From positions 1 through 43,668 of IMG/VR virus record IMGVR_UViG_3300045999_010452: a stretch of 43,668 nucleotides of DNA; one strand, 5' to 3'. Made by a program: the position numbers and the translations under genes. Below the pieces are notes generated by a model that made no database searches, was not told the DNA's origin, and saw only the letters and a program-made list of their open reading frames with translations. Positions 1 through 43,668 of this stretch are shown here, in pieces (the first letter of the stretch is position 1; each line of letters opens with the position of its first letter). Origin of the DNA: a virus.

Positions 1-1096
1 TCATTTTATTATATGAACCAGCTGCTTTATCACCTTCAATAATATTATCATTAGCACCTGCTCTATTAACTTGACTCACAGACCAAATTGGTACATTTAG
101 TTCACGTGCTAAACCTTTAGTAGCTACATACACATCATCAATCTCTTCTTTACGTTCTTTACTACTACGATTAGGTCTTAATAAGTCAACATAGTCAATA
201 ATAACTAAATCAGGCATTTGATTTAAGTCCTTACATTTCTGAATATGGGACTCAATAGTGCTTATAGTCGCTTTACCTGTTGGATATTCTTTAATAACTA
301 ATTTGCCAGGTAAATTAGATACAACAGTTTCAACGTTTTTTCTATGTTCTTGAATTATATTAACAGATATATTAGTGAAACAAGCATCATATCTTTTACC
401 AACATATGCTTCACTTAATTCAAGTGTGTAATGATTAACATTAAAACCTGCTTGTACAGCTGCTGCTCCTAAAGCAATTAATGACCAGCTTTTACCACCA
501 CCAGGACCTCCAAATATTAATCCAAAATCTCCTCCACCTAAACCACCTTGTAATAAAGTATTAATACCAGGCCAAGGTGTAGCAACTGGACTTCTATATT
601 CTTCACGATATCTATCCTCAACATCTTTCTCATACTCATGACCTAAATTCTTATCCATACCTGCTTTTAAAGCTGAATCAACAAGTGATCTAATGTCATC
701 ATACATTCCTGATTGTAGCAGATCTACAGATGTCAATAATGCTTTTTTTAGCTGTTGGTTTTTACAGAAATTAGAGAATTCTTGTTCTACATACTCTTGA
801 TCTTCATTTGATGCTTTATATGCTTCTTTAAGCTGTTCTATAACAGATGTTTTTAAAACATCATTTTCAATTTTCTTTACTTCAATATGAAGTGTGTCAA
901 GTGTAGGTGTAGCGTGATATTTGTCAAAATATTTAATAATAGCTTCTACTAAATACTGATGTGCTTGGTTATCAAAATATTCTGGTGTTACTACATCACG
1001 AATATTAAGTAGAAATTTTTTATTCTTTAAAAGCGAGCTAATTACCTTGGTTTGAAAATTCAAACCATACTGATTTAACTTACTAAATGTAGTCAT
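1..1096 (-). CDS. Replicative DnaB-like DNA helicase (T4 gp41 role), 3' end cut by window edge
   Basis: This gene starts at the ATG at 1094-1096 and runs off the left edge, so about 365 N-terminal residues are visible and the C-terminus is missing. It is a RecA-fold hexameric helicase expected to unwind the replication fork and carry primase. An N-terminal helical region (residues 1-130, beginning MTTFSKLNQYGLNFQTKVIS) resembles DnaB N-domains. Residues 197-203 are a Walker A loop (GPGGGKS), and PDLVIIDYVDLL near 295-306 is Walker B with the catalytic acidic residues. SVSQVNRAGA near 339-348 matches the DnaB H3/H4 region, with the sensor Gln followed by a basic residue. It lies 3 nt downstream of the RNase H gene, as the last visible gene of the replication block SSB-UvsX-RNase H-helicase. 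The family call is firm; equivalence to gp41 is inferred from the neighbours. Confidence 0.88.
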   Translation of the reverse strand, partial: MTTFSKLNQYGLNFQTKVISSLLKNKKFLLNIRDVVTPEYFDNQAHQYLVEAIIKYFDKYHATPTLDTLHIEVKKIENDVLKTSVIEQLKEAYKASNEDQEYVEQEFSNFCKNQQLKKALLTSVDLLQSGMYDDIRSLVDSALKAGMDKNLGHEYEKDVEDRYREEYRSPVATPWPGINTLLQGGLGGGDFGLIFGGPGGGKSWSLIALGAAAVQAGFNVNHYTLELSEAYVGKRYDACFTNISVNIIQEHRKNVETVVSNLPGKLVIKEYPTGKATISTIESHIQKCKDLNQMPDLVIIDYVDLLRPNRSSKERKEEIDDVYVATKGLARELNVPIWSVSQVNRAGANDNIIEGDKAAGSYNKM

Positions 1097-1099
1097 AAC

Positions 1100-2134
1100 T
1101 TATTTTAATTTGTATACTTGAAGATAAGAAAAAATTTCGTTAAGCCAAATCTCTGTATTAGGGATTGAATTACCTAATTTATCTTCATTATAAAGTTTTA
1201 AAAAATGTAACTTATCTAATTTATTAGGTTCATTAAATAATACCTGATTTATTTCTTCTAAATCATTTTCTGGTATGTCTGGATTAGATAAATCCATTAA
1301 TTGCTGATTGATAAGTAATTGCTTTTCAAAATTAACTATATCACCATATAAACCATGTTCTTTAATTGATTCTTTAGATTTTTCTAATATACTTCTTAAA
1401 GGAATATGAGTCGGACTTTCTAATTCAGGAAATAATTTAAATAGTTTTTTAGGTCCTAGTCCTTTAACTCCAGGTATATTATCAGAATCATCTCCCATTA
1501 GTATTTTTTTATTAATAAAATTTGAAGGATATAAACTATATTCTTCTTTTACTAATGTTGGAGTATAAAATTTCTTTTTAATAGGAGAATATATTGTCAC
1601 TCTATCACTTACTAATTGCATAAAGTCTTGATCAGCAGACATTATATAAACCTCACCAGCTGATTTATTAGTTATATAACCTATAACATCATCAGCTTCT
1701 ATCTTATCAATAGATAATAAATCAACAGGTAAACATCTTAGATATTCAATTAGACGTAACATTTGATTTTCAATAGAAGCAGACTCATCTTCTTTACCAT
1801 CAAAGCCATCCCAATTAGTTATACGTTGTAATTTTCTATGAGCTTTATATTCTGGATATAGATTTTTCTTATTAGTGGTACTTCCATTTCCATCAAATAT
1901 ACAAATTACTCTAGTAGGTTTAATATGACGAATTGCAAAACCAATTGATTTTAAGAACCCAGTGAGCCCACCTATGTGGGCTCCACTTGGATTCATATGG
2001 TTGATCATGGCAAAACTTCTTAAAAAAGTATTCATTGAGTCTATAAGAAGAACTTTACTATTTAAATGTAATGGTTCTTCTTTAGTATTCTTTATATTGT
2101 CTAGTATGTGTTTAAACGTCTTGTTCTTCATCAT
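1100..2134 (-). CDS. 5'-3' exonuclease / RNase H of the T4 Rnh-FEN family
   Basis: This enzyme should remove RNA primers from Okazaki fragments and trim 5' flaps. Near the N-terminus VLLIDSMNTFLRSF holds the first metal-binding Asp. IFDG followed by Y-x-x-YKAHR is the conserved arch-region signature. IEADDVIG and YIMSADQDFMQLV supply further acidic ligands, and MGDDSDNIPGVKGLGPKKL is the helix-3-turn-helix DNA-binding motif with its final Asp pair. At about 344 residues it is slightly longer than T4 RNase H (305). The reading frame is also open from a TTG at 2146, but the ATG at 2132-2134 (or 2131) is the better start. Either choice overlaps the end of uvsX (stop at 2112-2114), which suggests translational coupling. 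The helicase start follows 3 nt after its stop. Confidence 0.9.
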   Translation of the reverse strand: MMKNKTFKHILDNIKNTKEEPLHLNSKVLLIDSMNTFLRSFAMINHMNPSGAHIGGLTGFLKSIGFAIRHIKPTRVICIFDGNGSTTNKKNLYPEYKAHRKLQRITNWDGFDGKEDESASIENQMLRLIEYLRCLPVDLLSIDKIEADDVIGYITNKSAGEVYIMSADQDFMQLVSDRVTIYSPIKKKFYTPTLVKEEYSLYPSNFINKKILMGDDSDNIPGVKGLGPKKLFKLFPELESPTHIPLRSILEKSKESIKEHGLYGDIVNFEKQLLINQQLMDLSNPDIPENDLEEINQVLFNEPNKLDKLHFLKLYNEDKLGNSIPNTEIWLNEIFSYLQVYKLK

Positions 2135-3218
2135 TATCGATCTCAATCATTGGTGATATCTTACTACTTTCTTCCCATTCGCTATTATCTTCAGTAACTT
2201 GAATTTCTTCAATTTTAACCTCATTACCAAACCACTCATGAGCATGAGCCGCTTTATAAGCTTTCTCTTCATCTTTATCATCTGGTATGAATCCATGAGG
2301 TGTAACAATTACTGTTGATGTGGTAGCAACTCCACAATCAGCATGAATTTTATCGATAGCAATTTTAGTACGTTTAGCAAATTCTACCTTCTTACCTTTA
2401 TGTTGAGCATGAATTTTACTTGTACCACTATTAGTCACATTACCAAAAGTAATAACAATTGAAGCATCCCAATACATTGTATTACCACCTTTATTAGTCA
2501 TACGAGGCTGACTCATAGGTGTTAATGCTGGTTGGACACCTGTTTTATTAATTATAAAGAATGTGTTAGTGAATTGGTAACTTTCTTTACGTGATAGAGG
2601 TATTTTTTGGTTAATAAAATTACCAAACTGTTGAGACATAGCTCCAGCATTCCACATTGGATTATTCTTACCTTGTTCAATACTCATGTCACAAGGAATG
2701 CTACCTACTGAATCCCATAAGAAACATAAATCATAAGGTAAATTGCCTTTCTTTTGTTCATCTAAAATGTCAGCCATAAAAGCTGCTACATCTTCAATTG
2801 AATTAAGAGTTGATCTATCAACATATAAGAAAAAACCTTTATAATTTGTCACCTCACCTGTAGATTCATCAGGTACAGCCTCACATTGAAATCCCATTTT
2901 TTGAGCGTGAGTAAAATCCCATTTCATCTCAGTAATGATAAACACCGGTAAAATGCCCATTTTTTGAGCATTTACCGCTGTTTCAATCATTAATGTTGTT
3001 TTACCTGTATCTGAGCCACCTCTAGCTATAGTGATATGTCCCATAGGCACACCAGGTATTGATAGGGCATCTTGTACAGCTGGAGAGAATGGAATCCACT
3101 TTTGTGTTTTAAAGTTAGATGATGCATCTAGCTTTTTAGTTTTCTTGAATTTATCAAGATCAAATGTACCTTTAATTGCTTGAGACACACTTGCATTTAC
3201 ACTTTTGGATTTTGCCAT
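2112..3218 (-). CDS. uvsX: UvsX/RecA-like recombinase
   Basis: A 368-residue strand-exchange ATPase for recombination-dependent replication and repair. Walker A is at residues 67-74 (GGSDTGKT, with Gly in place of the RecA Pro), and Walker B is LCFLWDSVG with Asp near 169. FIITEMKWDFTHAQKMGF corresponds to the region after strand 2 that carries the catalytic Glu in RecA/UvsX. NQKIPLSRKESYQFTNTFFIINKTG and the following TNKGGN stretch fit the loop L1/L2 and allosteric Gln/Asn region. The N-terminus is Lys-rich and the C-terminus strongly acidic (ending NDEEQDV), as in many phage UvsX proteins. It sits between SSB (4-nt gap) and RNase H (overlap). The leader is AAAAATTAATTAA with no Shine-Dalgarno. 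The RecA superfamily is certain; UvsX is preferred over host-type RecA because of the T4-like neighbours. Confidence 0.88.
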   Translation of the reverse strand: MAKSKSVNASVSQAIKGTFDLDKFKKTKKLDASSNFKTQKWIPFSPAVQDALSIPGVPMGHITIARGGSDTGKTTLMIETAVNAQKMGILPVFIITEMKWDFTHAQKMGFQCEAVPDESTGEVTNYKGFFLYVDRSTLNSIEDVAAFMADILDEQKKGNLPYDLCFLWDSVGSIPCDMSIEQGKNNPMWNAGAMSQQFGNFINQKIPLSRKESYQFTNTFFIINKTGVQPALTPMSQPRMTNKGGNTMYWDASIVITFGNVTNSGTSKIHAQHKGKKVEFAKRTKIAIDKIHADCGVATTSTVIVTPHGFIPDDKDEEKAYKAAHAHEWFGNEVKIEEIQVTEDNSEWEESSKISPMIEIDNDEEQDV

Positions 3219-3222
3219 TTAA

Positions 3223-4026
3223 TTAATTTTTGAATAAGTCATCAAATTCATCTTCATCAAATCCCTTTTTCTTAGTGTTAAGGGCATAGTTAGCTTTAGG
3301 TGCTTCTTGCGTTGGTGTTTCAACAACTTCTTCAGCTGTATCATCACTACTATCTTCAGCTGGTTCTAACCATTCCATTAACATTGTTTTCATTTCATCA
3401 AACTCATATTTTTTATAGAGTGATAAAACATCTGGTTGTTCACTAATCCATTTTTTAATAACTTCATTATTATCAGATAATGGACTAGTTTTTGGTTTGA
3501 TACGAATAGATGATTTGTTAAACTTAGTACCAGTAACTTCTGGTCCAACTGTATCAACTGTAAGATCTCTACCTTCCATAATATCAGTGTAATCTCCAAT
3601 GTCCTCATCTTCAGCTATACCTAACAATTCAAGATACATTTCTTTACCAAACTGCCACATACGAACACCTTTATCTTCCTCACCACGGACAATAACAGGT
3701 ACAAATACTCTCATTTTAGGTTCAATCTTCTTAGCTAATGACCAATTTTCTTTATCACTAGTTTTACGAAGTTGTTGAGCAAATTCAACAATTGGATCTT
3801 TTTCACCAAAGTTAGTTAATGATAACATGGTTTTGTTTCCAATACCATAATGAAACATTACTTCTTTGAATGGATTTGCCTTGTTAAATTTAGATGGAAC
3901 AATACGAATCACTGATTTACCAACTGGTGGTACCCAGAAATTCTTGGCGCGGTCATCTTTGTTACCGCCACCTTTGCCTTTGTTTTGCAACGATTGCATA
4001 CGTTGTTTGATTGCATTTAAATCCAT
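3223..4026 (-). CDS. Single-stranded DNA-binding protein, gp32-like
   Basis: A 267-residue protein organised like T4 gp32. A basic N-terminus (MDLNAIKQRMQSLQNKGKGG) could provide the cooperative self-binding function. The central OB-type core begins NFWVPPVGKSVIRIVPSKFN and includes FKEVMFHYGI. An acidic tail (EEVVETPTQ...) ends in FDEDEFDDLFKN, the usual docking peptide for replication partners. It lies immediately upstream of uvsX, as expected for a recombination-replication operon. The visible sequence contains no cysteine at all, so the Cys/His zinc site of T4 gp32 cannot be present. The leader is A-rich (AAAATAAAAACAGTT) with a TATATTTA box 20 nt upstream of the start. The SSB role is well supported by architecture and position. 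Confidence 0.85.
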   Translation of the reverse strand: MDLNAIKQRMQSLQNKGKGGGNKDDRAKNFWVPPVGKSVIRIVPSKFNKANPFKEVMFHYGIGNKTMLSLTNFGEKDPIVEFAQQLRKTSDKENWSLAKKIEPKMRVFVPVIVRGEEDKGVRMWQFGKEMYLELLGIAEDEDIGDYTDIMEGRDLTVDTVGPEVTGTKFNKSSIRIKPKTSPLSDNNEVIKKWISEQPDVLSLYKKYEFDEMKTMLMEWLEPAEDSSDDTAEEVVETPTQEAPKANYALNTKKKGFDEDEFDDLFKN

Positions 4027-4046
4027 AACTGTTTTTATTTTATAAT

Positions 4047-4054
4047 TAAATATA
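4047..4054 (-). promoter_or_regulatory. TATATTTA box upstream of the SSB gene (possible promoter)
   Basis: On the coding strand this reads TATATTTA, ending 20 nt before the SSB start codon. It shares the core ATATTTA with boxes at the same distance before many tail genes, and looks like a host -7 element (TAnnTTTG with a final A). It lies just downstream of a weak hairpin. Function is inferred from recurrence and spacing only. Confidence 0.35.
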
Positions 4055-4055
4055 A

Positions 4056-4080
4056 TGTAAGGTCAGCCGAAGGCCAAACT
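4056..4080 (-). terminator. Weak hairpin after the 139-residue gene
   Basis: The minus-strand transcript can form GUUUGGCC-UUC-GGCUGAC (six pairs with two G-U wobbles and a 3-nt loop). It overlaps the end of the upstream gene. What follows is AU-rich (UUACAUUAUAUUU) rather than a clean U tract, so termination is uncertain; it could instead be an mRNA 3'-end or processing structure. Confidence 0.3.
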
Positions 4081-4499
4081 TAAAGATTAACTATCTTATA
4101 GATAGATGTTTCCAACTTGCGAAGATCAGGACCATTAGTAAGTAAAATTGTATTATGATAGTCATTCCAATTTACTTTATAATTTGGGTCAGCGTAACCA
4201 TTATTTAGTATTTTAATTAATGTATTCAAAGCATTAATTGTATATAATGTGTTGGATTCTTTTTTACGATGTAGTAATATAGTATTAGGCAATACTGAAG
4301 TTGTACTCATATTGCCTGGGTCAATGTTGTAAGTGCATATAACCTCGTCACTATTTTTTGATTCTAAAATGAATATTTTATTATATAAAATAGTATAACG
4401 ATCAGTTATAGTCTCTAGTGTTTTATCTATGTCTTCCTTCTTTGAGAAGGTTGCGAATAACTTGTTTGCCAATTCCTCTATTGTTAAATTCCATGTCAT
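4080..4499 (-). CDS. Hypothetical protein in the replication block (139 aa)
   Basis: I do not recognise this protein. It is 139 residues, mixed alpha/beta in character and without a signal peptide or membrane segment. The N-terminal third (LTIEELANKLFATFSKKEDID) looks helical, followed by strand-like segments (YTILYNKIFILES) and a C-terminal NTILLTNGPDLRKLETSIYKI. It lies between the family A polymerase (7-nt gap) and SSB, in the same direction, so a replication-accessory role is plausible but not shown. Start choice: the ATG at 4497-4499 gives MTWNLT; a second in-frame possibility is not better supported. Confidence 0.6.
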   Translation of the reverse strand: MTWNLTIEELANKLFATFSKKEDIDKTLETITDRYTILYNKIFILESKNSDEVICTYNIDPGNMSTTSVLPNTILLHRKKESNTLYTINALNTLIKILNNGYADPNYKVNWNDYHNTILLTNGPDLRKLETSIYKIVNL

Positions 4500-4506
4500 A
4501 AATATG

Positions 4507-5769
4507 TTATTTTTTAACTAAAGCACCATAATTCTCACCAATACTCATTCGTGTTGGAAATCCGTCGGCTTCAAGTTCTTGTTTAATTTGTGGTAATAAT
4601 TTAATATCTTCCTTAGCTACATCTAATAAAATTGAATCATATGTGTAAAGTACTATTTTAGTTTTCTTACCTTTTAATAATTTTAACACACGTTCTAATG
4701 TTAATATATTATAGTATGTCTCGTAAGCCTGGATTAGATAGCTTAGTATTTTATTTGGTGTTGGATTTTCAATTTTTATTTGTGGTATAGCCTCACCAGT
4801 AGGTAACATTAAGCTATTAAGCTGTGTTGATTTAAATTCTTTCCATTTTTTATCTAGCCATTCACTTAATTTAGCAAAGAACGGAAACCATGCGTATTCA
4901 TCTCTAATACCACCATATATGTTTTGAAACATTATTTCTTTAGGTACTTCATCATATGGTTCACCTTCAAATATGTAACCAATCATTTTACCAATTATAC
5001 GGGGATGGTAAGCACTATAATCAAACTCAACAAATACATAATTATTTGGTTCAAATGACTCACGCGCTATACCCTTAGGTAAAGCAGCGAAATTAATACC
5101 ATTAAATGCGTTTGAAGGACGAGTAGTTAAATTATATAGATTGTATTGTGTGTAAACTGTATTCCCGCAAATCGAATTATCTTTCCAAGTAGTTTCAAAA
5201 TGTTTATTAAATTTACGTGGATCAATACCTATACCATTTTTCTCTATTTCATATAACACATTAGTAAATGGACCATTTAAAAATTCATTAGCCACAAACC
5301 ATTTAGAAAAAAATAATTTTTCAACTAAATGTTTATATATATTTTCCCATTTTTCATAGTGTTTAGAAATTGGTATAAGTGTGTTTACATCATTTATATA
5401 ATATTTCTCACGATTAAAATTAATATGTACTTTAGTATCAAATTGTGATTCATCAACATAATTAATAAAATTAAAATCTTGTAAATTATCACCTGGGAGA
5501 AAATATAAATGGAATTTTTTATCTAAAACATAAACAAGTTCAATATTAGAAAGAAATTGTTTAACTGTTTCCCAATCTAATTTAAATGCTTCACTATGGT
5601 CTATAGGTAATATATAACCTTTTTCTCCATCATTATAATATACTAAACATGGTTTAGTTAGTGATGGATGGTGGTTATCATTTGTAGTGATGATATTGAC
5701 AAAACAAGCATCATGTTCTGGTTTACCTAATTGTTCAAGTTGTTCTTTTGTCTCTATTATATAAAACAT
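4507..5769 (-). CDS. Compact family A (PolA-like) DNA polymerase with degenerate exonuclease domain
   Basis: A 420-residue protein collinear with the Klenow part of DNA polymerase I. Residues 166-190 (GPFTNVLYEIEKNGIGIDP) match the conserved segment that precedes the thumb. Residues 204-231 match the template-binding NLQNIP region. Motif A is EFDYSAYHPR (Asp250). Motif B fits K-x3-F-x3-YG (Lys277, Phe281, Tyr285, Gly286). Gln347 matches the conserved Gln of the QGTAAD segment, and motif C is TYDSILLDV (Asp378). The tail GENYGALVKK matches the PolI GENW terminus. Oddities: the thumb is almost absent, motif C is YDS instead of HDE, the steric-gate Glu of motif A is replaced by His255, and residues 1-100 look like a 3'-5' exonuclease fold that lost its acidic residues. 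It precedes an unknown gene and SSB. The polymerase family call is strong; whether it is the replicase is inference. Confidence 0.8.
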   Translation of the reverse strand: MFYIIETKEQLEQLGKPEHDACFVNIITTNDNHHPSLTKPCLVYYNDGEKGYILPIDHSEAFKLDWETVKQFLSNIELVYVLDKKFHLYFLPGDNLQDFNFINYVDESQFDTKVHINFNREKYYINDVNTLIPISKHYEKWENIYKHLVEKLFFSKWFVANEFLNGPFTNVLYEIEKNGIGIDPRKFNKHFETTWKDNSICGNTVYTQYNLYNLTTRPSNAFNGINFAALPKGIARESFEPNNYVFVEFDYSAYHPRIIGKMIGYIFEGEPYDEVPKEIMFQNIYGGIRDEYAWFPFFAKLSEWLDKKWKEFKSTQLNSLMLPTGEAIPQIKIENPTPNKILSYLIQAYETYYNILTLERVLKLLKGKKTKIVLYTYDSILLDVAKEDIKLLPQIKQELEADGFPTRMSIGENYGALVKK

Positions 5770-5786
5770 AACCTTTATTATTATGT

Positions 5787-5794
5787 TAAATATA
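5787..5794 (-). promoter_or_regulatory. TATATTTA box upstream of the polymerase gene (possible promoter)
   Basis: The coding-strand TATATTTA ends 17 nt before the polymerase start codon, in the 55-nt gap after the Thr/Pro/Ser-repeat protein gene. It has the same core and spacing as the box before SSB. The gap also holds a poor AT hairpin near 5800-5825 that I do not trust as a terminator. Confidence 0.35.
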
Positions 5795-5824
5795 AGACAA
5801 AATTCCTAGGCTACCAAATTTGAA

Positions 5825-7969
5825 TTACTCTCCACCTCCTCCACCACCACCAGGGTTACATTGTGTACCAGGTGTACTCCATAAACTACCTCCAGCGGCT
5901 GATTGATTTCCTCCTACTAATATATAAACGGTTCCTGTACTTCTAGCACAAACTGGATCACTAGGAGTAGTTGTTCCTCTAGATAGTGTTTGAGTTATTC
6001 CATCACAATCTATATATTCAAAATAAACTGTTCCATTATCTGAATTATCTATATCTGTTTGGTCAGCGGTTGCTACATACTCATAACAAGGTATAGGAGT
6101 ATTAGATGGAGTTATAGATGGTGATGGTGTTTCTGAGATTGGAGGCGTCACACTAATACTAGGTGTCTCTGAAATTGAAGGCGTTACACTAATACTAGGG
6201 GTAGAACTAATACTAACACTAGGTGTTTCTGAAATTGGAGGTGTTACACTAACACTTGGAGTAGTACTAATACTTGGTGTTACTGGAGGTACACATCCGC
6301 CACATGGTGATACATTAGCTATAACAACAGCTATACAATCTGAAGAACCACCATTACATTCGTTACCAGAGAATGTTATAGTACCTTCAAAAGCACAATT
6401 TATATAAGTTTGAAGTCCATTTCCTGGAGCAGATACTGATGATGGCGTTCCATTACAATCTGTGTAGAATATAGTTTTAGAGATTGTATAATAGTTAGTT
6501 ATTTCATATTGGTAACAACATATAGCTGATGGTGAAGGAGTAGGTGTTACACTAATTGAAGGTGTTTCACTTACTGCTGGTGTATTACTAACTGCTGGTG
6601 TATTACTAACTGCTGGTGTTTCACTAACTGCTGGTGTATTACTAACTGCTGGTGTTTCACTAACTGCTGGTGTTTCACTAATAGCTGGTGTGACACTAGT
6701 ACTAGGTGTAGTGGTTATTCCTGGTGTGTTACTTATAGATGGTGTGACACTAATACTTGGTGTTTCACTAACTGTAGGAGTTATACTAATACTTGGTGTT
6801 TCACTAACTGTAGGAGTTATACTAATACTTGGTGTAGTACTAATACTAATTGATGGAGTCACACTAGGTGTAATACTAATACTTGGTGTAGTACTAATAC
6901 TAATTGATGGAGTCACACTAGGTGTAATACTAATACTTGGTGTTATACTAATTGATGGAGTAATACTTGGTGATACACTTATAGATGGTGTAACACTTGG
7001 TGTTCTACTATTTGTTGGTGTTATACTTGGTGTAGATGGTATACTTGTTGATGGTGAAGGTGTTGGTGTTTTAGTTATTGATATTGATGGTGTTATAGAT
7101 GTAGAAGGTGTTGAACTAGCTACTGGTGTAGTAGTCACTGTTGGTGTTACTGTTGGAGTAGTTGTTACTGTTGGTGTAACAGAAATAGTTGGAGTAACAG
7201 TTGGTGTTACAGAAATTGTTGTTGTTATAGTTGGTGTTACAGATATAGTTGGTGTTGTGGAAGGTGTTAAAGGAACACTTGGTAATAAAGTTTCAAATCC
7301 ACCTCCATTACCTGAAATAGGTAAAATATTAGTTGTTCCCCTAGTAATTGAAGCAAATTGTGTTGGATCAGTTAAATATCTAGATAAATCCTTTATTACT
7401 TTTTCAGCTTGTTTTATATAACGTGAGTTAGCGTCAAATACACCTTCAGTTACTCTAATATTATATTCAAAATAATCATTGTATGGACCTCTTAATTTCC
7501 AAGGTATATAAGTAGCATTATAAACTGTTGAAAAATTTGGTTTACTTATTAATTTACTATAGTTAATTTGATTTAATTCAAATATATTAGCTCCAGGATC
7601 TACAGCTGCTTTTAGTTGTACAAAAAATCTAACAAAAAATTCTCTAGAAAGATCATCAAGTGTGGGTCTAATAGGATCAGTAGCTACTAAAGGAAGCTCA
7701 GTGTTCGCATTATTATTACCATATATTCTAGTAAAATCACTTGTTATAGCATTGTTTTTAGCTATATAATTAAGGTCAATATTATTAGTTGGTTTTAAAG
7801 TATCAATTAAAGGAATAGGATTATTTGTCTCAGGTAAACCACCCCAGTATTTATTACTTTTATCTTTGAAAAAAGAACCATTATAATAGATAGATTGATT
7901 GTTTTGATAAACAAAACGAATCCCTTGATCATATCCTGTTTCTATTATATTTGATTGTGGTATACGCAT
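5825..7969 (-). CDS. Thr/Pro/Ser-repeat virion protein with two Cys-rich domains
   Basis: A 714-residue protein, probably virion-associated because it follows the baseplate genes. Residues 1-229 form an ordinary globular domain (MRIPQSNIIETGYDQGIRFVYQ...), which could be the virion-anchoring part. Residues 230-482 are tandem TPSISVTP / TPAVSETP octads. They are followed by a Cys-rich domain (about 483-560, starting ICCYQYEI), a second repeat block (560-625), and a second Cys-rich domain (about 626-714, starting IPCYEYVA) ending in a run of seven Gly plus Glu. The two Cys-rich domains look homologous (CYxY near the start, DCxG in the middle). Extended TPS stalks are classic O-glycosylation and spacer sequences, so a cell-adhesive spike is plausible. 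The exact virion location is unknown. Confidence 0.7.
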   Translation of the reverse strand: MRIPQSNIIETGYDQGIRFVYQNNQSIYYNGSFFKDKSNKYWGGLPETNNPIPLIDTLKPTNNIDLNYIAKNNAITSDFTRIYGNNNANTELPLVATDPIRPTLDDLSREFFVRFFVQLKAAVDPGANIFELNQINYSKLISKPNFSTVYNATYIPWKLRGPYNDYFEYNIRVTEGVFDANSRYIKQAEKVIKDLSRYLTDPTQFASITRGTTNILPISGNGGGFETLLPSVPLTPSTTPTISVTPTITTTISVTPTVTPTISVTPTVTTTPTVTPTVTTTPVASSTPSTSITPSISITKTPTPSPSTSIPSTPSITPTNSRTPSVTPSISVSPSITPSISITPSISITPSVTPSISISTTPSISITPSVTPSISISTTPSISITPTVSETPSISITPTVSETPSISVTPSISNTPGITTTPSTSVTPAISETPAVSETPAVSNTPAVSETPAVSNTPAVSNTPAVSETPSISVTPTPSPSAICCYQYEITNYYTISKTIFYTDCNGTPSSVSAPGNGLQTYINCAFEGTITFSGNECNGGSSDCIAVVIANVSPCGGCVPPVTPSISTTPSVSVTPPISETPSVSISSTPSISVTPSISETPSISVTPPISETPSPSITPSNTPIPCYEYVATADQTDIDNSDNGTVYFEYIDCDGITQTLSRGTTTPSDPVCARSTGTVYILVGGNQSAAGGSLWSTPGTQCNPGGGGGGGE
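6095..6290 (-). repeat. Second Thr/Pro/Ser repeat block in the 714-aa protein
   Basis: Tandem degenerate units encode SISVTPSISETP-type octads linking the two Cys-rich domains. The DNA alternates near-identical 24-48 nt units, making it prone to length change by slippage or recombination. Confidence 0.7.
6523..7282 (-). repeat. Main Thr/Pro/Ser tandem repeat block in the 714-aa protein
   Basis: About 250 residues of TPSISITP, TPTVSETP and TPAVSNTP octads. Between about 6580 and 6690 the units are nearly identical 18-24 nt repeats (plus strand CTAACTGCTGGTGT recurring), indicating recent tandem expansion. The long plus-strand open frame over this block is a by-product of the repeat composition. 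Confidence 0.8.
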
Positions 7970-7985
7970 TTTAATTTAATAATAA

Positions 7986-10900
7986 TTAGTCACCTGTTGG
8001 TGTATCATCTTTAATACTTTTCACATTATTCCACTTGTCACCAAAATATTTTTTATTTTTATTATCATCACCACCCATAGAAAACCAAACAGATAATATT
8101 GATGAGGTTGTTCCTTTAAAATCATTTTGGCTAGTATTAGGTAAATAAACATTCATTATATAATTAAGACATTGAGTATATAATGTTTTAACATCAATAT
8201 AATTATTAGTTATATTTATTACTCTAGTTGGTGGATTAAGTTGAATTAGATCCTTGTTTTCTTCTAATTGATATTTTTTTAAAAAATTAGAAAAAGTATC
8301 AGTACTTAAAAAAGGACTAAGAATTTGATAACCATCTCCTCTACTGTCAGATGTTCCAGTTTGTAAAAAAGTTTTATTTATAGATGGATTAGTATTGTTA
8401 TCATCATAAGTCCAACCTTGAAATTGATTCATATTAAAAGGTATTTGTTTACCATCATTACCTATAAGAGAAATATCATTAGAATTTTGAGGAAAATTAG
8501 TTAAATTATTAATATCAATACCTTCTTTACAATCTGGACTACCTATTCCAAGAAAAACAGATTCTCCGCCACGCCAAAATGATATCCATTTACCATAAAA
8601 ATCTTTAAATGTGTAAGTTTGAAGTGATGAATTTAAATGATCATTTGTAAGGAATTCAGGTGTTATGTTTATATTACTAACAATATTATCATCTGGTGGT
8701 TTTTGTTTTGTCAATTGATAAATAGATTGATAAATTAAATACATCAAATAGTCAGTTAAAGCATATTTTAAGTAAGTAGTTTGTTCAATTGCTTTTATAA
8801 TTTTATCAATAAGATCAACTAGTCTAGCTTTATTTTTCTTTGGTGCTATCTCATTAGTATCTAATAAAATGATTTGAGCTATTAGATTAGTCACCCAATC
8901 ATTACTTTTTAATGAATGATTAGCTTTAGTGATTACAAAACCAACATTTTTATTTCCATAATCTTTAGGTAAAATATCTGGAGATAATCTGATTATGTTT
9001 CCAATTGTTGGAGAGGTTATTCCATCTAATTCAATTTCTAATTCATATGGTATAAAAGCTTTGTAATCAAGGTCATTACCATTGATTTGGTATTGAATAG
9101 TTTGTAATAAACTAGATGCATTTAAAACCTCATTAGCTGTGGGAACATAAGTCACACCATAATCAACTGGTTTACCTTGGTATTCTTTAATACCATTAAC
9201 TTTATATTTGATATAATTTCTTAAAGAGATAACATTATTAGCTACTTGATAGACATAAACTAATTCTCCTGTAATTGTCTCAGTACCTATTTTTAATTGA
9301 TTTTTAGAACTAAGCTCATATCCTACTTGTCTTTGAATTCTGTCTTCTATTCCTTGATTAAAAAATGCTTGAGTTGAACTATATATATCACCAATATTAT
9401 TTGTATTATTAGCCGCAGCTCCTATACTTATCATAGTTGACATATCAGAAAAAATACGAGAATTAATTTTAACATTGCGACAAATACTTTTTAAACCTAA
9501 AGGATCAAATATAAATTTATTATTTTTAGTTTTTCCTGTTTCAAGATATTTAATATCTTGTATAAGTATCTGTTTTGCATTAGATTGTAGTTTAAGATCA
9601 TTTATACCACCTAAAGCTAAGTTTATATAATCTAACATTTTAGTCACTAAATCAATAACTAAAACACCATCAGGTGTATATAATTCTCTATAAACATCTA
9701 TAATTTTTTGTATAGACACGTAAACACATCTAAGATCTCCAACAGCGTTACTATTACCAACATCATCATCCTGTATTTTAAATGTTTTAGAATCTGGTCC
9801 TGCTATAAATCCAGTACCATCAAATGAAAATGATTCATAAGCATAAGGACCTGGGTTATTACTCTTATCTCCAGTCACAAATGTAGATTTCTGATTAAAT
9901 ACTAAACATGTAGTTGGATCAATAGAGACTGTATCTTCAGTTATAAGAAAATTTATTGTATATATTCCACCATCTTTATGATCATAACCAAGGCGTACTA
10001 TATTTTCTCCTTTATTATTTTTAGGTATAAAATATGTGTTTAAAATACCTAAAAACCAATCAAAACTTATATATTCTATAGCTGATCCATTTGATCCTCC
10101 ATCAATAGGTTTTATAACTTTTATATCATTATCCACAAGGCCTGGATGTCTTTTTTTAACATTTGCTACAATACTTTTACCTCCTTCTATAGTACTATTT
10201 AAAATAGATTGTTGTTGATCTTCTGTAGCTATAACAGGAGTACCATCAGCTGTTAAATTAGGATTTAATTGACCTCCATTAGCTGTAATTTCAGAACTAT
10301 TAATATAACCTATTAAATTTAGAAAAACTTTCTCAAAAAAGCTTAAAATAGGTCTATTTTCATTAAGTTCACTTGTTATTGTTGTGACAACATTTTGTGG
10401 TCCTAAAATTACAGGAGATGTAGTACTAGCTTTAAGAGATTCAAGTACTTCTCCTTTAGATATTAAAGTAGTAGTACATTGAAAACCACCATTTGGTAAT
10501 AAATTCCATGAAAAATTTTTAACAAAACCTAACAAACCATCATAATTACCACAATATTTTTTTCGATTATCACTTATAGCGCTATAAATGATTTCATCAC
10601 TAATATTACTAGCAAAAGCATCAATACTTGTTGTAAAATTTTCTATAGAAATATTATCAGGATAACCATTAATACCACCACTAACAACATCACCATGTTT
10701 TAAATATTGAGACCATCCCCATTCAAGTAAAACTGAATATCCTGGTCTCATAAAAAGTATTTCTAATTCGCTTAGTTGATGTCTGTCCCAAGCGTAAAAA
10801 GTAACTGTGGCTTCTCTTAATGAACCATAAGCTGATACAGATATGACATTAACTGATTCAATACCAGGCATTGGTCTAATACCATATAATCGATCTATTC

Positions 10901-11303
10901 TGGTTTTTTTATCATTTTTAGATATCAAATCAAGATCACTACCATATGATCCACCATCAAATTTATTAACTCCTTGTCTTAAAGAAGAATTATTTAATAA
11001 AGTACCACCCTCTAAAACATATTTTTTAGCTAATTGAGTACCAACATACCTATTATCACTCTGAAATCTACCATTTTTTATAATTTTTGAATTATAATCA
11101 ACAAGAGAAGTCATTTTTACCCAAGCATTTTTACCTGTTGTATAGCGTAAAAATTGATCTTGTCTTGGAATTGCTCCTGTTTTAAATATAGGATTCTTTT
11201 TTTGATCTTTATCTCCTGTATCACCCCATTGAGACACAACCTTCTCACGAGCTTTAAGTTGAGCAGCAATATATTCTGGTAAAGTTCCTTGAAATATAGA
11301 CAT
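7986..11303 (-). CDS. Large baseplate hub-like protein (gp27/VgrG-type features)
   Basis: A 1105-residue protein between the LysM-like baseplate gene (3-nt gap) and the TPS-repeat protein. ESVNVISVSAYGSLREATVTF and MRPGYSVLLEWGWSQYL (about residues 150-205) look like the beta-rich barrel of phage hub proteins. The segment near residues 770-810 (IGNIIRLSPDILP ... GFVITKANHSL ... WVTNLIAQI) matches the hub signature in which a G-x-I-x-x-L strand is followed by F-V-I-T-x-x-x-H and W-x-T. The C-terminal third (from about 860) is different in character, and I cannot assign it to a lysozyme, peptidase or spike. It is much longer than T4 gp27 (391 aa), so extra domains are fused. The baseplate role is well supported; the exact subunit identity is inferred. 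Confidence 0.6.
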   Translation of the reverse strand: MSIFQGTLPEYIAAQLKAREKVVSQWGDTGDKDQKKNPIFKTGAIPRQDQFLRYTTGKNAWVKMTSLVDYNSKIIKNGRFQSDNRYVGTQLAKKYVLEGGTLLNNSSLRQGVNKFDGGSYGSDLDLISKNDKKTRIDRLYGIRPMPGIESVNVISVSAYGSLREATVTFYAWDRHQLSELEILFMRPGYSVLLEWGWSQYLKHGDVVSGGINGYPDNISIENFTTSIDAFASNISDEIIYSAISDNRKKYCGNYDGLLGFVKNFSWNLLPNGGFQCTTTLISKGEVLESLKASTTSPVILGPQNVVTTITSELNENRPILSFFEKVFLNLIGYINSSEITANGGQLNPNLTADGTPVIATEDQQQSILNSTIEGGKSIVANVKKRHPGLVDNDIKVIKPIDGGSNGSAIEYISFDWFLGILNTYFIPKNNKGENIVRLGYDHKDGGIYTINFLITEDTVSIDPTTCLVFNQKSTFVTGDKSNNPGPYAYESFSFDGTGFIAGPDSKTFKIQDDDVGNSNAVGDLRCVYVSIQKIIDVYRELYTPDGVLVIDLVTKMLDYINLALGGINDLKLQSNAKQILIQDIKYLETGKTKNNKFIFDPLGLKSICRNVKINSRIFSDMSTMISIGAAANNTNNIGDIYSSTQAFFNQGIEDRIQRQVGYELSSKNQLKIGTETITGELVYVYQVANNVISLRNYIKYKVNGIKEYQGKPVDYGVTYVPTANEVLNASSLLQTIQYQINGNDLDYKAFIPYELEIELDGITSPTIGNIIRLSPDILPKDYGNKNVGFVITKANHSLKSNDWVTNLIAQIILLDTNEIAPKKNKARLVDLIDKIIKAIEQTTYLKYALTDYLMYLIYQSIYQLTKQKPPDDNIVSNINITPEFLTNDHLNSSLQTYTFKDFYGKWISFWRGGESVFLGIGSPDCKEGIDINNLTNFPQNSNDISLIGNDGKQIPFNMNQFQGWTYDDNNTNPSINKTFLQTGTSDSRGDGYQILSPFLSTDTFSNFLKKYQLEENKDLIQLNPPTRVINITNNYIDVKTLYTQCLNYIMNVYLPNTSQNDFKGTTSSILSVWFSMGGDDNKNKKYFGDKWNNVKSIKDDTPTGD

Positions 11304-11306
11304 AAC

Positions 11307-11627
11307 CTATTGATTGTTTAATTGTTCAAAATCACTTATTATTTTAGTTATATCACTTGGAATTCTTAATTGAAAACCTAAAGTTGGGTATAATGAATCA
11401 TTTGGTAAATCTGGATTAGCTACAGCTATAATCCACCATAATGTTGGGTCATCATAAAATTGATAAGCTAAATTATCTAATCTATCACCACGACGTGTAT
11501 ATATAAAAATATCATTTCCTGATAAAGGGATATCTGGATACTTAGTAGAAGAACGATACCTAATAACTTTTGGATATTGTGGTGTAGGTATTGTTTGAAT
11601 TATAGAATTATTATCATAGCGATCCAT
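11307..11627 (-). CDS. LysM-like baseplate protein (gp53/tail protein X type)
   Basis: A 106-residue protein. Its core TRRGDRLDNLAYQFYDDP followed by LWWIIAVANPDL and LGFQLRIPSD is the LysM-like fold found in baseplate proteins of contractile phages (T4 gp53 and the tail protein X group). It is shorter than T4 gp53 (196 aa), consisting of little more than a 40-residue N-terminal arm and the LysM core. It lies between the tube-cap-like and hub-like genes, where a baseplate wedge or hub-connecting protein is expected. A box reading coding-strand ATATTTATT sits only 3 nt before the ATG, too close to act like the other boxes. Confidence 0.72.
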   Translation of the reverse strand: MDRYDNNSIIQTIPTPQYPKVIRYRSSTKYPDIPLSGNDIFIYTRRGDRLDNLAYQFYDDPTLWWIIAVANPDLPNDSLYPTLGFQLRIPSDITKIISDFEQLNNQ

Positions 11628-11659
11628 GATAATAAATATGAATTTTATTAAAAATTTAA

Positions 11660-13765
11660 TTAACTAAGATATTTACTAAGTCCTTTCTTATCTTTACCTT
11701 CACTATCTTTACCACCACTAATAGTTTCATATTCAGGATAAGCCACACTATCTGGTGTAACAAATGAAGTATTAGCTTGAGTAGTTTTGTATACTCTTCT
11801 TGGTAAGAAAGAATGTATTGGTTTAAATGATAAAGATACCTTAATATATTTAGGTAATTGTAACTGATCCCCATCAATATTTGTTTCCCAATGTGAATCC
11901 AGCATACCACTTAATTTAATATCTGTAAATACACCTGGTTGTCTGTATATATAATCTCCCACTGTTAATACACCTATATTACCTCTCATTTTATTATACT
12001 CATTATAATCAGGTGCAAAAGAAGACATTAAATAGTTTAATTTTCTATATAATGGTTTCATCTCAGTGACTGAATGAGCAAAAACAGTAAATGCTACACC
12101 TATGTCTCTTGTGAATCCATCATAAACATAAAATTCCTCACCACGACCCATATAACGATAAGGATTCCATTTAGCAGACATATTGTCATCAAATCCATCT
12201 AAATATGCTCTAAAAGTTAAAATATCTGTACTAAGACCAGGTTTTAAATTAGCTTTATTATTATCTAAAAATTCAATTCTAAAATTTATAATATCTTTAC
12301 CATATATACCTTGTACATCTTGTTCTTTTGATAAATAATCTATAACCTTAGAAGATTTTTGACTAGTTTGAGAATAAAAAGTATTACTATCTGTAATGTC
12401 AATAACATTTATACTGTCAACTTTAAATTTTTTATCTGATTTTTTATCAGTAAAAGATACACCATATATTGTTTCTATATTTTTTAATGATCCTGATGGA
12501 GAAGAAATAGAGTTTACTGGTGTTATATGATTTTGTTCTTTTTGACTAATTATAGAATTTAAAGATATAACATCAAGAGAAGCATATGATAAAGGTTTAA
12601 ACCCATTCATTAATCCTTTTTTAGGATCATCTTCTTTTACTGTAGCATTTGTTCTTTGATCAGGATTAGTGTTAATCTTTGTCCTACCAATACCATATAT
12701 ACTATTAGGTCCCCCATAATAATTTAATAATGTTATTGGATTTGTAATAACTTCATTAGTATTCCTATCATCATCTCCATAAATAATAGTATTTAAATGC
12801 TGTAATAGTCTATTTTTTGAAAGAACAAAAGTTGATTGTTGTGGTTTTGGTTTTGAAGATTTGGGAAGTTTTACAATAGCTTCAAATTCATTTTTAAATT
12901 TTGGTTTACCATTAGCATCAACAAATGTACTTCCATCTGGTTGAGCAACAGCCTCATCAGTTTTTGTTATAAATTTACTTTTATCTGTATCAGCAGTTGA
13001 AGTATTAGAAGCTGGTGTAATAGGGGTAGTAGAGACTGGTTTATTGGTGGTAGATGGGGAAGCAAATGTTAAGAGTCTACTTGATGCTTCAGCGTAAAAT
13101 AAACTAGGAGATTTAAATTTATATAAATCTATGTTTTTATTATTTATATTATCATTATTTAAAGCGGATGTAGATGATTGATATGAACCAATATCTAATT
13201 TATTATTTTTTTTAGCTATTTCCTCATAATTATATTTACTAGTAGGAAGAAGACCAAATCTATTTAAATGAATTCCACCAGCGTTAACAGCTACTTGAGC
13301 TAATGTATTAATTCCAAAGTTATATATTCTAGTTGATCCTATAGGATTACCAACAGTATCTTTAACTGTAGTTTTACCTTTTTTAAATACTGTTTTATCT
13401 AATTCATCATCAAATTTGCTATATTTAAAACTTTTTTTACGGTCTTTAATACTATACTCTTGTTCTAATAAAGGATTTGATAATTGTAAACCAACTTGTT
13501 TAGTTAAAAATAAAACACCTTTTGCCGAAGCAAAAAATTTACCAACACGAGTTGTGTCTCTAAGTGTTGATAATCCTACATTTATAGCTCCACCTCGTAT
13601 AAATCCATCATCAAATAATGAGTATCGCAAACGTGGAAACTCAGGTTTTTTAGTGTAAGTACTATTTTTAAAGGATCCATTACTAGCGAATACTCCATCT
13701 TTAGTTACAGAATTATAGTATCCAGCTAGATTAGACCAAGCTTTATCTAGATTTGAAAACGGCAT
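11660..13765 (-). CDS. Baseplate/tail-tube-associated structural protein (tube initiator-like)
   Basis: A 701-residue protein. Its C-terminal 200 residues have the layout of phage tube-initiator or baseplate tube proteins: KWNPYRYMGRGEEFYVYDGF with TRDIGVAFTVFAHS (about 530-565), a PLYRKLNYLMSSFAPDY helix, then VGDYIYRQPGVFTDIKLSG (about 600-618) and KYIKVSLSFKPIHSFLPRR. The N-terminal 470 residues are low in recognisable motifs and contain a linker rich in Thr/Ser/Pro (near residues 230-260). Gene order (tape measure, small gene, this gene, LysM protein, hub) resembles the T4 29-48-54 region, so a gp48/gp54-like role is the best guess. The virion structural role is solid; the subunit is inferred. 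Confidence 0.6.
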   Translation of the reverse strand: MPFSNLDKAWSNLAGYYNSVTKDGVFASNGSFKNSTYTKKPEFPRLRYSLFDDGFIRGGAINVGLSTLRDTTRVGKFFASAKGVLFLTKQVGLQLSNPLLEQEYSIKDRKKSFKYSKFDDELDKTVFKKGKTTVKDTVGNPIGSTRIYNFGINTLAQVAVNAGGIHLNRFGLLPTSKYNYEEIAKKNNKLDIGSYQSSTSALNNDNINNKNIDLYKFKSPSLFYAEASSRLLTFASPSTTNKPVSTTPITPASNTSTADTDKSKFITKTDEAVAQPDGSTFVDANGKPKFKNEFEAIVKLPKSSKPKPQQSTFVLSKNRLLQHLNTIIYGDDDRNTNEVITNPITLLNYYGGPNSIYGIGRTKINTNPDQRTNATVKEDDPKKGLMNGFKPLSYASLDVISLNSIISQKEQNHITPVNSISSPSGSLKNIETIYGVSFTDKKSDKKFKVDSINVIDITDSNTFYSQTSQKSSKVIDYLSKEQDVQGIYGKDIINFRIEFLDNNKANLKPGLSTDILTFRAYLDGFDDNMSAKWNPYRYMGRGEEFYVYDGFTRDIGVAFTVFAHSVTEMKPLYRKLNYLMSSFAPDYNEYNKMRGNIGVLTVGDYIYRQPGVFTDIKLSGMLDSHWETNIDGDQLQLPKYIKVSLSFKPIHSFLPRRVYKTTQANTSFVTPDSVAYPEYETISGGKDSEGKDKKGLSKYLS

Positions 13766-13778
13766 TTATTATTATTTA

Positions 13779-14060
13779 TTAGTATCTTCCTTCTTTAGGA
13801 CCCTTAGATGAGTAAAGACCATTTACTGGTTTTGCCGCGTTATCTAAAGCTGAAGGAGGAGCGAAAGCACTAAATTTTCCCTTACCATATCTTCTACCAG
13901 TAAGCATATCTTGTGATCTAACTAAATTTTGATTACTAGCTAAAGCTTGAATATCTGAGGTTGTACGTTGGCCTTCATTTTCAAAATTAGGTCCTTTAGC
14001 ACCTAATAAACTCAAATTTTGAGGTGTTGGGTTTTTTAATTGATCTGAAATGTTTGGCAT
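13779..14060 (-). CDS. Small hypothetical tail-region protein (93 aa)
   Basis: Unrecognised 93-residue protein, basic and rich in Asn, Gly and Pro, with no membrane segment or predicted coil (MPNISDQLKNPTPQNLSLLG ... GPKEGRY). It lies between tape measure (37-nt gap with a TATTTATA box) and the tube-initiator-like gene (13-nt gap). Its low-complexity, disordered look and location suggest a minor tail component or an assembly factor, but nothing in the sequence proves this. Confidence 0.6.
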   Translation of the reverse strand: MPNISDQLKNPTPQNLSLLGAKGPNFENEGQRTTSDIQALASNQNLVRSQDMLTGRRYGKGKFSAFAPPSALDNAAKPVNGLYSSKGPKEGRY

Positions 14061-14082
14061 AGTTTTAAATTTTATTGTTTGA

Positions 14083-14090
14083 TATAAATA
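14083..14090 (-). promoter_or_regulatory. TATTTATA box upstream of the 93-aa tail gene
   Basis: The coding strand reads GAATATTTATATC, with the box ending 22 nt before the start codon. It fills the short gap after the tape measure gene. Same core (ATATTTA) and spacing as the other boxes. Candidate late promoter. Confidence 0.4.
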
Positions 14091-14097
14091 TTCATAA

Positions 14098-16686
14098 CTA
14101 TTGTCCTAATACACCATTGGCACTAGCCATACTAGTATATGTATTAAACTTATTAATACCTTCATTGTTTATATTAAGCTGTAATGGTCTCATGGCTAAG
14201 TCTTTAAGTATAGCATTAGTGTTTTCTTGAACAGCTTTAGCTTTCTCTTCCTCTTTTTTTCTACGTTCTTCATTTTCTTTAGCTAGAGAAAACAAACCAA
14301 CACCTAAACCAACTAAACCACCAATAGCAGCACCCCATGGTCCAAACATAGCTCCCATACCAGCAAATGATGCTGTTTGGCCTAAAACACCAACTGTATC
14401 TTTAGCAGCTCCCTCATCCATATTAGCTGCTACCATATTAGCTGCCATTCCACCTATCATTAATCCTCCTCCTACTTTCATCATTGTAGCCGCTCTAGCT
14501 GCTTGAGCATTTTGAGCTGCTAATAAAGTTTGAGTTGAAGCATTTCCATATAATTGTTTTCCTGTATTAGCACTATAAGCTACACCTCCTTGAACATAAG
14601 CATTACCAGTAGAAGTGAAAGTTTTAGTATTACTACCAACATATCCAACTCCAGGAACAAATCCTGTTCTTGGACCTCCAGCTCCAATTCCGCCTCCACC
14701 AGGACCCATTGATTGCATTGTGTAAACAGGATCCATTGGTCTACCTGTTGGTTTAGGTATTAATAATCCTTTTATACCTAAAGCAAATAAACCCATCATT
14801 GATCTCACAAGTCCTACAGCTAATGGAAGACCTAATAAAACTGCTCCTAAAGCATCACCTAAACCACCACCAGTCATTTTACCAAAAAAACCAAATATTT
14901 TTTCTACAAATTTAAGTCCTTTTTCTAAATAATTATATAAAACCTTCATCGGACCAGAAGTAATTTTAGCTAATATATCTCTAATTTTTTCAAAAGTATA
15001 TTTTTGTAATTCAGCTAATGATTTAGCTTCAAGATCTTTTCTAACACTTTCATCAATAGTAATACCTCTTTCTTTAGCTATTTTAAGTTGTTCTTCAGCT
15101 GATTTTTGAGCATCAGCTCCTAATTTAGCTTCAAACTCACGCTTACGAAGCATATCACCCATCTCTCCAGCTGTCATATTAAATACTTCAGCGTATGCTT
15201 TTCTTTGAATAACATTTAACTTTTCAAACTGATGGATATTACCAACTTGAGTAGCTATTTCATTCATTAATTTACTCTGATCACCTGATAAAGCAGCTGC
15301 TCTTGCTTTTTCTAGATTAATAGATTTACCAAGCAACAATTCAGCTTTAAGTTCAGCCTCAATTGATTGTTCAAAATTAAGTAATGACTCACCTATCTTA
15401 TCTACTTGTTCTAATGTTAAACCTAATCTATCAGCCTGTAAAACAGCTTTAGTTAATTCACCAACATTACCTTTAAATTTAGTTAATATTTCTCCACTAA
15501 CTGAACTTATTTTTTGCATTGCTTTTTGTTGGCTCATAGTGCCACCAAATTGCCTTTTTTGTTCATTAGTAGTTCTAATAACATTATTTAAAATATCATC
15601 ATTTGTTTGGTTTGTTTCTCTTGCTAATACAGCTAAATGAGCACTTTGTTCTTCATTTAAACCATAATAATGAGTTAATTTTTCAGCTGTGATAGCTTCT
15701 TTTTCAGAAAAAATTATAGATGTACCTAATGCTTCATTTAATTTAGCTCTACCTTCTAATATTCTAGAGGTAGATACAAACGCGTTTCTTTGTTCAGCTG
15801 AGTATTTAACTGCGCTCTCATATAAAGCTTGAGATTGCTCTTTACTTATATTTAATTGTTTACCTTGATCAACTATTCTTTGGTTAATAACACCATACGC
15901 ATCAAAAAACTTTTTAAGTATAGCTATTTGAGCTGTTAATAATATTAATGGATCTTTAAGTGATTTACCTATTTGGCTAAAAGTAGCTTGTATACCTTTA
16001 CCAAAAACAGAAAACGCTCCAGCTCCTGTAGCAGCTGTTTCTTCCATTTTTTCTTTAATTTTCTCAATTTTAATGAGAGAATTAAGAATTGGAATTTTAC
16101 TTATACCATCAAATATCTTATAAGTAATACCTAATGTTTTTTCAAATTTCTCAGCTTTAATTAAAGATTGACCTAATTCATTTTTTATCTTATTATAGAT
16201 ATCTCTTGTTTTCTCAAGTTGTTCATTAGCTTCTTCTTGATTAATTAATCCTTCAGCTATAGCTTCATTTAGGCTATCTTCTATTGATTTTTGTCTTGAC
16301 TTACTTTTTTCTAGTAAAGAATTAACATCCGCTACTTTTAATGAACCATTTGTTTGTTTTTCAAGAATTTTATTTATCTGATTAGATTCTTGTTGTTGTC
16401 TTCTTAATCCTCCAACTATATCTTGAGATATACCTTTATAAACTTTTTTAGTTTCTTCTTCAATATTGAGATTTCTTATTCTATTATTAAGAAGAGTCTC
16501 TAATTGAGCACCAATTCCTCTATATTCATTTTGAATTTGCCTAACAGTATCAAGAGTACCATCTAATACTTCTTTTGATTCATCTAATTTATCATTAAAT
16601 TTCTGCTGGTTTTGAACATCTTCTGGTGAAGCGGCTCCATTACTCTCCGGCATGAAAAAACGTCTTATAGGATTATTAAATGTCAT
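14098..16686 (-). CDS. Tail tape measure protein
   Basis: An 862-residue protein that should set tail length and occupy the tube lumen before DNA ejection. Residues about 20-190 are charged heptad-like coiled coil. A long helical middle (190-590) carries many Glu/Lys/Gln repeats. Hydrophobic, Gly-rich segments follow at about 610-645 (LGDALGAVLLGLPLAVGLV), 735-755 and 774-800 (GPWGAAIGGLVGLGVGLFSL), typical of tape measure proteins that insert in membranes during ejection. It directly follows the tail assembly chaperone pair, the classic position. T4 gp29 is 590 aa; if tail length scales with protein length, this tail is longer, but non-coiled domains complicate that. Confidence 0.82.
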   Translation of the reverse strand: MTFNNPIRRFFMPESNGAASPEDVQNQQKFNDKLDESKEVLDGTLDTVRQIQNEYRGIGAQLETLLNNRIRNLNIEEETKKVYKGISQDIVGGLRRQQQESNQINKILEKQTNGSLKVADVNSLLEKSKSRQKSIEDSLNEAIAEGLINQEEANEQLEKTRDIYNKIKNELGQSLIKAEKFEKTLGITYKIFDGISKIPILNSLIKIEKIKEKMEETAATGAGAFSVFGKGIQATFSQIGKSLKDPLILLTAQIAILKKFFDAYGVINQRIVDQGKQLNISKEQSQALYESAVKYSAEQRNAFVSTSRILEGRAKLNEALGTSIIFSEKEAITAEKLTHYYGLNEEQSAHLAVLARETNQTNDDILNNVIRTTNEQKRQFGGTMSQQKAMQKISSVSGEILTKFKGNVGELTKAVLQADRLGLTLEQVDKIGESLLNFEQSIEAELKAELLLGKSINLEKARAAALSGDQSKLMNEIATQVGNIHQFEKLNVIQRKAYAEVFNMTAGEMGDMLRKREFEAKLGADAQKSAEEQLKIAKERGITIDESVRKDLEAKSLAELQKYTFEKIRDILAKITSGPMKVLYNYLEKGLKFVEKIFGFFGKMTGGGLGDALGAVLLGLPLAVGLVRSMMGLFALGIKGLLIPKPTGRPMDPVYTMQSMGPGGGGIGAGGPRTGFVPGVGYVGSNTKTFTSTGNAYVQGGVAYSANTGKQLYGNASTQTLLAAQNAQAARAATMMKVGGGLMIGGMAANMVAANMDEGAAKDTVGVLGQTASFAGMGAMFGPWGAAIGGLVGLGVGLFSLAKENEERRKKEEEKAKAVQENTNAILKDLAMRPLQLNINNEGINKFNTYTSMASANGVLGQ

Positions 16687-16704
16687 TAATTAGGTTTTAC
16701 CGGG

Positions 16705-16712
16705 TATAAATA
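16705..16712 (-). promoter_or_regulatory. TATTTATA box upstream of the tape measure gene
   Basis: The coding strand reads TTCATATTTATACCC, ending 18 nt before the tape measure start codon, in the 36-nt gap between it and the chaperone extension. Candidate late promoter. On the opposite strand it reads TATAAATA, the T4 late consensus, but that orientation points away from the genes. Confidence 0.4.
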
Positions 16713-16722
16713 TGAAAAGCAC

Positions 16723-17055
16723 CTATTTTTTAGGCGCTTTTACTTTAGTAACAAAATCAGGAATTGGTATTTTTTCACGGGGATTTTTACCCATTTCAGT
16801 AGTTTTATCACTGTTTAAACTACCATATTTTTTATCTATATCCTCTTGTTGTTTTTCTATAGTTTCAGATAATTTTTGTAAATAGTAACGTCTATATCTT
16901 ATAGGCATGTTATAAACATCATCATGTGTAAATCCACCTTGACTATGATAACATAATAAAAATATTTCGTCTAATACTATTTTTTTATAACTAGGCGTCA
17001 GGCCAAAAAAAGCTAAGACCAATAGGTAAGTCGATGCCCTCCAACACATCACCAT
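16723..17055 (-). CDS. Tail assembly chaperone C-terminal extension, probably made by +1/-2 frameshift
   Basis: The open frame spans 110 codons and overlaps the end of the 252-residue chaperone gene by 65 nt. It is +1 relative to that gene. The unique part begins after about 17005 (GLTPSYKKIVLDEIFLLCYH...) and includes HDDVYNMPIRYRRYYLQKL and a Lys-rich tail. No ATG exists between the overlap and NMPIRYRR, so independent initiation would have to use ATGs at 17055 or 17049, deep in the upstream gene, giving an odd N-terminus (MVMCWRASTYLLVL). A fusion made by ribosomal slippage at the T7 run (17005-17011) is more economical and matches lambda G/GT-type chaperones, which sit just before the tape measure gene as here. 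In T4 the adjacent genes 26 and 51 may be the separate equivalents. Frameshifting is inferred. Confidence 0.6.
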   Translation of the reverse strand: MVMCWRASTYLLVLAFFGLTPSYKKIVLDEIFLLCYHSQGGFTHDDVYNMPIRYRRYYLQKLSETIEKQQEDIDKKYGSLNSDKTTEMGKNPREKIPIPDFVTKVKAPKK

Positions 17056-17749
17056 TAGCTTTAACAGCGCTAACTTTCATATCAATGTCTGGCATTATTT
17101 TATTGATATACTCACGTAAAGCTTTAACGTCTCTAGCTAACATATTATCACAAAACTCTCTAACAAGAGCTATATCTGGGTTACCATTAACAGCTATAAT
17201 AGTGTTTTTTAAACGAGTTGTGATATCATATGATCCTTGAGAGTTAAGTTTTTCTAAACCTTTAATTTCTTTTTCAATTTTACCTTCATCCTCATGAGTT
17301 AGTAACTTGAAAGTAACTGTCATTTTAGAGAATGGTAATTGAAAATTAAACTCATTTTTACCTGGTGTGAATAATGATTCATCAATAACTTTAGGTTCTA
17401 GTGTTGTTAAATCAGCTGTTGCTTTTTCAGACAAACCAGTGTTTGGGTCTGTATAAATAAAATCATAGTCTTTACCATAACCTAAAATACGAGCAGCAAT
17501 TAAAATAGCATTTTTATCACCATTCAATAATTGTTTATAATCAATAGGTGATACAATCATTGATTGTAATAATTTGTCAATTACAGTACCATTTTTAATG
17601 AAATTAGCGTTTGAAAGAATGTCTTCTTCTTTAGCTGTCATATACTTCATTTCAATAACTCCTTTTGACAATGGTGAATTTGGAGGGTAAATTAAACCTT
17701 TTGAAGGTAAATCAATTTGCTCAGTTGGATACTTAAGTTTTTCTTCCAT
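16991..17749 (-). CDS. Tail assembly chaperone (gp26-like / lambda gpG role)
   Basis: A 252-residue protein opening with EQIDLPSKGLIYPPNSPLSKG and MKYMTAKEEDILSN, a segment typical of the myovirus protein encoded before the tape measure gene. The C-terminus GIDLPIGLSFFWPDA is hydrophobic and lies over the slippery T7 run. It should bind and keep tape measure protein soluble during tail assembly. It is preceded by a TATTTATA box and a strong terminator closing the tail tube unit, and followed, in an overlapping +1 frame, by the 110-codon extension. Family placement rests on position and the N-terminal motif; a T4 gp26-type hub protein is the alternative name for the same group. Confidence 0.65.
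   Translation of the reverse strand: MEEKLKYPTEQIDLPSKGLIYPPNSPLSKGVIEMKYMTAKEEDILSNANFIKNGTVIDKLLQSMIVSPIDYKQLLNGDKNAILIAARILGYGKDYDFIYTDPNTGLSEKATADLTTLEPKVIDESLFTPGKNEFNFQLPFSKMTVTFKLLTHEDEGKIEKEIKGLEKLNSQGSYDITTRLKNTIIAVNGNPDIALVREFCDNMLARDVKALREYINKIMPDIDMKVSAVKANGDVLEGIDLPIGLSFFWPDA
17005..17011 (-). other. Candidate slippery site (T7 run) for frameshift
   Basis: The coding strand reads AGC TTT TTT TGG CCT GAC GCC TAG in the chaperone frame, with the stop four codons after the T run. A +1 slip (skip one T) or a -2 slip (read one T pair twice) enters the downstream frame as GGC CTG ACG CCT AGT. Seven identical bases allow tRNA-Phe re-pairing. No convincing pseudoknot was seen by eye, only a 3-bp GGC/GCC stem. 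Confidence 0.5.
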
Positions 17750-17771
17750 AACGTTTTATTAATTTTATATA

Positions 17772-17779
17772 TATAAATA
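17772..17779 (-). promoter_or_regulatory. TATTTATA box upstream of the chaperone gene
   Basis: The coding strand reads GTATATTTATATATA, ending 22 nt before the start codon. It lies immediately downstream of the terminator of the tail tube unit, an arrangement expected of a promoter that restarts transcription. Confidence 0.45.
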
Positions 17780-17781
17780 TA

Positions 17782-17814
17782 CAAAAATAAAAAAAGCTGT
17801 CCAAATGGACAGCT
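17782..17814 (-). terminator. Rho-independent terminator after the tail tube gene
   Basis: On the minus strand AGCTGTCC-ATTT-GGACAGCT forms a perfect 8-bp stem with a 4-nt loop, directly followed by TTTTTTTATTTTT. It lies 22 nt after the tail tube stop codon. This is the clearest terminator in the window. Confidence 0.85.
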
Positions 17815-17836
17815 CTTTATTAAGTTGTAAAATTGA

Positions 17837-18322
17837 TTAGTAATTAAGAATACAATAATCCATAGCGATTGTCATACTGATATTAACATAAGCTTCATTA
17901 GCCCAATCATACTCACCAAAGTTAGCTTCTTTAACATAAGCGCCTTTAACAATCCACTCACCAACTACATCACCTACTGGACCTAAGATATTTAAACGTA
18001 TGTCTTTCTTATAAAAGTCAGAGTAACCATCTCTACCAGTCACTGATTCGTGAGCCAAACGAGCCCATTCCATTACAGCTTGAGCACCAGATGGAACTAC
18101 AGGATCATAAAGTTCTAAAGTCATGTCATTCCATCTAACTTTACCTTTAACTTTACGGTAAACATTAATATGATCTAATACAATTTCACCAGCGTTAAAT
18201 GATGGGGTAGTTGCTTTCTTAATTAAGTAAGAAGGAACACCATCAATAATCATCAAAAAACGATTTTGAACTTTAGGTTCAAACGCTGTGAACATTATTT
18301 CTGTTGGATCTAATACTGCCAT
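17837..18322 (-). CDS. Tail tube protein (T4 gp19-like)
   Basis: A 161-residue protein matching the T4 gp19 family in length (T4 gp19 is 163 aa) and layout. The N-terminal FEPKVQNRFLMIIDGVPSYL enters the beta barrel. KKATTPSFNAGEIVLDHINVYRKVKGKVRW is the conserved tube-tube contact region, followed by TLELYDP and the alpha-helical AVMEWARLAHES. The C-terminus WIVKGAYVKEANFGEYDW is the typical closing strand. It builds the inner tube inside the sheath. It is separated from the sheath gene by one small gene and closed by a strong terminator. A TATTTATA box lies 15 nt upstream of the start. Confidence 0.88.
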   Translation of the reverse strand: MAVLDPTEIMFTAFEPKVQNRFLMIIDGVPSYLIKKATTPSFNAGEIVLDHINVYRKVKGKVRWNDMTLELYDPVVPSGAQAVMEWARLAHESVTGRDGYSDFYKKDIRLNILGPVGDVVGEWIVKGAYVKEANFGEYDWANEAYVNISMTIAMDYCILNY

Positions 18323-18337
18323 TTTCTATTTGTTTAA

Positions 18338-18345
18338 TATAAATA
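18338..18345 (-). promoter_or_regulatory. TATTTATA box upstream of the tail tube gene
   Basis: The coding strand reads TTAATATTTATATTA, ending 15 nt before the tail tube start codon, the shortest spacing in the set. It could give the abundant tube protein its own transcript. Candidate late promoter. Confidence 0.4.
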
Positions 18346-18352
18346 TTAATAA

Positions 18353-18634
18353 TTATGGTTTCTGCACAACTGGCTTTTTATCTTTATCATCAAGATCTGA
18401 TTGCATCTTATTTAAATAAGTCATTACCATTTTATAGTTTTGATTGCTATCAAGACTTGACAGTTGAGAACCTTTTTTCTTTTGCAACCATTTAGCTACA
18501 GCTTCTAATACTCTAGAAAAATCTTTTACATTAGTTACAGCTGAAGCAAGTTTAGTTAATGAAGAAACAACGCCACCAACCGCTTGATCGGCTGAGGCGT
18601 CGTCTTCAAATTCTTGTAATTTTTTATTTTCCAT
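18353..18634 (-). CDS. Small hypothetical protein between sheath and tube genes (93 aa)
   Basis: Unrecognised 93-residue protein with an acidic N-terminus (ENKKLQEFEDDASADQ), a helical middle (VVSSLTKLASAVTNVKDFSRVLEAVAKWLQKKKG) and a Lys/Asp-rich C-terminus. It has no membrane segment. Its place inside the sheath-tube unit, 17 nt after the sheath stop, indicates co-transcription with them and a tail-related role, perhaps in assembly. There is no sequence evidence for a specific function. Confidence 0.6.
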   Translation of the reverse strand: MENKKLQEFEDDASADQAVGGVVSSLTKLASAVTNVKDFSRVLEAVAKWLQKKKGSQLSSLDSNQNYKMVMTYLNKMQSDLDDKDKKPVVQKP

Positions 18635-18651
18635 TATTTAATTATACTTTT

Positions 18652-20805
18652 TTAGCTTCCAAATTCTACACCAGTTGGCAAGATGTTGAAATCTAAGAGG
18701 ATAAATTCAGCTGTTTTAGTTGGCTGTAAATAAATTTGTCCTACTAACTGATTTCTATCAATTACATCTGGAGTGTTATTGGTTTCGTCCATCACAACTC
18801 TAAACGCGTATAAACCTTGACGTTGTTGTACACTTTCAAGATATGGAGTAACTTGAGATAAGAATGAGTTTCTTGTTACAAGTGTATTTTGTTCAAAGAT
18901 CAAATTCTCAGCTACATTACCAATATATCTCTTAAGAGCAATTAACAAACGACGAACATTGATACGATCCAAAGCACTAGCTTTTTTCTGTAATGTTTTC
19001 TGACCAAAAGCAGCTACACCAATATTAGGGAAAGTAGCAATTGGATTAACTTTACCTGCGTATAAACTATCACGATTTGATGGTGATAATTTTCTTTCAG
19101 CTTGAATAACATTACCTAAACCACCTCTATTCAAACCTGCTGGAGCGAACCACTCAGCACTTACATTATCATTGAAAGCATAAACACCTGGCATAACAGT
19201 TGAAGTTGGTACCCAAACTAATTTACCAGTTTCTTGAGATACAACTTGAACCCAAGGCCAATAAGCACCAGCGTAGCTAGTGTCTAAACCAGCAGCTTGG
19301 TTAGTTACAGAAGATATTGTACTACCATATGCTCTTAAATCTGTAATATAGAAACAATCACCTCTTTCTTCAGCTACAGTGATGAAATCACCAACAGTTG
19401 AAGAGTGTAATGATTGAATTAAACCTGGAGTGACTAGTAATTCATAATCATAGTCATCTTTATTATTTAGCAAATCAGAAGCTGTAGCGTAGTTAGCAGC
19501 TACTAAACCTTGAGTTGTTGTTCCAATATTAGTGAATAATGTATTACCAACATAAGGTATATCATTACCAGCAGCCGCACCAAATGCTCCACCTTCTGAA
19601 CCACTACCATTTACTGGGATTGAAGAAGTATATTCATTCTTAGCATTTCCTGCGTTATCAAAATAATTTGGAGTTGAGCTAAGAACTTGTTTTACACGAA
19701 CATACCTACTATTATTTGGATAATCACCACTTGTTCTAATATAGAAATTACCATCAGCATCTTTAATAACTTCATTTGTTTGATTACCAACAACTGCTTC
19801 TACATAGTTAGGTTGATTTGGATCTAATGATACATTAGAATATGTTTCTAAAACAATTTTAGAATTAACATTATCATTACCTTGACGAATCAATAAAGTA
19901 AAAGTACCACTTGATGTATTAGCATTTTGAATTTCCCATCTTACATTAGTATCAGATCCACTAGCTAATGAGTTATCAGATAAAATAGTACCAGAGTTGT
20001 TCATGCCAATGCCTGTTCCTAAAGTTTCTAAAACAAAAGCAGCATTATTAATACTGTCAATACCACCACCTAAAGTAGCTACTGGAGTTTCTGATCCAGT
20101 TGCTTCTCCTGGATATAATCCAGTAAATATTCTTAATCCATTATACAATGTTCCTGGATTAGAAGCTGTAATTTGAAGTGATGTACCAGATGAATTAATT
20201 GTTATTAAATTACTTAATTCTTCTTGAGCTGCTACAAATGTTATTAAAGAACCAGTCCATTGAGCTAATGTATAAGTACCACCAGCATTTGGACTCCAAT
20301 AACCTTCATCTAATTGAGCATTATAAGTGTTATAATTACCCCATCCCTGAGTACTGGTAAGATATATGTAATTATGATTACTATCAACAAGTGTGAATGA
20401 TGTAAATGATCCTGTTTCAGCTGAAGTGAATGAAGATATACTAAAACTAGCTGTTGCTTGTACACCTGCTACACCTGCAATACCACTACTAATTTTACTA
20501 GATGTAGCTGATGTATATGATCCACTAGTAACTCTAGTTACTAAAGCTGTTGAACCACCTTGTTGAAAATAATTTCTAAGAGCTATTGAAGTTAAAAATT
20601 CATAATTAGCTCCACCACTGATGAAAGAACCACCAAATTTATTTTTAAAGTCACTATATGAAGTAACTATAGTTGGTATATTCACCGGACCATTAACAGC
20701 TGGGCCAACAATGGCTAGACCAACAGTAACTGGGTTTTGGGTTATTTGTGATAAGTCATTCTCTCTAGTGAGAACACCTGGGGAGATTAATGTTTCTTGC
20801 GCCAT
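18652..20805 (-). CDS. Contractile tail sheath protein (T4 gp18-like)
   Basis: A 717-residue sheath subunit (T4 gp18 is 659 aa). The N-terminus TLISPGVLTRENDLSQI and the PVTVGLAIVGPAVNGPVNIPT segment are typical of sheath proteins, as is SYSDFKNKFGG. The surface-exposed middle (about residues 85-420) is Ser/Thr/Gly-rich and variable-looking. The conserved C-terminal core contains GLNRGGLGNVIQAERKLSPS, INVRRLLIALKRYIG and the closing FILLDFNILPTGVEF strand, which interlocks neighbouring subunits. It is the first gene of the sheath-tube unit, preceded by a terminator and a GATAAATA-type box. Assignment is secure. Confidence 0.93.
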   Translation of the reverse strand: MAQETLISPGVLTRENDLSQITQNPVTVGLAIVGPAVNGPVNIPTIVTSYSDFKNKFGGSFISGGANYEFLTSIALRNYFQQGGSTALVTRVTSGSYTSATSSKISSGIAGVAGVQATASFSISSFTSAETGSFTSFTLVDSNHNYIYLTSTQGWGNYNTYNAQLDEGYWSPNAGGTYTLAQWTGSLITFVAAQEELSNLITINSSGTSLQITASNPGTLYNGLRIFTGLYPGEATGSETPVATLGGGIDSINNAAFVLETLGTGIGMNNSGTILSDNSLASGSDTNVRWEIQNANTSSGTFTLLIRQGNDNVNSKIVLETYSNVSLDPNQPNYVEAVVGNQTNEVIKDADGNFYIRTSGDYPNNSRYVRVKQVLSSTPNYFDNAGNAKNEYTSSIPVNGSGSEGGAFGAAAGNDIPYVGNTLFTNIGTTTQGLVAANYATASDLLNNKDDYDYELLVTPGLIQSLHSSTVGDFITVAEERGDCFYITDLRAYGSTISSVTNQAAGLDTSYAGAYWPWVQVVSQETGKLVWVPTSTVMPGVYAFNDNVSAEWFAPAGLNRGGLGNVIQAERKLSPSNRDSLYAGKVNPIATFPNIGVAAFGQKTLQKKASALDRINVRRLLIALKRYIGNVAENLIFEQNTLVTRNSFLSQVTPYLESVQQRQGLYAFRVVMDETNNTPDVIDRNQLVGQIYLQPTKTAEFILLDFNILPTGVEFGS

Positions 20806-20828
20806 GTTTTAATTAGATTTTGTCTATT

Positions 20829-20836
20829 GATAAATA
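20829..20836 (-). promoter_or_regulatory. TATTTATC box upstream of the sheath gene
   Basis: The coding strand reads TATATATTTATCAAT, ending 23 nt before the sheath start codon. It sits right after the U tract of the preceding terminator. Candidate late promoter for the sheath-tube unit. Confidence 0.45.
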
Positions 20837-20848
20837 TATAAATTAATT

Positions 20849-20886
20849 TACAAAACAAAGAAGTCCCGACATTAACGCCGAGACTT
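20849..20886 (-). terminator. Rho-independent terminator upstream of the sheath gene
   Basis: The minus-strand transcript forms AAGUCUCGGC-GUUAAU-GUCGGGACUU, ten pairs including two G-U wobbles, followed by CUUUGUUUUGU. It closes the unit of small genes ending at 20914. Confidence 0.75.
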
Positions 20887-20913
20887 TCTTATATATTAAC
20901 TCCTAACACCTAA

Positions 20914-21156
20914 TTATTGTTGATAATCAACTGGTGTGATTTCGCCAGTATCAATATTAATTGATCCTTGACCATATTTGTCAGTTAATTGCTTAGCTAA
21001 ATTATTTTCTTTTTCAGCTAAAATTTTTTGTTCCTCTAATAGACGACTTTTTCTAATAGACAATTCACCAAGAGCCATAACTAAAGTATTATATTCAGCT
21101 CTAAGATTTTTAAGAGACGCTAATTCTTCTTCAGTTAATTTTTTAATTTCACTCAT
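20914..21156 (-). CDS. Small coiled-coil protein (80 aa)
   Basis: An 80-residue protein that is almost entirely one charged helix (LTEEELASLKNLRAEYNTLV ... KSRLLEEQKILAEKENNLAK), with a short C-terminal tail DTGEITPVDYQQ. Leu/Ile spacing fits a coiled coil and suggests an oligomer or scaffolding role. It starts 3 nt after the membrane protein gene and ends just before a terminator, so the two are co-transcribed. Its function is unknown to me. Confidence 0.65.
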   Translation of the reverse strand: MSEIKKLTEEELASLKNLRAEYNTLVMALGELSIRKSRLLEEQKILAEKENNLAKQLTDKYGQGSINIDTGEITPVDYQQ

Positions 21157-21159
21157 ATA

Positions 21160-21405
21160 TTATTTTTTTACAGTTTTCTTAGGAGCAGCTTTTTTTACAG
21201 CCTTTTTTACAGTACTAGCTTTTTTAACTACTTTTTTTTCAGGTGCAGTAATTGGTTCAACTACTTCTGAGGTGGATACTGCTGGATCAGCTGTTGGATT
21301 AATAGGGTCAGATGCCTTTACTTCATCATGAGATGATTTTTTTTTAAGAGAAAAAGCAACAAATGCAGCTATAGCTACAATAAGAACAATGATAATTGGT
21401 AACAT
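21160..21405 (-). CDS. Small membrane protein with Lys/Ala-rich tail (81 aa)
   Basis: Residues 1-20 (MLPIIIVLIVAIAAFVAFSL) form one transmembrane segment or uncleaved signal anchor, followed by KKKSS as a positive-inside stop. The middle is Asp/Pro/Thr-rich (ASDPINPTADPAVSTSEVVE). The C-terminal 30 residues are KK/KA repeats (KKASTVKKAVKKAAPKKTVKK), as in histone H1-like tails. The topology rule predicts the basic tail in the cytoplasm, where it could bind nucleic acid or anionic lipid. It is not a known spanin or holin by sequence, although a holin-like role cannot be excluded. It is preceded by a TATTTATA box. Confidence 0.65.
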   Translation of the reverse strand: MLPIIIVLIVAIAAFVAFSLKKKSSHDEVKASDPINPTADPAVSTSEVVEPITAPEKKVVKKASTVKKAVKKAAPKKTVKK

Positions 21406-21428
21406 AAAAATTATTTTTATTTAATATA

Positions 21429-21436
21429 TATAAATA
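21429..21436 (-). promoter_or_regulatory. TATTTATA box upstream of the membrane protein gene
   Basis: The coding strand reads ACATATATTTATATATATT, ending 23 nt before the start codon, in the 74-nt AT-rich gap after the 115-residue gene. Candidate late promoter. Confidence 0.4.
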
Positions 21437-21479
21437 TATGTAAAAAGTAAAAGATAACCAAAGAAATATTTAATTTATA

Positions 21480-21827
21480 TTACATAGGTGAAGAACCTGT
21501 AGGAATCCAAGGAGCTTGTTGGATTAATACTGGAGGGTTAATTTGATTTTCAATTTGTCGAACTAAACTAGCTGTTATACTATTATAACCTTCATCTCCC
21601 ATAGATGAAGTAACCCAACCATAAACAGTATCAAATGTTAATTCATTAAAAGGAATAAACACTGATTCTGTAGTGTATTGTACTGGTTGGGTACCTATAG
21701 AATTAGCGGTATATGATCCTGTTATAGCTGCTACTTGCCAATGTACTAAAAATACTACATCAGTATGGCCTGAAGATGTTGGATATGATTCTAAAGGATT
21801 AAAATTCCAATTGTAAGTAATTTCCAT
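21480..21827 (-). CDS. Small phage protein of the type seen beside tail fibre genes (115 aa)
   Basis: A 115-residue protein beginning ITYNWNFNPLESYPTSSGHT with DVVFLVHWQVAAITGSYTA, followed by a Gly/Thr-rich stretch and ending IENQINPPVLIQQAPWIP. I recognise the pattern (YxWxF, E-x-YP, D-V-V-F-x-V-HW, QINPP-x-PW) from small uncharacterised proteins of T4-like and cyanobacterial phages. The composition suggests a single beta sandwich. It lies next to adsorption genes, so a virion or fibre-linked role is plausible. The biochemical function is unknown. Confidence 0.65.
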   Translation of the reverse strand: MEITYNWNFNPLESYPTSSGHTDVVFLVHWQVAAITGSYTANSIGTQPVQYTTESVFIPFNELTFDTVYGWVTSSMGDEGYNSITASLVRQIENQINPPVLIQQAPWIPTGSSPM

Positions 21828-21847
21828 TTTTATTTATTTTTATTTAC

Positions 21848-21855
21848 TATAAATA
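21848..21855 (-). promoter_or_regulatory. TATTTATA box upstream of the 115-aa gene
   Basis: The coding strand reads AAAATATTTATAGTA, ending 20 nt before the start codon, in the 34-nt gap after the glycine-rich protein gene. Candidate late promoter. Confidence 0.4.
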
Positions 21856-21861
21856 TTTTAA

Positions 21862-23310
21862 TTAAGAAGGTTCAAAAAACATAAAAAAACTATCAGGATT
21901 TACTGGTTTATACCAGACTAAAACTAATCCTCTTGCTCCAGCTCCACCATCATAAGAAGGACCTGAAGTTCCACTACAAGCTCCTCCACCTCCTCCTCCA
22001 TAATTATCACCACTATTTCCATTTCCAGCTCCATTTTGTACTAAAGATCCATTTCCTCCTAAAAAAATTCCACCAGTTCCAGGTGTTGCTCCTGAAGCAT
22101 CAGTTCCAGCATTTATATTACCAGCACCACCTCCACCTACACCACCTCTACCAGTACCAGCTCTTGATCCTGCACTTCCAGAACCACCACTTATAATAAC
22201 ACTTCCAACACATCCTAAAGTTGAACTTACACCTCCACCACCTAAAGCACCACCAGATCCTGCTCCACCACCTGCGCCTCCTGTTGCTACAACAAATGGA
22301 GTAGCTCCTGTACTATTTAATTTTACTAACGCAGATCCTCCAGTACCTGAATTAGTTGTTGTCGCTGAAGGTGCAGTTATATATAAAACATCTCCTGGGG
22401 ATACTGTTTGTGCTTTTCTAGAGTAATTACCTCCAGCTCCACCACCACCAGCACCTTGTTGTAAAAAACCTGGAGAGGCAAGTCCACCAGCTCCACCCGC
22501 GCCCCAACATTCTATAGTCACTTCAGTCACTCCATCAGGAATAGTAAAAATAGAATCTGTGGATGAAGTAAAAGCAAAATAAACAACATCATCATAATAT
22601 AAAGTGGCTTGTCCTCTAGCACCAGCTCCACCTTCATTTGGACTTGCGCCTGTTGATTCTCCAAATTTAATAGAAGCTCCACCTCCACCTCCACCTGGTG
22701 CTGATCCTGCTATGCCAGCTCCACCATTATCATTAGCTCCATTACCTCCTGCTCCACCACCACCAGCTCCTCCTGATCCACCTATTCCTAAAACACCGGG
22801 TAATCCATTTGCATCATTTCCAGCTGCTCCTCCACCTCCACCACCAACTCCTCTATCTGTAAATTCAGGTATTACAAGTAGAGTACTTCCACTAGCTCCA
22901 TTACCTCCAGATCTTATTAAAGATCCAACACAAAAATCTGTACTTGCTATACCTCCAACTCCTATAACAGTTCCAATTGTATTTGCCGCAACACTCTCTC
23001 CTCCTATACCTCCAACTGCTACTACTCTTGAAATTCCTCCATATGAAGCAATAGTAGCATTTCCTGTGCCTCCTGAAGTAGTGGTGGCTTGTCCTACAAT
23101 AATTGAAGCGGCATTAAATGGTGATACAGAAAAAAAACCTCTAACAAATGTACCTCCACTACCACCTCCAGCCGCAGCTGAATAATTAAGTGTACTATCA
23201 CTTTCAGCAGATCCTCCTGCTCCTCCAGCTCCTATACAATCAACTGTAAGTGAATCTATATAAGGAGGAACATAAAAACTTGTATTTGTAGTATATATAT
23301 CTTTTGGCAT
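21862..23310 (-). CDS. Glycine-rich adhesin-like virion protein with internal duplication
   Basis: A 482-residue protein made of two similar halves. Each begins with a beta segment (YVPPYIDSLTVDCIGAGGAGG; FTIPDGVTEVTIECWGAGGAGG), then glycine-rich loops (GGGGGG, GGAGG), then a closing strand (GGAGARGQATLYYDD; GGAGARGLVLVWY). Such glycine-rich domains occur in phage fibre and adhesin proteins; polyglycine loop bundles also form the receptor-binding tip of T-even gp38 adhesins. It follows the giant fibre by 10 nt, so it may be the distal tip or a second receptor-binding protein. No membrane segment is present. The adhesin role is inferred from composition and location. Confidence 0.65.
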   Translation of the reverse strand: MPKDIYTTNTSFYVPPYIDSLTVDCIGAGGAGGSAESDSTLNYSAAAGGGSGGTFVRGFFSVSPFNAASIIVGQATTTSGGTGNATIASYGGISRVVAVGGIGGESVAANTIGTVIGVGGIASTDFCVGSLIRSGGNGASGSTLLVIPEFTDRGVGGGGGGAAGNDANGLPGVLGIGGSGGAGGGGAGGNGANDNGGAGIAGSAPGGGGGGASIKFGESTGASPNEGGAGARGQATLYYDDVVYFAFTSSTDSIFTIPDGVTEVTIECWGAGGAGGLASPGFLQQGAGGGGAGGNYSRKAQTVSPGDVLYITAPSATTTNSGTGGSALVKLNSTGATPFVVATGGAGGGAGSGGALGGGGVSSTLGCVGSVIISGGSGSAGSRAGTGRGGVGGGGAGNINAGTDASGATPGTGGIFLGGNGSLVQNGAGNGNSGDNYGGGGGGACSGTSGPSYDGGAGARGLVLVWYKPVNPDSFFMFFEPS

Positions 23311-23320
23311 AACTATTATA

Positions 23321-26300
23321 TTATATATTATTTACTTTAGCTATTAAATCCCATTTAGTATCTGTTGAATTATATATGAATCCTAAATATAAAGTTTTAT
23401 TGGCTACAGTTATAGCAGGTAAAAGAACATCTCCTCCTGCTCTATATATTCCATTAAAAGTTAACGATTGTGGTGTACCATTATCTTTTATTCTTATTAT
23501 AAGTCTTTCTCCATTATTAGCAGTTCCTGTAGGAGCCGCGATTGTTAAAGATGTAGCTAAAGCTGTGACATGCCAAGTTCCCGCTGATGATATAACAGGA
23601 GTTAATGTAGTAGTTGTTGTTGTAGCTGTAATCTGTGGTATATATCTGGCTTGAAATCCATTAGCGTTAAGATTAGCGCGTGATACATTAGCCACATAAA
23701 ATCTATGATTATCCGCAGAGTGGTACATTAAAGTACTTGCTTCTATACCTAATCCATAAGACGCAGAGGCATTTGATCCAGTCCATAATAATAGTTGATA
23801 ATCAGAAAAATTAGCAAATCCTCCAGCACTAACATTATTTTTTATGTGAAGATTTGATAATGGACTTGTAGTACCTATACCAACATTAGCACCATCCAAA
23901 GACATTACGTGCTGAGTACCTATAGTTGCAGAAGAGTCTGTTCCCTGTCTCCAAGTATAAAAATCTATTGCATTACCAGAAGCCGCTCCTGAATTATGTC
24001 TTGTTTTTATAGCATGTCTATAAGTTGCCGAGTTATTATACCCTAATGTGATTTGATTACTGCTAAAATTAGCTGCACTGTTACCAGATCTTAATTGTAG
24101 AGATATCTGACCTGCAGTATCTTGAACTCCTTTAATATCTAAATTTGCTGAAGGAGAAGTTGTTCCTATACCAACGCCTGTTGATCTCATAACAGCCGTA
24201 TTTGTGCCATTGCTATAAAAATACATAGCGTCTCCATCATCATATCCTCTTATGTATGTACCATTTGCATATGTATAAGCTCCAAAAAATATAGATCCAC
24301 CATCCGTTAATTGCATATCTCCTGACCCTGATACATAAAGAGATACTCCACCTCCATTTGATAATTCATTATTTATATAAGTAGCGCCTTGTACATGTAA
24401 TGGATAGCTAGGAGTTAGTGTACCAATACCTACTCTATTATTAGTACCATCTAAAAACATTACTATATCAGAATTACTTCCACCAGCTACAAAAAACTGC
24501 ATATTATTACCATTAGCTTGAATATAGCTAGTAGTTGAAGTATTTGTAAGTGCTAAATCTACGTATGATATATTTGATAAAACTCTAAGTCCAGAACCTC
24601 CGCCTTGCGCATCCAATGTAAAACCAGGAGATGTAGTTCCTATACCTACTCTACCATTTGTATTATCATATATAAAACCATTACTTCCTGTTATATTAGA
24701 TGTACTAGTCCAATAAGCAACTTGAGTACTAGCACCAGTTCCAGTGACAGTACCTGCTGATCCACCTGTTGCTGTTAATGTGCCACTACTTAAAGATAAA
24801 CCAGATCCAACTGTTATCGCAGATAAAGTTCCTCCTGAATTAGTTCCTACTATTCTATCTCCTGTTCCTGATAAAGAATTTATCGTTACATTTCTAGATC
24901 CTTGAGATATTGTAAGAGCATCTGTAGCAGTTCCTGAACTGGCATCTCTTATTTTAAATTGTCCGCTAGAATCTCCAAAATATCCAGCAAACCAAATAGC
25001 CGCATCAAATGTTCCATAATAACCAAAATCTATATAAGAATTATATCCACTGCCCCCAGCAGTTAGATCTAAAACTGCATTTGTAGAATTATTTGAATTT
25101 TGACCAATTCTGGCGTTTCCTATTACTTGTAATTTTGCAGTAGGTGATGTAGTACCTATACCAATGTCACCATCACCATTAAGAACTAATCTTGTAGCTG
25201 ATGAAAAATTATCATATATTGCAAGATTACTACTTGCGTTTATACCTATACCATAGGTTATTGATGTTTGAGAACTCGCTTGGAATGTTAAAGCATTATT
25301 ACTCGCGGCTCCTGTATTAATTTGTAATTTACCTGTTGATGGATTTGTAGTTCCTACACCTACATTTCCATCATATCTAATTCTTACAGCTTCAGTTAAA
25401 GCAGATGAAGTTGTTGGAGTTATATCAAACGCTAAACTTGAACCAAATTCTAATCCTGTGTCTCCACTATAATTAATTACACTTCTAACCCTAGCACTTG
25501 TTAACATACCAGCGGTGTATGTTCTATTTTTAAAGACAATACCACCACCGAAACCAGCGTAAGGAAAATTATCATGTTCAGCTGTAATAGTTAAAATATT
25601 ATGAGGTAATGTTCTATCTCCTACTGGTGCTACACTAAATACTTCTAAAGATGTTGATGGACTTGTTGTACCTATACCTACTTTTCCATTAGATGGTTGT
25701 AGTGCTAAAGGTCTTGATGCGCCTCCTTGTAAAGTAAGTCCAACTGTATCTCCCCATGCCATTAAAGTTTGTACTCCTCCGGCTCCATTTGCTGTTATAT
25801 TAAATGCGTTTGCATAATCATAATTAGAATTTATAGTAGCATAATAATTAGTAGCATCTGATACTGTTTGAAGTTTTATACTACTTCCATTACTTGCTAT
25901 TACAAGTTTTGCCGCAGAAGGATCTGTAGTTCCTATACCTATATTACCTGTATCAGTTATTCTAATTCTTTCTGATACTGATGTTGGGGACGTGTTACTT
26001 AGTCCAGTTCCTATTGATATTCCAGCATTATTTCCTCCATTGAATTGGATATATCCCATCCAATATCCATCTACTTTTTGTTGGATTCTATTTCCTGCAG
26101 TATACCAATCTGATCCGTTTCCTATCCTAATTTGACTAATTTCTAAATTATCAACATTAGCATTAGTTGTAGTGAAAGTTTGTAATATTTTTCTATCTCC
26201 TGAAGTAGTACCTAATGATCCTCCTGATATTGTTAAACTATCATTAAAAACTCTATTTCCAGAATTACTTGATTTTATTAATCTCCAACCTGAGATATAA

Positions 26301-29300
26301 CATCTTCTTGTTCCACTAGTATTATCATAGTTAAATAAAGCTAGAGGAGAAAAATATTTTGAAGCAGTTGGCCAGTTATTAGTATTACCCATGGTGCTAC
26401 CTCCTACAGAAGTGCCAGTTCCATTCCAGTATCCAAATACTTTTGTCCAAGTAGTTCCTGGATTGTAATTACTCATTACATTGTATGTGAATGTTCCAGG
26501 ATTTCCTAGTAGAACAGTAAAAGATTCATTATAATCTATGCTACCCATGTAGTGGGTATTTACTGAACCAGCTTCATTTTTAATCCAACACTCCATATAA
26601 TACCAATCATTAGATCCAGTATCTATAGGGATAAATGGAAAACCTGAAGAGTATGATACATTTCCTACATTTACAGCGCCATCAACTTGTATAACATAAC
26701 CACCAGGAGCTGTATTATCAGTAGCCCAAGTAAACGAGGTACTACCAAAATAATCTTGTAACTGAGCTTGAGTCCATGTTGGGTCAATTTCAAAAACAGT
26801 ATCTCCTGAGCTATAATGTCCTATAGGATACTTTCTTGTAGCATCTACTCTTGTATTTCTTGAATTAATTCCTCCTGCTACATCTAGCAAAGCGTTAGGA
26901 GATGTAATTCCTATACCAACATTACCACTTGTATTTATTGTAACATGAGTTCCATTATTAGCTCCTAAATATAAAGCATTTCCTGCTGTAGCAAATACTC
27001 TAGCGTATCCTGTATCCCAAGTTAATCCACCATATGCTGTTGAATAAGGTCCCCAATATGAAACACCTCCACTGTCTGTCCATAAAGCATTACTAGCAAA
27101 AGTTCCATTAACTTGTAGTTTAGTAGCTGGTGTTGAGGTACCTATACCTACACTACCACTAATAAAATAAGAATCTCCATTAGAACTAATTCTTGTAGTT
27201 AATGAAGCAACATTGTAAAGGTCTAATGTTCCTCCGTTACTTGAGTTTTCATATAATAATGCTGGGTAGTTAGCTGTTGAAGTAGCTCTTAATAGTAAAC
27301 CACCAAGATTATTTGCTGTTGATGATTTAATTTCAAGTTTAGCATCAGGAGAAGTAGTACCTATACCTACATTACCACTATCTAAAAAAGTTGCTATTGC
27401 GGCTGAACCATTATTTGCTATATTAAATGTAGATAGTGGAAATGTAGTTCCATCTCCATTAACTAATCTCCAAGTATATCCTCCATTTCTATCGAATAAT
27501 ATAGTAGGAGCTGCTGAACGAACATTAATACTTCCTGAGATATCTAATCTTTGTGATGGAGAAGTAGTTCCTATACCTACATTGCCAGCGCTAGTGATAC
27601 GCACTCTTTCAATTCCAACTCCTGCATTTGCACTGGGTTGGGTATAAAATCTTATTGATCCTGGACTTCCTCCTGCATTATAAGAATCTTGAACTAAATC
27701 TATTCTTGAATCAGAATATATGTTTACTAATTTAAGATTAGTAAGTATATCACCTGAAGTGACATAGTCATGATAAATGGCTCCTTGTCCATATCCGCCA
27801 GGACTATTAAATGATATTCCTTCATTAGTATGAGAAGCGTTAGATAAGCCTATTTCTAATTTAGTTGAAGGAGTTGTAGTGCTTATACCTAATCTAGCAT
27901 TAGTATTATCCCAATATAAATTCGCTGATGATGTTAAAGAAGTAGGACCTGAAAAATAAGCTACTTGAGTTGATGAACCACTAGCGTATCCTAAACCACT
28001 AGTTCCAGCTGTACCATTACCACCAGATGTTCCTGATACACCTGTTGTACCTGAAGTACCGCTAGTTCCACTCACCCCACTTGTACCTGAAGAACCAGAT
28101 GTTCCTGATGTACCAGATGTGCCTGAGCTTCCTGATGAACCTGAGCTTCCTGATGATCCAGAGCTTCCACTTGATCCAGATGATCCAGATGATCCTCTTG
28201 TACCACTAGTACCACTAGTGCCAGATGTGCCACTAGTACCATTTGTACCTGATGTTCCAGATGTTCCTGATGTTCCTGATGTGCCAGATAATCCACTTGA
28301 ACCAGATGATCCAGATGATCCAGATGATCCTGAAGTACCATTTGTACCAGATGTTCCTGATGTTCCACTTGAGCCAGAACTACCTGAGGATCCAGATGAA
28401 CCAGAACTACCAGAAGAACCTCTTGTACCTGAAGTTCCACTTGTACCACTTGTTCCTGAAGTACCACTAACACCACTTGAACCTGAACTTCCACCAGTAC
28501 CAGATGTTCCTGAGGTACCTGATGTACCACTTAATCCGCTTGAACCACTAGATCCACTTGATCCACTTGAACCTGATGAGCCTGAGCTGCCACTTGAGCC
28601 AGAAGATCCTCTTGTTCCACTTGTTCCTGAAGTACCTGATGTTCCTGAAGTTCCACTAACACCGCTTGAGCCAGATGTTCCTGATGTTCCTGAAGTACCA
28701 GACACACCAGAAGTTCCAGATGTACCACTAGTTCCACTAGCACCTGATGAACCACTTGAACCTGAGCTTCCTGATGAACCTGAAGTTCCAGATGTTCCAG
28801 ATGAACCACTTGAGCCACTTGAACCTGAGCTACCAGAAGATCCTCTTGTACCTGATGTTCCAGATGTTCCTGAAACTCCTGATGTACCACTAGTTCCACT
28901 TACTCCACTTGTACCTGATGTACCATTAGTACCTGATGTACCAGATGTACCTGAAGTGCCACTTAAACCAGAAGAACCACTTGATCCTGATGATCCACTT
29001 GAACCACTTGAGCCAGATGATCCCCGAGTACCACTTGTGCCACTAGTTCCTGATGTACCACTTAAACCTGATGATCCACTTGAGCCACTAGTACCTGTTG
29101 TACCTGATGTACCAGATGTTCCACTTGTACCAGATGTTCCTGAAGTGCCTGATATACCTGATGAGCCAGAGCTGCCTGATGATCCAGAACTACCTGAACT
29201 ACCTTTAGTACCACTTGTGCCAGATGTTCCTGAAGTGCCTGATATACCTGAGGTACCACTTGTACCACTTAAACCACTAGAACCACTTGATCCAGATGAA

Positions 29301-32300
29301 CCACTTGTACCACTTGTACCAGATGTGCCACTTGTGCCTGAAGTTCCACTTAAACCTGATGAGCCTGAGCTACCTGAGGATCCAGATGAGCCACTTGATC
29401 CTGAAGAACCTCTTGTACCTGATGTACCACTTGTGCCTGATGTACCACTTGTTCCTGATATTCCACTTGTACCTGATGTACCACTTAATCCACTTGAACC
29501 ACTTGAGCCTGAGCTACCACTTGTTCCACTAGTACCATTAGTACCAGATGTACCACTAGTACCACTTAAACCTGATGAGCCTGAGCTACCACTAGAGCCT
29601 GAGCTGCCTGAAGTACCCCGAGTACCACTTGTTCCAGATGTGCCTGATGTACCACTTGTTCCACTTGTACCACTTAATCCTGATGAACCAGAACTGCCTG
29701 ATGAACCTGAAGTTCCAGATGTACCAGTTGTTCCAGATGTTCCGCTTGTACCACTAACTCCACTTGAACCACTTGATCCTGATGAGCCTGAGCTGCCACT
29801 TGAGCCAGAAGATCCTCTTGTTCCTGATGTTCCGCTTGTACCTGAAGTACCACTAATCCCATTTGTACCAGATGTTCCTGAAGTACCTGAAGTACCAGAT
29901 GTACCTGATGATCCAGATGTACCACTAGTACCTGAAGTACCACTTAAACCAGAAGAACCACTTGATCCTGATGATCCACTTGAACCAGATGATCCCCGAG
30001 TACCACTTGTGCCTGATGTACCGCTTGTACCACTAATACCTGATGATCCAGATGATCCACTTGACCCACTGGTACCTGATGTACCATTTGTTCCTGATGT
30101 GCCAGATGTACCTGAAGTACCACTCACTCCACTAGATCCACTACTTCCACTTGAGCCTGAACTACCTGATGATCCACGTGTACCTGATGTGCCGCTTGTG
30201 CCTGATGTGCCACTTAAACCTGATGAGCCTGAACTACCATTTGAGCCGGATGTGCCAGCTGTACCTGATGTTCCTGTTGTACCAGATGTTCCTGATGTTC
30301 CACTCACACCTGATGATCCACTTGAACCAGAACTTCCACTTGAACCTGAGGAACCTCTAGTTCCACTAGTACCAGAAGTTCCACTAGTTCCTGATGTACC
30401 GCTTACGCCTGAAGAACCACTTGATCCACTTGATCCAGATGTTCCTGATGTTCCATTTGTTCCGGATGTACCACTTAAACCTGATGAACCAGATGAGCCA
30501 CTTGAGCCAGATGATCCAGATGAACCACTTGAGCCTGAGGAGCCTCTTGTACCGCTTGTACCTGATGTACCGCTTGTACCACTAACACCTGAAGTTCCAC
30601 TTGTACCAGTAGTTCCACTTGTACCACTTGTACCTGATGTTCCACTCACACCATTAGTACCACTAGTTCCACTTACACCACTTGATCCTGAAGATCCAGA
30701 AGATCCGGATGTACCAGAAGTCCCATTTGTACCAGAAGTACCTGATGTGCCACTAACACCTGATGATCCAGAACTACCTGAAGAACCATTTGTTCCACTA
30801 GTGCCACTAGTTCCTGATGTTCCAGAAGTACCACTAATGCCACTTGAGCCACTTGATCCACTTGATCCTGAACTACCGCTTGAGCCACTACTTCCTGATG
30901 ATCCTTTAGTACCTGAAGTACCTGATGTTCCGCTTATTCCTGAAGTACCTGTTGTACCACTTGTTCCAGATGTTCCACTTATTCCATTTGTTCCAGAAGT
31001 ACCTGATGTACCTGAAGTTCCAGAAGTGCCACTTGTGCCACTAGCCCCACTTGAACCACTAGATCCAGAACTACCACTAGTTCCATTAGTGCCACTTGTT
31101 CCAGAAGTACCTGAAGTTCCATTTATACCTGATGATCCTGAACTACCAGATGAACCTGATGTTCCTGTTGTACCAGAGGTTCCTGATGTTCCGCTTATAC
31201 CACTTGTACCTGATGAGCCAGAGCTACCTGATGAACCAGATGAGCCACTAGAGCCAGATGAACCTCTTGTACCTGATGTACCAGAAGTTCCACTTGTACC
31301 TGATGTTCCACTTAATCCGCTTGAACCACTTGATCCTGAAGTACCACTAGTACCTGATGTTCCATTAGTTCCAGAAGTACCACTAATACCACTTGAACCA
31401 CTTGATCCACTAGAACCAGATGATCCACTAGTGCCTGAAGTACCAGATGTACCACTAGTGCCACTTATACCTGATGAGCCAGAACTGCCTGATGAGCCAC
31501 TAGTTCCTGATGTACCATTTGTTCCTGATGTACCACTAGCTCCACTTGATCCAGATGATCCACTTGAACCAGAGCTTCCTGATGTGCCTGAAGTACCATT
31601 AGTGCCTGATGTTCCATTTACTCCTGAAGAGCCGGAGCTGCCGCTTGAACCACTAGTACCAGATGTACCAGAGGTTCCACTATTTCCTGAAGTACCAGAC
31701 GTACCACTAACACCAGAGCTACCACTTGAGCCTGATGAGCCAGAAGTACCTGATGTACCTGATATTCCATTTGTTCCACTTGTGCCGCTAGCACCACTTG
31801 ATCCACTAGAACCAGATGTTCCTGAAGTTCCAGATGTACCACTTAAGCCTGAGGTACCATTTGTACCACTAGAGCCACTTGTTCCTGATGTACCTGATGA
31901 GCCGCTTGATCCAGATATACCTGAAGTACCTGATGTTCCATTAGTGCCTGAAGTACCAGTTGTTCCATTAACACCAGAACTACCGCTTGATCCACTAGAA
32001 CCAGATGTACCAGTTGATCCTGAAGTACCAGTTGTTCCACTAACACCGCTTGTACCTGATGAGCCACTTGAACCTGATGAACCTGATGTGCCACTTGTTC
32101 CATTAGTACCTGATGTGCCATTTACTCCACTTGTGCCTGAAGTTCCACTTGTACCTGATTCACCTGATGTACCAGAAGTGCCAGTTGTTCCAGACACACC
32201 ACTAGTTCCACTAGTTCCACTAGTTCCAGCTATACCTGACTCACCACTTGTACCTGAGCTACCTGATAATCCAGAAGTTCCTGATGTACCAGAAGATCCT

Positions 32301-32698
32301 GATTCACCACTTGTGCCTGATGAGCCAGATGAGCCACTTGAGCCTGAAGTACCTGATATTCCTGATGTACCAGTGGTACCTGATGTACCGCTAGTACCTG
32401 ATGTACCTATAAAACCACTTGTTCCAGATCCACCACTTGTGCCTGATGATCCATTAGCTCCACTAGTTCCACTAGATCCATCAGCTCCAGATGTTCCTGC
32501 TGATCCAGTCCCGCCACTAGCGGACCCAGATATTGCTATGCCTCCATTTTCATAATTAACAGTAATATTTGGACCAGCTAATATAGAAACATACGATGAT
32601 GTTGTGGCTAAGGATGCTGTTCCTTGAATATTATTAGCTGTTATATTATCAAACGTAACATTCTGCTCTTGTGTAGCTATTCTTTTAAAGGTACCCAT
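23321..32698 (-). CDS. Giant tail fibre with ~1500-residue Gly-Thr/Ser-Ser collagen-like shaft
   Basis: A 3125-residue protein, by far the largest in the window. Residues 1-58 (MGTFKRIATQEQNVTFDNIT...) are a short beta domain suited to virion attachment. From about 60 to 1570 it is almost uninterrupted G-X-Y triplets, mainly GTS, GSS, GTN, GVS and GLS. The rest consists of beta-type fibre modules with 13 copies of a VGIGTTSP-like motif followed by a LxI/V strand, including a larger insert near 1960-2170, and ends in a compact tip (GERLIIRIKDNGTPQSLTFN...). The collagen-like part lacks proline. I see no S74 autocleaving chaperone at the C-terminus. It lies directly downstream of the sugar operon. 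The fibre role is confident; trimeric structure and glycosylation are inference. Confidence 0.85.
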   Translation of the reverse strand: MGTFKRIATQEQNVTFDNITANNIQGTASLATTSSYVSILAGPNITVNYENGGIAISGSASGGTGSAGTSGADGSSGTSGANGSSGTSGGSGTSGFIGTSGTSGTSGTTGTSGISGTSGSSGSSGSSGTSGESGSSGTSGTSGLSGSSGTSGESGIAGTSGTSGTSGVSGTTGTSGTSGESGTSGTSGTSGVNGTSGTNGTSGTSGSSGSSGSSGTSGVSGTTGTSGSTGTSGSSGSSGSSGVNGTTGTSGTNGTSGTSGISGSSGSSGTSGTSGSSGTNGTSGLSGTSGTSGTSGSSGSSGASGTSGTNGISGTSGTSGSSGSSGSSGVSGTSGTSGNSGTSGTSGTSGSSGSSGSSGVNGTSGTNGTSGTSGSSGSSGSSGSSGASGTSGTNGTSGTSGSSGSSGSSGISGTSGTSGTSGTSGSSGSSGSSGSSGISGTSGTNGTSGTSGTSGSSGSSGLSGTSGTSGTSGTSGTRGSSGSSGSSGSSGSSGSSGTSGISGTSGTSGTTGTSGSSGSSGSSGINGTSGTSGTSGTNGTSGSSGSSGSSGASGTSGTSGTSGTSGTSGTNGISGTSGTSGTTGTSGISGTSGTSGTKGSSGSSGSSGSSGSSGSSGSSGISGTSGTSGTSGTSGTNGSSGSSGSSGVSGTSGTSGTNGTSGTSGSSGSSGSSGVSGTSGTNGVSGTSGTSGTSGTTGTSGTSGVSGTSGTSGTSGTRGSSGSSGSSGSSGSSGSSGSSGLSGTSGTNGTSGTSGSSGSSGSSGVSGTSGTSGTSGTSGTRGSSGSSGSSGSSGSSGVSGTSGTSGTTGTSGTAGTSGSNGSSGSSGLSGTSGTSGTSGTRGSSGSSGSSGSSGSSGVSGTSGTSGTSGTNGTSGTSGSSGSSGSSGISGTSGTSGTSGTRGSSGSSGSSGSSGSSGLSGTSGTSGTSGSSGTSGTSGTSGTSGTNGISGTSGTSGTSGTRGSSGSSGSSGSSGSSGSSGVSGTSGTSGTTGTSGTSGSSGSSGSSGLSGTSGTSGTSGTSGTSGTRGTSGSSGSSGSSGSSGLSGTSGTSGTNGTSGTSGSSGSSGSSGLSGTSGTSGISGTSGTSGTSGTSGTRGSSGSSGSSGSSGSSGSSGLSGTSGTSGTSGTSGTSGSSGSSGSSGLSGTSGTSGISGTSGTSGTSGTKGSSGSSGSSGSSGSSGISGTSGTSGTSGTSGTSGTTGTSGSSGSSGLSGTSGTSGTSGTRGSSGSSGSSGSSGSSGSSGLSGTSGTSGTSGTNGTSGTSGVSGTSGTSGVSGTSGTSGTRGSSGSSGSSGSSGSSGTSGTSGSSGSSGSSGSSGASGTSGTSGTSGVSGTSGTSGTSGSSGVSGTSGTSGTSGTSGTRGSSGSSGSSGSSGSSGSSGSSGSSGLSGTSGTSGTSGTGGSSGSSGVSGTSGTSGTSGTSGTRGSSGSSGSSGSSGSSGSSGTSGTSGTNGTSGSSGSSGSSGSSGLSGTSGTSGTSGTSGTNGTSGTSGTSGTSGTRGSSGSSGSSGSSGSSGSSGSSGSSGTSGTSGTSGSSGTSGVSGTSGTSGTTGVSGTSGGNGTAGTSGLGYASGSSTQVAYFSGPTSLTSSANLYWDNTNARLGISTTTPSTKLEIGLSNASHTNEGISFNSPGGYGQGAIYHDYVTSGDILTNLKLVNIYSDSRIDLVQDSYNAGGSPGSIRFYTQPSANAGVGIERVRITSAGNVGIGTTSPSQRLDISGSINVRSAAPTILFDRNGGYTWRLVNGDGTTFPLSTFNIANNGSAAIATFLDSGNVGIGTTSPDAKLEIKSSTANNLGGLLLRATSTANYPALLYENSSNGGTLDLYNVASLTTRISSNGDSYFISGSVGIGTSTPATKLQVNGTFASNALWTDSGGVSYWGPYSTAYGGLTWDTGYARVFATAGNALYLGANNGTHVTINTSGNVGIGITSPNALLDVAGGINSRNTRVDATRKYPIGHYSSGDTVFEIDPTWTQAQLQDYFGSTSFTWATDNTAPGGYVIQVDGAVNVGNVSYSSGFPFIPIDTGSNDWYYMECWIKNEAGSVNTHYMGSIDYNESFTVLLGNPGTFTYNVMSNYNPGTTWTKVFGYWNGTGTSVGGSTMGNTNNWPTASKYFSPLALFNYDNTSGTRRCYISGWRLIKSSNSGNRVFNDSLTISGGSLGTTSGDRKILQTFTTTNANVDNLEISQIRIGNGSDWYTAGNRIQQKVDGYWMGYIQFNGGNNAGISIGTGLSNTSPTSVSERIRITDTGNIGIGTTDPSAAKLVIASNGSSIKLQTVSDATNYYATINSNYDYANAFNITANGAGGVQTLMAWGDTVGLTLQGGASRPLALQPSNGKVGIGTTSPSTSLEVFSVAPVGDRTLPHNILTITAEHDNFPYAGFGGGIVFKNRTYTAGMLTSARVRSVINYSGDTGLEFGSSLAFDITPTTSSALTEAVRIRYDGNVGVGTTNPSTGKLQINTGAASNNALTFQASSQTSITYGIGINASSNLAIYDNFSSATRLVLNGDGDIGIGTTSPTAKLQVIGNARIGQNSNNSTNAVLDLTAGGSGYNSYIDFGYYGTFDAAIWFAGYFGDSSGQFKIRDASSGTATDALTISQGSRNVTINSLSGTGDRIVGTNSGGTLSAITVGSGLSLSSGTLTATGGSAGTVTGTGASTQVAYWTSTSNITGSNGFIYDNTNGRVGIGTTSPGFTLDAQGGGSGLRVLSNISYVDLALTNTSTTSYIQANGNNMQFFVAGGSNSDIVMFLDGTNNRVGIGTLTPSYPLHVQGATYINNELSNGGGVSLYVSGSGDMQLTDGGSIFFGAYTYANGTYIRGYDDGDAMYFYSNGTNTAVMRSTGVGIGTTSPSANLDIKGVQDTAGQISLQLRSGNSAANFSSNQITLGYNNSATYRHAIKTRHNSGAASGNAIDFYTWRQGTDSSATIGTQHVMSLDGANVGIGTTSPLSNLHIKNNVSAGGFANFSDYQLLLWTGSNASASYGLGIEASTLMYHSADNHRFYVANVSRANLNANGFQARYIPQITATTTTTTLTPVISSAGTWHVTALATSLTIAAPTGTANNGERLIIRIKDNGTPQSLTFNGIYRAGGDVLLPAITVANKTLYLGFIYNSTDTKWDLIAKVNNI
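23860..27900 (-). repeat. Thirteen VGIGTTSP-type fibre modules
   Basis: By eye, 13 copies of V/I-G-I/V-G-T-x-x-P followed by a short strand (LEI, LDI, LQV, LHI) are spaced irregularly along the C-terminal half of the fibre. The DNA copies share a plus-strand core like GTAGTTCCTATACC. Such modules are common in long phage fibres and provide recombination sites for tip swapping. Confidence 0.75.
27990..32520 (-). repeat. Gly-X-Y (GTS/GSS) repeat tract, ~4.5 kb
   Basis: About 500 consecutive 9-nt units encode GTS, GSS and variants. A higher-order pattern recurs: runs of GTS, then GTR (or GTK), five to eight GSS, then GLS/GVS/GIS. I count about 15 basic positions, all in the distal two thirds (after about residue 478), and a few GES/GAD acidic triplets only near the N-terminal end. 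Synonymous codons vary, so the units are not identical DNA copies. Confidence 0.88.
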
Positions 32699-32722
32699 TT
32701 ATTTCGTAGATAATTAGTCGAT

Positions 32723-32730
32723 AATAAATA
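32723..32730 (-). promoter_or_regulatory. TATTTATT box upstream of the giant fibre gene
   Basis: The coding strand reads CACCTATTTATTATC, ending 24 nt before the start codon. It is the most divergent of the set (CTATTTA instead of ATATTTA). It follows an AT-rich hairpin and U tract, so the fibre gene may have its own promoter separate from the sugar operon. Confidence 0.35.
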
Positions 32731-32747
32731 GGTGAAATATATAAAAT

Positions 32748-32778
32748 AAAAAAAATCTGTATATACTTTTGTTATATA
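32748..32778 (-). terminator. Weak terminator at the end of the sugar operon
   Basis: The minus strand reads TATATA-ACAAAAG-TATATA-CAGA followed by eight T. The stem is only A-T pairs and includes the stop codon of the last operon gene, so partial read-through into the fibre gene is likely. Confidence 0.35.
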
Positions 32779-33803
32779 TTTCTTTTATTTTTGTCAAAAA
32801 ACGCAAATGAGTGGATTCTTTCTAATCGTTTTTTAGTTATAATTTCATTATAATCTAAAATACCGTTTTTATATATTTTAAGATGAAATTCTTTTTTTGT
32901 AGTTTTGTGGTAAGCAAAATAATCTGTTAAAATAGTATGTTCTTCATCATGATCATCAATAACCATTTTATAATGAGCATCTTCTCTTGAACAAATAAAA
33001 ATATAACTTATGTCTTTAACATCTTGTATTAATTCAAGAGGTACAATATGATAATCTGTTTTTTTATTAAATGTTTTATTAATGTCAATATTAGATTCTT
33101 TAAATAAAGAGACAGGTCCAAATGTATCTAAATTATTATTACTAAGTAATAAATTATTAATATTATCTTTAAAATTATATTTTAAAAGTTGTTCAAAACA
33201 AAGTAAACCATCATCTGATGAAAACTTAGAAACATGATCTTGTTTATTACTACAGACATGAAAATTATCTAAAAAGAAAGATAAATCTGTATAAAAGTAT
33301 ATACCACTAAAAGAGTCATCAAATTTTTCACTAATGTCATCAAAATAAGCTTTTTTATTTAATAGTTCACAAGATTTTTCTATTGTTGAAAAAATATCAA
33401 GTTCATTATCTGTTATAAAACAATCACCAACTAAAAAATGACAATGAGTATAATTTAAACTTTTTAATGTTAAAAAATTATTTTTTAATTGTCTTGAAAC
33501 AGAATAACCAACATCATTCCAATTTAAAGATATAGAAAAAAATTGAAAATCAGGTGTGAAATAACTCACTCTACTTGTGATATTAATGTTATCATTATCT
33601 AATAAATCTACTAAACTAATCAATTCATTTTTATCACTAAAAATAGAAAAATTAGTTTCATTAGATATTCTTTTATCAATAGGACATAATGAAGTATAAA
33701 TAATATCTTGCCCTGTTTTTTTTAATTGTTTAATACAGTCTACTACCATATCAACTTTTTCTTCAGTATCAGCCCAATAATTAACTACAAAACAAGATTT
33801 CAT
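32772..33803 (-). CDS. GT-A-like glycosyltransferase-related protein (343 aa)
   Basis: Last gene of the sugar operon. Its N-terminus (FVVNYWADTEEKVDMVVDCI; GQDIIYTSLCPID) aligns by eye with the 328-residue protein at 38113 and with the middle domain of the 890-residue protein. The segment HFLVGDCFITDNELD corresponds to their ESDC/YDV stretch, where a DXD-like metal site would be. The C-terminal 90 residues (SYIFICSREDAHYKMVIDD...) look like the beta domain that also ends the paralogs. It overlaps the acetyltransferase stop/start by 4 nt. It is divergent and may be an inactive or acceptor-binding member. Glycosyltransferase membership is inferred from the paralogs. Confidence 0.55.
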   Translation of the reverse strand: MKSCFVVNYWADTEEKVDMVVDCIKQLKKTGQDIIYTSLCPIDKRISNETNFSIFSDKNELISLVDLLDNDNINITSRVSYFTPDFQFFSISLNWNDVGYSVSRQLKNNFLTLKSLNYTHCHFLVGDCFITDNELDIFSTIEKSCELLNKKAYFDDISEKFDDSFSGIYFYTDLSFFLDNFHVCSNKQDHVSKFSSDDGLLCFEQLLKYNFKDNINNLLLSNNNLDTFGPVSLFKESNIDINKTFNKKTDYHIVPLELIQDVKDISYIFICSREDAHYKMVIDDHDEEHTILTDYFAYHKTTKKEFHLKIYKNGILDYNEIITKKRLERIHSFAFFDKNKRNI

Positions 33804-34210
33804 AAATAATATCTCATTGTTATTGATTCTTGCTTTAACCCACAGCGTTCATAAAACGCTACTCGCTCTGGAAAGCATGATAAATTGATTTTATAACATC
33901 CACAATTTTTGGCTATTTCTATTAGATGTTCTATTAATTTAGCTCCAATACCATGTCCTCTATATTTTTCTCTCACAGCTACATCTTCAATAAACGCGGC
34001 CACACCACCATTTCTAATTATTTTATGTTGAAAATGTAATGTAGCTGTACCTATAATTTCATTATTATTTTCAGCTACAGCCATATAATTACCATTTGTT
34101 AGATATATATCTATAGTTTCATCTGTTATTTCATCTATTTTCCAAACTTCTTGATAGGTTTCTAATAGACCTTTATTAACATCTTCTTTTTGAAATTCTC
34201 TAATTATCAT
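33800..34210 (-). CDS. GNAT acetyltransferase resembling glucosamine-6-phosphate N-acetyltransferase (GNA1)
   Basis: A 136-residue GNAT-fold enzyme. IIGTATLHFQHKIIRNGG, FIEDVAVREKYRGHGIGAKL (acetyl-CoA loop R-G-x-G-I-G) and GCYKINLSCFPERVAFYERCGL follow eukaryotic GNA1 closely, including the FYExCG ending. The expected reaction is acetyl transfer from acetyl-CoA to an amino sugar, giving GlcNAc-6-P in true GNA1 enzymes. It starts inside the stop of the aminotransferase gene (4-nt overlap) and likely acts on its product or on a related amino sugar. The substrate could equally be a nucleotide-linked amino sugar. GNA1-like proteins are uncommon in phages. Confidence 0.78.
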   Translation of the reverse strand: MIIREFQKEDVNKGLLETYQEVWKIDEITDETIDIYLTNGNYMAVAENNNEIIGTATLHFQHKIIRNGGVAAFIEDVAVREKYRGHGIGAKLIEHLIEIAKNCGCYKINLSCFPERVAFYERCGLKQESITMRYYL

Positions 34211-35349
34211 ACAAATAAATTATAACCTTCAATTACTTTTTCAGCCACATATTTTATATCATCATTTGTTAAATTCATATGTAAAGGTAATGATATTAAT
34301 TCTTCAGAAATAGTATGTGATATTGGGCATGTACCATGAGCGTAACTATATATCTCATAATGTGTATTATCTCTATAATGCACTCCTGGATATATTCCTT
34401 GTGTGTTTAGGTACTCCATAATTTTATTTCTATTTGGTACTATTATTTGATATAAATGTCTTGATGCTACAATTGTTTCTTTAGACATTTTTACAGAATT
34501 AATAGGAGTGTTTTTAAAATATGAGTCATATAGTTTACATATTTCACGTCTTCTATCATTATCCTCTTCTAAATGTTTTAGTCCAACAAGAGCCATTGAA
34601 GCTACAATAGAATTACCATGATATTTAAAACCAGCGTCTATAACATCATATTCCCATTTATATGAACCTTTATCATTTGTTCTTTGATAAGTATCTTTAT
34701 CAATACCTAACCAAGATAATTTACGAGATAAAATATCATAATCTTCATTTTTAAAACAAATCATACCTGAATCAGCTGTTGGTAGATTTTTTACAGCTTG
34801 AAAACTAAAAACAGTGACATCAGCATCTAAACCAATATGCTTATCATTTAATGTCTTTGTACCAGCCATATGAGCGGCATCTAATATAAGTTTTAATTTA
34901 TATTTTTTACAAAGATTTAATATACTAGAGTATTGACCAACATTTCCTCCCATCCCAACAAACATTACAGCTTTAGTTTTTTTAGTTATTTTGTTTTCAA
35001 CAGATTTGGGATCTAAACACAAGTATTCATCTACATCAGCAAAAACTGGTTTAAGATTTTCATATAATATAGCATGATTAGTAGAAACAAAAGTTAAAGG
35101 TGTTGTTATAATTTCATCTCCATCTTGCCATTTATTAGTGTCTTTTAATATTTTAACAGCTAAATGTAATCCTGAAGTGCTAGAATTTAAAAAGTGAGCA
35201 TGAGGATATCCAGTATATGATTTCCATTCTTTTTCTATGTCTATAGTTTTAAATCCTAAACCAGTCCATCCTTTATCTAAACATTCAGACATGTGTTCAA
35301 AAATTTCTTTCTTTCTAAATTTAGGAATAAATAATTGTATATTTCTCAT
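34207..35349 (-). CDS. DegT/DnrJ/EryC1/StrS-family PLP sugar aminotransferase
   Basis: A 380-residue aminotransferase that converts a keto-sugar nucleotide to an amino sugar using PLP. NSSTSGLHLAVKIL (residues 55-68) is the phosphate-binding entry. Asp157 in ILDAAHMAGT should contact the PLP ring nitrogen, and Lys187 in FSFQAVKNLPTADSGM is the Schiff-base lysine. The C-terminal GVHYRDNTHY and ISLPLHMNLTNDDI are family signatures. No dehydratase that would make the keto sugar is in the window, so the substrate comes from the host or another phage locus. It overlaps the neighbouring genes by 4 nt on both sides. The family is certain; the substrate is unknown. Confidence 0.9.
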   Translation of the reverse strand: MRNIQLFIPKFRKKEIFEHMSECLDKGWTGLGFKTIDIEKEWKSYTGYPHAHFLNSSTSGLHLAVKILKDTNKWQDGDEIITTPLTFVSTNHAILYENLKPVFADVDEYLCLDPKSVENKITKKTKAVMFVGMGGNVGQYSSILNLCKKYKLKLILDAAHMAGTKTLNDKHIGLDADVTVFSFQAVKNLPTADSGMICFKNEDYDILSRKLSWLGIDKDTYQRTNDKGSYKWEYDVIDAGFKYHGNSIVASMALVGLKHLEEDNDRRREICKLYDSYFKNTPINSVKMSKETIVASRHLYQIIVPNRNKIMEYLNTQGIYPGVHYRDNTHYEIYSYAHGTCPISHTISEELISLPLHMNLTNDDIKYVAEKVIEGYNLFV

Positions 35350-37445
35350 ATTAAATTTTTTATTTGTTCTATAACATTTTCTACTTTTATACTTTTATGA
35401 CATTCAAATTGTCGATCAGTATTTTTTAATTTTGGACACCAATTCCAATCACCAGCGTCAAATCTAATTTCAGAACTATTCCAACATCCATTACAAACAC
35501 TTTTATTTAAAATTCTAATTGTGTTAGAACTAAATTCATGATCTTCATTAGTGAAATTAGAGATCATTACTGTTTTTTTATTTAAAGCCCAATTCAACCA
35601 TGATAGACCACTTGATAAACCTATAAACAAATCAGCATGATAAAGAATGTTCATAGTATTGTCTATAGATGTATCTTGTGGATTTATAATATTTTTAAGA
35701 TCACTAGTTTCTTTAGATACTTCTATAACTTTATATCCTTTATCAACTAGGTAATCTACTAGATCTTGCCAATAATACCAATGTTTACATTGAGCTGTTG
35801 ATACTGTTGATATAGCTACATACTTTTCATATGGTTTTTCTTTTGGAGTAAAATTTAATTTAGGTAAAATTTCTTTGTATTCCAAACCTAATATGTTAGT
35901 AGATGATTTTTGCAAAGGTATTGTGTTAGGTAATTCTGGTTCTTTATATTCATCATAAAACCAACCTATATCATATTTAGCTAAAAGATTATGAGCAACT
36001 TCTCCTGGTTTAATAAATTCTAATTCTGGATATAATGGTTGGAATAGATCATTCCAAAATGTTGAGGTTACAACTTTACATTTATGTTTTTTTCTAAATT
36101 CTTCTATGTAAGGAAACCAAGCTAAAGTATCACCTAATGATTTAGATTCTAATCCAATTAAGACTCTCTGGTTTTCTAAATTTAGAACATAATTGTAAAT
36201 AAGACTATTACCATCATATATTTTACAAGTCCATTTTGTGTAATATTTTTTATTTAGTTTAACCCACATATTACATTTAATATTGTCCTCATAACATATG
36301 TCTCCTTTATCATCTAAAAATTGAACTTTATAATTTTTATTAGTATTTCCAATTATTTCTAAGAAAGGACCATCAACAAAATGAATATTAAATTTAAGAT
36401 TATCTATAGGTTCAGTGTAATTAATTTTTACATCTTTATAAACATCATTAAAAGCTTGTTTAGATTCATCACTATTAAAATTTTTAGTGATATTTTTCAC
36501 AGAAGCATATATTTTAAATAAGCGATTACATATATTATTCCAACTATACTCTTGTCTAGTTTTTTCTAAACTTAAAATTATATTATCATAGTTATTAGAT
36601 AATTCAATTAGTCCTTCAACTAAAGAATCTACATCTCTTTGAACTTTAATTAAACCATTTATATTTTTAGTTCCATTATAAGTTCCAACAACAGGCAATC
36701 CACTTGATAAAGCTTCTAATAAAGTTAAATTTGGATGCCCAGCTTCTAACATTGATGGATGTAAAAATATAGTATGATCTCTATATAACTCTAATATGTC
36801 ATCTTCATTTGGAGAATCACATTTTAAAGTTAATTTTTCATACTTAGTATGTTCTGGGTAGTGTTTAAAAAATTCTAAATTGTCTGTTGGACCAGCTATG
36901 GTGATAGGTAAATCTAAACTTTTAGCTGCTTCTATAGCTAATAAAAATCCTTTTCTATCAATAGAAGAGTCACCAGCCATTCCATTGTTAGCTAAACATA
37001 ATAATTTATGTTCTTTTTTTTCTCTACTGTCTGGTTTAAAAAAATCAGTATCTACTCCATGTGATAAATAAAATAATTTATCTGTCTCATCAAAAAAATC
37101 AACTAAAAACTCAGCGTGGGTTATTGATATAACTGAATGTTTTATAGCTTCTAGATTAATATTATAGTTATAAGATCCTTTACCATAATGAAAAACATGA
37201 TGATCATGTAATGAAAAAATATATGGTATTCCTTTATCACGAAGTTCTAAAGCTTGATTAGCTACATGAACATGAATTAATCCATCTTCCTTAGTAACAT
37301 TATTAATATATTTTATATCAACATTATTACCTAATTTTTCTAAATTAAGTTTATAATTCCATATTATCTTTTCAATAGCTCCCCATCCATTAGGAGGTAT
37401 TGGAATTAGACCTGGTGATACTTGTGTTACTTTTATTTGTTCCAT
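35346..37445 (-). CDS. Fusion of a GT4 glycosyltransferase and an autotransporter-heptosyltransferase-like (TibC/Aah) domain
   Basis: A 699-residue bifunctional enzyme. Residues 1-310 are a GT4 (GT-B) transferase: HDHHVFHYGKGS, LFYLSHGVDTDFFKP and the nucleotide-sugar motif EAGHPNLTLLEALSSGLPVV. A beta segment (FNIHFVDGPFLEIIG, about 355) leads into RVLIGLESKSLGDTLAWFPY (about 430), the GT9-like start of bacterial autotransporter heptosyltransferases. HADLFIGLSSGLSWLNWAL is its sugar-nucleotide region. Cys651, Cys654, Cys670 and Cys682 form the CxxC-x15-C-x11-C cluster that in TibC-type enzymes binds iron. That family O-glycosylates Ser residues of repeat-rich autotransporters. The downstream giant Ser/Thr fibre is an obvious candidate acceptor. 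Both domains look intact; donor and acceptor are inferred. Confidence 0.8.
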   Translation of the reverse strand: MEQIKVTQVSPGLIPIPPNGWGAIEKIIWNYKLNLEKLGNNVDIKYINNVTKEDGLIHVHVANQALELRDKGIPYIFSLHDHHVFHYGKGSYNYNINLEAIKHSVISITHAEFLVDFFDETDKLFYLSHGVDTDFFKPDSREKKEHKLLCLANNGMAGDSSIDRKGFLLAIEAAKSLDLPITIAGPTDNLEFFKHYPEHTKYEKLTLKCDSPNEDDILELYRDHTIFLHPSMLEAGHPNLTLLEALSSGLPVVGTYNGTKNINGLIKVQRDVDSLVEGLIELSNNYDNIILSLEKTRQEYSWNNICNRLFKIYASVKNITKNFNSDESKQAFNDVYKDVKINYTEPIDNLKFNIHFVDGPFLEIIGNTNKNYKVQFLDDKGDICYEDNIKCNMWVKLNKKYYTKWTCKIYDGNSLIYNYVLNLENQRVLIGLESKSLGDTLAWFPYIEEFRKKHKCKVVTSTFWNDLFQPLYPELEFIKPGEVAHNLLAKYDIGWFYDEYKEPELPNTIPLQKSSTNILGLEYKEILPKLNFTPKEKPYEKYVAISTVSTAQCKHWYYWQDLVDYLVDKGYKVIEVSKETSDLKNIINPQDTSIDNTMNILYHADLFIGLSSGLSWLNWALNKKTVMISNFTNEDHEFSSNTIRILNKSVCNGCWNSSEIRFDAGDWNWCPKLKNTDRQFECHKSIKVENVIEQIKNLI

Positions 37446-38116
37446 TTTTTAAAAAACTTAATTTTATCTTCTTGAAATTTATCTTGATTTATTTCTTTAC
37501 CTACTGTTGTAGATCCAAAATGAAATACTATTGAATCTCTAACTAAGGCATGTTTTATACCTAATGACTTTATTTTCTCAGTATAATCATTATCAGCAAA
37601 ATAAAAATTAAACTGTTCATCCCAAGGATAAACAGAATCCCATACTCTTTTTTTCATCACATAACACCACCCAGTCATAAACTCAGTTACTTTATAACTC
37701 TCATGATAATCTTCATTTGTACCAACAAAATGAAAATCAAAATATTTAGCAAAAAAGGCTGGACACTTTGGTGAGAATGATTCTATGTCTGGTCTTTTAT
37801 TATGTACTTCTACTATTTTATTAAACCATCCTCTTTCAAATCTTAAATCATTATTAATTATTAATACCCAATCATTTGTAATATAAGAATTAGCTTTATT
37901 AATTAATTTACAACAATTATATGGATCTTCTTCTTTAAAGTATTTATAAATCCATGGTGAGTAATCATATGTTGAATTTGGATCAGTTTCATAGAGAAAT
38001 ACTTTAAAATTATACTCTTTTTCTGAGTCGTGAAGAGTCATTAAAGCTATTTTTGTCATATTATAAACATCAATATTTGATGTTTTAGTATGTATTATAA
38101 CATCTATATCTGTCAT
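37433..38116 (-). CDS. Family 2 glycosyltransferase (227 aa)
   Basis: A short GT-A transferase. VDVIIHTK-type entry (DIDVIIHTKTSN), SYITNDWVLIINNDLRF (NND in the DXD position) and GWFNKIVEVHN are followed by FMTGWCYVMKKRVWDSVYPWDEQF and FADNDYTEKIKSLG with HFGST, the usual GT2 acceptor and catalytic region. It should add one sugar from a nucleotide donor. No membrane segment is present, so it is cytoplasmic. It overlaps the next gene by 13 nt and the previous gene by 4 nt. Donor and acceptor cannot be read from the sequence. Confidence 0.8.
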   Translation of the reverse strand: MTDIDVIIHTKTSNIDVYNMTKIALMTLHDSEKEYNFKVFLYETDPNSTYDYSPWIYKYFKEEDPYNCCKLINKANSYITNDWVLIINNDLRFERGWFNKIVEVHNKRPDIESFSPKCPAFFAKYFDFHFVGTNEDYHESYKVTEFMTGWCYVMKKRVWDSVYPWDEQFNFYFADNDYTEKIKSLGIKHALVRDSIVFHFGSTTVGKEINQDKFQEDKIKFFKKWNK

Positions 38117-39099
38117 AAACTAAAAGTTCCTCTTTTTTTAAATAAATGTAAATTTTCTTTTGTTAGTGTAAATGCCTTTGTGTAACTATATAAATCATCT
38201 TCATAAACATCTATTTCAAAAATATCTCCATTTACTTCATGAGTGCTATGAGCGTAACATCCTCTACAAAAGAATGATTCATTTACAACTTCTCCATTTA
38301 TTTTAGTTACTGTTTTATAGGTATTTTGATTATAAGTAGTGTTAAATCTAAATATAACAATTTTATCATCATCATGATATAAAGCTTCACAAATAAAAGC
38401 TCCATATCTAAAAATATTTATTTGACTTGAATCAAAATATGTTGAGCTATGTTCATCAATTATCAAATAATCATTTTCATTATTTTTAAACTTAACATAG
38501 AAATCATATTCAAGCATATGACTCATGCTGTTTAATGTCCAAGACATTAAATTAGTAGGTGGTTTCCAAACAGATAAAAAATAAATAGGTCTACCACCAA
38601 AAATAAGAGTCTCATAAACTTGAGAGTTAAACACATGCTCTCTAAAATCTTTAGGTTTAAAGAAAATTAAATCTTTATTTTCATTAAACATTTGCTTTTG
38701 TAAATTATCAAATTTAATTAAATCATCATCTGAGAATATACAATCAGATTCCATAAAATAAAAAAAGTCATAATTTAACCCTTTAGCAAAGTTAATTGAT
38801 TTCATCATACTTCTTGTTATTGGTAAAGTATGACCAGGAAAATTTATAACAGCATGAAATCCATCTATATTATAATTGTATGATGGAAATAATTCTTCAG
38901 GAAGTAATGTATTATCCTCATCAAATAAATAATAATTAGATTTTTTATAAACTTCAGAAGGTATAGGATAATGAGACATTAATAAAATATCATAGTCTAT
39001 TTTTTTTAAATTATCTAAACACTCTGATAATACATTTAATTGTTTATCAGTGTTAGGATAACTATGGACTATAATAAGTTTTTTTATATCCTTTTCCAT
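38113..39099 (-). CDS. GT-A-like glycosyltransferase (328 aa)
   Basis: A paralog of the 343-residue protein at 32772 and of the middle domain of the 890-residue protein. IIVHSYPNTDKQLNVLSECL with DILLMSHYPIP starts the fold, and YDFFYFMESDCIFSDDDLIKF holds an ESDC stretch in the DXD position. RPIYFLSVWKPPTNLMSW and MLEYDFYVKF form the acceptor half, then a beta domain closes the protein (DKIVIFRFNTTY ... KRGTFSL). It overlaps the methyltransferase start by 16 nt. The metal-site sequence supports an active transferase. Substrates are unknown. Confidence 0.68.
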   Translation of the reverse strand: MEKDIKKLIIVHSYPNTDKQLNVLSECLDNLKKIDYDILLMSHYPIPSEVYKKSNYYLFDEDNTLLPEELFPSYNYNIDGFHAVINFPGHTLPITRSMMKSINFAKGLNYDFFYFMESDCIFSDDDLIKFDNLQKQMFNENKDLIFFKPKDFREHVFNSQVYETLIFGGRPIYFLSVWKPPTNLMSWTLNSMSHMLEYDFYVKFKNNENDYLIIDEHSSTYFDSSQINIFRYGAFICEALYHDDDKIVIFRFNTTYNQNTYKTVTKINGEVVNESFFCRGCYAHSTHEVNGDIFEIDVYEDDLYSYTKAFTLTKENLHLFKKRGTFSL

Positions 39100-39710
39100 A
39101 TTATATCTGATTGTATTTGTTCAGGAGTATAGGCATAATCAAATCTATAACATTCTTCAAATCCTAAAGGTGTTAGAAGATCAACTATATCTTTATAAAG
39201 TTTTTGATTTTTCCAAAATTTATAATGTTCAACCTCAACATGCATCATTTTTATTTTTCTAATTGAATCACCAAAACTTTTTAATGCTTCATAAGAATAA
39301 CCTTCAACATCTATTTTCACTAAATCATATTCATCTTCACCTATCATATCACACAAATCTTTACCTGTTATAGTATTCACATCAATCCAATTTTCATAAC
39401 CATTATGATGTGTTCTATCCAATAATGAACTCATACCTAATACACCTAAATTAGATGTAAATATAGCGTTAAATTTAGAAACACCATTTTCTAATGATAT
39501 AGCGTATTCATATATTTTATAGTTTGGATATTTCTCTTTTATATGGTCAATACAGTGAGGATGAGGTTCAACTATAAAAACTTTATCATCAGGTATATTA
39601 AAATGATGTTTTAATAGGTCAGCGTCATCTCCATCTCTAGAACCTATTTCTAAAATATTTTTTGGAGGAGAAGTAAAATGTTTATTATATTGCTCTATAA
39701 ATGGGTTCAT
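39084..39710 (-). CDS. FkbM-family SAM-dependent methyltransferase
   Basis: A 208-residue methyltransferase. KNILEIGSRDGDDADLL is the SAM-binding loop, VFIVEPHPHCIDHIKEKYP is the ribose-binding Glu strand, and YDLVKIDVEGYSYEALKSF is the family signature with the acidic strand-4 end. Family members methylate sugar hydroxyls in glycan and antibiotic pathways. Here it would cap or modify the sugar chain assembled by the neighbouring transferases, protecting it or altering recognition. It overlaps both neighbours (4 nt upstream, 16 nt downstream), so translation is coupled. Family assignment is firm; the acceptor sugar is inferred. Confidence 0.85.
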   Translation of the reverse strand: MNPFIEQYNKHFTSPPKNILEIGSRDGDDADLLKHHFNIPDDKVFIVEPHPHCIDHIKEKYPNYKIYEYAISLENGVSKFNAIFTSNLGVLGMSSLLDRTHHNGYENWIDVNTITGKDLCDMIGEDEYDLVKIDVEGYSYEALKSFGDSIRKIKMMHVEVEHYKFWKNQKLYKDIVDLLTPLGFEECYRFDYAYTPEQIQSDIIWKRI

Positions 39711-42379
39711 TTTCTAAATGTTTTTATTGATTTATCTATTAAAGAATATCCGTCAACTTGTGTTGTGAGTCTTGGTCTAACTATACCCATTTTTTTATTT
39801 GAAAAAATATCATTAAAGTATAAATCAGCGGCGTCCCAAGGATGTGTTTTTAATTTATTTAGTAAATATTCTCTAATATGTTTAGGGAACATTATACATT
39901 GAATACCTATAATTTTATTTGTTATAAAAATCCAAGCGCACTCTGGTATTTCTTCTACAACATGAGATATATGCCATCCTTCTTCTAAAGTATGAGTATC
40001 ACCAAATGAGAAATAATCAATACCATATTTGTTAATTATTTCACATGCTTTATAAACATGATCTATAAATGTTGTTGGTAAAACTTCTAATAGGCAATCA
40101 CCTTCACATACAATTAAAAAATCTAAATCTTCTGTGAATTCATTTAAAATACCATTTTTAAAAGATTCAAAACAACCATAATGTGGAGGTGTAAGAGCTT
40201 GTCCTTGTAAAGGATGTCCTTCTTCAAATTTAGTCATTGATACACAATCTGGTCTAGAACAATTATCAGATGGAGGTAATCCTTTATAAGGTTCATTTTG
40301 AATTAATTTGTACTCTAATATACCATTTAGTTTAGATAAATTTTCTCTACTAATTTGCTCTCTCTCATCATTATTTGTTGTTTGCAGATGAATCAATTTA
40401 ATTTTAGGTTTTTTAGTTAATCTAAAAATACCATTATTATTATACTCATGAATATTATCTTGATTCACATGGAATGTTTGAGACTTGTAAATTTCTCCAT
40501 TATCAATTCTATCAATTATTATTTTTAAAGGATTACCATTAAAATATATTTCTTTACATATTTCTCTACCCTCAGATATTTTTTGAGATATATTAGTTAT
40601 TTCATTTTCATTTTCATATACTCTTAAATTAATAATTCTATCATCAATATTATAAGTGAAAAAATAAAACATTAATTCATTTAGCCTATTTTCAACAGGT
40701 AAAATAGACATATACTCTGAAGTTGATGATTTTCCTAAACCAGAATTAGGTAAAGGTGTTGATCCTGGATCTATCCATAATCCAACTTCATCTTTAAGAA
40801 TAGCCATAAAATAATGTTCTAAGAAATTATGACATCCTCTTTTATCACAATCTTGAATAAATTCATCTGGATTGGTTATATATGGGAATGTTTTTAAGAA
40901 GTAATCTACTTTGAATCCCATAGCTGTAGTTTCAATACCTAATCCTACATCAGTATGTATTCTTGTTAAATAAGCGTGCCAATCAATTTCATCTAATTTA
41001 CTAAAGATATTATCAACAGTATTTAAATCAGACTCATGCAGCACAACATCATAAACAGCAAATAATACTTTTTTAAATCCTAATTGTTGAGCTAATTTAA
41101 AACCATTAAGTAAATTTATGTAAGCAGCAAATGATTGATTTGTTTTGGCTAAAGCACTTATATTTACTTCAACATTATAATTGTCTGTATAATTAAAGAA
41201 ACGATTATAAAATGAATGATGAATCATTACATTATTAGCATCATAAAAATAATAATCAACTAATTGTTGTAATTCAGTTGTGACAGGATAATGAGATACT
41301 AATATTATTTGTCTGCCTGTTTTTTTAAATGATTCTATGCATTCTTTAGTTAGTTGTTTTCTAATACTAGTATCTGGGTATGTTGATATTATAATTACTT
41401 CATCTTTACCTTTATCCTGAATTTTTTCTGGTTTTAGGAATTTAATTAATAATTGAGTATCTTTATCTAGATCACCTGTTAAAAAATCTATATTTGGGTT
41501 ATTATCATATTTACCACAATATACATCCAAATTAAACATCATCATTGGAATATTATATTCCAAAACTTCTTTAATAGCTATTGGATTTAATTCTTTGTTA
41601 TATTTGTCTCCCTTAGAGGCAAAAAATGATAAGTCAGCTGCTTGTATAAAATCTTCTACATCATTTCTCTCACCCCAAACTATACAATTACTTGGTTTAT
41701 TTTTTAATAAAGGTTCCCAATAAAATTTAAAATTATCAGCTTGATTACCTATAAAATGAAATTTTATTTTATAATCTTTAAGTTTTTCAGCTATTTCAAA
41801 TAAGTATTTTTGGTTTTTCCTAGGTGTGAATAATCCAACATTAATAATATGTTTCCAATCATCTTCAAAACCTAATTTTTTTCTATTTTCTTCTCTATTA
41901 GGTATTTTTTGATCTACAGGATATTCAACAATTTCATAAGGTATATCAAAATTAATATATTTGAAAGCATTATAAGCACTCACAAATAAAAATTTGTCAG
42001 GCATAAATCTTTTTATAGTTGTAGAAAAACTAGAATCATGTGTTGTCTCTATTATTTTATATTTTCTATTTTTAGAATATATTTTTTCCAAAATAGATGA
42101 GTCAATAAATGTTTCTGGTAATTCTTTAAAATGAAGAAAGTCTGGTTTATGTTCTTCTATTAGTTTAAGTAGATGATGTTTGTCTTGATCTAAGGTAATT
42201 AATTTGTCACCTAGTAAGTTTTGGATTCTATCTCGTTGAACAGTAAGTTTACCACCAGTTATATTATCCCATTCTAAACAATATACATCATGATCTTTAT
42301 ATGTTGCTTCTATTTGCTTATAAAGATATTGAGGCATTCCACCTGTAGATAAGTGAGAAGCTATAAACATTATTTTCAT
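39707..42379 (-). CDS. Three-domain glycosyltransferase (GT4 + two GT-A-like domains)
   Basis: First gene of the sugar operon, about 890 residues. The N-terminal 340 residues are GT4: IASHLSTGGMPQYLYKQIEA, NVGLFTPRKNQKYLFEIAEKL and the E-x7-E region ELNPIAIKEVLEY. Residues 340-660 repeat the GT-A-like fold of the 328- and 343-residue neighbours (EVIIISTYPDTSIRKQLTKE; VLFAVYDVVLHESDL), ending in the same beta domain. The C-terminal 220 residues (KIKLIHLQTTNNDEREQISR; GCFESFKNGIL; FLIVCEGDCLL) look like a further GT-A, perhaps GT25-like, enzyme. The frame is open from a TTG at 42385, but the ATG at 42377-42379 is preferred. A box lies 22 nt upstream of it. The multi-domain structure suggests successive sugar additions by one polypeptide. 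Confidence 0.72.
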   Translation of the reverse strand: MKIMFIASHLSTGGMPQYLYKQIEATYKDHDVYCLEWDNITGGKLTVQRDRIQNLLGDKLITLDQDKHHLLKLIEEHKPDFLHFKELPETFIDSSILEKIYSKNRKYKIIETTHDSSFSTTIKRFMPDKFLFVSAYNAFKYINFDIPYEIVEYPVDQKIPNREENRKKLGFEDDWKHIINVGLFTPRKNQKYLFEIAEKLKDYKIKFHFIGNQADNFKFYWEPLLKNKPSNCIVWGERNDVEDFIQAADLSFFASKGDKYNKELNPIAIKEVLEYNIPMMMFNLDVYCGKYDNNPNIDFLTGDLDKDTQLLIKFLKPEKIQDKGKDEVIIISTYPDTSIRKQLTKECIESFKKTGRQIILVSHYPVTTELQQLVDYYFYDANNVMIHHSFYNRFFNYTDNYNVEVNISALAKTNQSFAAYINLLNGFKLAQQLGFKKVLFAVYDVVLHESDLNTVDNIFSKLDEIDWHAYLTRIHTDVGLGIETTAMGFKVDYFLKTFPYITNPDEFIQDCDKRGCHNFLEHYFMAILKDEVGLWIDPGSTPLPNSGLGKSSTSEYMSILPVENRLNELMFYFFTYNIDDRIINLRVYENENEITNISQKISEGREICKEIYFNGNPLKIIIDRIDNGEIYKSQTFHVNQDNIHEYNNNGIFRLTKKPKIKLIHLQTTNNDEREQISRENLSKLNGILEYKLIQNEPYKGLPPSDNCSRPDCVSMTKFEEGHPLQGQALTPPHYGCFESFKNGILNEFTEDLDFLIVCEGDCLLEVLPTTFIDHVYKACEIINKYGIDYFSFGDTHTLEEGWHISHVVEEIPECAWIFITNKIIGIQCIMFPKHIREYLLNKLKTHPWDAADLYFNDIFSNKKMGIVRPRLTTQVDGYSLIDKSIKTFRK

Positions 42380-42401
42380 AACCAATTTTAATTATTTCAT
42401 A

Positions 42402-42409
42402 TATAAATA
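42402..42409 (-). promoter_or_regulatory. TATTTATA box upstream of the sugar operon
   Basis: The coding strand reads AGTTATATTTATATATG, ending 22 nt before the ATG at 42379. It would drive the whole overlapping operon together with late tail genes bearing the same box. Candidate late promoter. Confidence 0.4.
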
Positions 42410-42443
42410 TAACTAAAATATTTGAAAAAACAAAATTATTTTA

Positions 42444-42719
42444 TTAGTAGCCATTACTATCTAACCAATCTTGTAATGGTTGTCTATCTCCATTATATAA
42501 CTCTCTTCTAAGATCATGTTCTATATGTTGTTCAGGAGTTGGTACTTCTCCATTTGTTAATAGTTCACTATGTCTTTGTCCTTTAATAAATTGAATTATA
42601 TTTTCAAAACATCTAACATAGTAAAGAAAATTCATATATTCAAAAGTAACAATTTTAGTAGATTCTTCTCCTGTTAATTCTGTACTAACATAAATAAATC
42701 CTGATGTATCGTAACTCAT
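42444..42719 (-). CDS. Small hypothetical protein (91 aa)
   Basis: Unrecognised 91-residue acidic protein (SYDTSGFIYVSTELTGEEST ... NFLYYVRCFENIIQFIKGQR ... DRQPLQDWLDSNGY). It has no membrane segment. It follows the surface-protein gene by 11 nt and precedes the sugar operon by 64 nt, so it is probably co-transcribed with the former. A virion accessory or fibre-assembly role is possible but has no direct support. Confidence 0.6.
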   Translation of the reverse strand: MSYDTSGFIYVSTELTGEESTKIVTFEYMNFLYYVRCFENIIQFIKGQRHSELLTNGEVPTPEQHIEHDLRRELYNGDRQPLQDWLDSNGY

Positions 42720-42730
42720 ATTATATTATT

Positions 42731-43668
42731 TTAAATTGTGATAGGATAACCTATTGATACAGGTCTTGGTTGTTTTATATCTCCAAATGATAAATATCCT
42801 TGCCATTCATTTTCAGGGCCACCAGCATCAATTGAAACTACAGTAGTAAAGTTATTTGGTCCCCAAGCATTGACATTATATCTAGCTTGGAAACCACCTG
42901 TTGTACTTGGAAAGACTAATAAGCTATTATATTCTATTGCGACATCTATTTCTGATGTTAATGTGGCATCCTCATCTAATACTGCCATTGTTTGTCTTGA
43001 TGCTGTACCTGTTGCAGTACCAAAGCCCATACTATCTTGTGTTGATGCTGTACCTGCTGCGCTTTGTGTTTTTCTTGCTCCCATTATACAAATACCTCTT
43101 AAATAAAATGGAAGTCCTGTAACAGCAGCCGTACGACCAGAATCTTGTCTTATAGTATAAGAACCTGCTTGCCATCCTCCACCTTTTATTGCCATATAAA
43201 TGCTTCTTCTATTTGTAGTAGCTCTGTTAGTCCAGTTTAATGTAAATTGGTCTGTACCAAAAGATTGTAATATTGCTCTAGCATCAGGATTACCTCCTGC
43301 TACTACAATCATTGCTAAACAATCTCCTGCTCTAGCATATCCGTCTGTATCCATTGTAGCTGATGCATCATCTGAATTACCTAACACAACAATATTATTT
43401 GCTGTTGCTGTTCCTGTTGTAAATCCAACAAATAGTCCTGAGTCATTGGCCTGTCCTGTACCTACTGCTGCTGTTGATTGTACTCCAGCTAACATTACTA
43501 CTTGATCATTTACTATATTAGTGGATGTAAATCCTGTAGCAGTATAGTTTTGGTTACCAGTAGCTGCAGGTTCTGCTATATCTCCTATTGTTACATATGC
43601 AATATCATCACCACCCCAAACTTCATAAAATATTGTTAAGTTAGCAGGTGTAGCACTATCCCTCCTTT
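42731..43668 (-). CDS. Beta-rich putative virion surface protein, 5' end cut by window edge
   Basis: The frame is open to the right window edge; the visible part is about 312 residues and continues upstream of the ATG at 43495 (NLTIFYEVWGGDDIAYVTIGD precedes it in frame). It is rich in Gly, Ala, Thr and Ser, with alternating strand-like segments (FTLNWTNRATTNRRSIYMAI; TVVSIDAGGPENEWQGYLSF). The layout, with a region about public strands, MIVVAGGNPDARAILQSF and IDVAIEYNSLLVF, resembles beta-sandwich virion decoration or fibre-like proteins that I have seen in phages but cannot name. It precedes the sugar operon. The 3' end (YPITI) is complete. Confidence 0.5.
   Translation of the reverse strand, partial: RRDSATPANLTIFYEVWGGDDIAYVTIGDIAEPAATGNQNYTATGFTSTNIVNDQVVMLAGVQSTAAVGTGQANDSGLFVGFTTGTATANNIVVLGNSDDASATMDTDGYARAGDCLAMIVVAGGNPDARAILQSFGTDQFTLNWTNRATTNRRSIYMAIKGGGWQAGSYTIRQDSGRTAAVTGLPFYLRGICIMGARKTQSAAGTASTQDSMGFGTATGTASRQTMAVLDEDATLTSEIDVAIEYNSLLVFPSTTGGFQARYNVNAWGPNNFTTVVSIDAGGPENEWQGYLSFGDIKQPRPVSIGYPITI

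Follow-up and report, generated by a model that had tools for sequence, protein, structure and literature searches.

A phage sugar-enzyme operon beside a Ser/Thr-rich collagen-like fibre: a candidate system for virion O-glycosylation

Why should a phage carry a whole operon of sugar enzymes directly next to the gene for a giant fibre rich in Ser and Thr? Glycosyltransferases near phage tail fibres are common, and they are mostly explained by modification of the host surface. The window considered here is an entire IMG/VR virus record of 43668 bases from a tailed phage seen solely in environmental DNA, a T4-like myovirus whose tail sheath has relatives in Flavobacterium phage immuto (46%) and Microcystis phage Mel-JY01; the record is incomplete, and much of the phage genome is missing from it. 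In the ORF listing, eight minus-strand ORFs occupy positions 32772-42385 with overlaps of 4-16 nt between neighbours, and a gap of 73 nt separates the end of the operon from the gene for a 3125-aa fibre. Pfam matches place the operon products in the GT4 (PF00534), FkbM, GT2-like, GT4 plus Glyco_transf_9/BAHT, DegT/DnrJ and GNAT families. An earlier note, made from the letters alone, had described eight overlapping sugar-enzyme genes beside a Ser/Thr repeat fibre, and the ORFs and family matches agree with that picture. The operon is likely to encode a protein O-glycosylation system of the phage's own, acting chiefly on the collagen-like Gly-(Thr/Ser)-Ser shaft of the adjacent fibre, with the enzyme activities, the sugar and the presence in virions being predictions from sequence.

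The proposed acceptor is a tail-fibre-like protein (23321-32698, minus strand; PF01391 Collagen, 635.6 bits), which consists of a short N-terminal head, a collagen-like shaft and, over roughly the last 1556 aa, a C-terminal part that contains 11 VGIGT-like repeats. Its shaft (27992-32506, minus strand) runs through 501 uninterrupted G-X-Y triplets, from about residue 65 to 1569, so that the triplet run of about 1500 residues given in the earlier note stands, while the Ser/Thr share, put there at two thirds, is slightly lower when measured (614 Ser and 275 Thr, 59%). Ser occupies the Y position in 441 of the 501 triplets (88%), the X position is Thr in 263 and Ser in 173 (87% together), and charged residues amount to 15 Lys/Arg and 4 Asp/Glu. 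Gly stands at every third residue over this long run, as in PF01391, and none of the 501 triplets contains Pro, so the Pro-rich X position of classical collagen is absent. Since 495 of 499 sampled 27-mers in the tract are distinct, the repeat pattern is maintained in the protein and does not come from recent DNA expansion. A plus-strand ORF of 1478 aa across the fibre was rejected as a gene, being a reading-frame shadow.

Which enzyme of the operon could place a sugar on such a shaft? The best candidate is a 699-aa fusion (35346-37445, minus strand), the N-terminal half of which is a GT4 domain (PF00534) and the C-terminal half (35349-36395) a BAHT domain of the TibC/Aah type. Against TIGR04414 (hepto_Aah_TibC) the protein scores 269.6 bits, the curated cut-off being 200 bits, with residues 369-697 covering positions 26-373 of the 374-position model, and the BAHT half matches the TibC structure 4RAP with E 2.8e-48. 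The catalytic Asp (D110 in TibC) is kept, SLGD being aligned with TLGD, and all four Cys of the iron finger align with Cys 339, 342, 358 and 370 of TibC, where these positions were described (PMC4358343); among viral BAHT homologues the Asp and each of the Cys are found in 64 of 64. The family membership suggested from the sequence at the outset is thus well founded. BAHT enzymes are protein-Ser glycosyltransferases (PMC4358343). A search for close homologues across bacterial genomes found one, at 34% identity, and thus there is no cellular comparison set. The family, the bacterial autotransporter heptosyltransferases, is further marked by a dodecameric ring, by ADP-heptose as donor and by autotransporter passengers as acceptors. 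Neither heptose genes in the window nor an autotransporter among the ORFs scanned in this incomplete record were recognised.

The remaining genes, all on the minus strand, would serve to extend and decorate the sugar. The first encodes an 892-aa three-domain enzyme (39707-42385), probably starting at the ATG at 42379 and not at the TTG at 42385, with an N-terminal GT4 domain (PF00534), a middle GT-A-like domain of a family shared with the 328-aa and 343-aa proteins, and a C-terminal GT25-like domain. The AF2 model of this last domain (pLDDT 94.1) predicts a GT25 fold resembling collagen galactosyltransferase, the best PDB folds being COLGALT1 and mimivirus R655 (E 3e-9, TM 0.56-0.67); these matches came from the fold search alone, as a profile search against PDB sequences gave nothing, and PF01755 does not match the domain itself and matches 2 of 18 homologues, at best with 4e-5. 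An FkbM-family methyltransferase follows (39084-39710; PF05050, 43.7 bits; TIGR01444, 52.7 bits, above cut-off). The 328-aa protein (38113-39099) is probably a glycosyltransferase, judging from its AF2 model of GT-A fold (pLDDT 91.6), which in the PDB lies nearest to GT-A glycosyltransferases and to sugar nucleotidyltransferases, at TM about 0.4; its top match in the viral library, a phage protein annotated as Glycosyltransferase Aah/TibC, contains a domain of the 328-aa type. The 343-aa protein (32772-33803) is a divergent member of the same family, aligned at about 20%. For both proteins Pfam gave no match and PHROGs nothing useful, and NCBIfam likewise gave nothing useful, without any match for the 343-aa protein; fold comparison pointed to GT-A. 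Between them lie a GT2-like glycosyltransferase (37433-38116; phrog_22332 glycosyltransferase, 2.7e-16; PF00535 sub-threshold), the fusion enzyme, a DegT/DnrJ/EryC1/StrS sugar aminotransferase (34207-35349; PF01041, 266 bits; PDB relatives including ArnB and QdtB) and a GNAT acetyltransferase (33800-34210; PF00583, 77 bits). The last had been called GNA1-like, an identity that we reject, every NCBIfam model being far under its cut-off; it is a generic GNAT.

Does the enzyme follow the repeat in other phages? The earlier note proposed asking whether operon and repeat are gained and lost together in related genomes, and the two do co-occur far above chance. G(S/T)S repeats are found in 39 of 50 BAHT-bearing viral records as against 1 of 40 random records (Fisher 5e-14); conversely, BAHT is found in 22 of 50 repeat-bearing records, in 0 of 40 random records and in 2 of 47 records with Gly-X-Gln collagen repeats (Fisher 3e-6), the random and Gln-tract controls not being matched for host. 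A repeat match in one Gln-tract control record was discarded as a GVQ reading-frame artefact. When the BAHT sequences are collapsed at 70% identity, the repeat accompanies 19 of 23 clusters and all 13 clusters in which at least one record reaches 45 kb. Of the 11 BAHT-bearing records lacking the strict repeat, ten are under 45 kb and two show variants of it that are Asn-rich or short. BAHT is missing from 28 of the 50 repeat-bearing records, for which either the tract is independent of BAHT, or another enzyme serves it, or BAHT lies on a part absent from the fragment. Because BAHT tracks Ser/Thr fibres across many phages in this way, a self-glycosylated fibre in the present phage is very probable.

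The same association bears on the idea that the operon enzymes modify a surface glycan of the host (LPS/O-antigen) and block superinfection, the alternative already raised in the earlier note. Glycosyltransferases in the host-recognition islands of pelagimyophages are read in that manner (PMC7029224), DegT, GNAT and FkbM enzymes are frequent in surface polysaccharide loci, and the GT25 family of prokaryotes includes many LPS enzymes (PF01755). However, a tie of BAHT to Ser/Thr tracts, as against Gln tracts or random phages, is not predicted by it, and the BAHT family glycosylates protein Ser (PMC4358343). Moreover, the operon is preceded at 42402-42409 (minus strand) by a putative late promoter, the motif TATTTATA, which it has in common with tail genes and which would be late for superinfection exclusion. 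The motif has 7 intergenic matches in the record, 16-24 nt ahead of starts (P 4e-12), and 73 of 99 matches in relatives are upstream of ORF starts; the enriched form is the reverse of the T4-type TATAAATA, which shows no enrichment on the coding strand, and generic sigma-70 and terminator scans stayed at chance level. We consider modification of the host glycan unlikely.

Comparison within one tail lineage is informative on two further explanations. In two pooled sets of sheath-anchored records, phages with related tail sheaths comprise 3 with both features, 0 with the repeat only, 2 with the enzyme only and 45 with neither; for example, repeat and BAHT are present in L255 and absent from L539 and L588, related to it at 85-89% sheath identity, in which the fibre at the equivalent place is free of any G-X-Y tract. 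Could the glycosylated virion protein be another one, such as the sheath, a 482-aa Gly-rich protein or a different fibre, with the tract incidental? BAHT does lie upstream of the sheath gene in six sheath-anchored loci (L212, L237, L247, L249, L257 and L275), within about 8 kb and mostly 1-5 kb, and in the sister operon of L212, on a contig truncated upstream, the enzymes adjoin the sheath with no fibre between. Yet the sheath is kept while BAHT is absent in 45 of the 50 long records, and it is the tract that varies together with BAHT, which makes this explanation quite improbable. A shared host or habitat might also favour each of the two features on its own, without any functional tie between them; the distance between BAHT and repeat is just modestly shorter than random (KS P 0.02), and the unmatched controls leave room for it. 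Against this, enzyme and tract are jointly present within one sheath lineage, and the repeat is present in 12 of 13 BAHT clusters at 60% identity as well as in a cyanobacterial phage isolate: Mel-JY01 encodes 162 such triplets at a distance of 1.7 kb from an FkbM-BAHT gene of the same strand. We give the shared-host explanation little chance. That the transferases glycosylate modified bases of phage DNA, of which phage glycosyltransferases are capable according to work cited in PMC12619734, has a negligible chance, since BAHT acts on protein, the operon is grouped with tail genes and their late motif, and no base-modification gene was recognised in the 43668-base record, from which much of the genome is absent. 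The core proposal of the earlier note, that the operon serves the Ser/Thr fibre, is thus supported by the specificity of the co-occurrence for Ser/Thr over Gln tracts and by the joint presence in one tail lineage; the closeness of enzyme and repeat, the late motif and the COLGALT1-like fold speak for it as well. A modified amino sugar as the glycan and gains in stiffness, protease resistance or masking are predictions of that note.

How might glycosylation of the shaft proceed? It would take place ahead of assembly, in the cytoplasm of the host, as the late genes are expressed. The BAHT domain would place the first sugar on Ser at the Y position; TibC uses Ser rather than Thr. Further sugars may then be added by the GT4, GT25-like, GT2-like and GT-A-like domains, DegT and GNAT may provide a 4-acetamido-dideoxy nucleotide sugar from a 4-keto intermediate of the host, and FkbM may O-methylate the product. 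A bare proline-free shaft may fail to form a stable triple helix, and the sugar coat would stiffen and protect it. More tentatively, it is possible that tailed phages harbour a widespread, undescribed O-glycosylation system, in which enzymes of the BAHT type, frequently in fusion with further transferases, are dedicated to Gly-(Ser/Thr)-Ser fibres and dense Ser glycans replace proline and hydroxyproline in an extended stable shaft; our search of the open-access literature found no paper linking BAHT enzymes with Ser/Thr collagen-like phage fibres. If this is true, many glycosyltransferases of tail islands now called host-surface modifiers would be virion-modifying. With this locus, the idea that phages glycosylate their own fibres gains a concrete case open to testing, and a collagen-like shaft without proline a possible means of stabilisation; Mel-JY01 is a cultured phage with the enzyme-tract pair.

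How does this locus compare with known systems? In the islands of marine T4-like phages, too, glycosyltransferase genes adjoin those of tail fibres, but they are interpreted as modifying host LPS, and no tie to Ser/Thr tracts is described for them (PMC7029224). In mycobacteriophages, phage-encoded glycosyltransferases act on the virion, as is proposed here, glycosylating capsid and tail tube (Freeman 2023, as cited in PMC12619734); as summarised there, the targets are C-termini of capsid and tube subunits, with no collagen-like acceptor and no BAHT reported. TibC and Aah share with the C-terminal half of the 699-aa protein the features that bring it above the curated cut-off, with the same catalytic Asp and four-Cys iron finger, whereas the phage enzyme is virus-borne, fused to GT4 and seen with no autotransporter; TibC acts on beta-helical autotransporters, and the acceptor proposed for the phage enzyme is a Gly-X-Ser collagen-like tract. 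Mimivirus likewise combines collagen-like proteins with glycosyltransferases and an aminotransferase/acetyltransferase pair: L230 acts on the collagen-like proteins, and L136 and L142 make UDP-viosamine-NAc, which is found 2-O-methylated (PMC9614988). It is, however, a giant virus of eukaryotes, its L230 targets hydroxylysine and none of these enzymes is a BAHT. In the Bacillus exosporium, BclA is a glycosylated collagen-like filament, as is predicted for the phage shaft, and bears an anthrose oligosaccharide, anthrose being a 2-O-methyl 4-acylamido-4,6-dideoxy sugar (PMC9614988, PMC6222408). BclA is, however, a protein of bacterial spores and is glycosylated by different enzymes, and the phage sugar is a predicted one.

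The TibC/Aah-type Ser glycosyltransferase domain of the sugar operon (BAHT, TIGR04414) and the Gly-(Thr/Ser)-Ser collagen-like repeat of the fibre co-occur across phages, which the earlier note had proposed to check by comparing related genomes. A search of the viral collection for BAHT gave 146 matching stretches, 80 of which were taken, and the repeat, defined by a strict DNA pattern of five consecutive G-(S/T)-(S/T)-type triplets, was present in 39 of 50 BAHT-bearing records versus one of 40 control records picked by a neutral 14-mer (Fisher P 5e-14, records taken as independent); BAHT occurred in none of these controls. Conversely, BAHT was found in 22 of 50 records selected solely for eight such triplets (0/40 in the controls, Fisher P 2e-7) and in two of 47 Gly-X-Gln collagen-repeat records, one of them above cut-off (Fisher P 3e-6), where records are again taken as independent and hosts are not matched in either control set. 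When the BAHT proteins were clustered at 70% identity, 19 of the 23 clusters had the repeat, as did 13/13 of those with a record of at least 45 kb. In double-positive records the distance between the two is modestly shorter than under random placement (KS P 0.02). Microcystis phage Mel-JY01, an isolate, has 162 such triplets within a single ORF; 1.7 kb further on, and on the same strand, is a gene annotated as 'methyltransferase FkbM', whose C-terminus is BAHT. The 1016-aa Ser/Thr collagen-like ORF (2-3049 of record L081) is missing from the GenBank annotation, which places a minus-strand CDS over the repeat. The 735-kb phage genome LR756501 encodes the full GT4-BAHT fusion with a Ser/Thr tract about 4 kb off on the opposite strand, and in LR756504 no tract lies within 20 kb of BAHT.

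Do enzyme and tract also come and go together among related phages, as had been anticipated? Among 26 records anchored on the window's sheath, the repeat was present in three, all with BAHT, two had BAHT only and 21 had neither (P 0.004). Anchoring on the sheath of L255, itself one of the three double-positive records, added 24 relatives with sheath identities of 59-92%, none of which had either feature. Pooling the two sets gives 3 records with both, none with the repeat alone, 2 with BAHT alone and 45 with neither; in these records the repeat occurs only together with BAHT. In L539 and L588, relatives of L255, the fibre immediately before a DUF7936-like gene has no G-X-Y tract; the L255 fibre at the same place has one. 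L202 and L203, whose sheaths are the closest to that of the window, have another kit between fibre and sheath (4872-9344 and 2942-8886, respectively), made up of GT2 enzymes, 2OG-Fe(II) oxygenases, DUF6445 and methyltransferase-TPR, possibly a hydroxylating/glycosylating set for other fibre types; the collagen-like tract of L202 is Gly-Ala-Gln. These few loci suggest that a fibre and its enzyme kit are swapped as a set. The operon nearest to that of the window, in L212, has genes 57-96% identical one by one and directly adjoins the sheath, and the contig ends before any upstream fibre would show. Its enzymes are otherwise similar, with two methyltransferase-like genes (892-1386 and 6666-7400) absent from the window operon, which suggests that glycan decoration varies.

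The assignment of one operon enzyme's C-terminal domain to the TibC/Aah family was upheld. The 699-aa product is a GT4 domain fused to BAHT, the latter scoring 269.6 bits against TIGR04414 (cut-off 200); when it is aligned with TibC (4RAP, E 2.8e-48), the catalytic Asp and the four Cys match. Each of these residues is invariant in 64 viral homologues, so the BAHT genes are not decayed. TibC glycosylates Ser, not Thr (PMC4358343). In the fibre shaft, 501 Gly-X-Y triplets run without interruption, with Ser in 441 Y positions, and thereby available in almost all of them, and Thr in 263 and Ser in 173 X positions. The tract has zero proline and few charges. Work on worm cuticle collagen reportedly shows that sugar on Y-position hydroxy residues stabilises proline-poor collagen. 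The tract DNA is varied (495 of 499 sampled 27-mers distinct), and thus the Gly-X-Y pattern is maintained at the protein level.

The window, an IMG/VR virus record, carries on its minus strand T4-like replication genes (UvsX-like, SSB, DnaB-like helicase and exonuclease) and a contractile-tail module of sheath, tube and baseplate proteins; among named phages its sheath is nearest to Flavobacterium phage immuto (46%) and Microcystis phage Mel-JY01. The eight operon genes run from 42385 to 32772 on the minus strand with overlaps of 4-16 nt, and 73 nt separate their end from the 3125-aa fibre gene. Directly downstream of the fibre lies a Gly-rich (29%) 482-aa protein (PF21722, 21862-23310), a possible tail-tip or fibre partner. 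In seven intergenic gaps the coding-strand motif TATTTATA precedes a gene start by 16-24 nt (P 4e-12); on the plus strand it reads TATAAATA, at 14083, 16705, 17772, 18338, 21429, 21848 and 42402. Six gaps precede tail-region genes and one precedes the sugar operon (42402-42409); none was found before the window's replication genes, and the near forms TATTTATT and TATTTATC precede fibre and sheath. Of the 99 occurrences of TATTTATA in 19 relatives, 73 precede an ORF start by 8-35 nt; most letter permutations give 2-10 of 27-62 upstream of ORF starts, and the overlapping TATATTTA gives 45/72. The motif is thus a putative late promoter, and if so the operon would be made alongside virion proteins.

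Among the remaining enzymes, the 892-aa protein is made up of three domains. The top PDB fold matches of the C-terminal one (AF2 model, pLDDT 94.1) are COLGALT1, the human collagen galactosyltransferase, and R655 of mimivirus (E 3e-9, TM up to 0.67). PF01755 (GT25) matched two of 18 homologues of this domain, at best 4e-5, and gave no match with the window's own 892-aa protein. This modelled resemblance to collagen galactosyltransferase is suggestive only, since the GT25 family includes LPS enzymes too. The 328-aa protein is GT-A-like in fold (pLDDT 91.6), with a low TM of about 0.4 to glycosyltransferases and nucleotidyltransferases, and the viral protein most like it, from a phage, is named Glycosyltransferase Aah/TibC and shares a domain of this type. 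The nearest relatives of the aminotransferase are sugar aminotransferases of the ArnB/PseC/QdtB type, though it falls below all equivalog cut-offs, and the acetyltransferase can be placed only as a generic GNAT member.

There is precedent for virions glycosylated by virus-encoded enzymes, for collagen glycosylation by viruses and for BAHT enzymes themselves, and single phage proteins carry the Aah/TibC name in databases. What appears new is the link between BAHT and Ser/Thr collagen-like fibres in phages, of which no description was found in the open-access literature searched. BAHT would begin a glycan on the tract, the remaining transferases would lengthen it, and FkbM may methylate it. DegT and GNAT could convert a host 4-keto-6-deoxy nucleotide sugar into a 4-acetamido sugar, a route like that of mimivirus viosamine (PMC9614988), with a product comparable to the anthrose of BclA.
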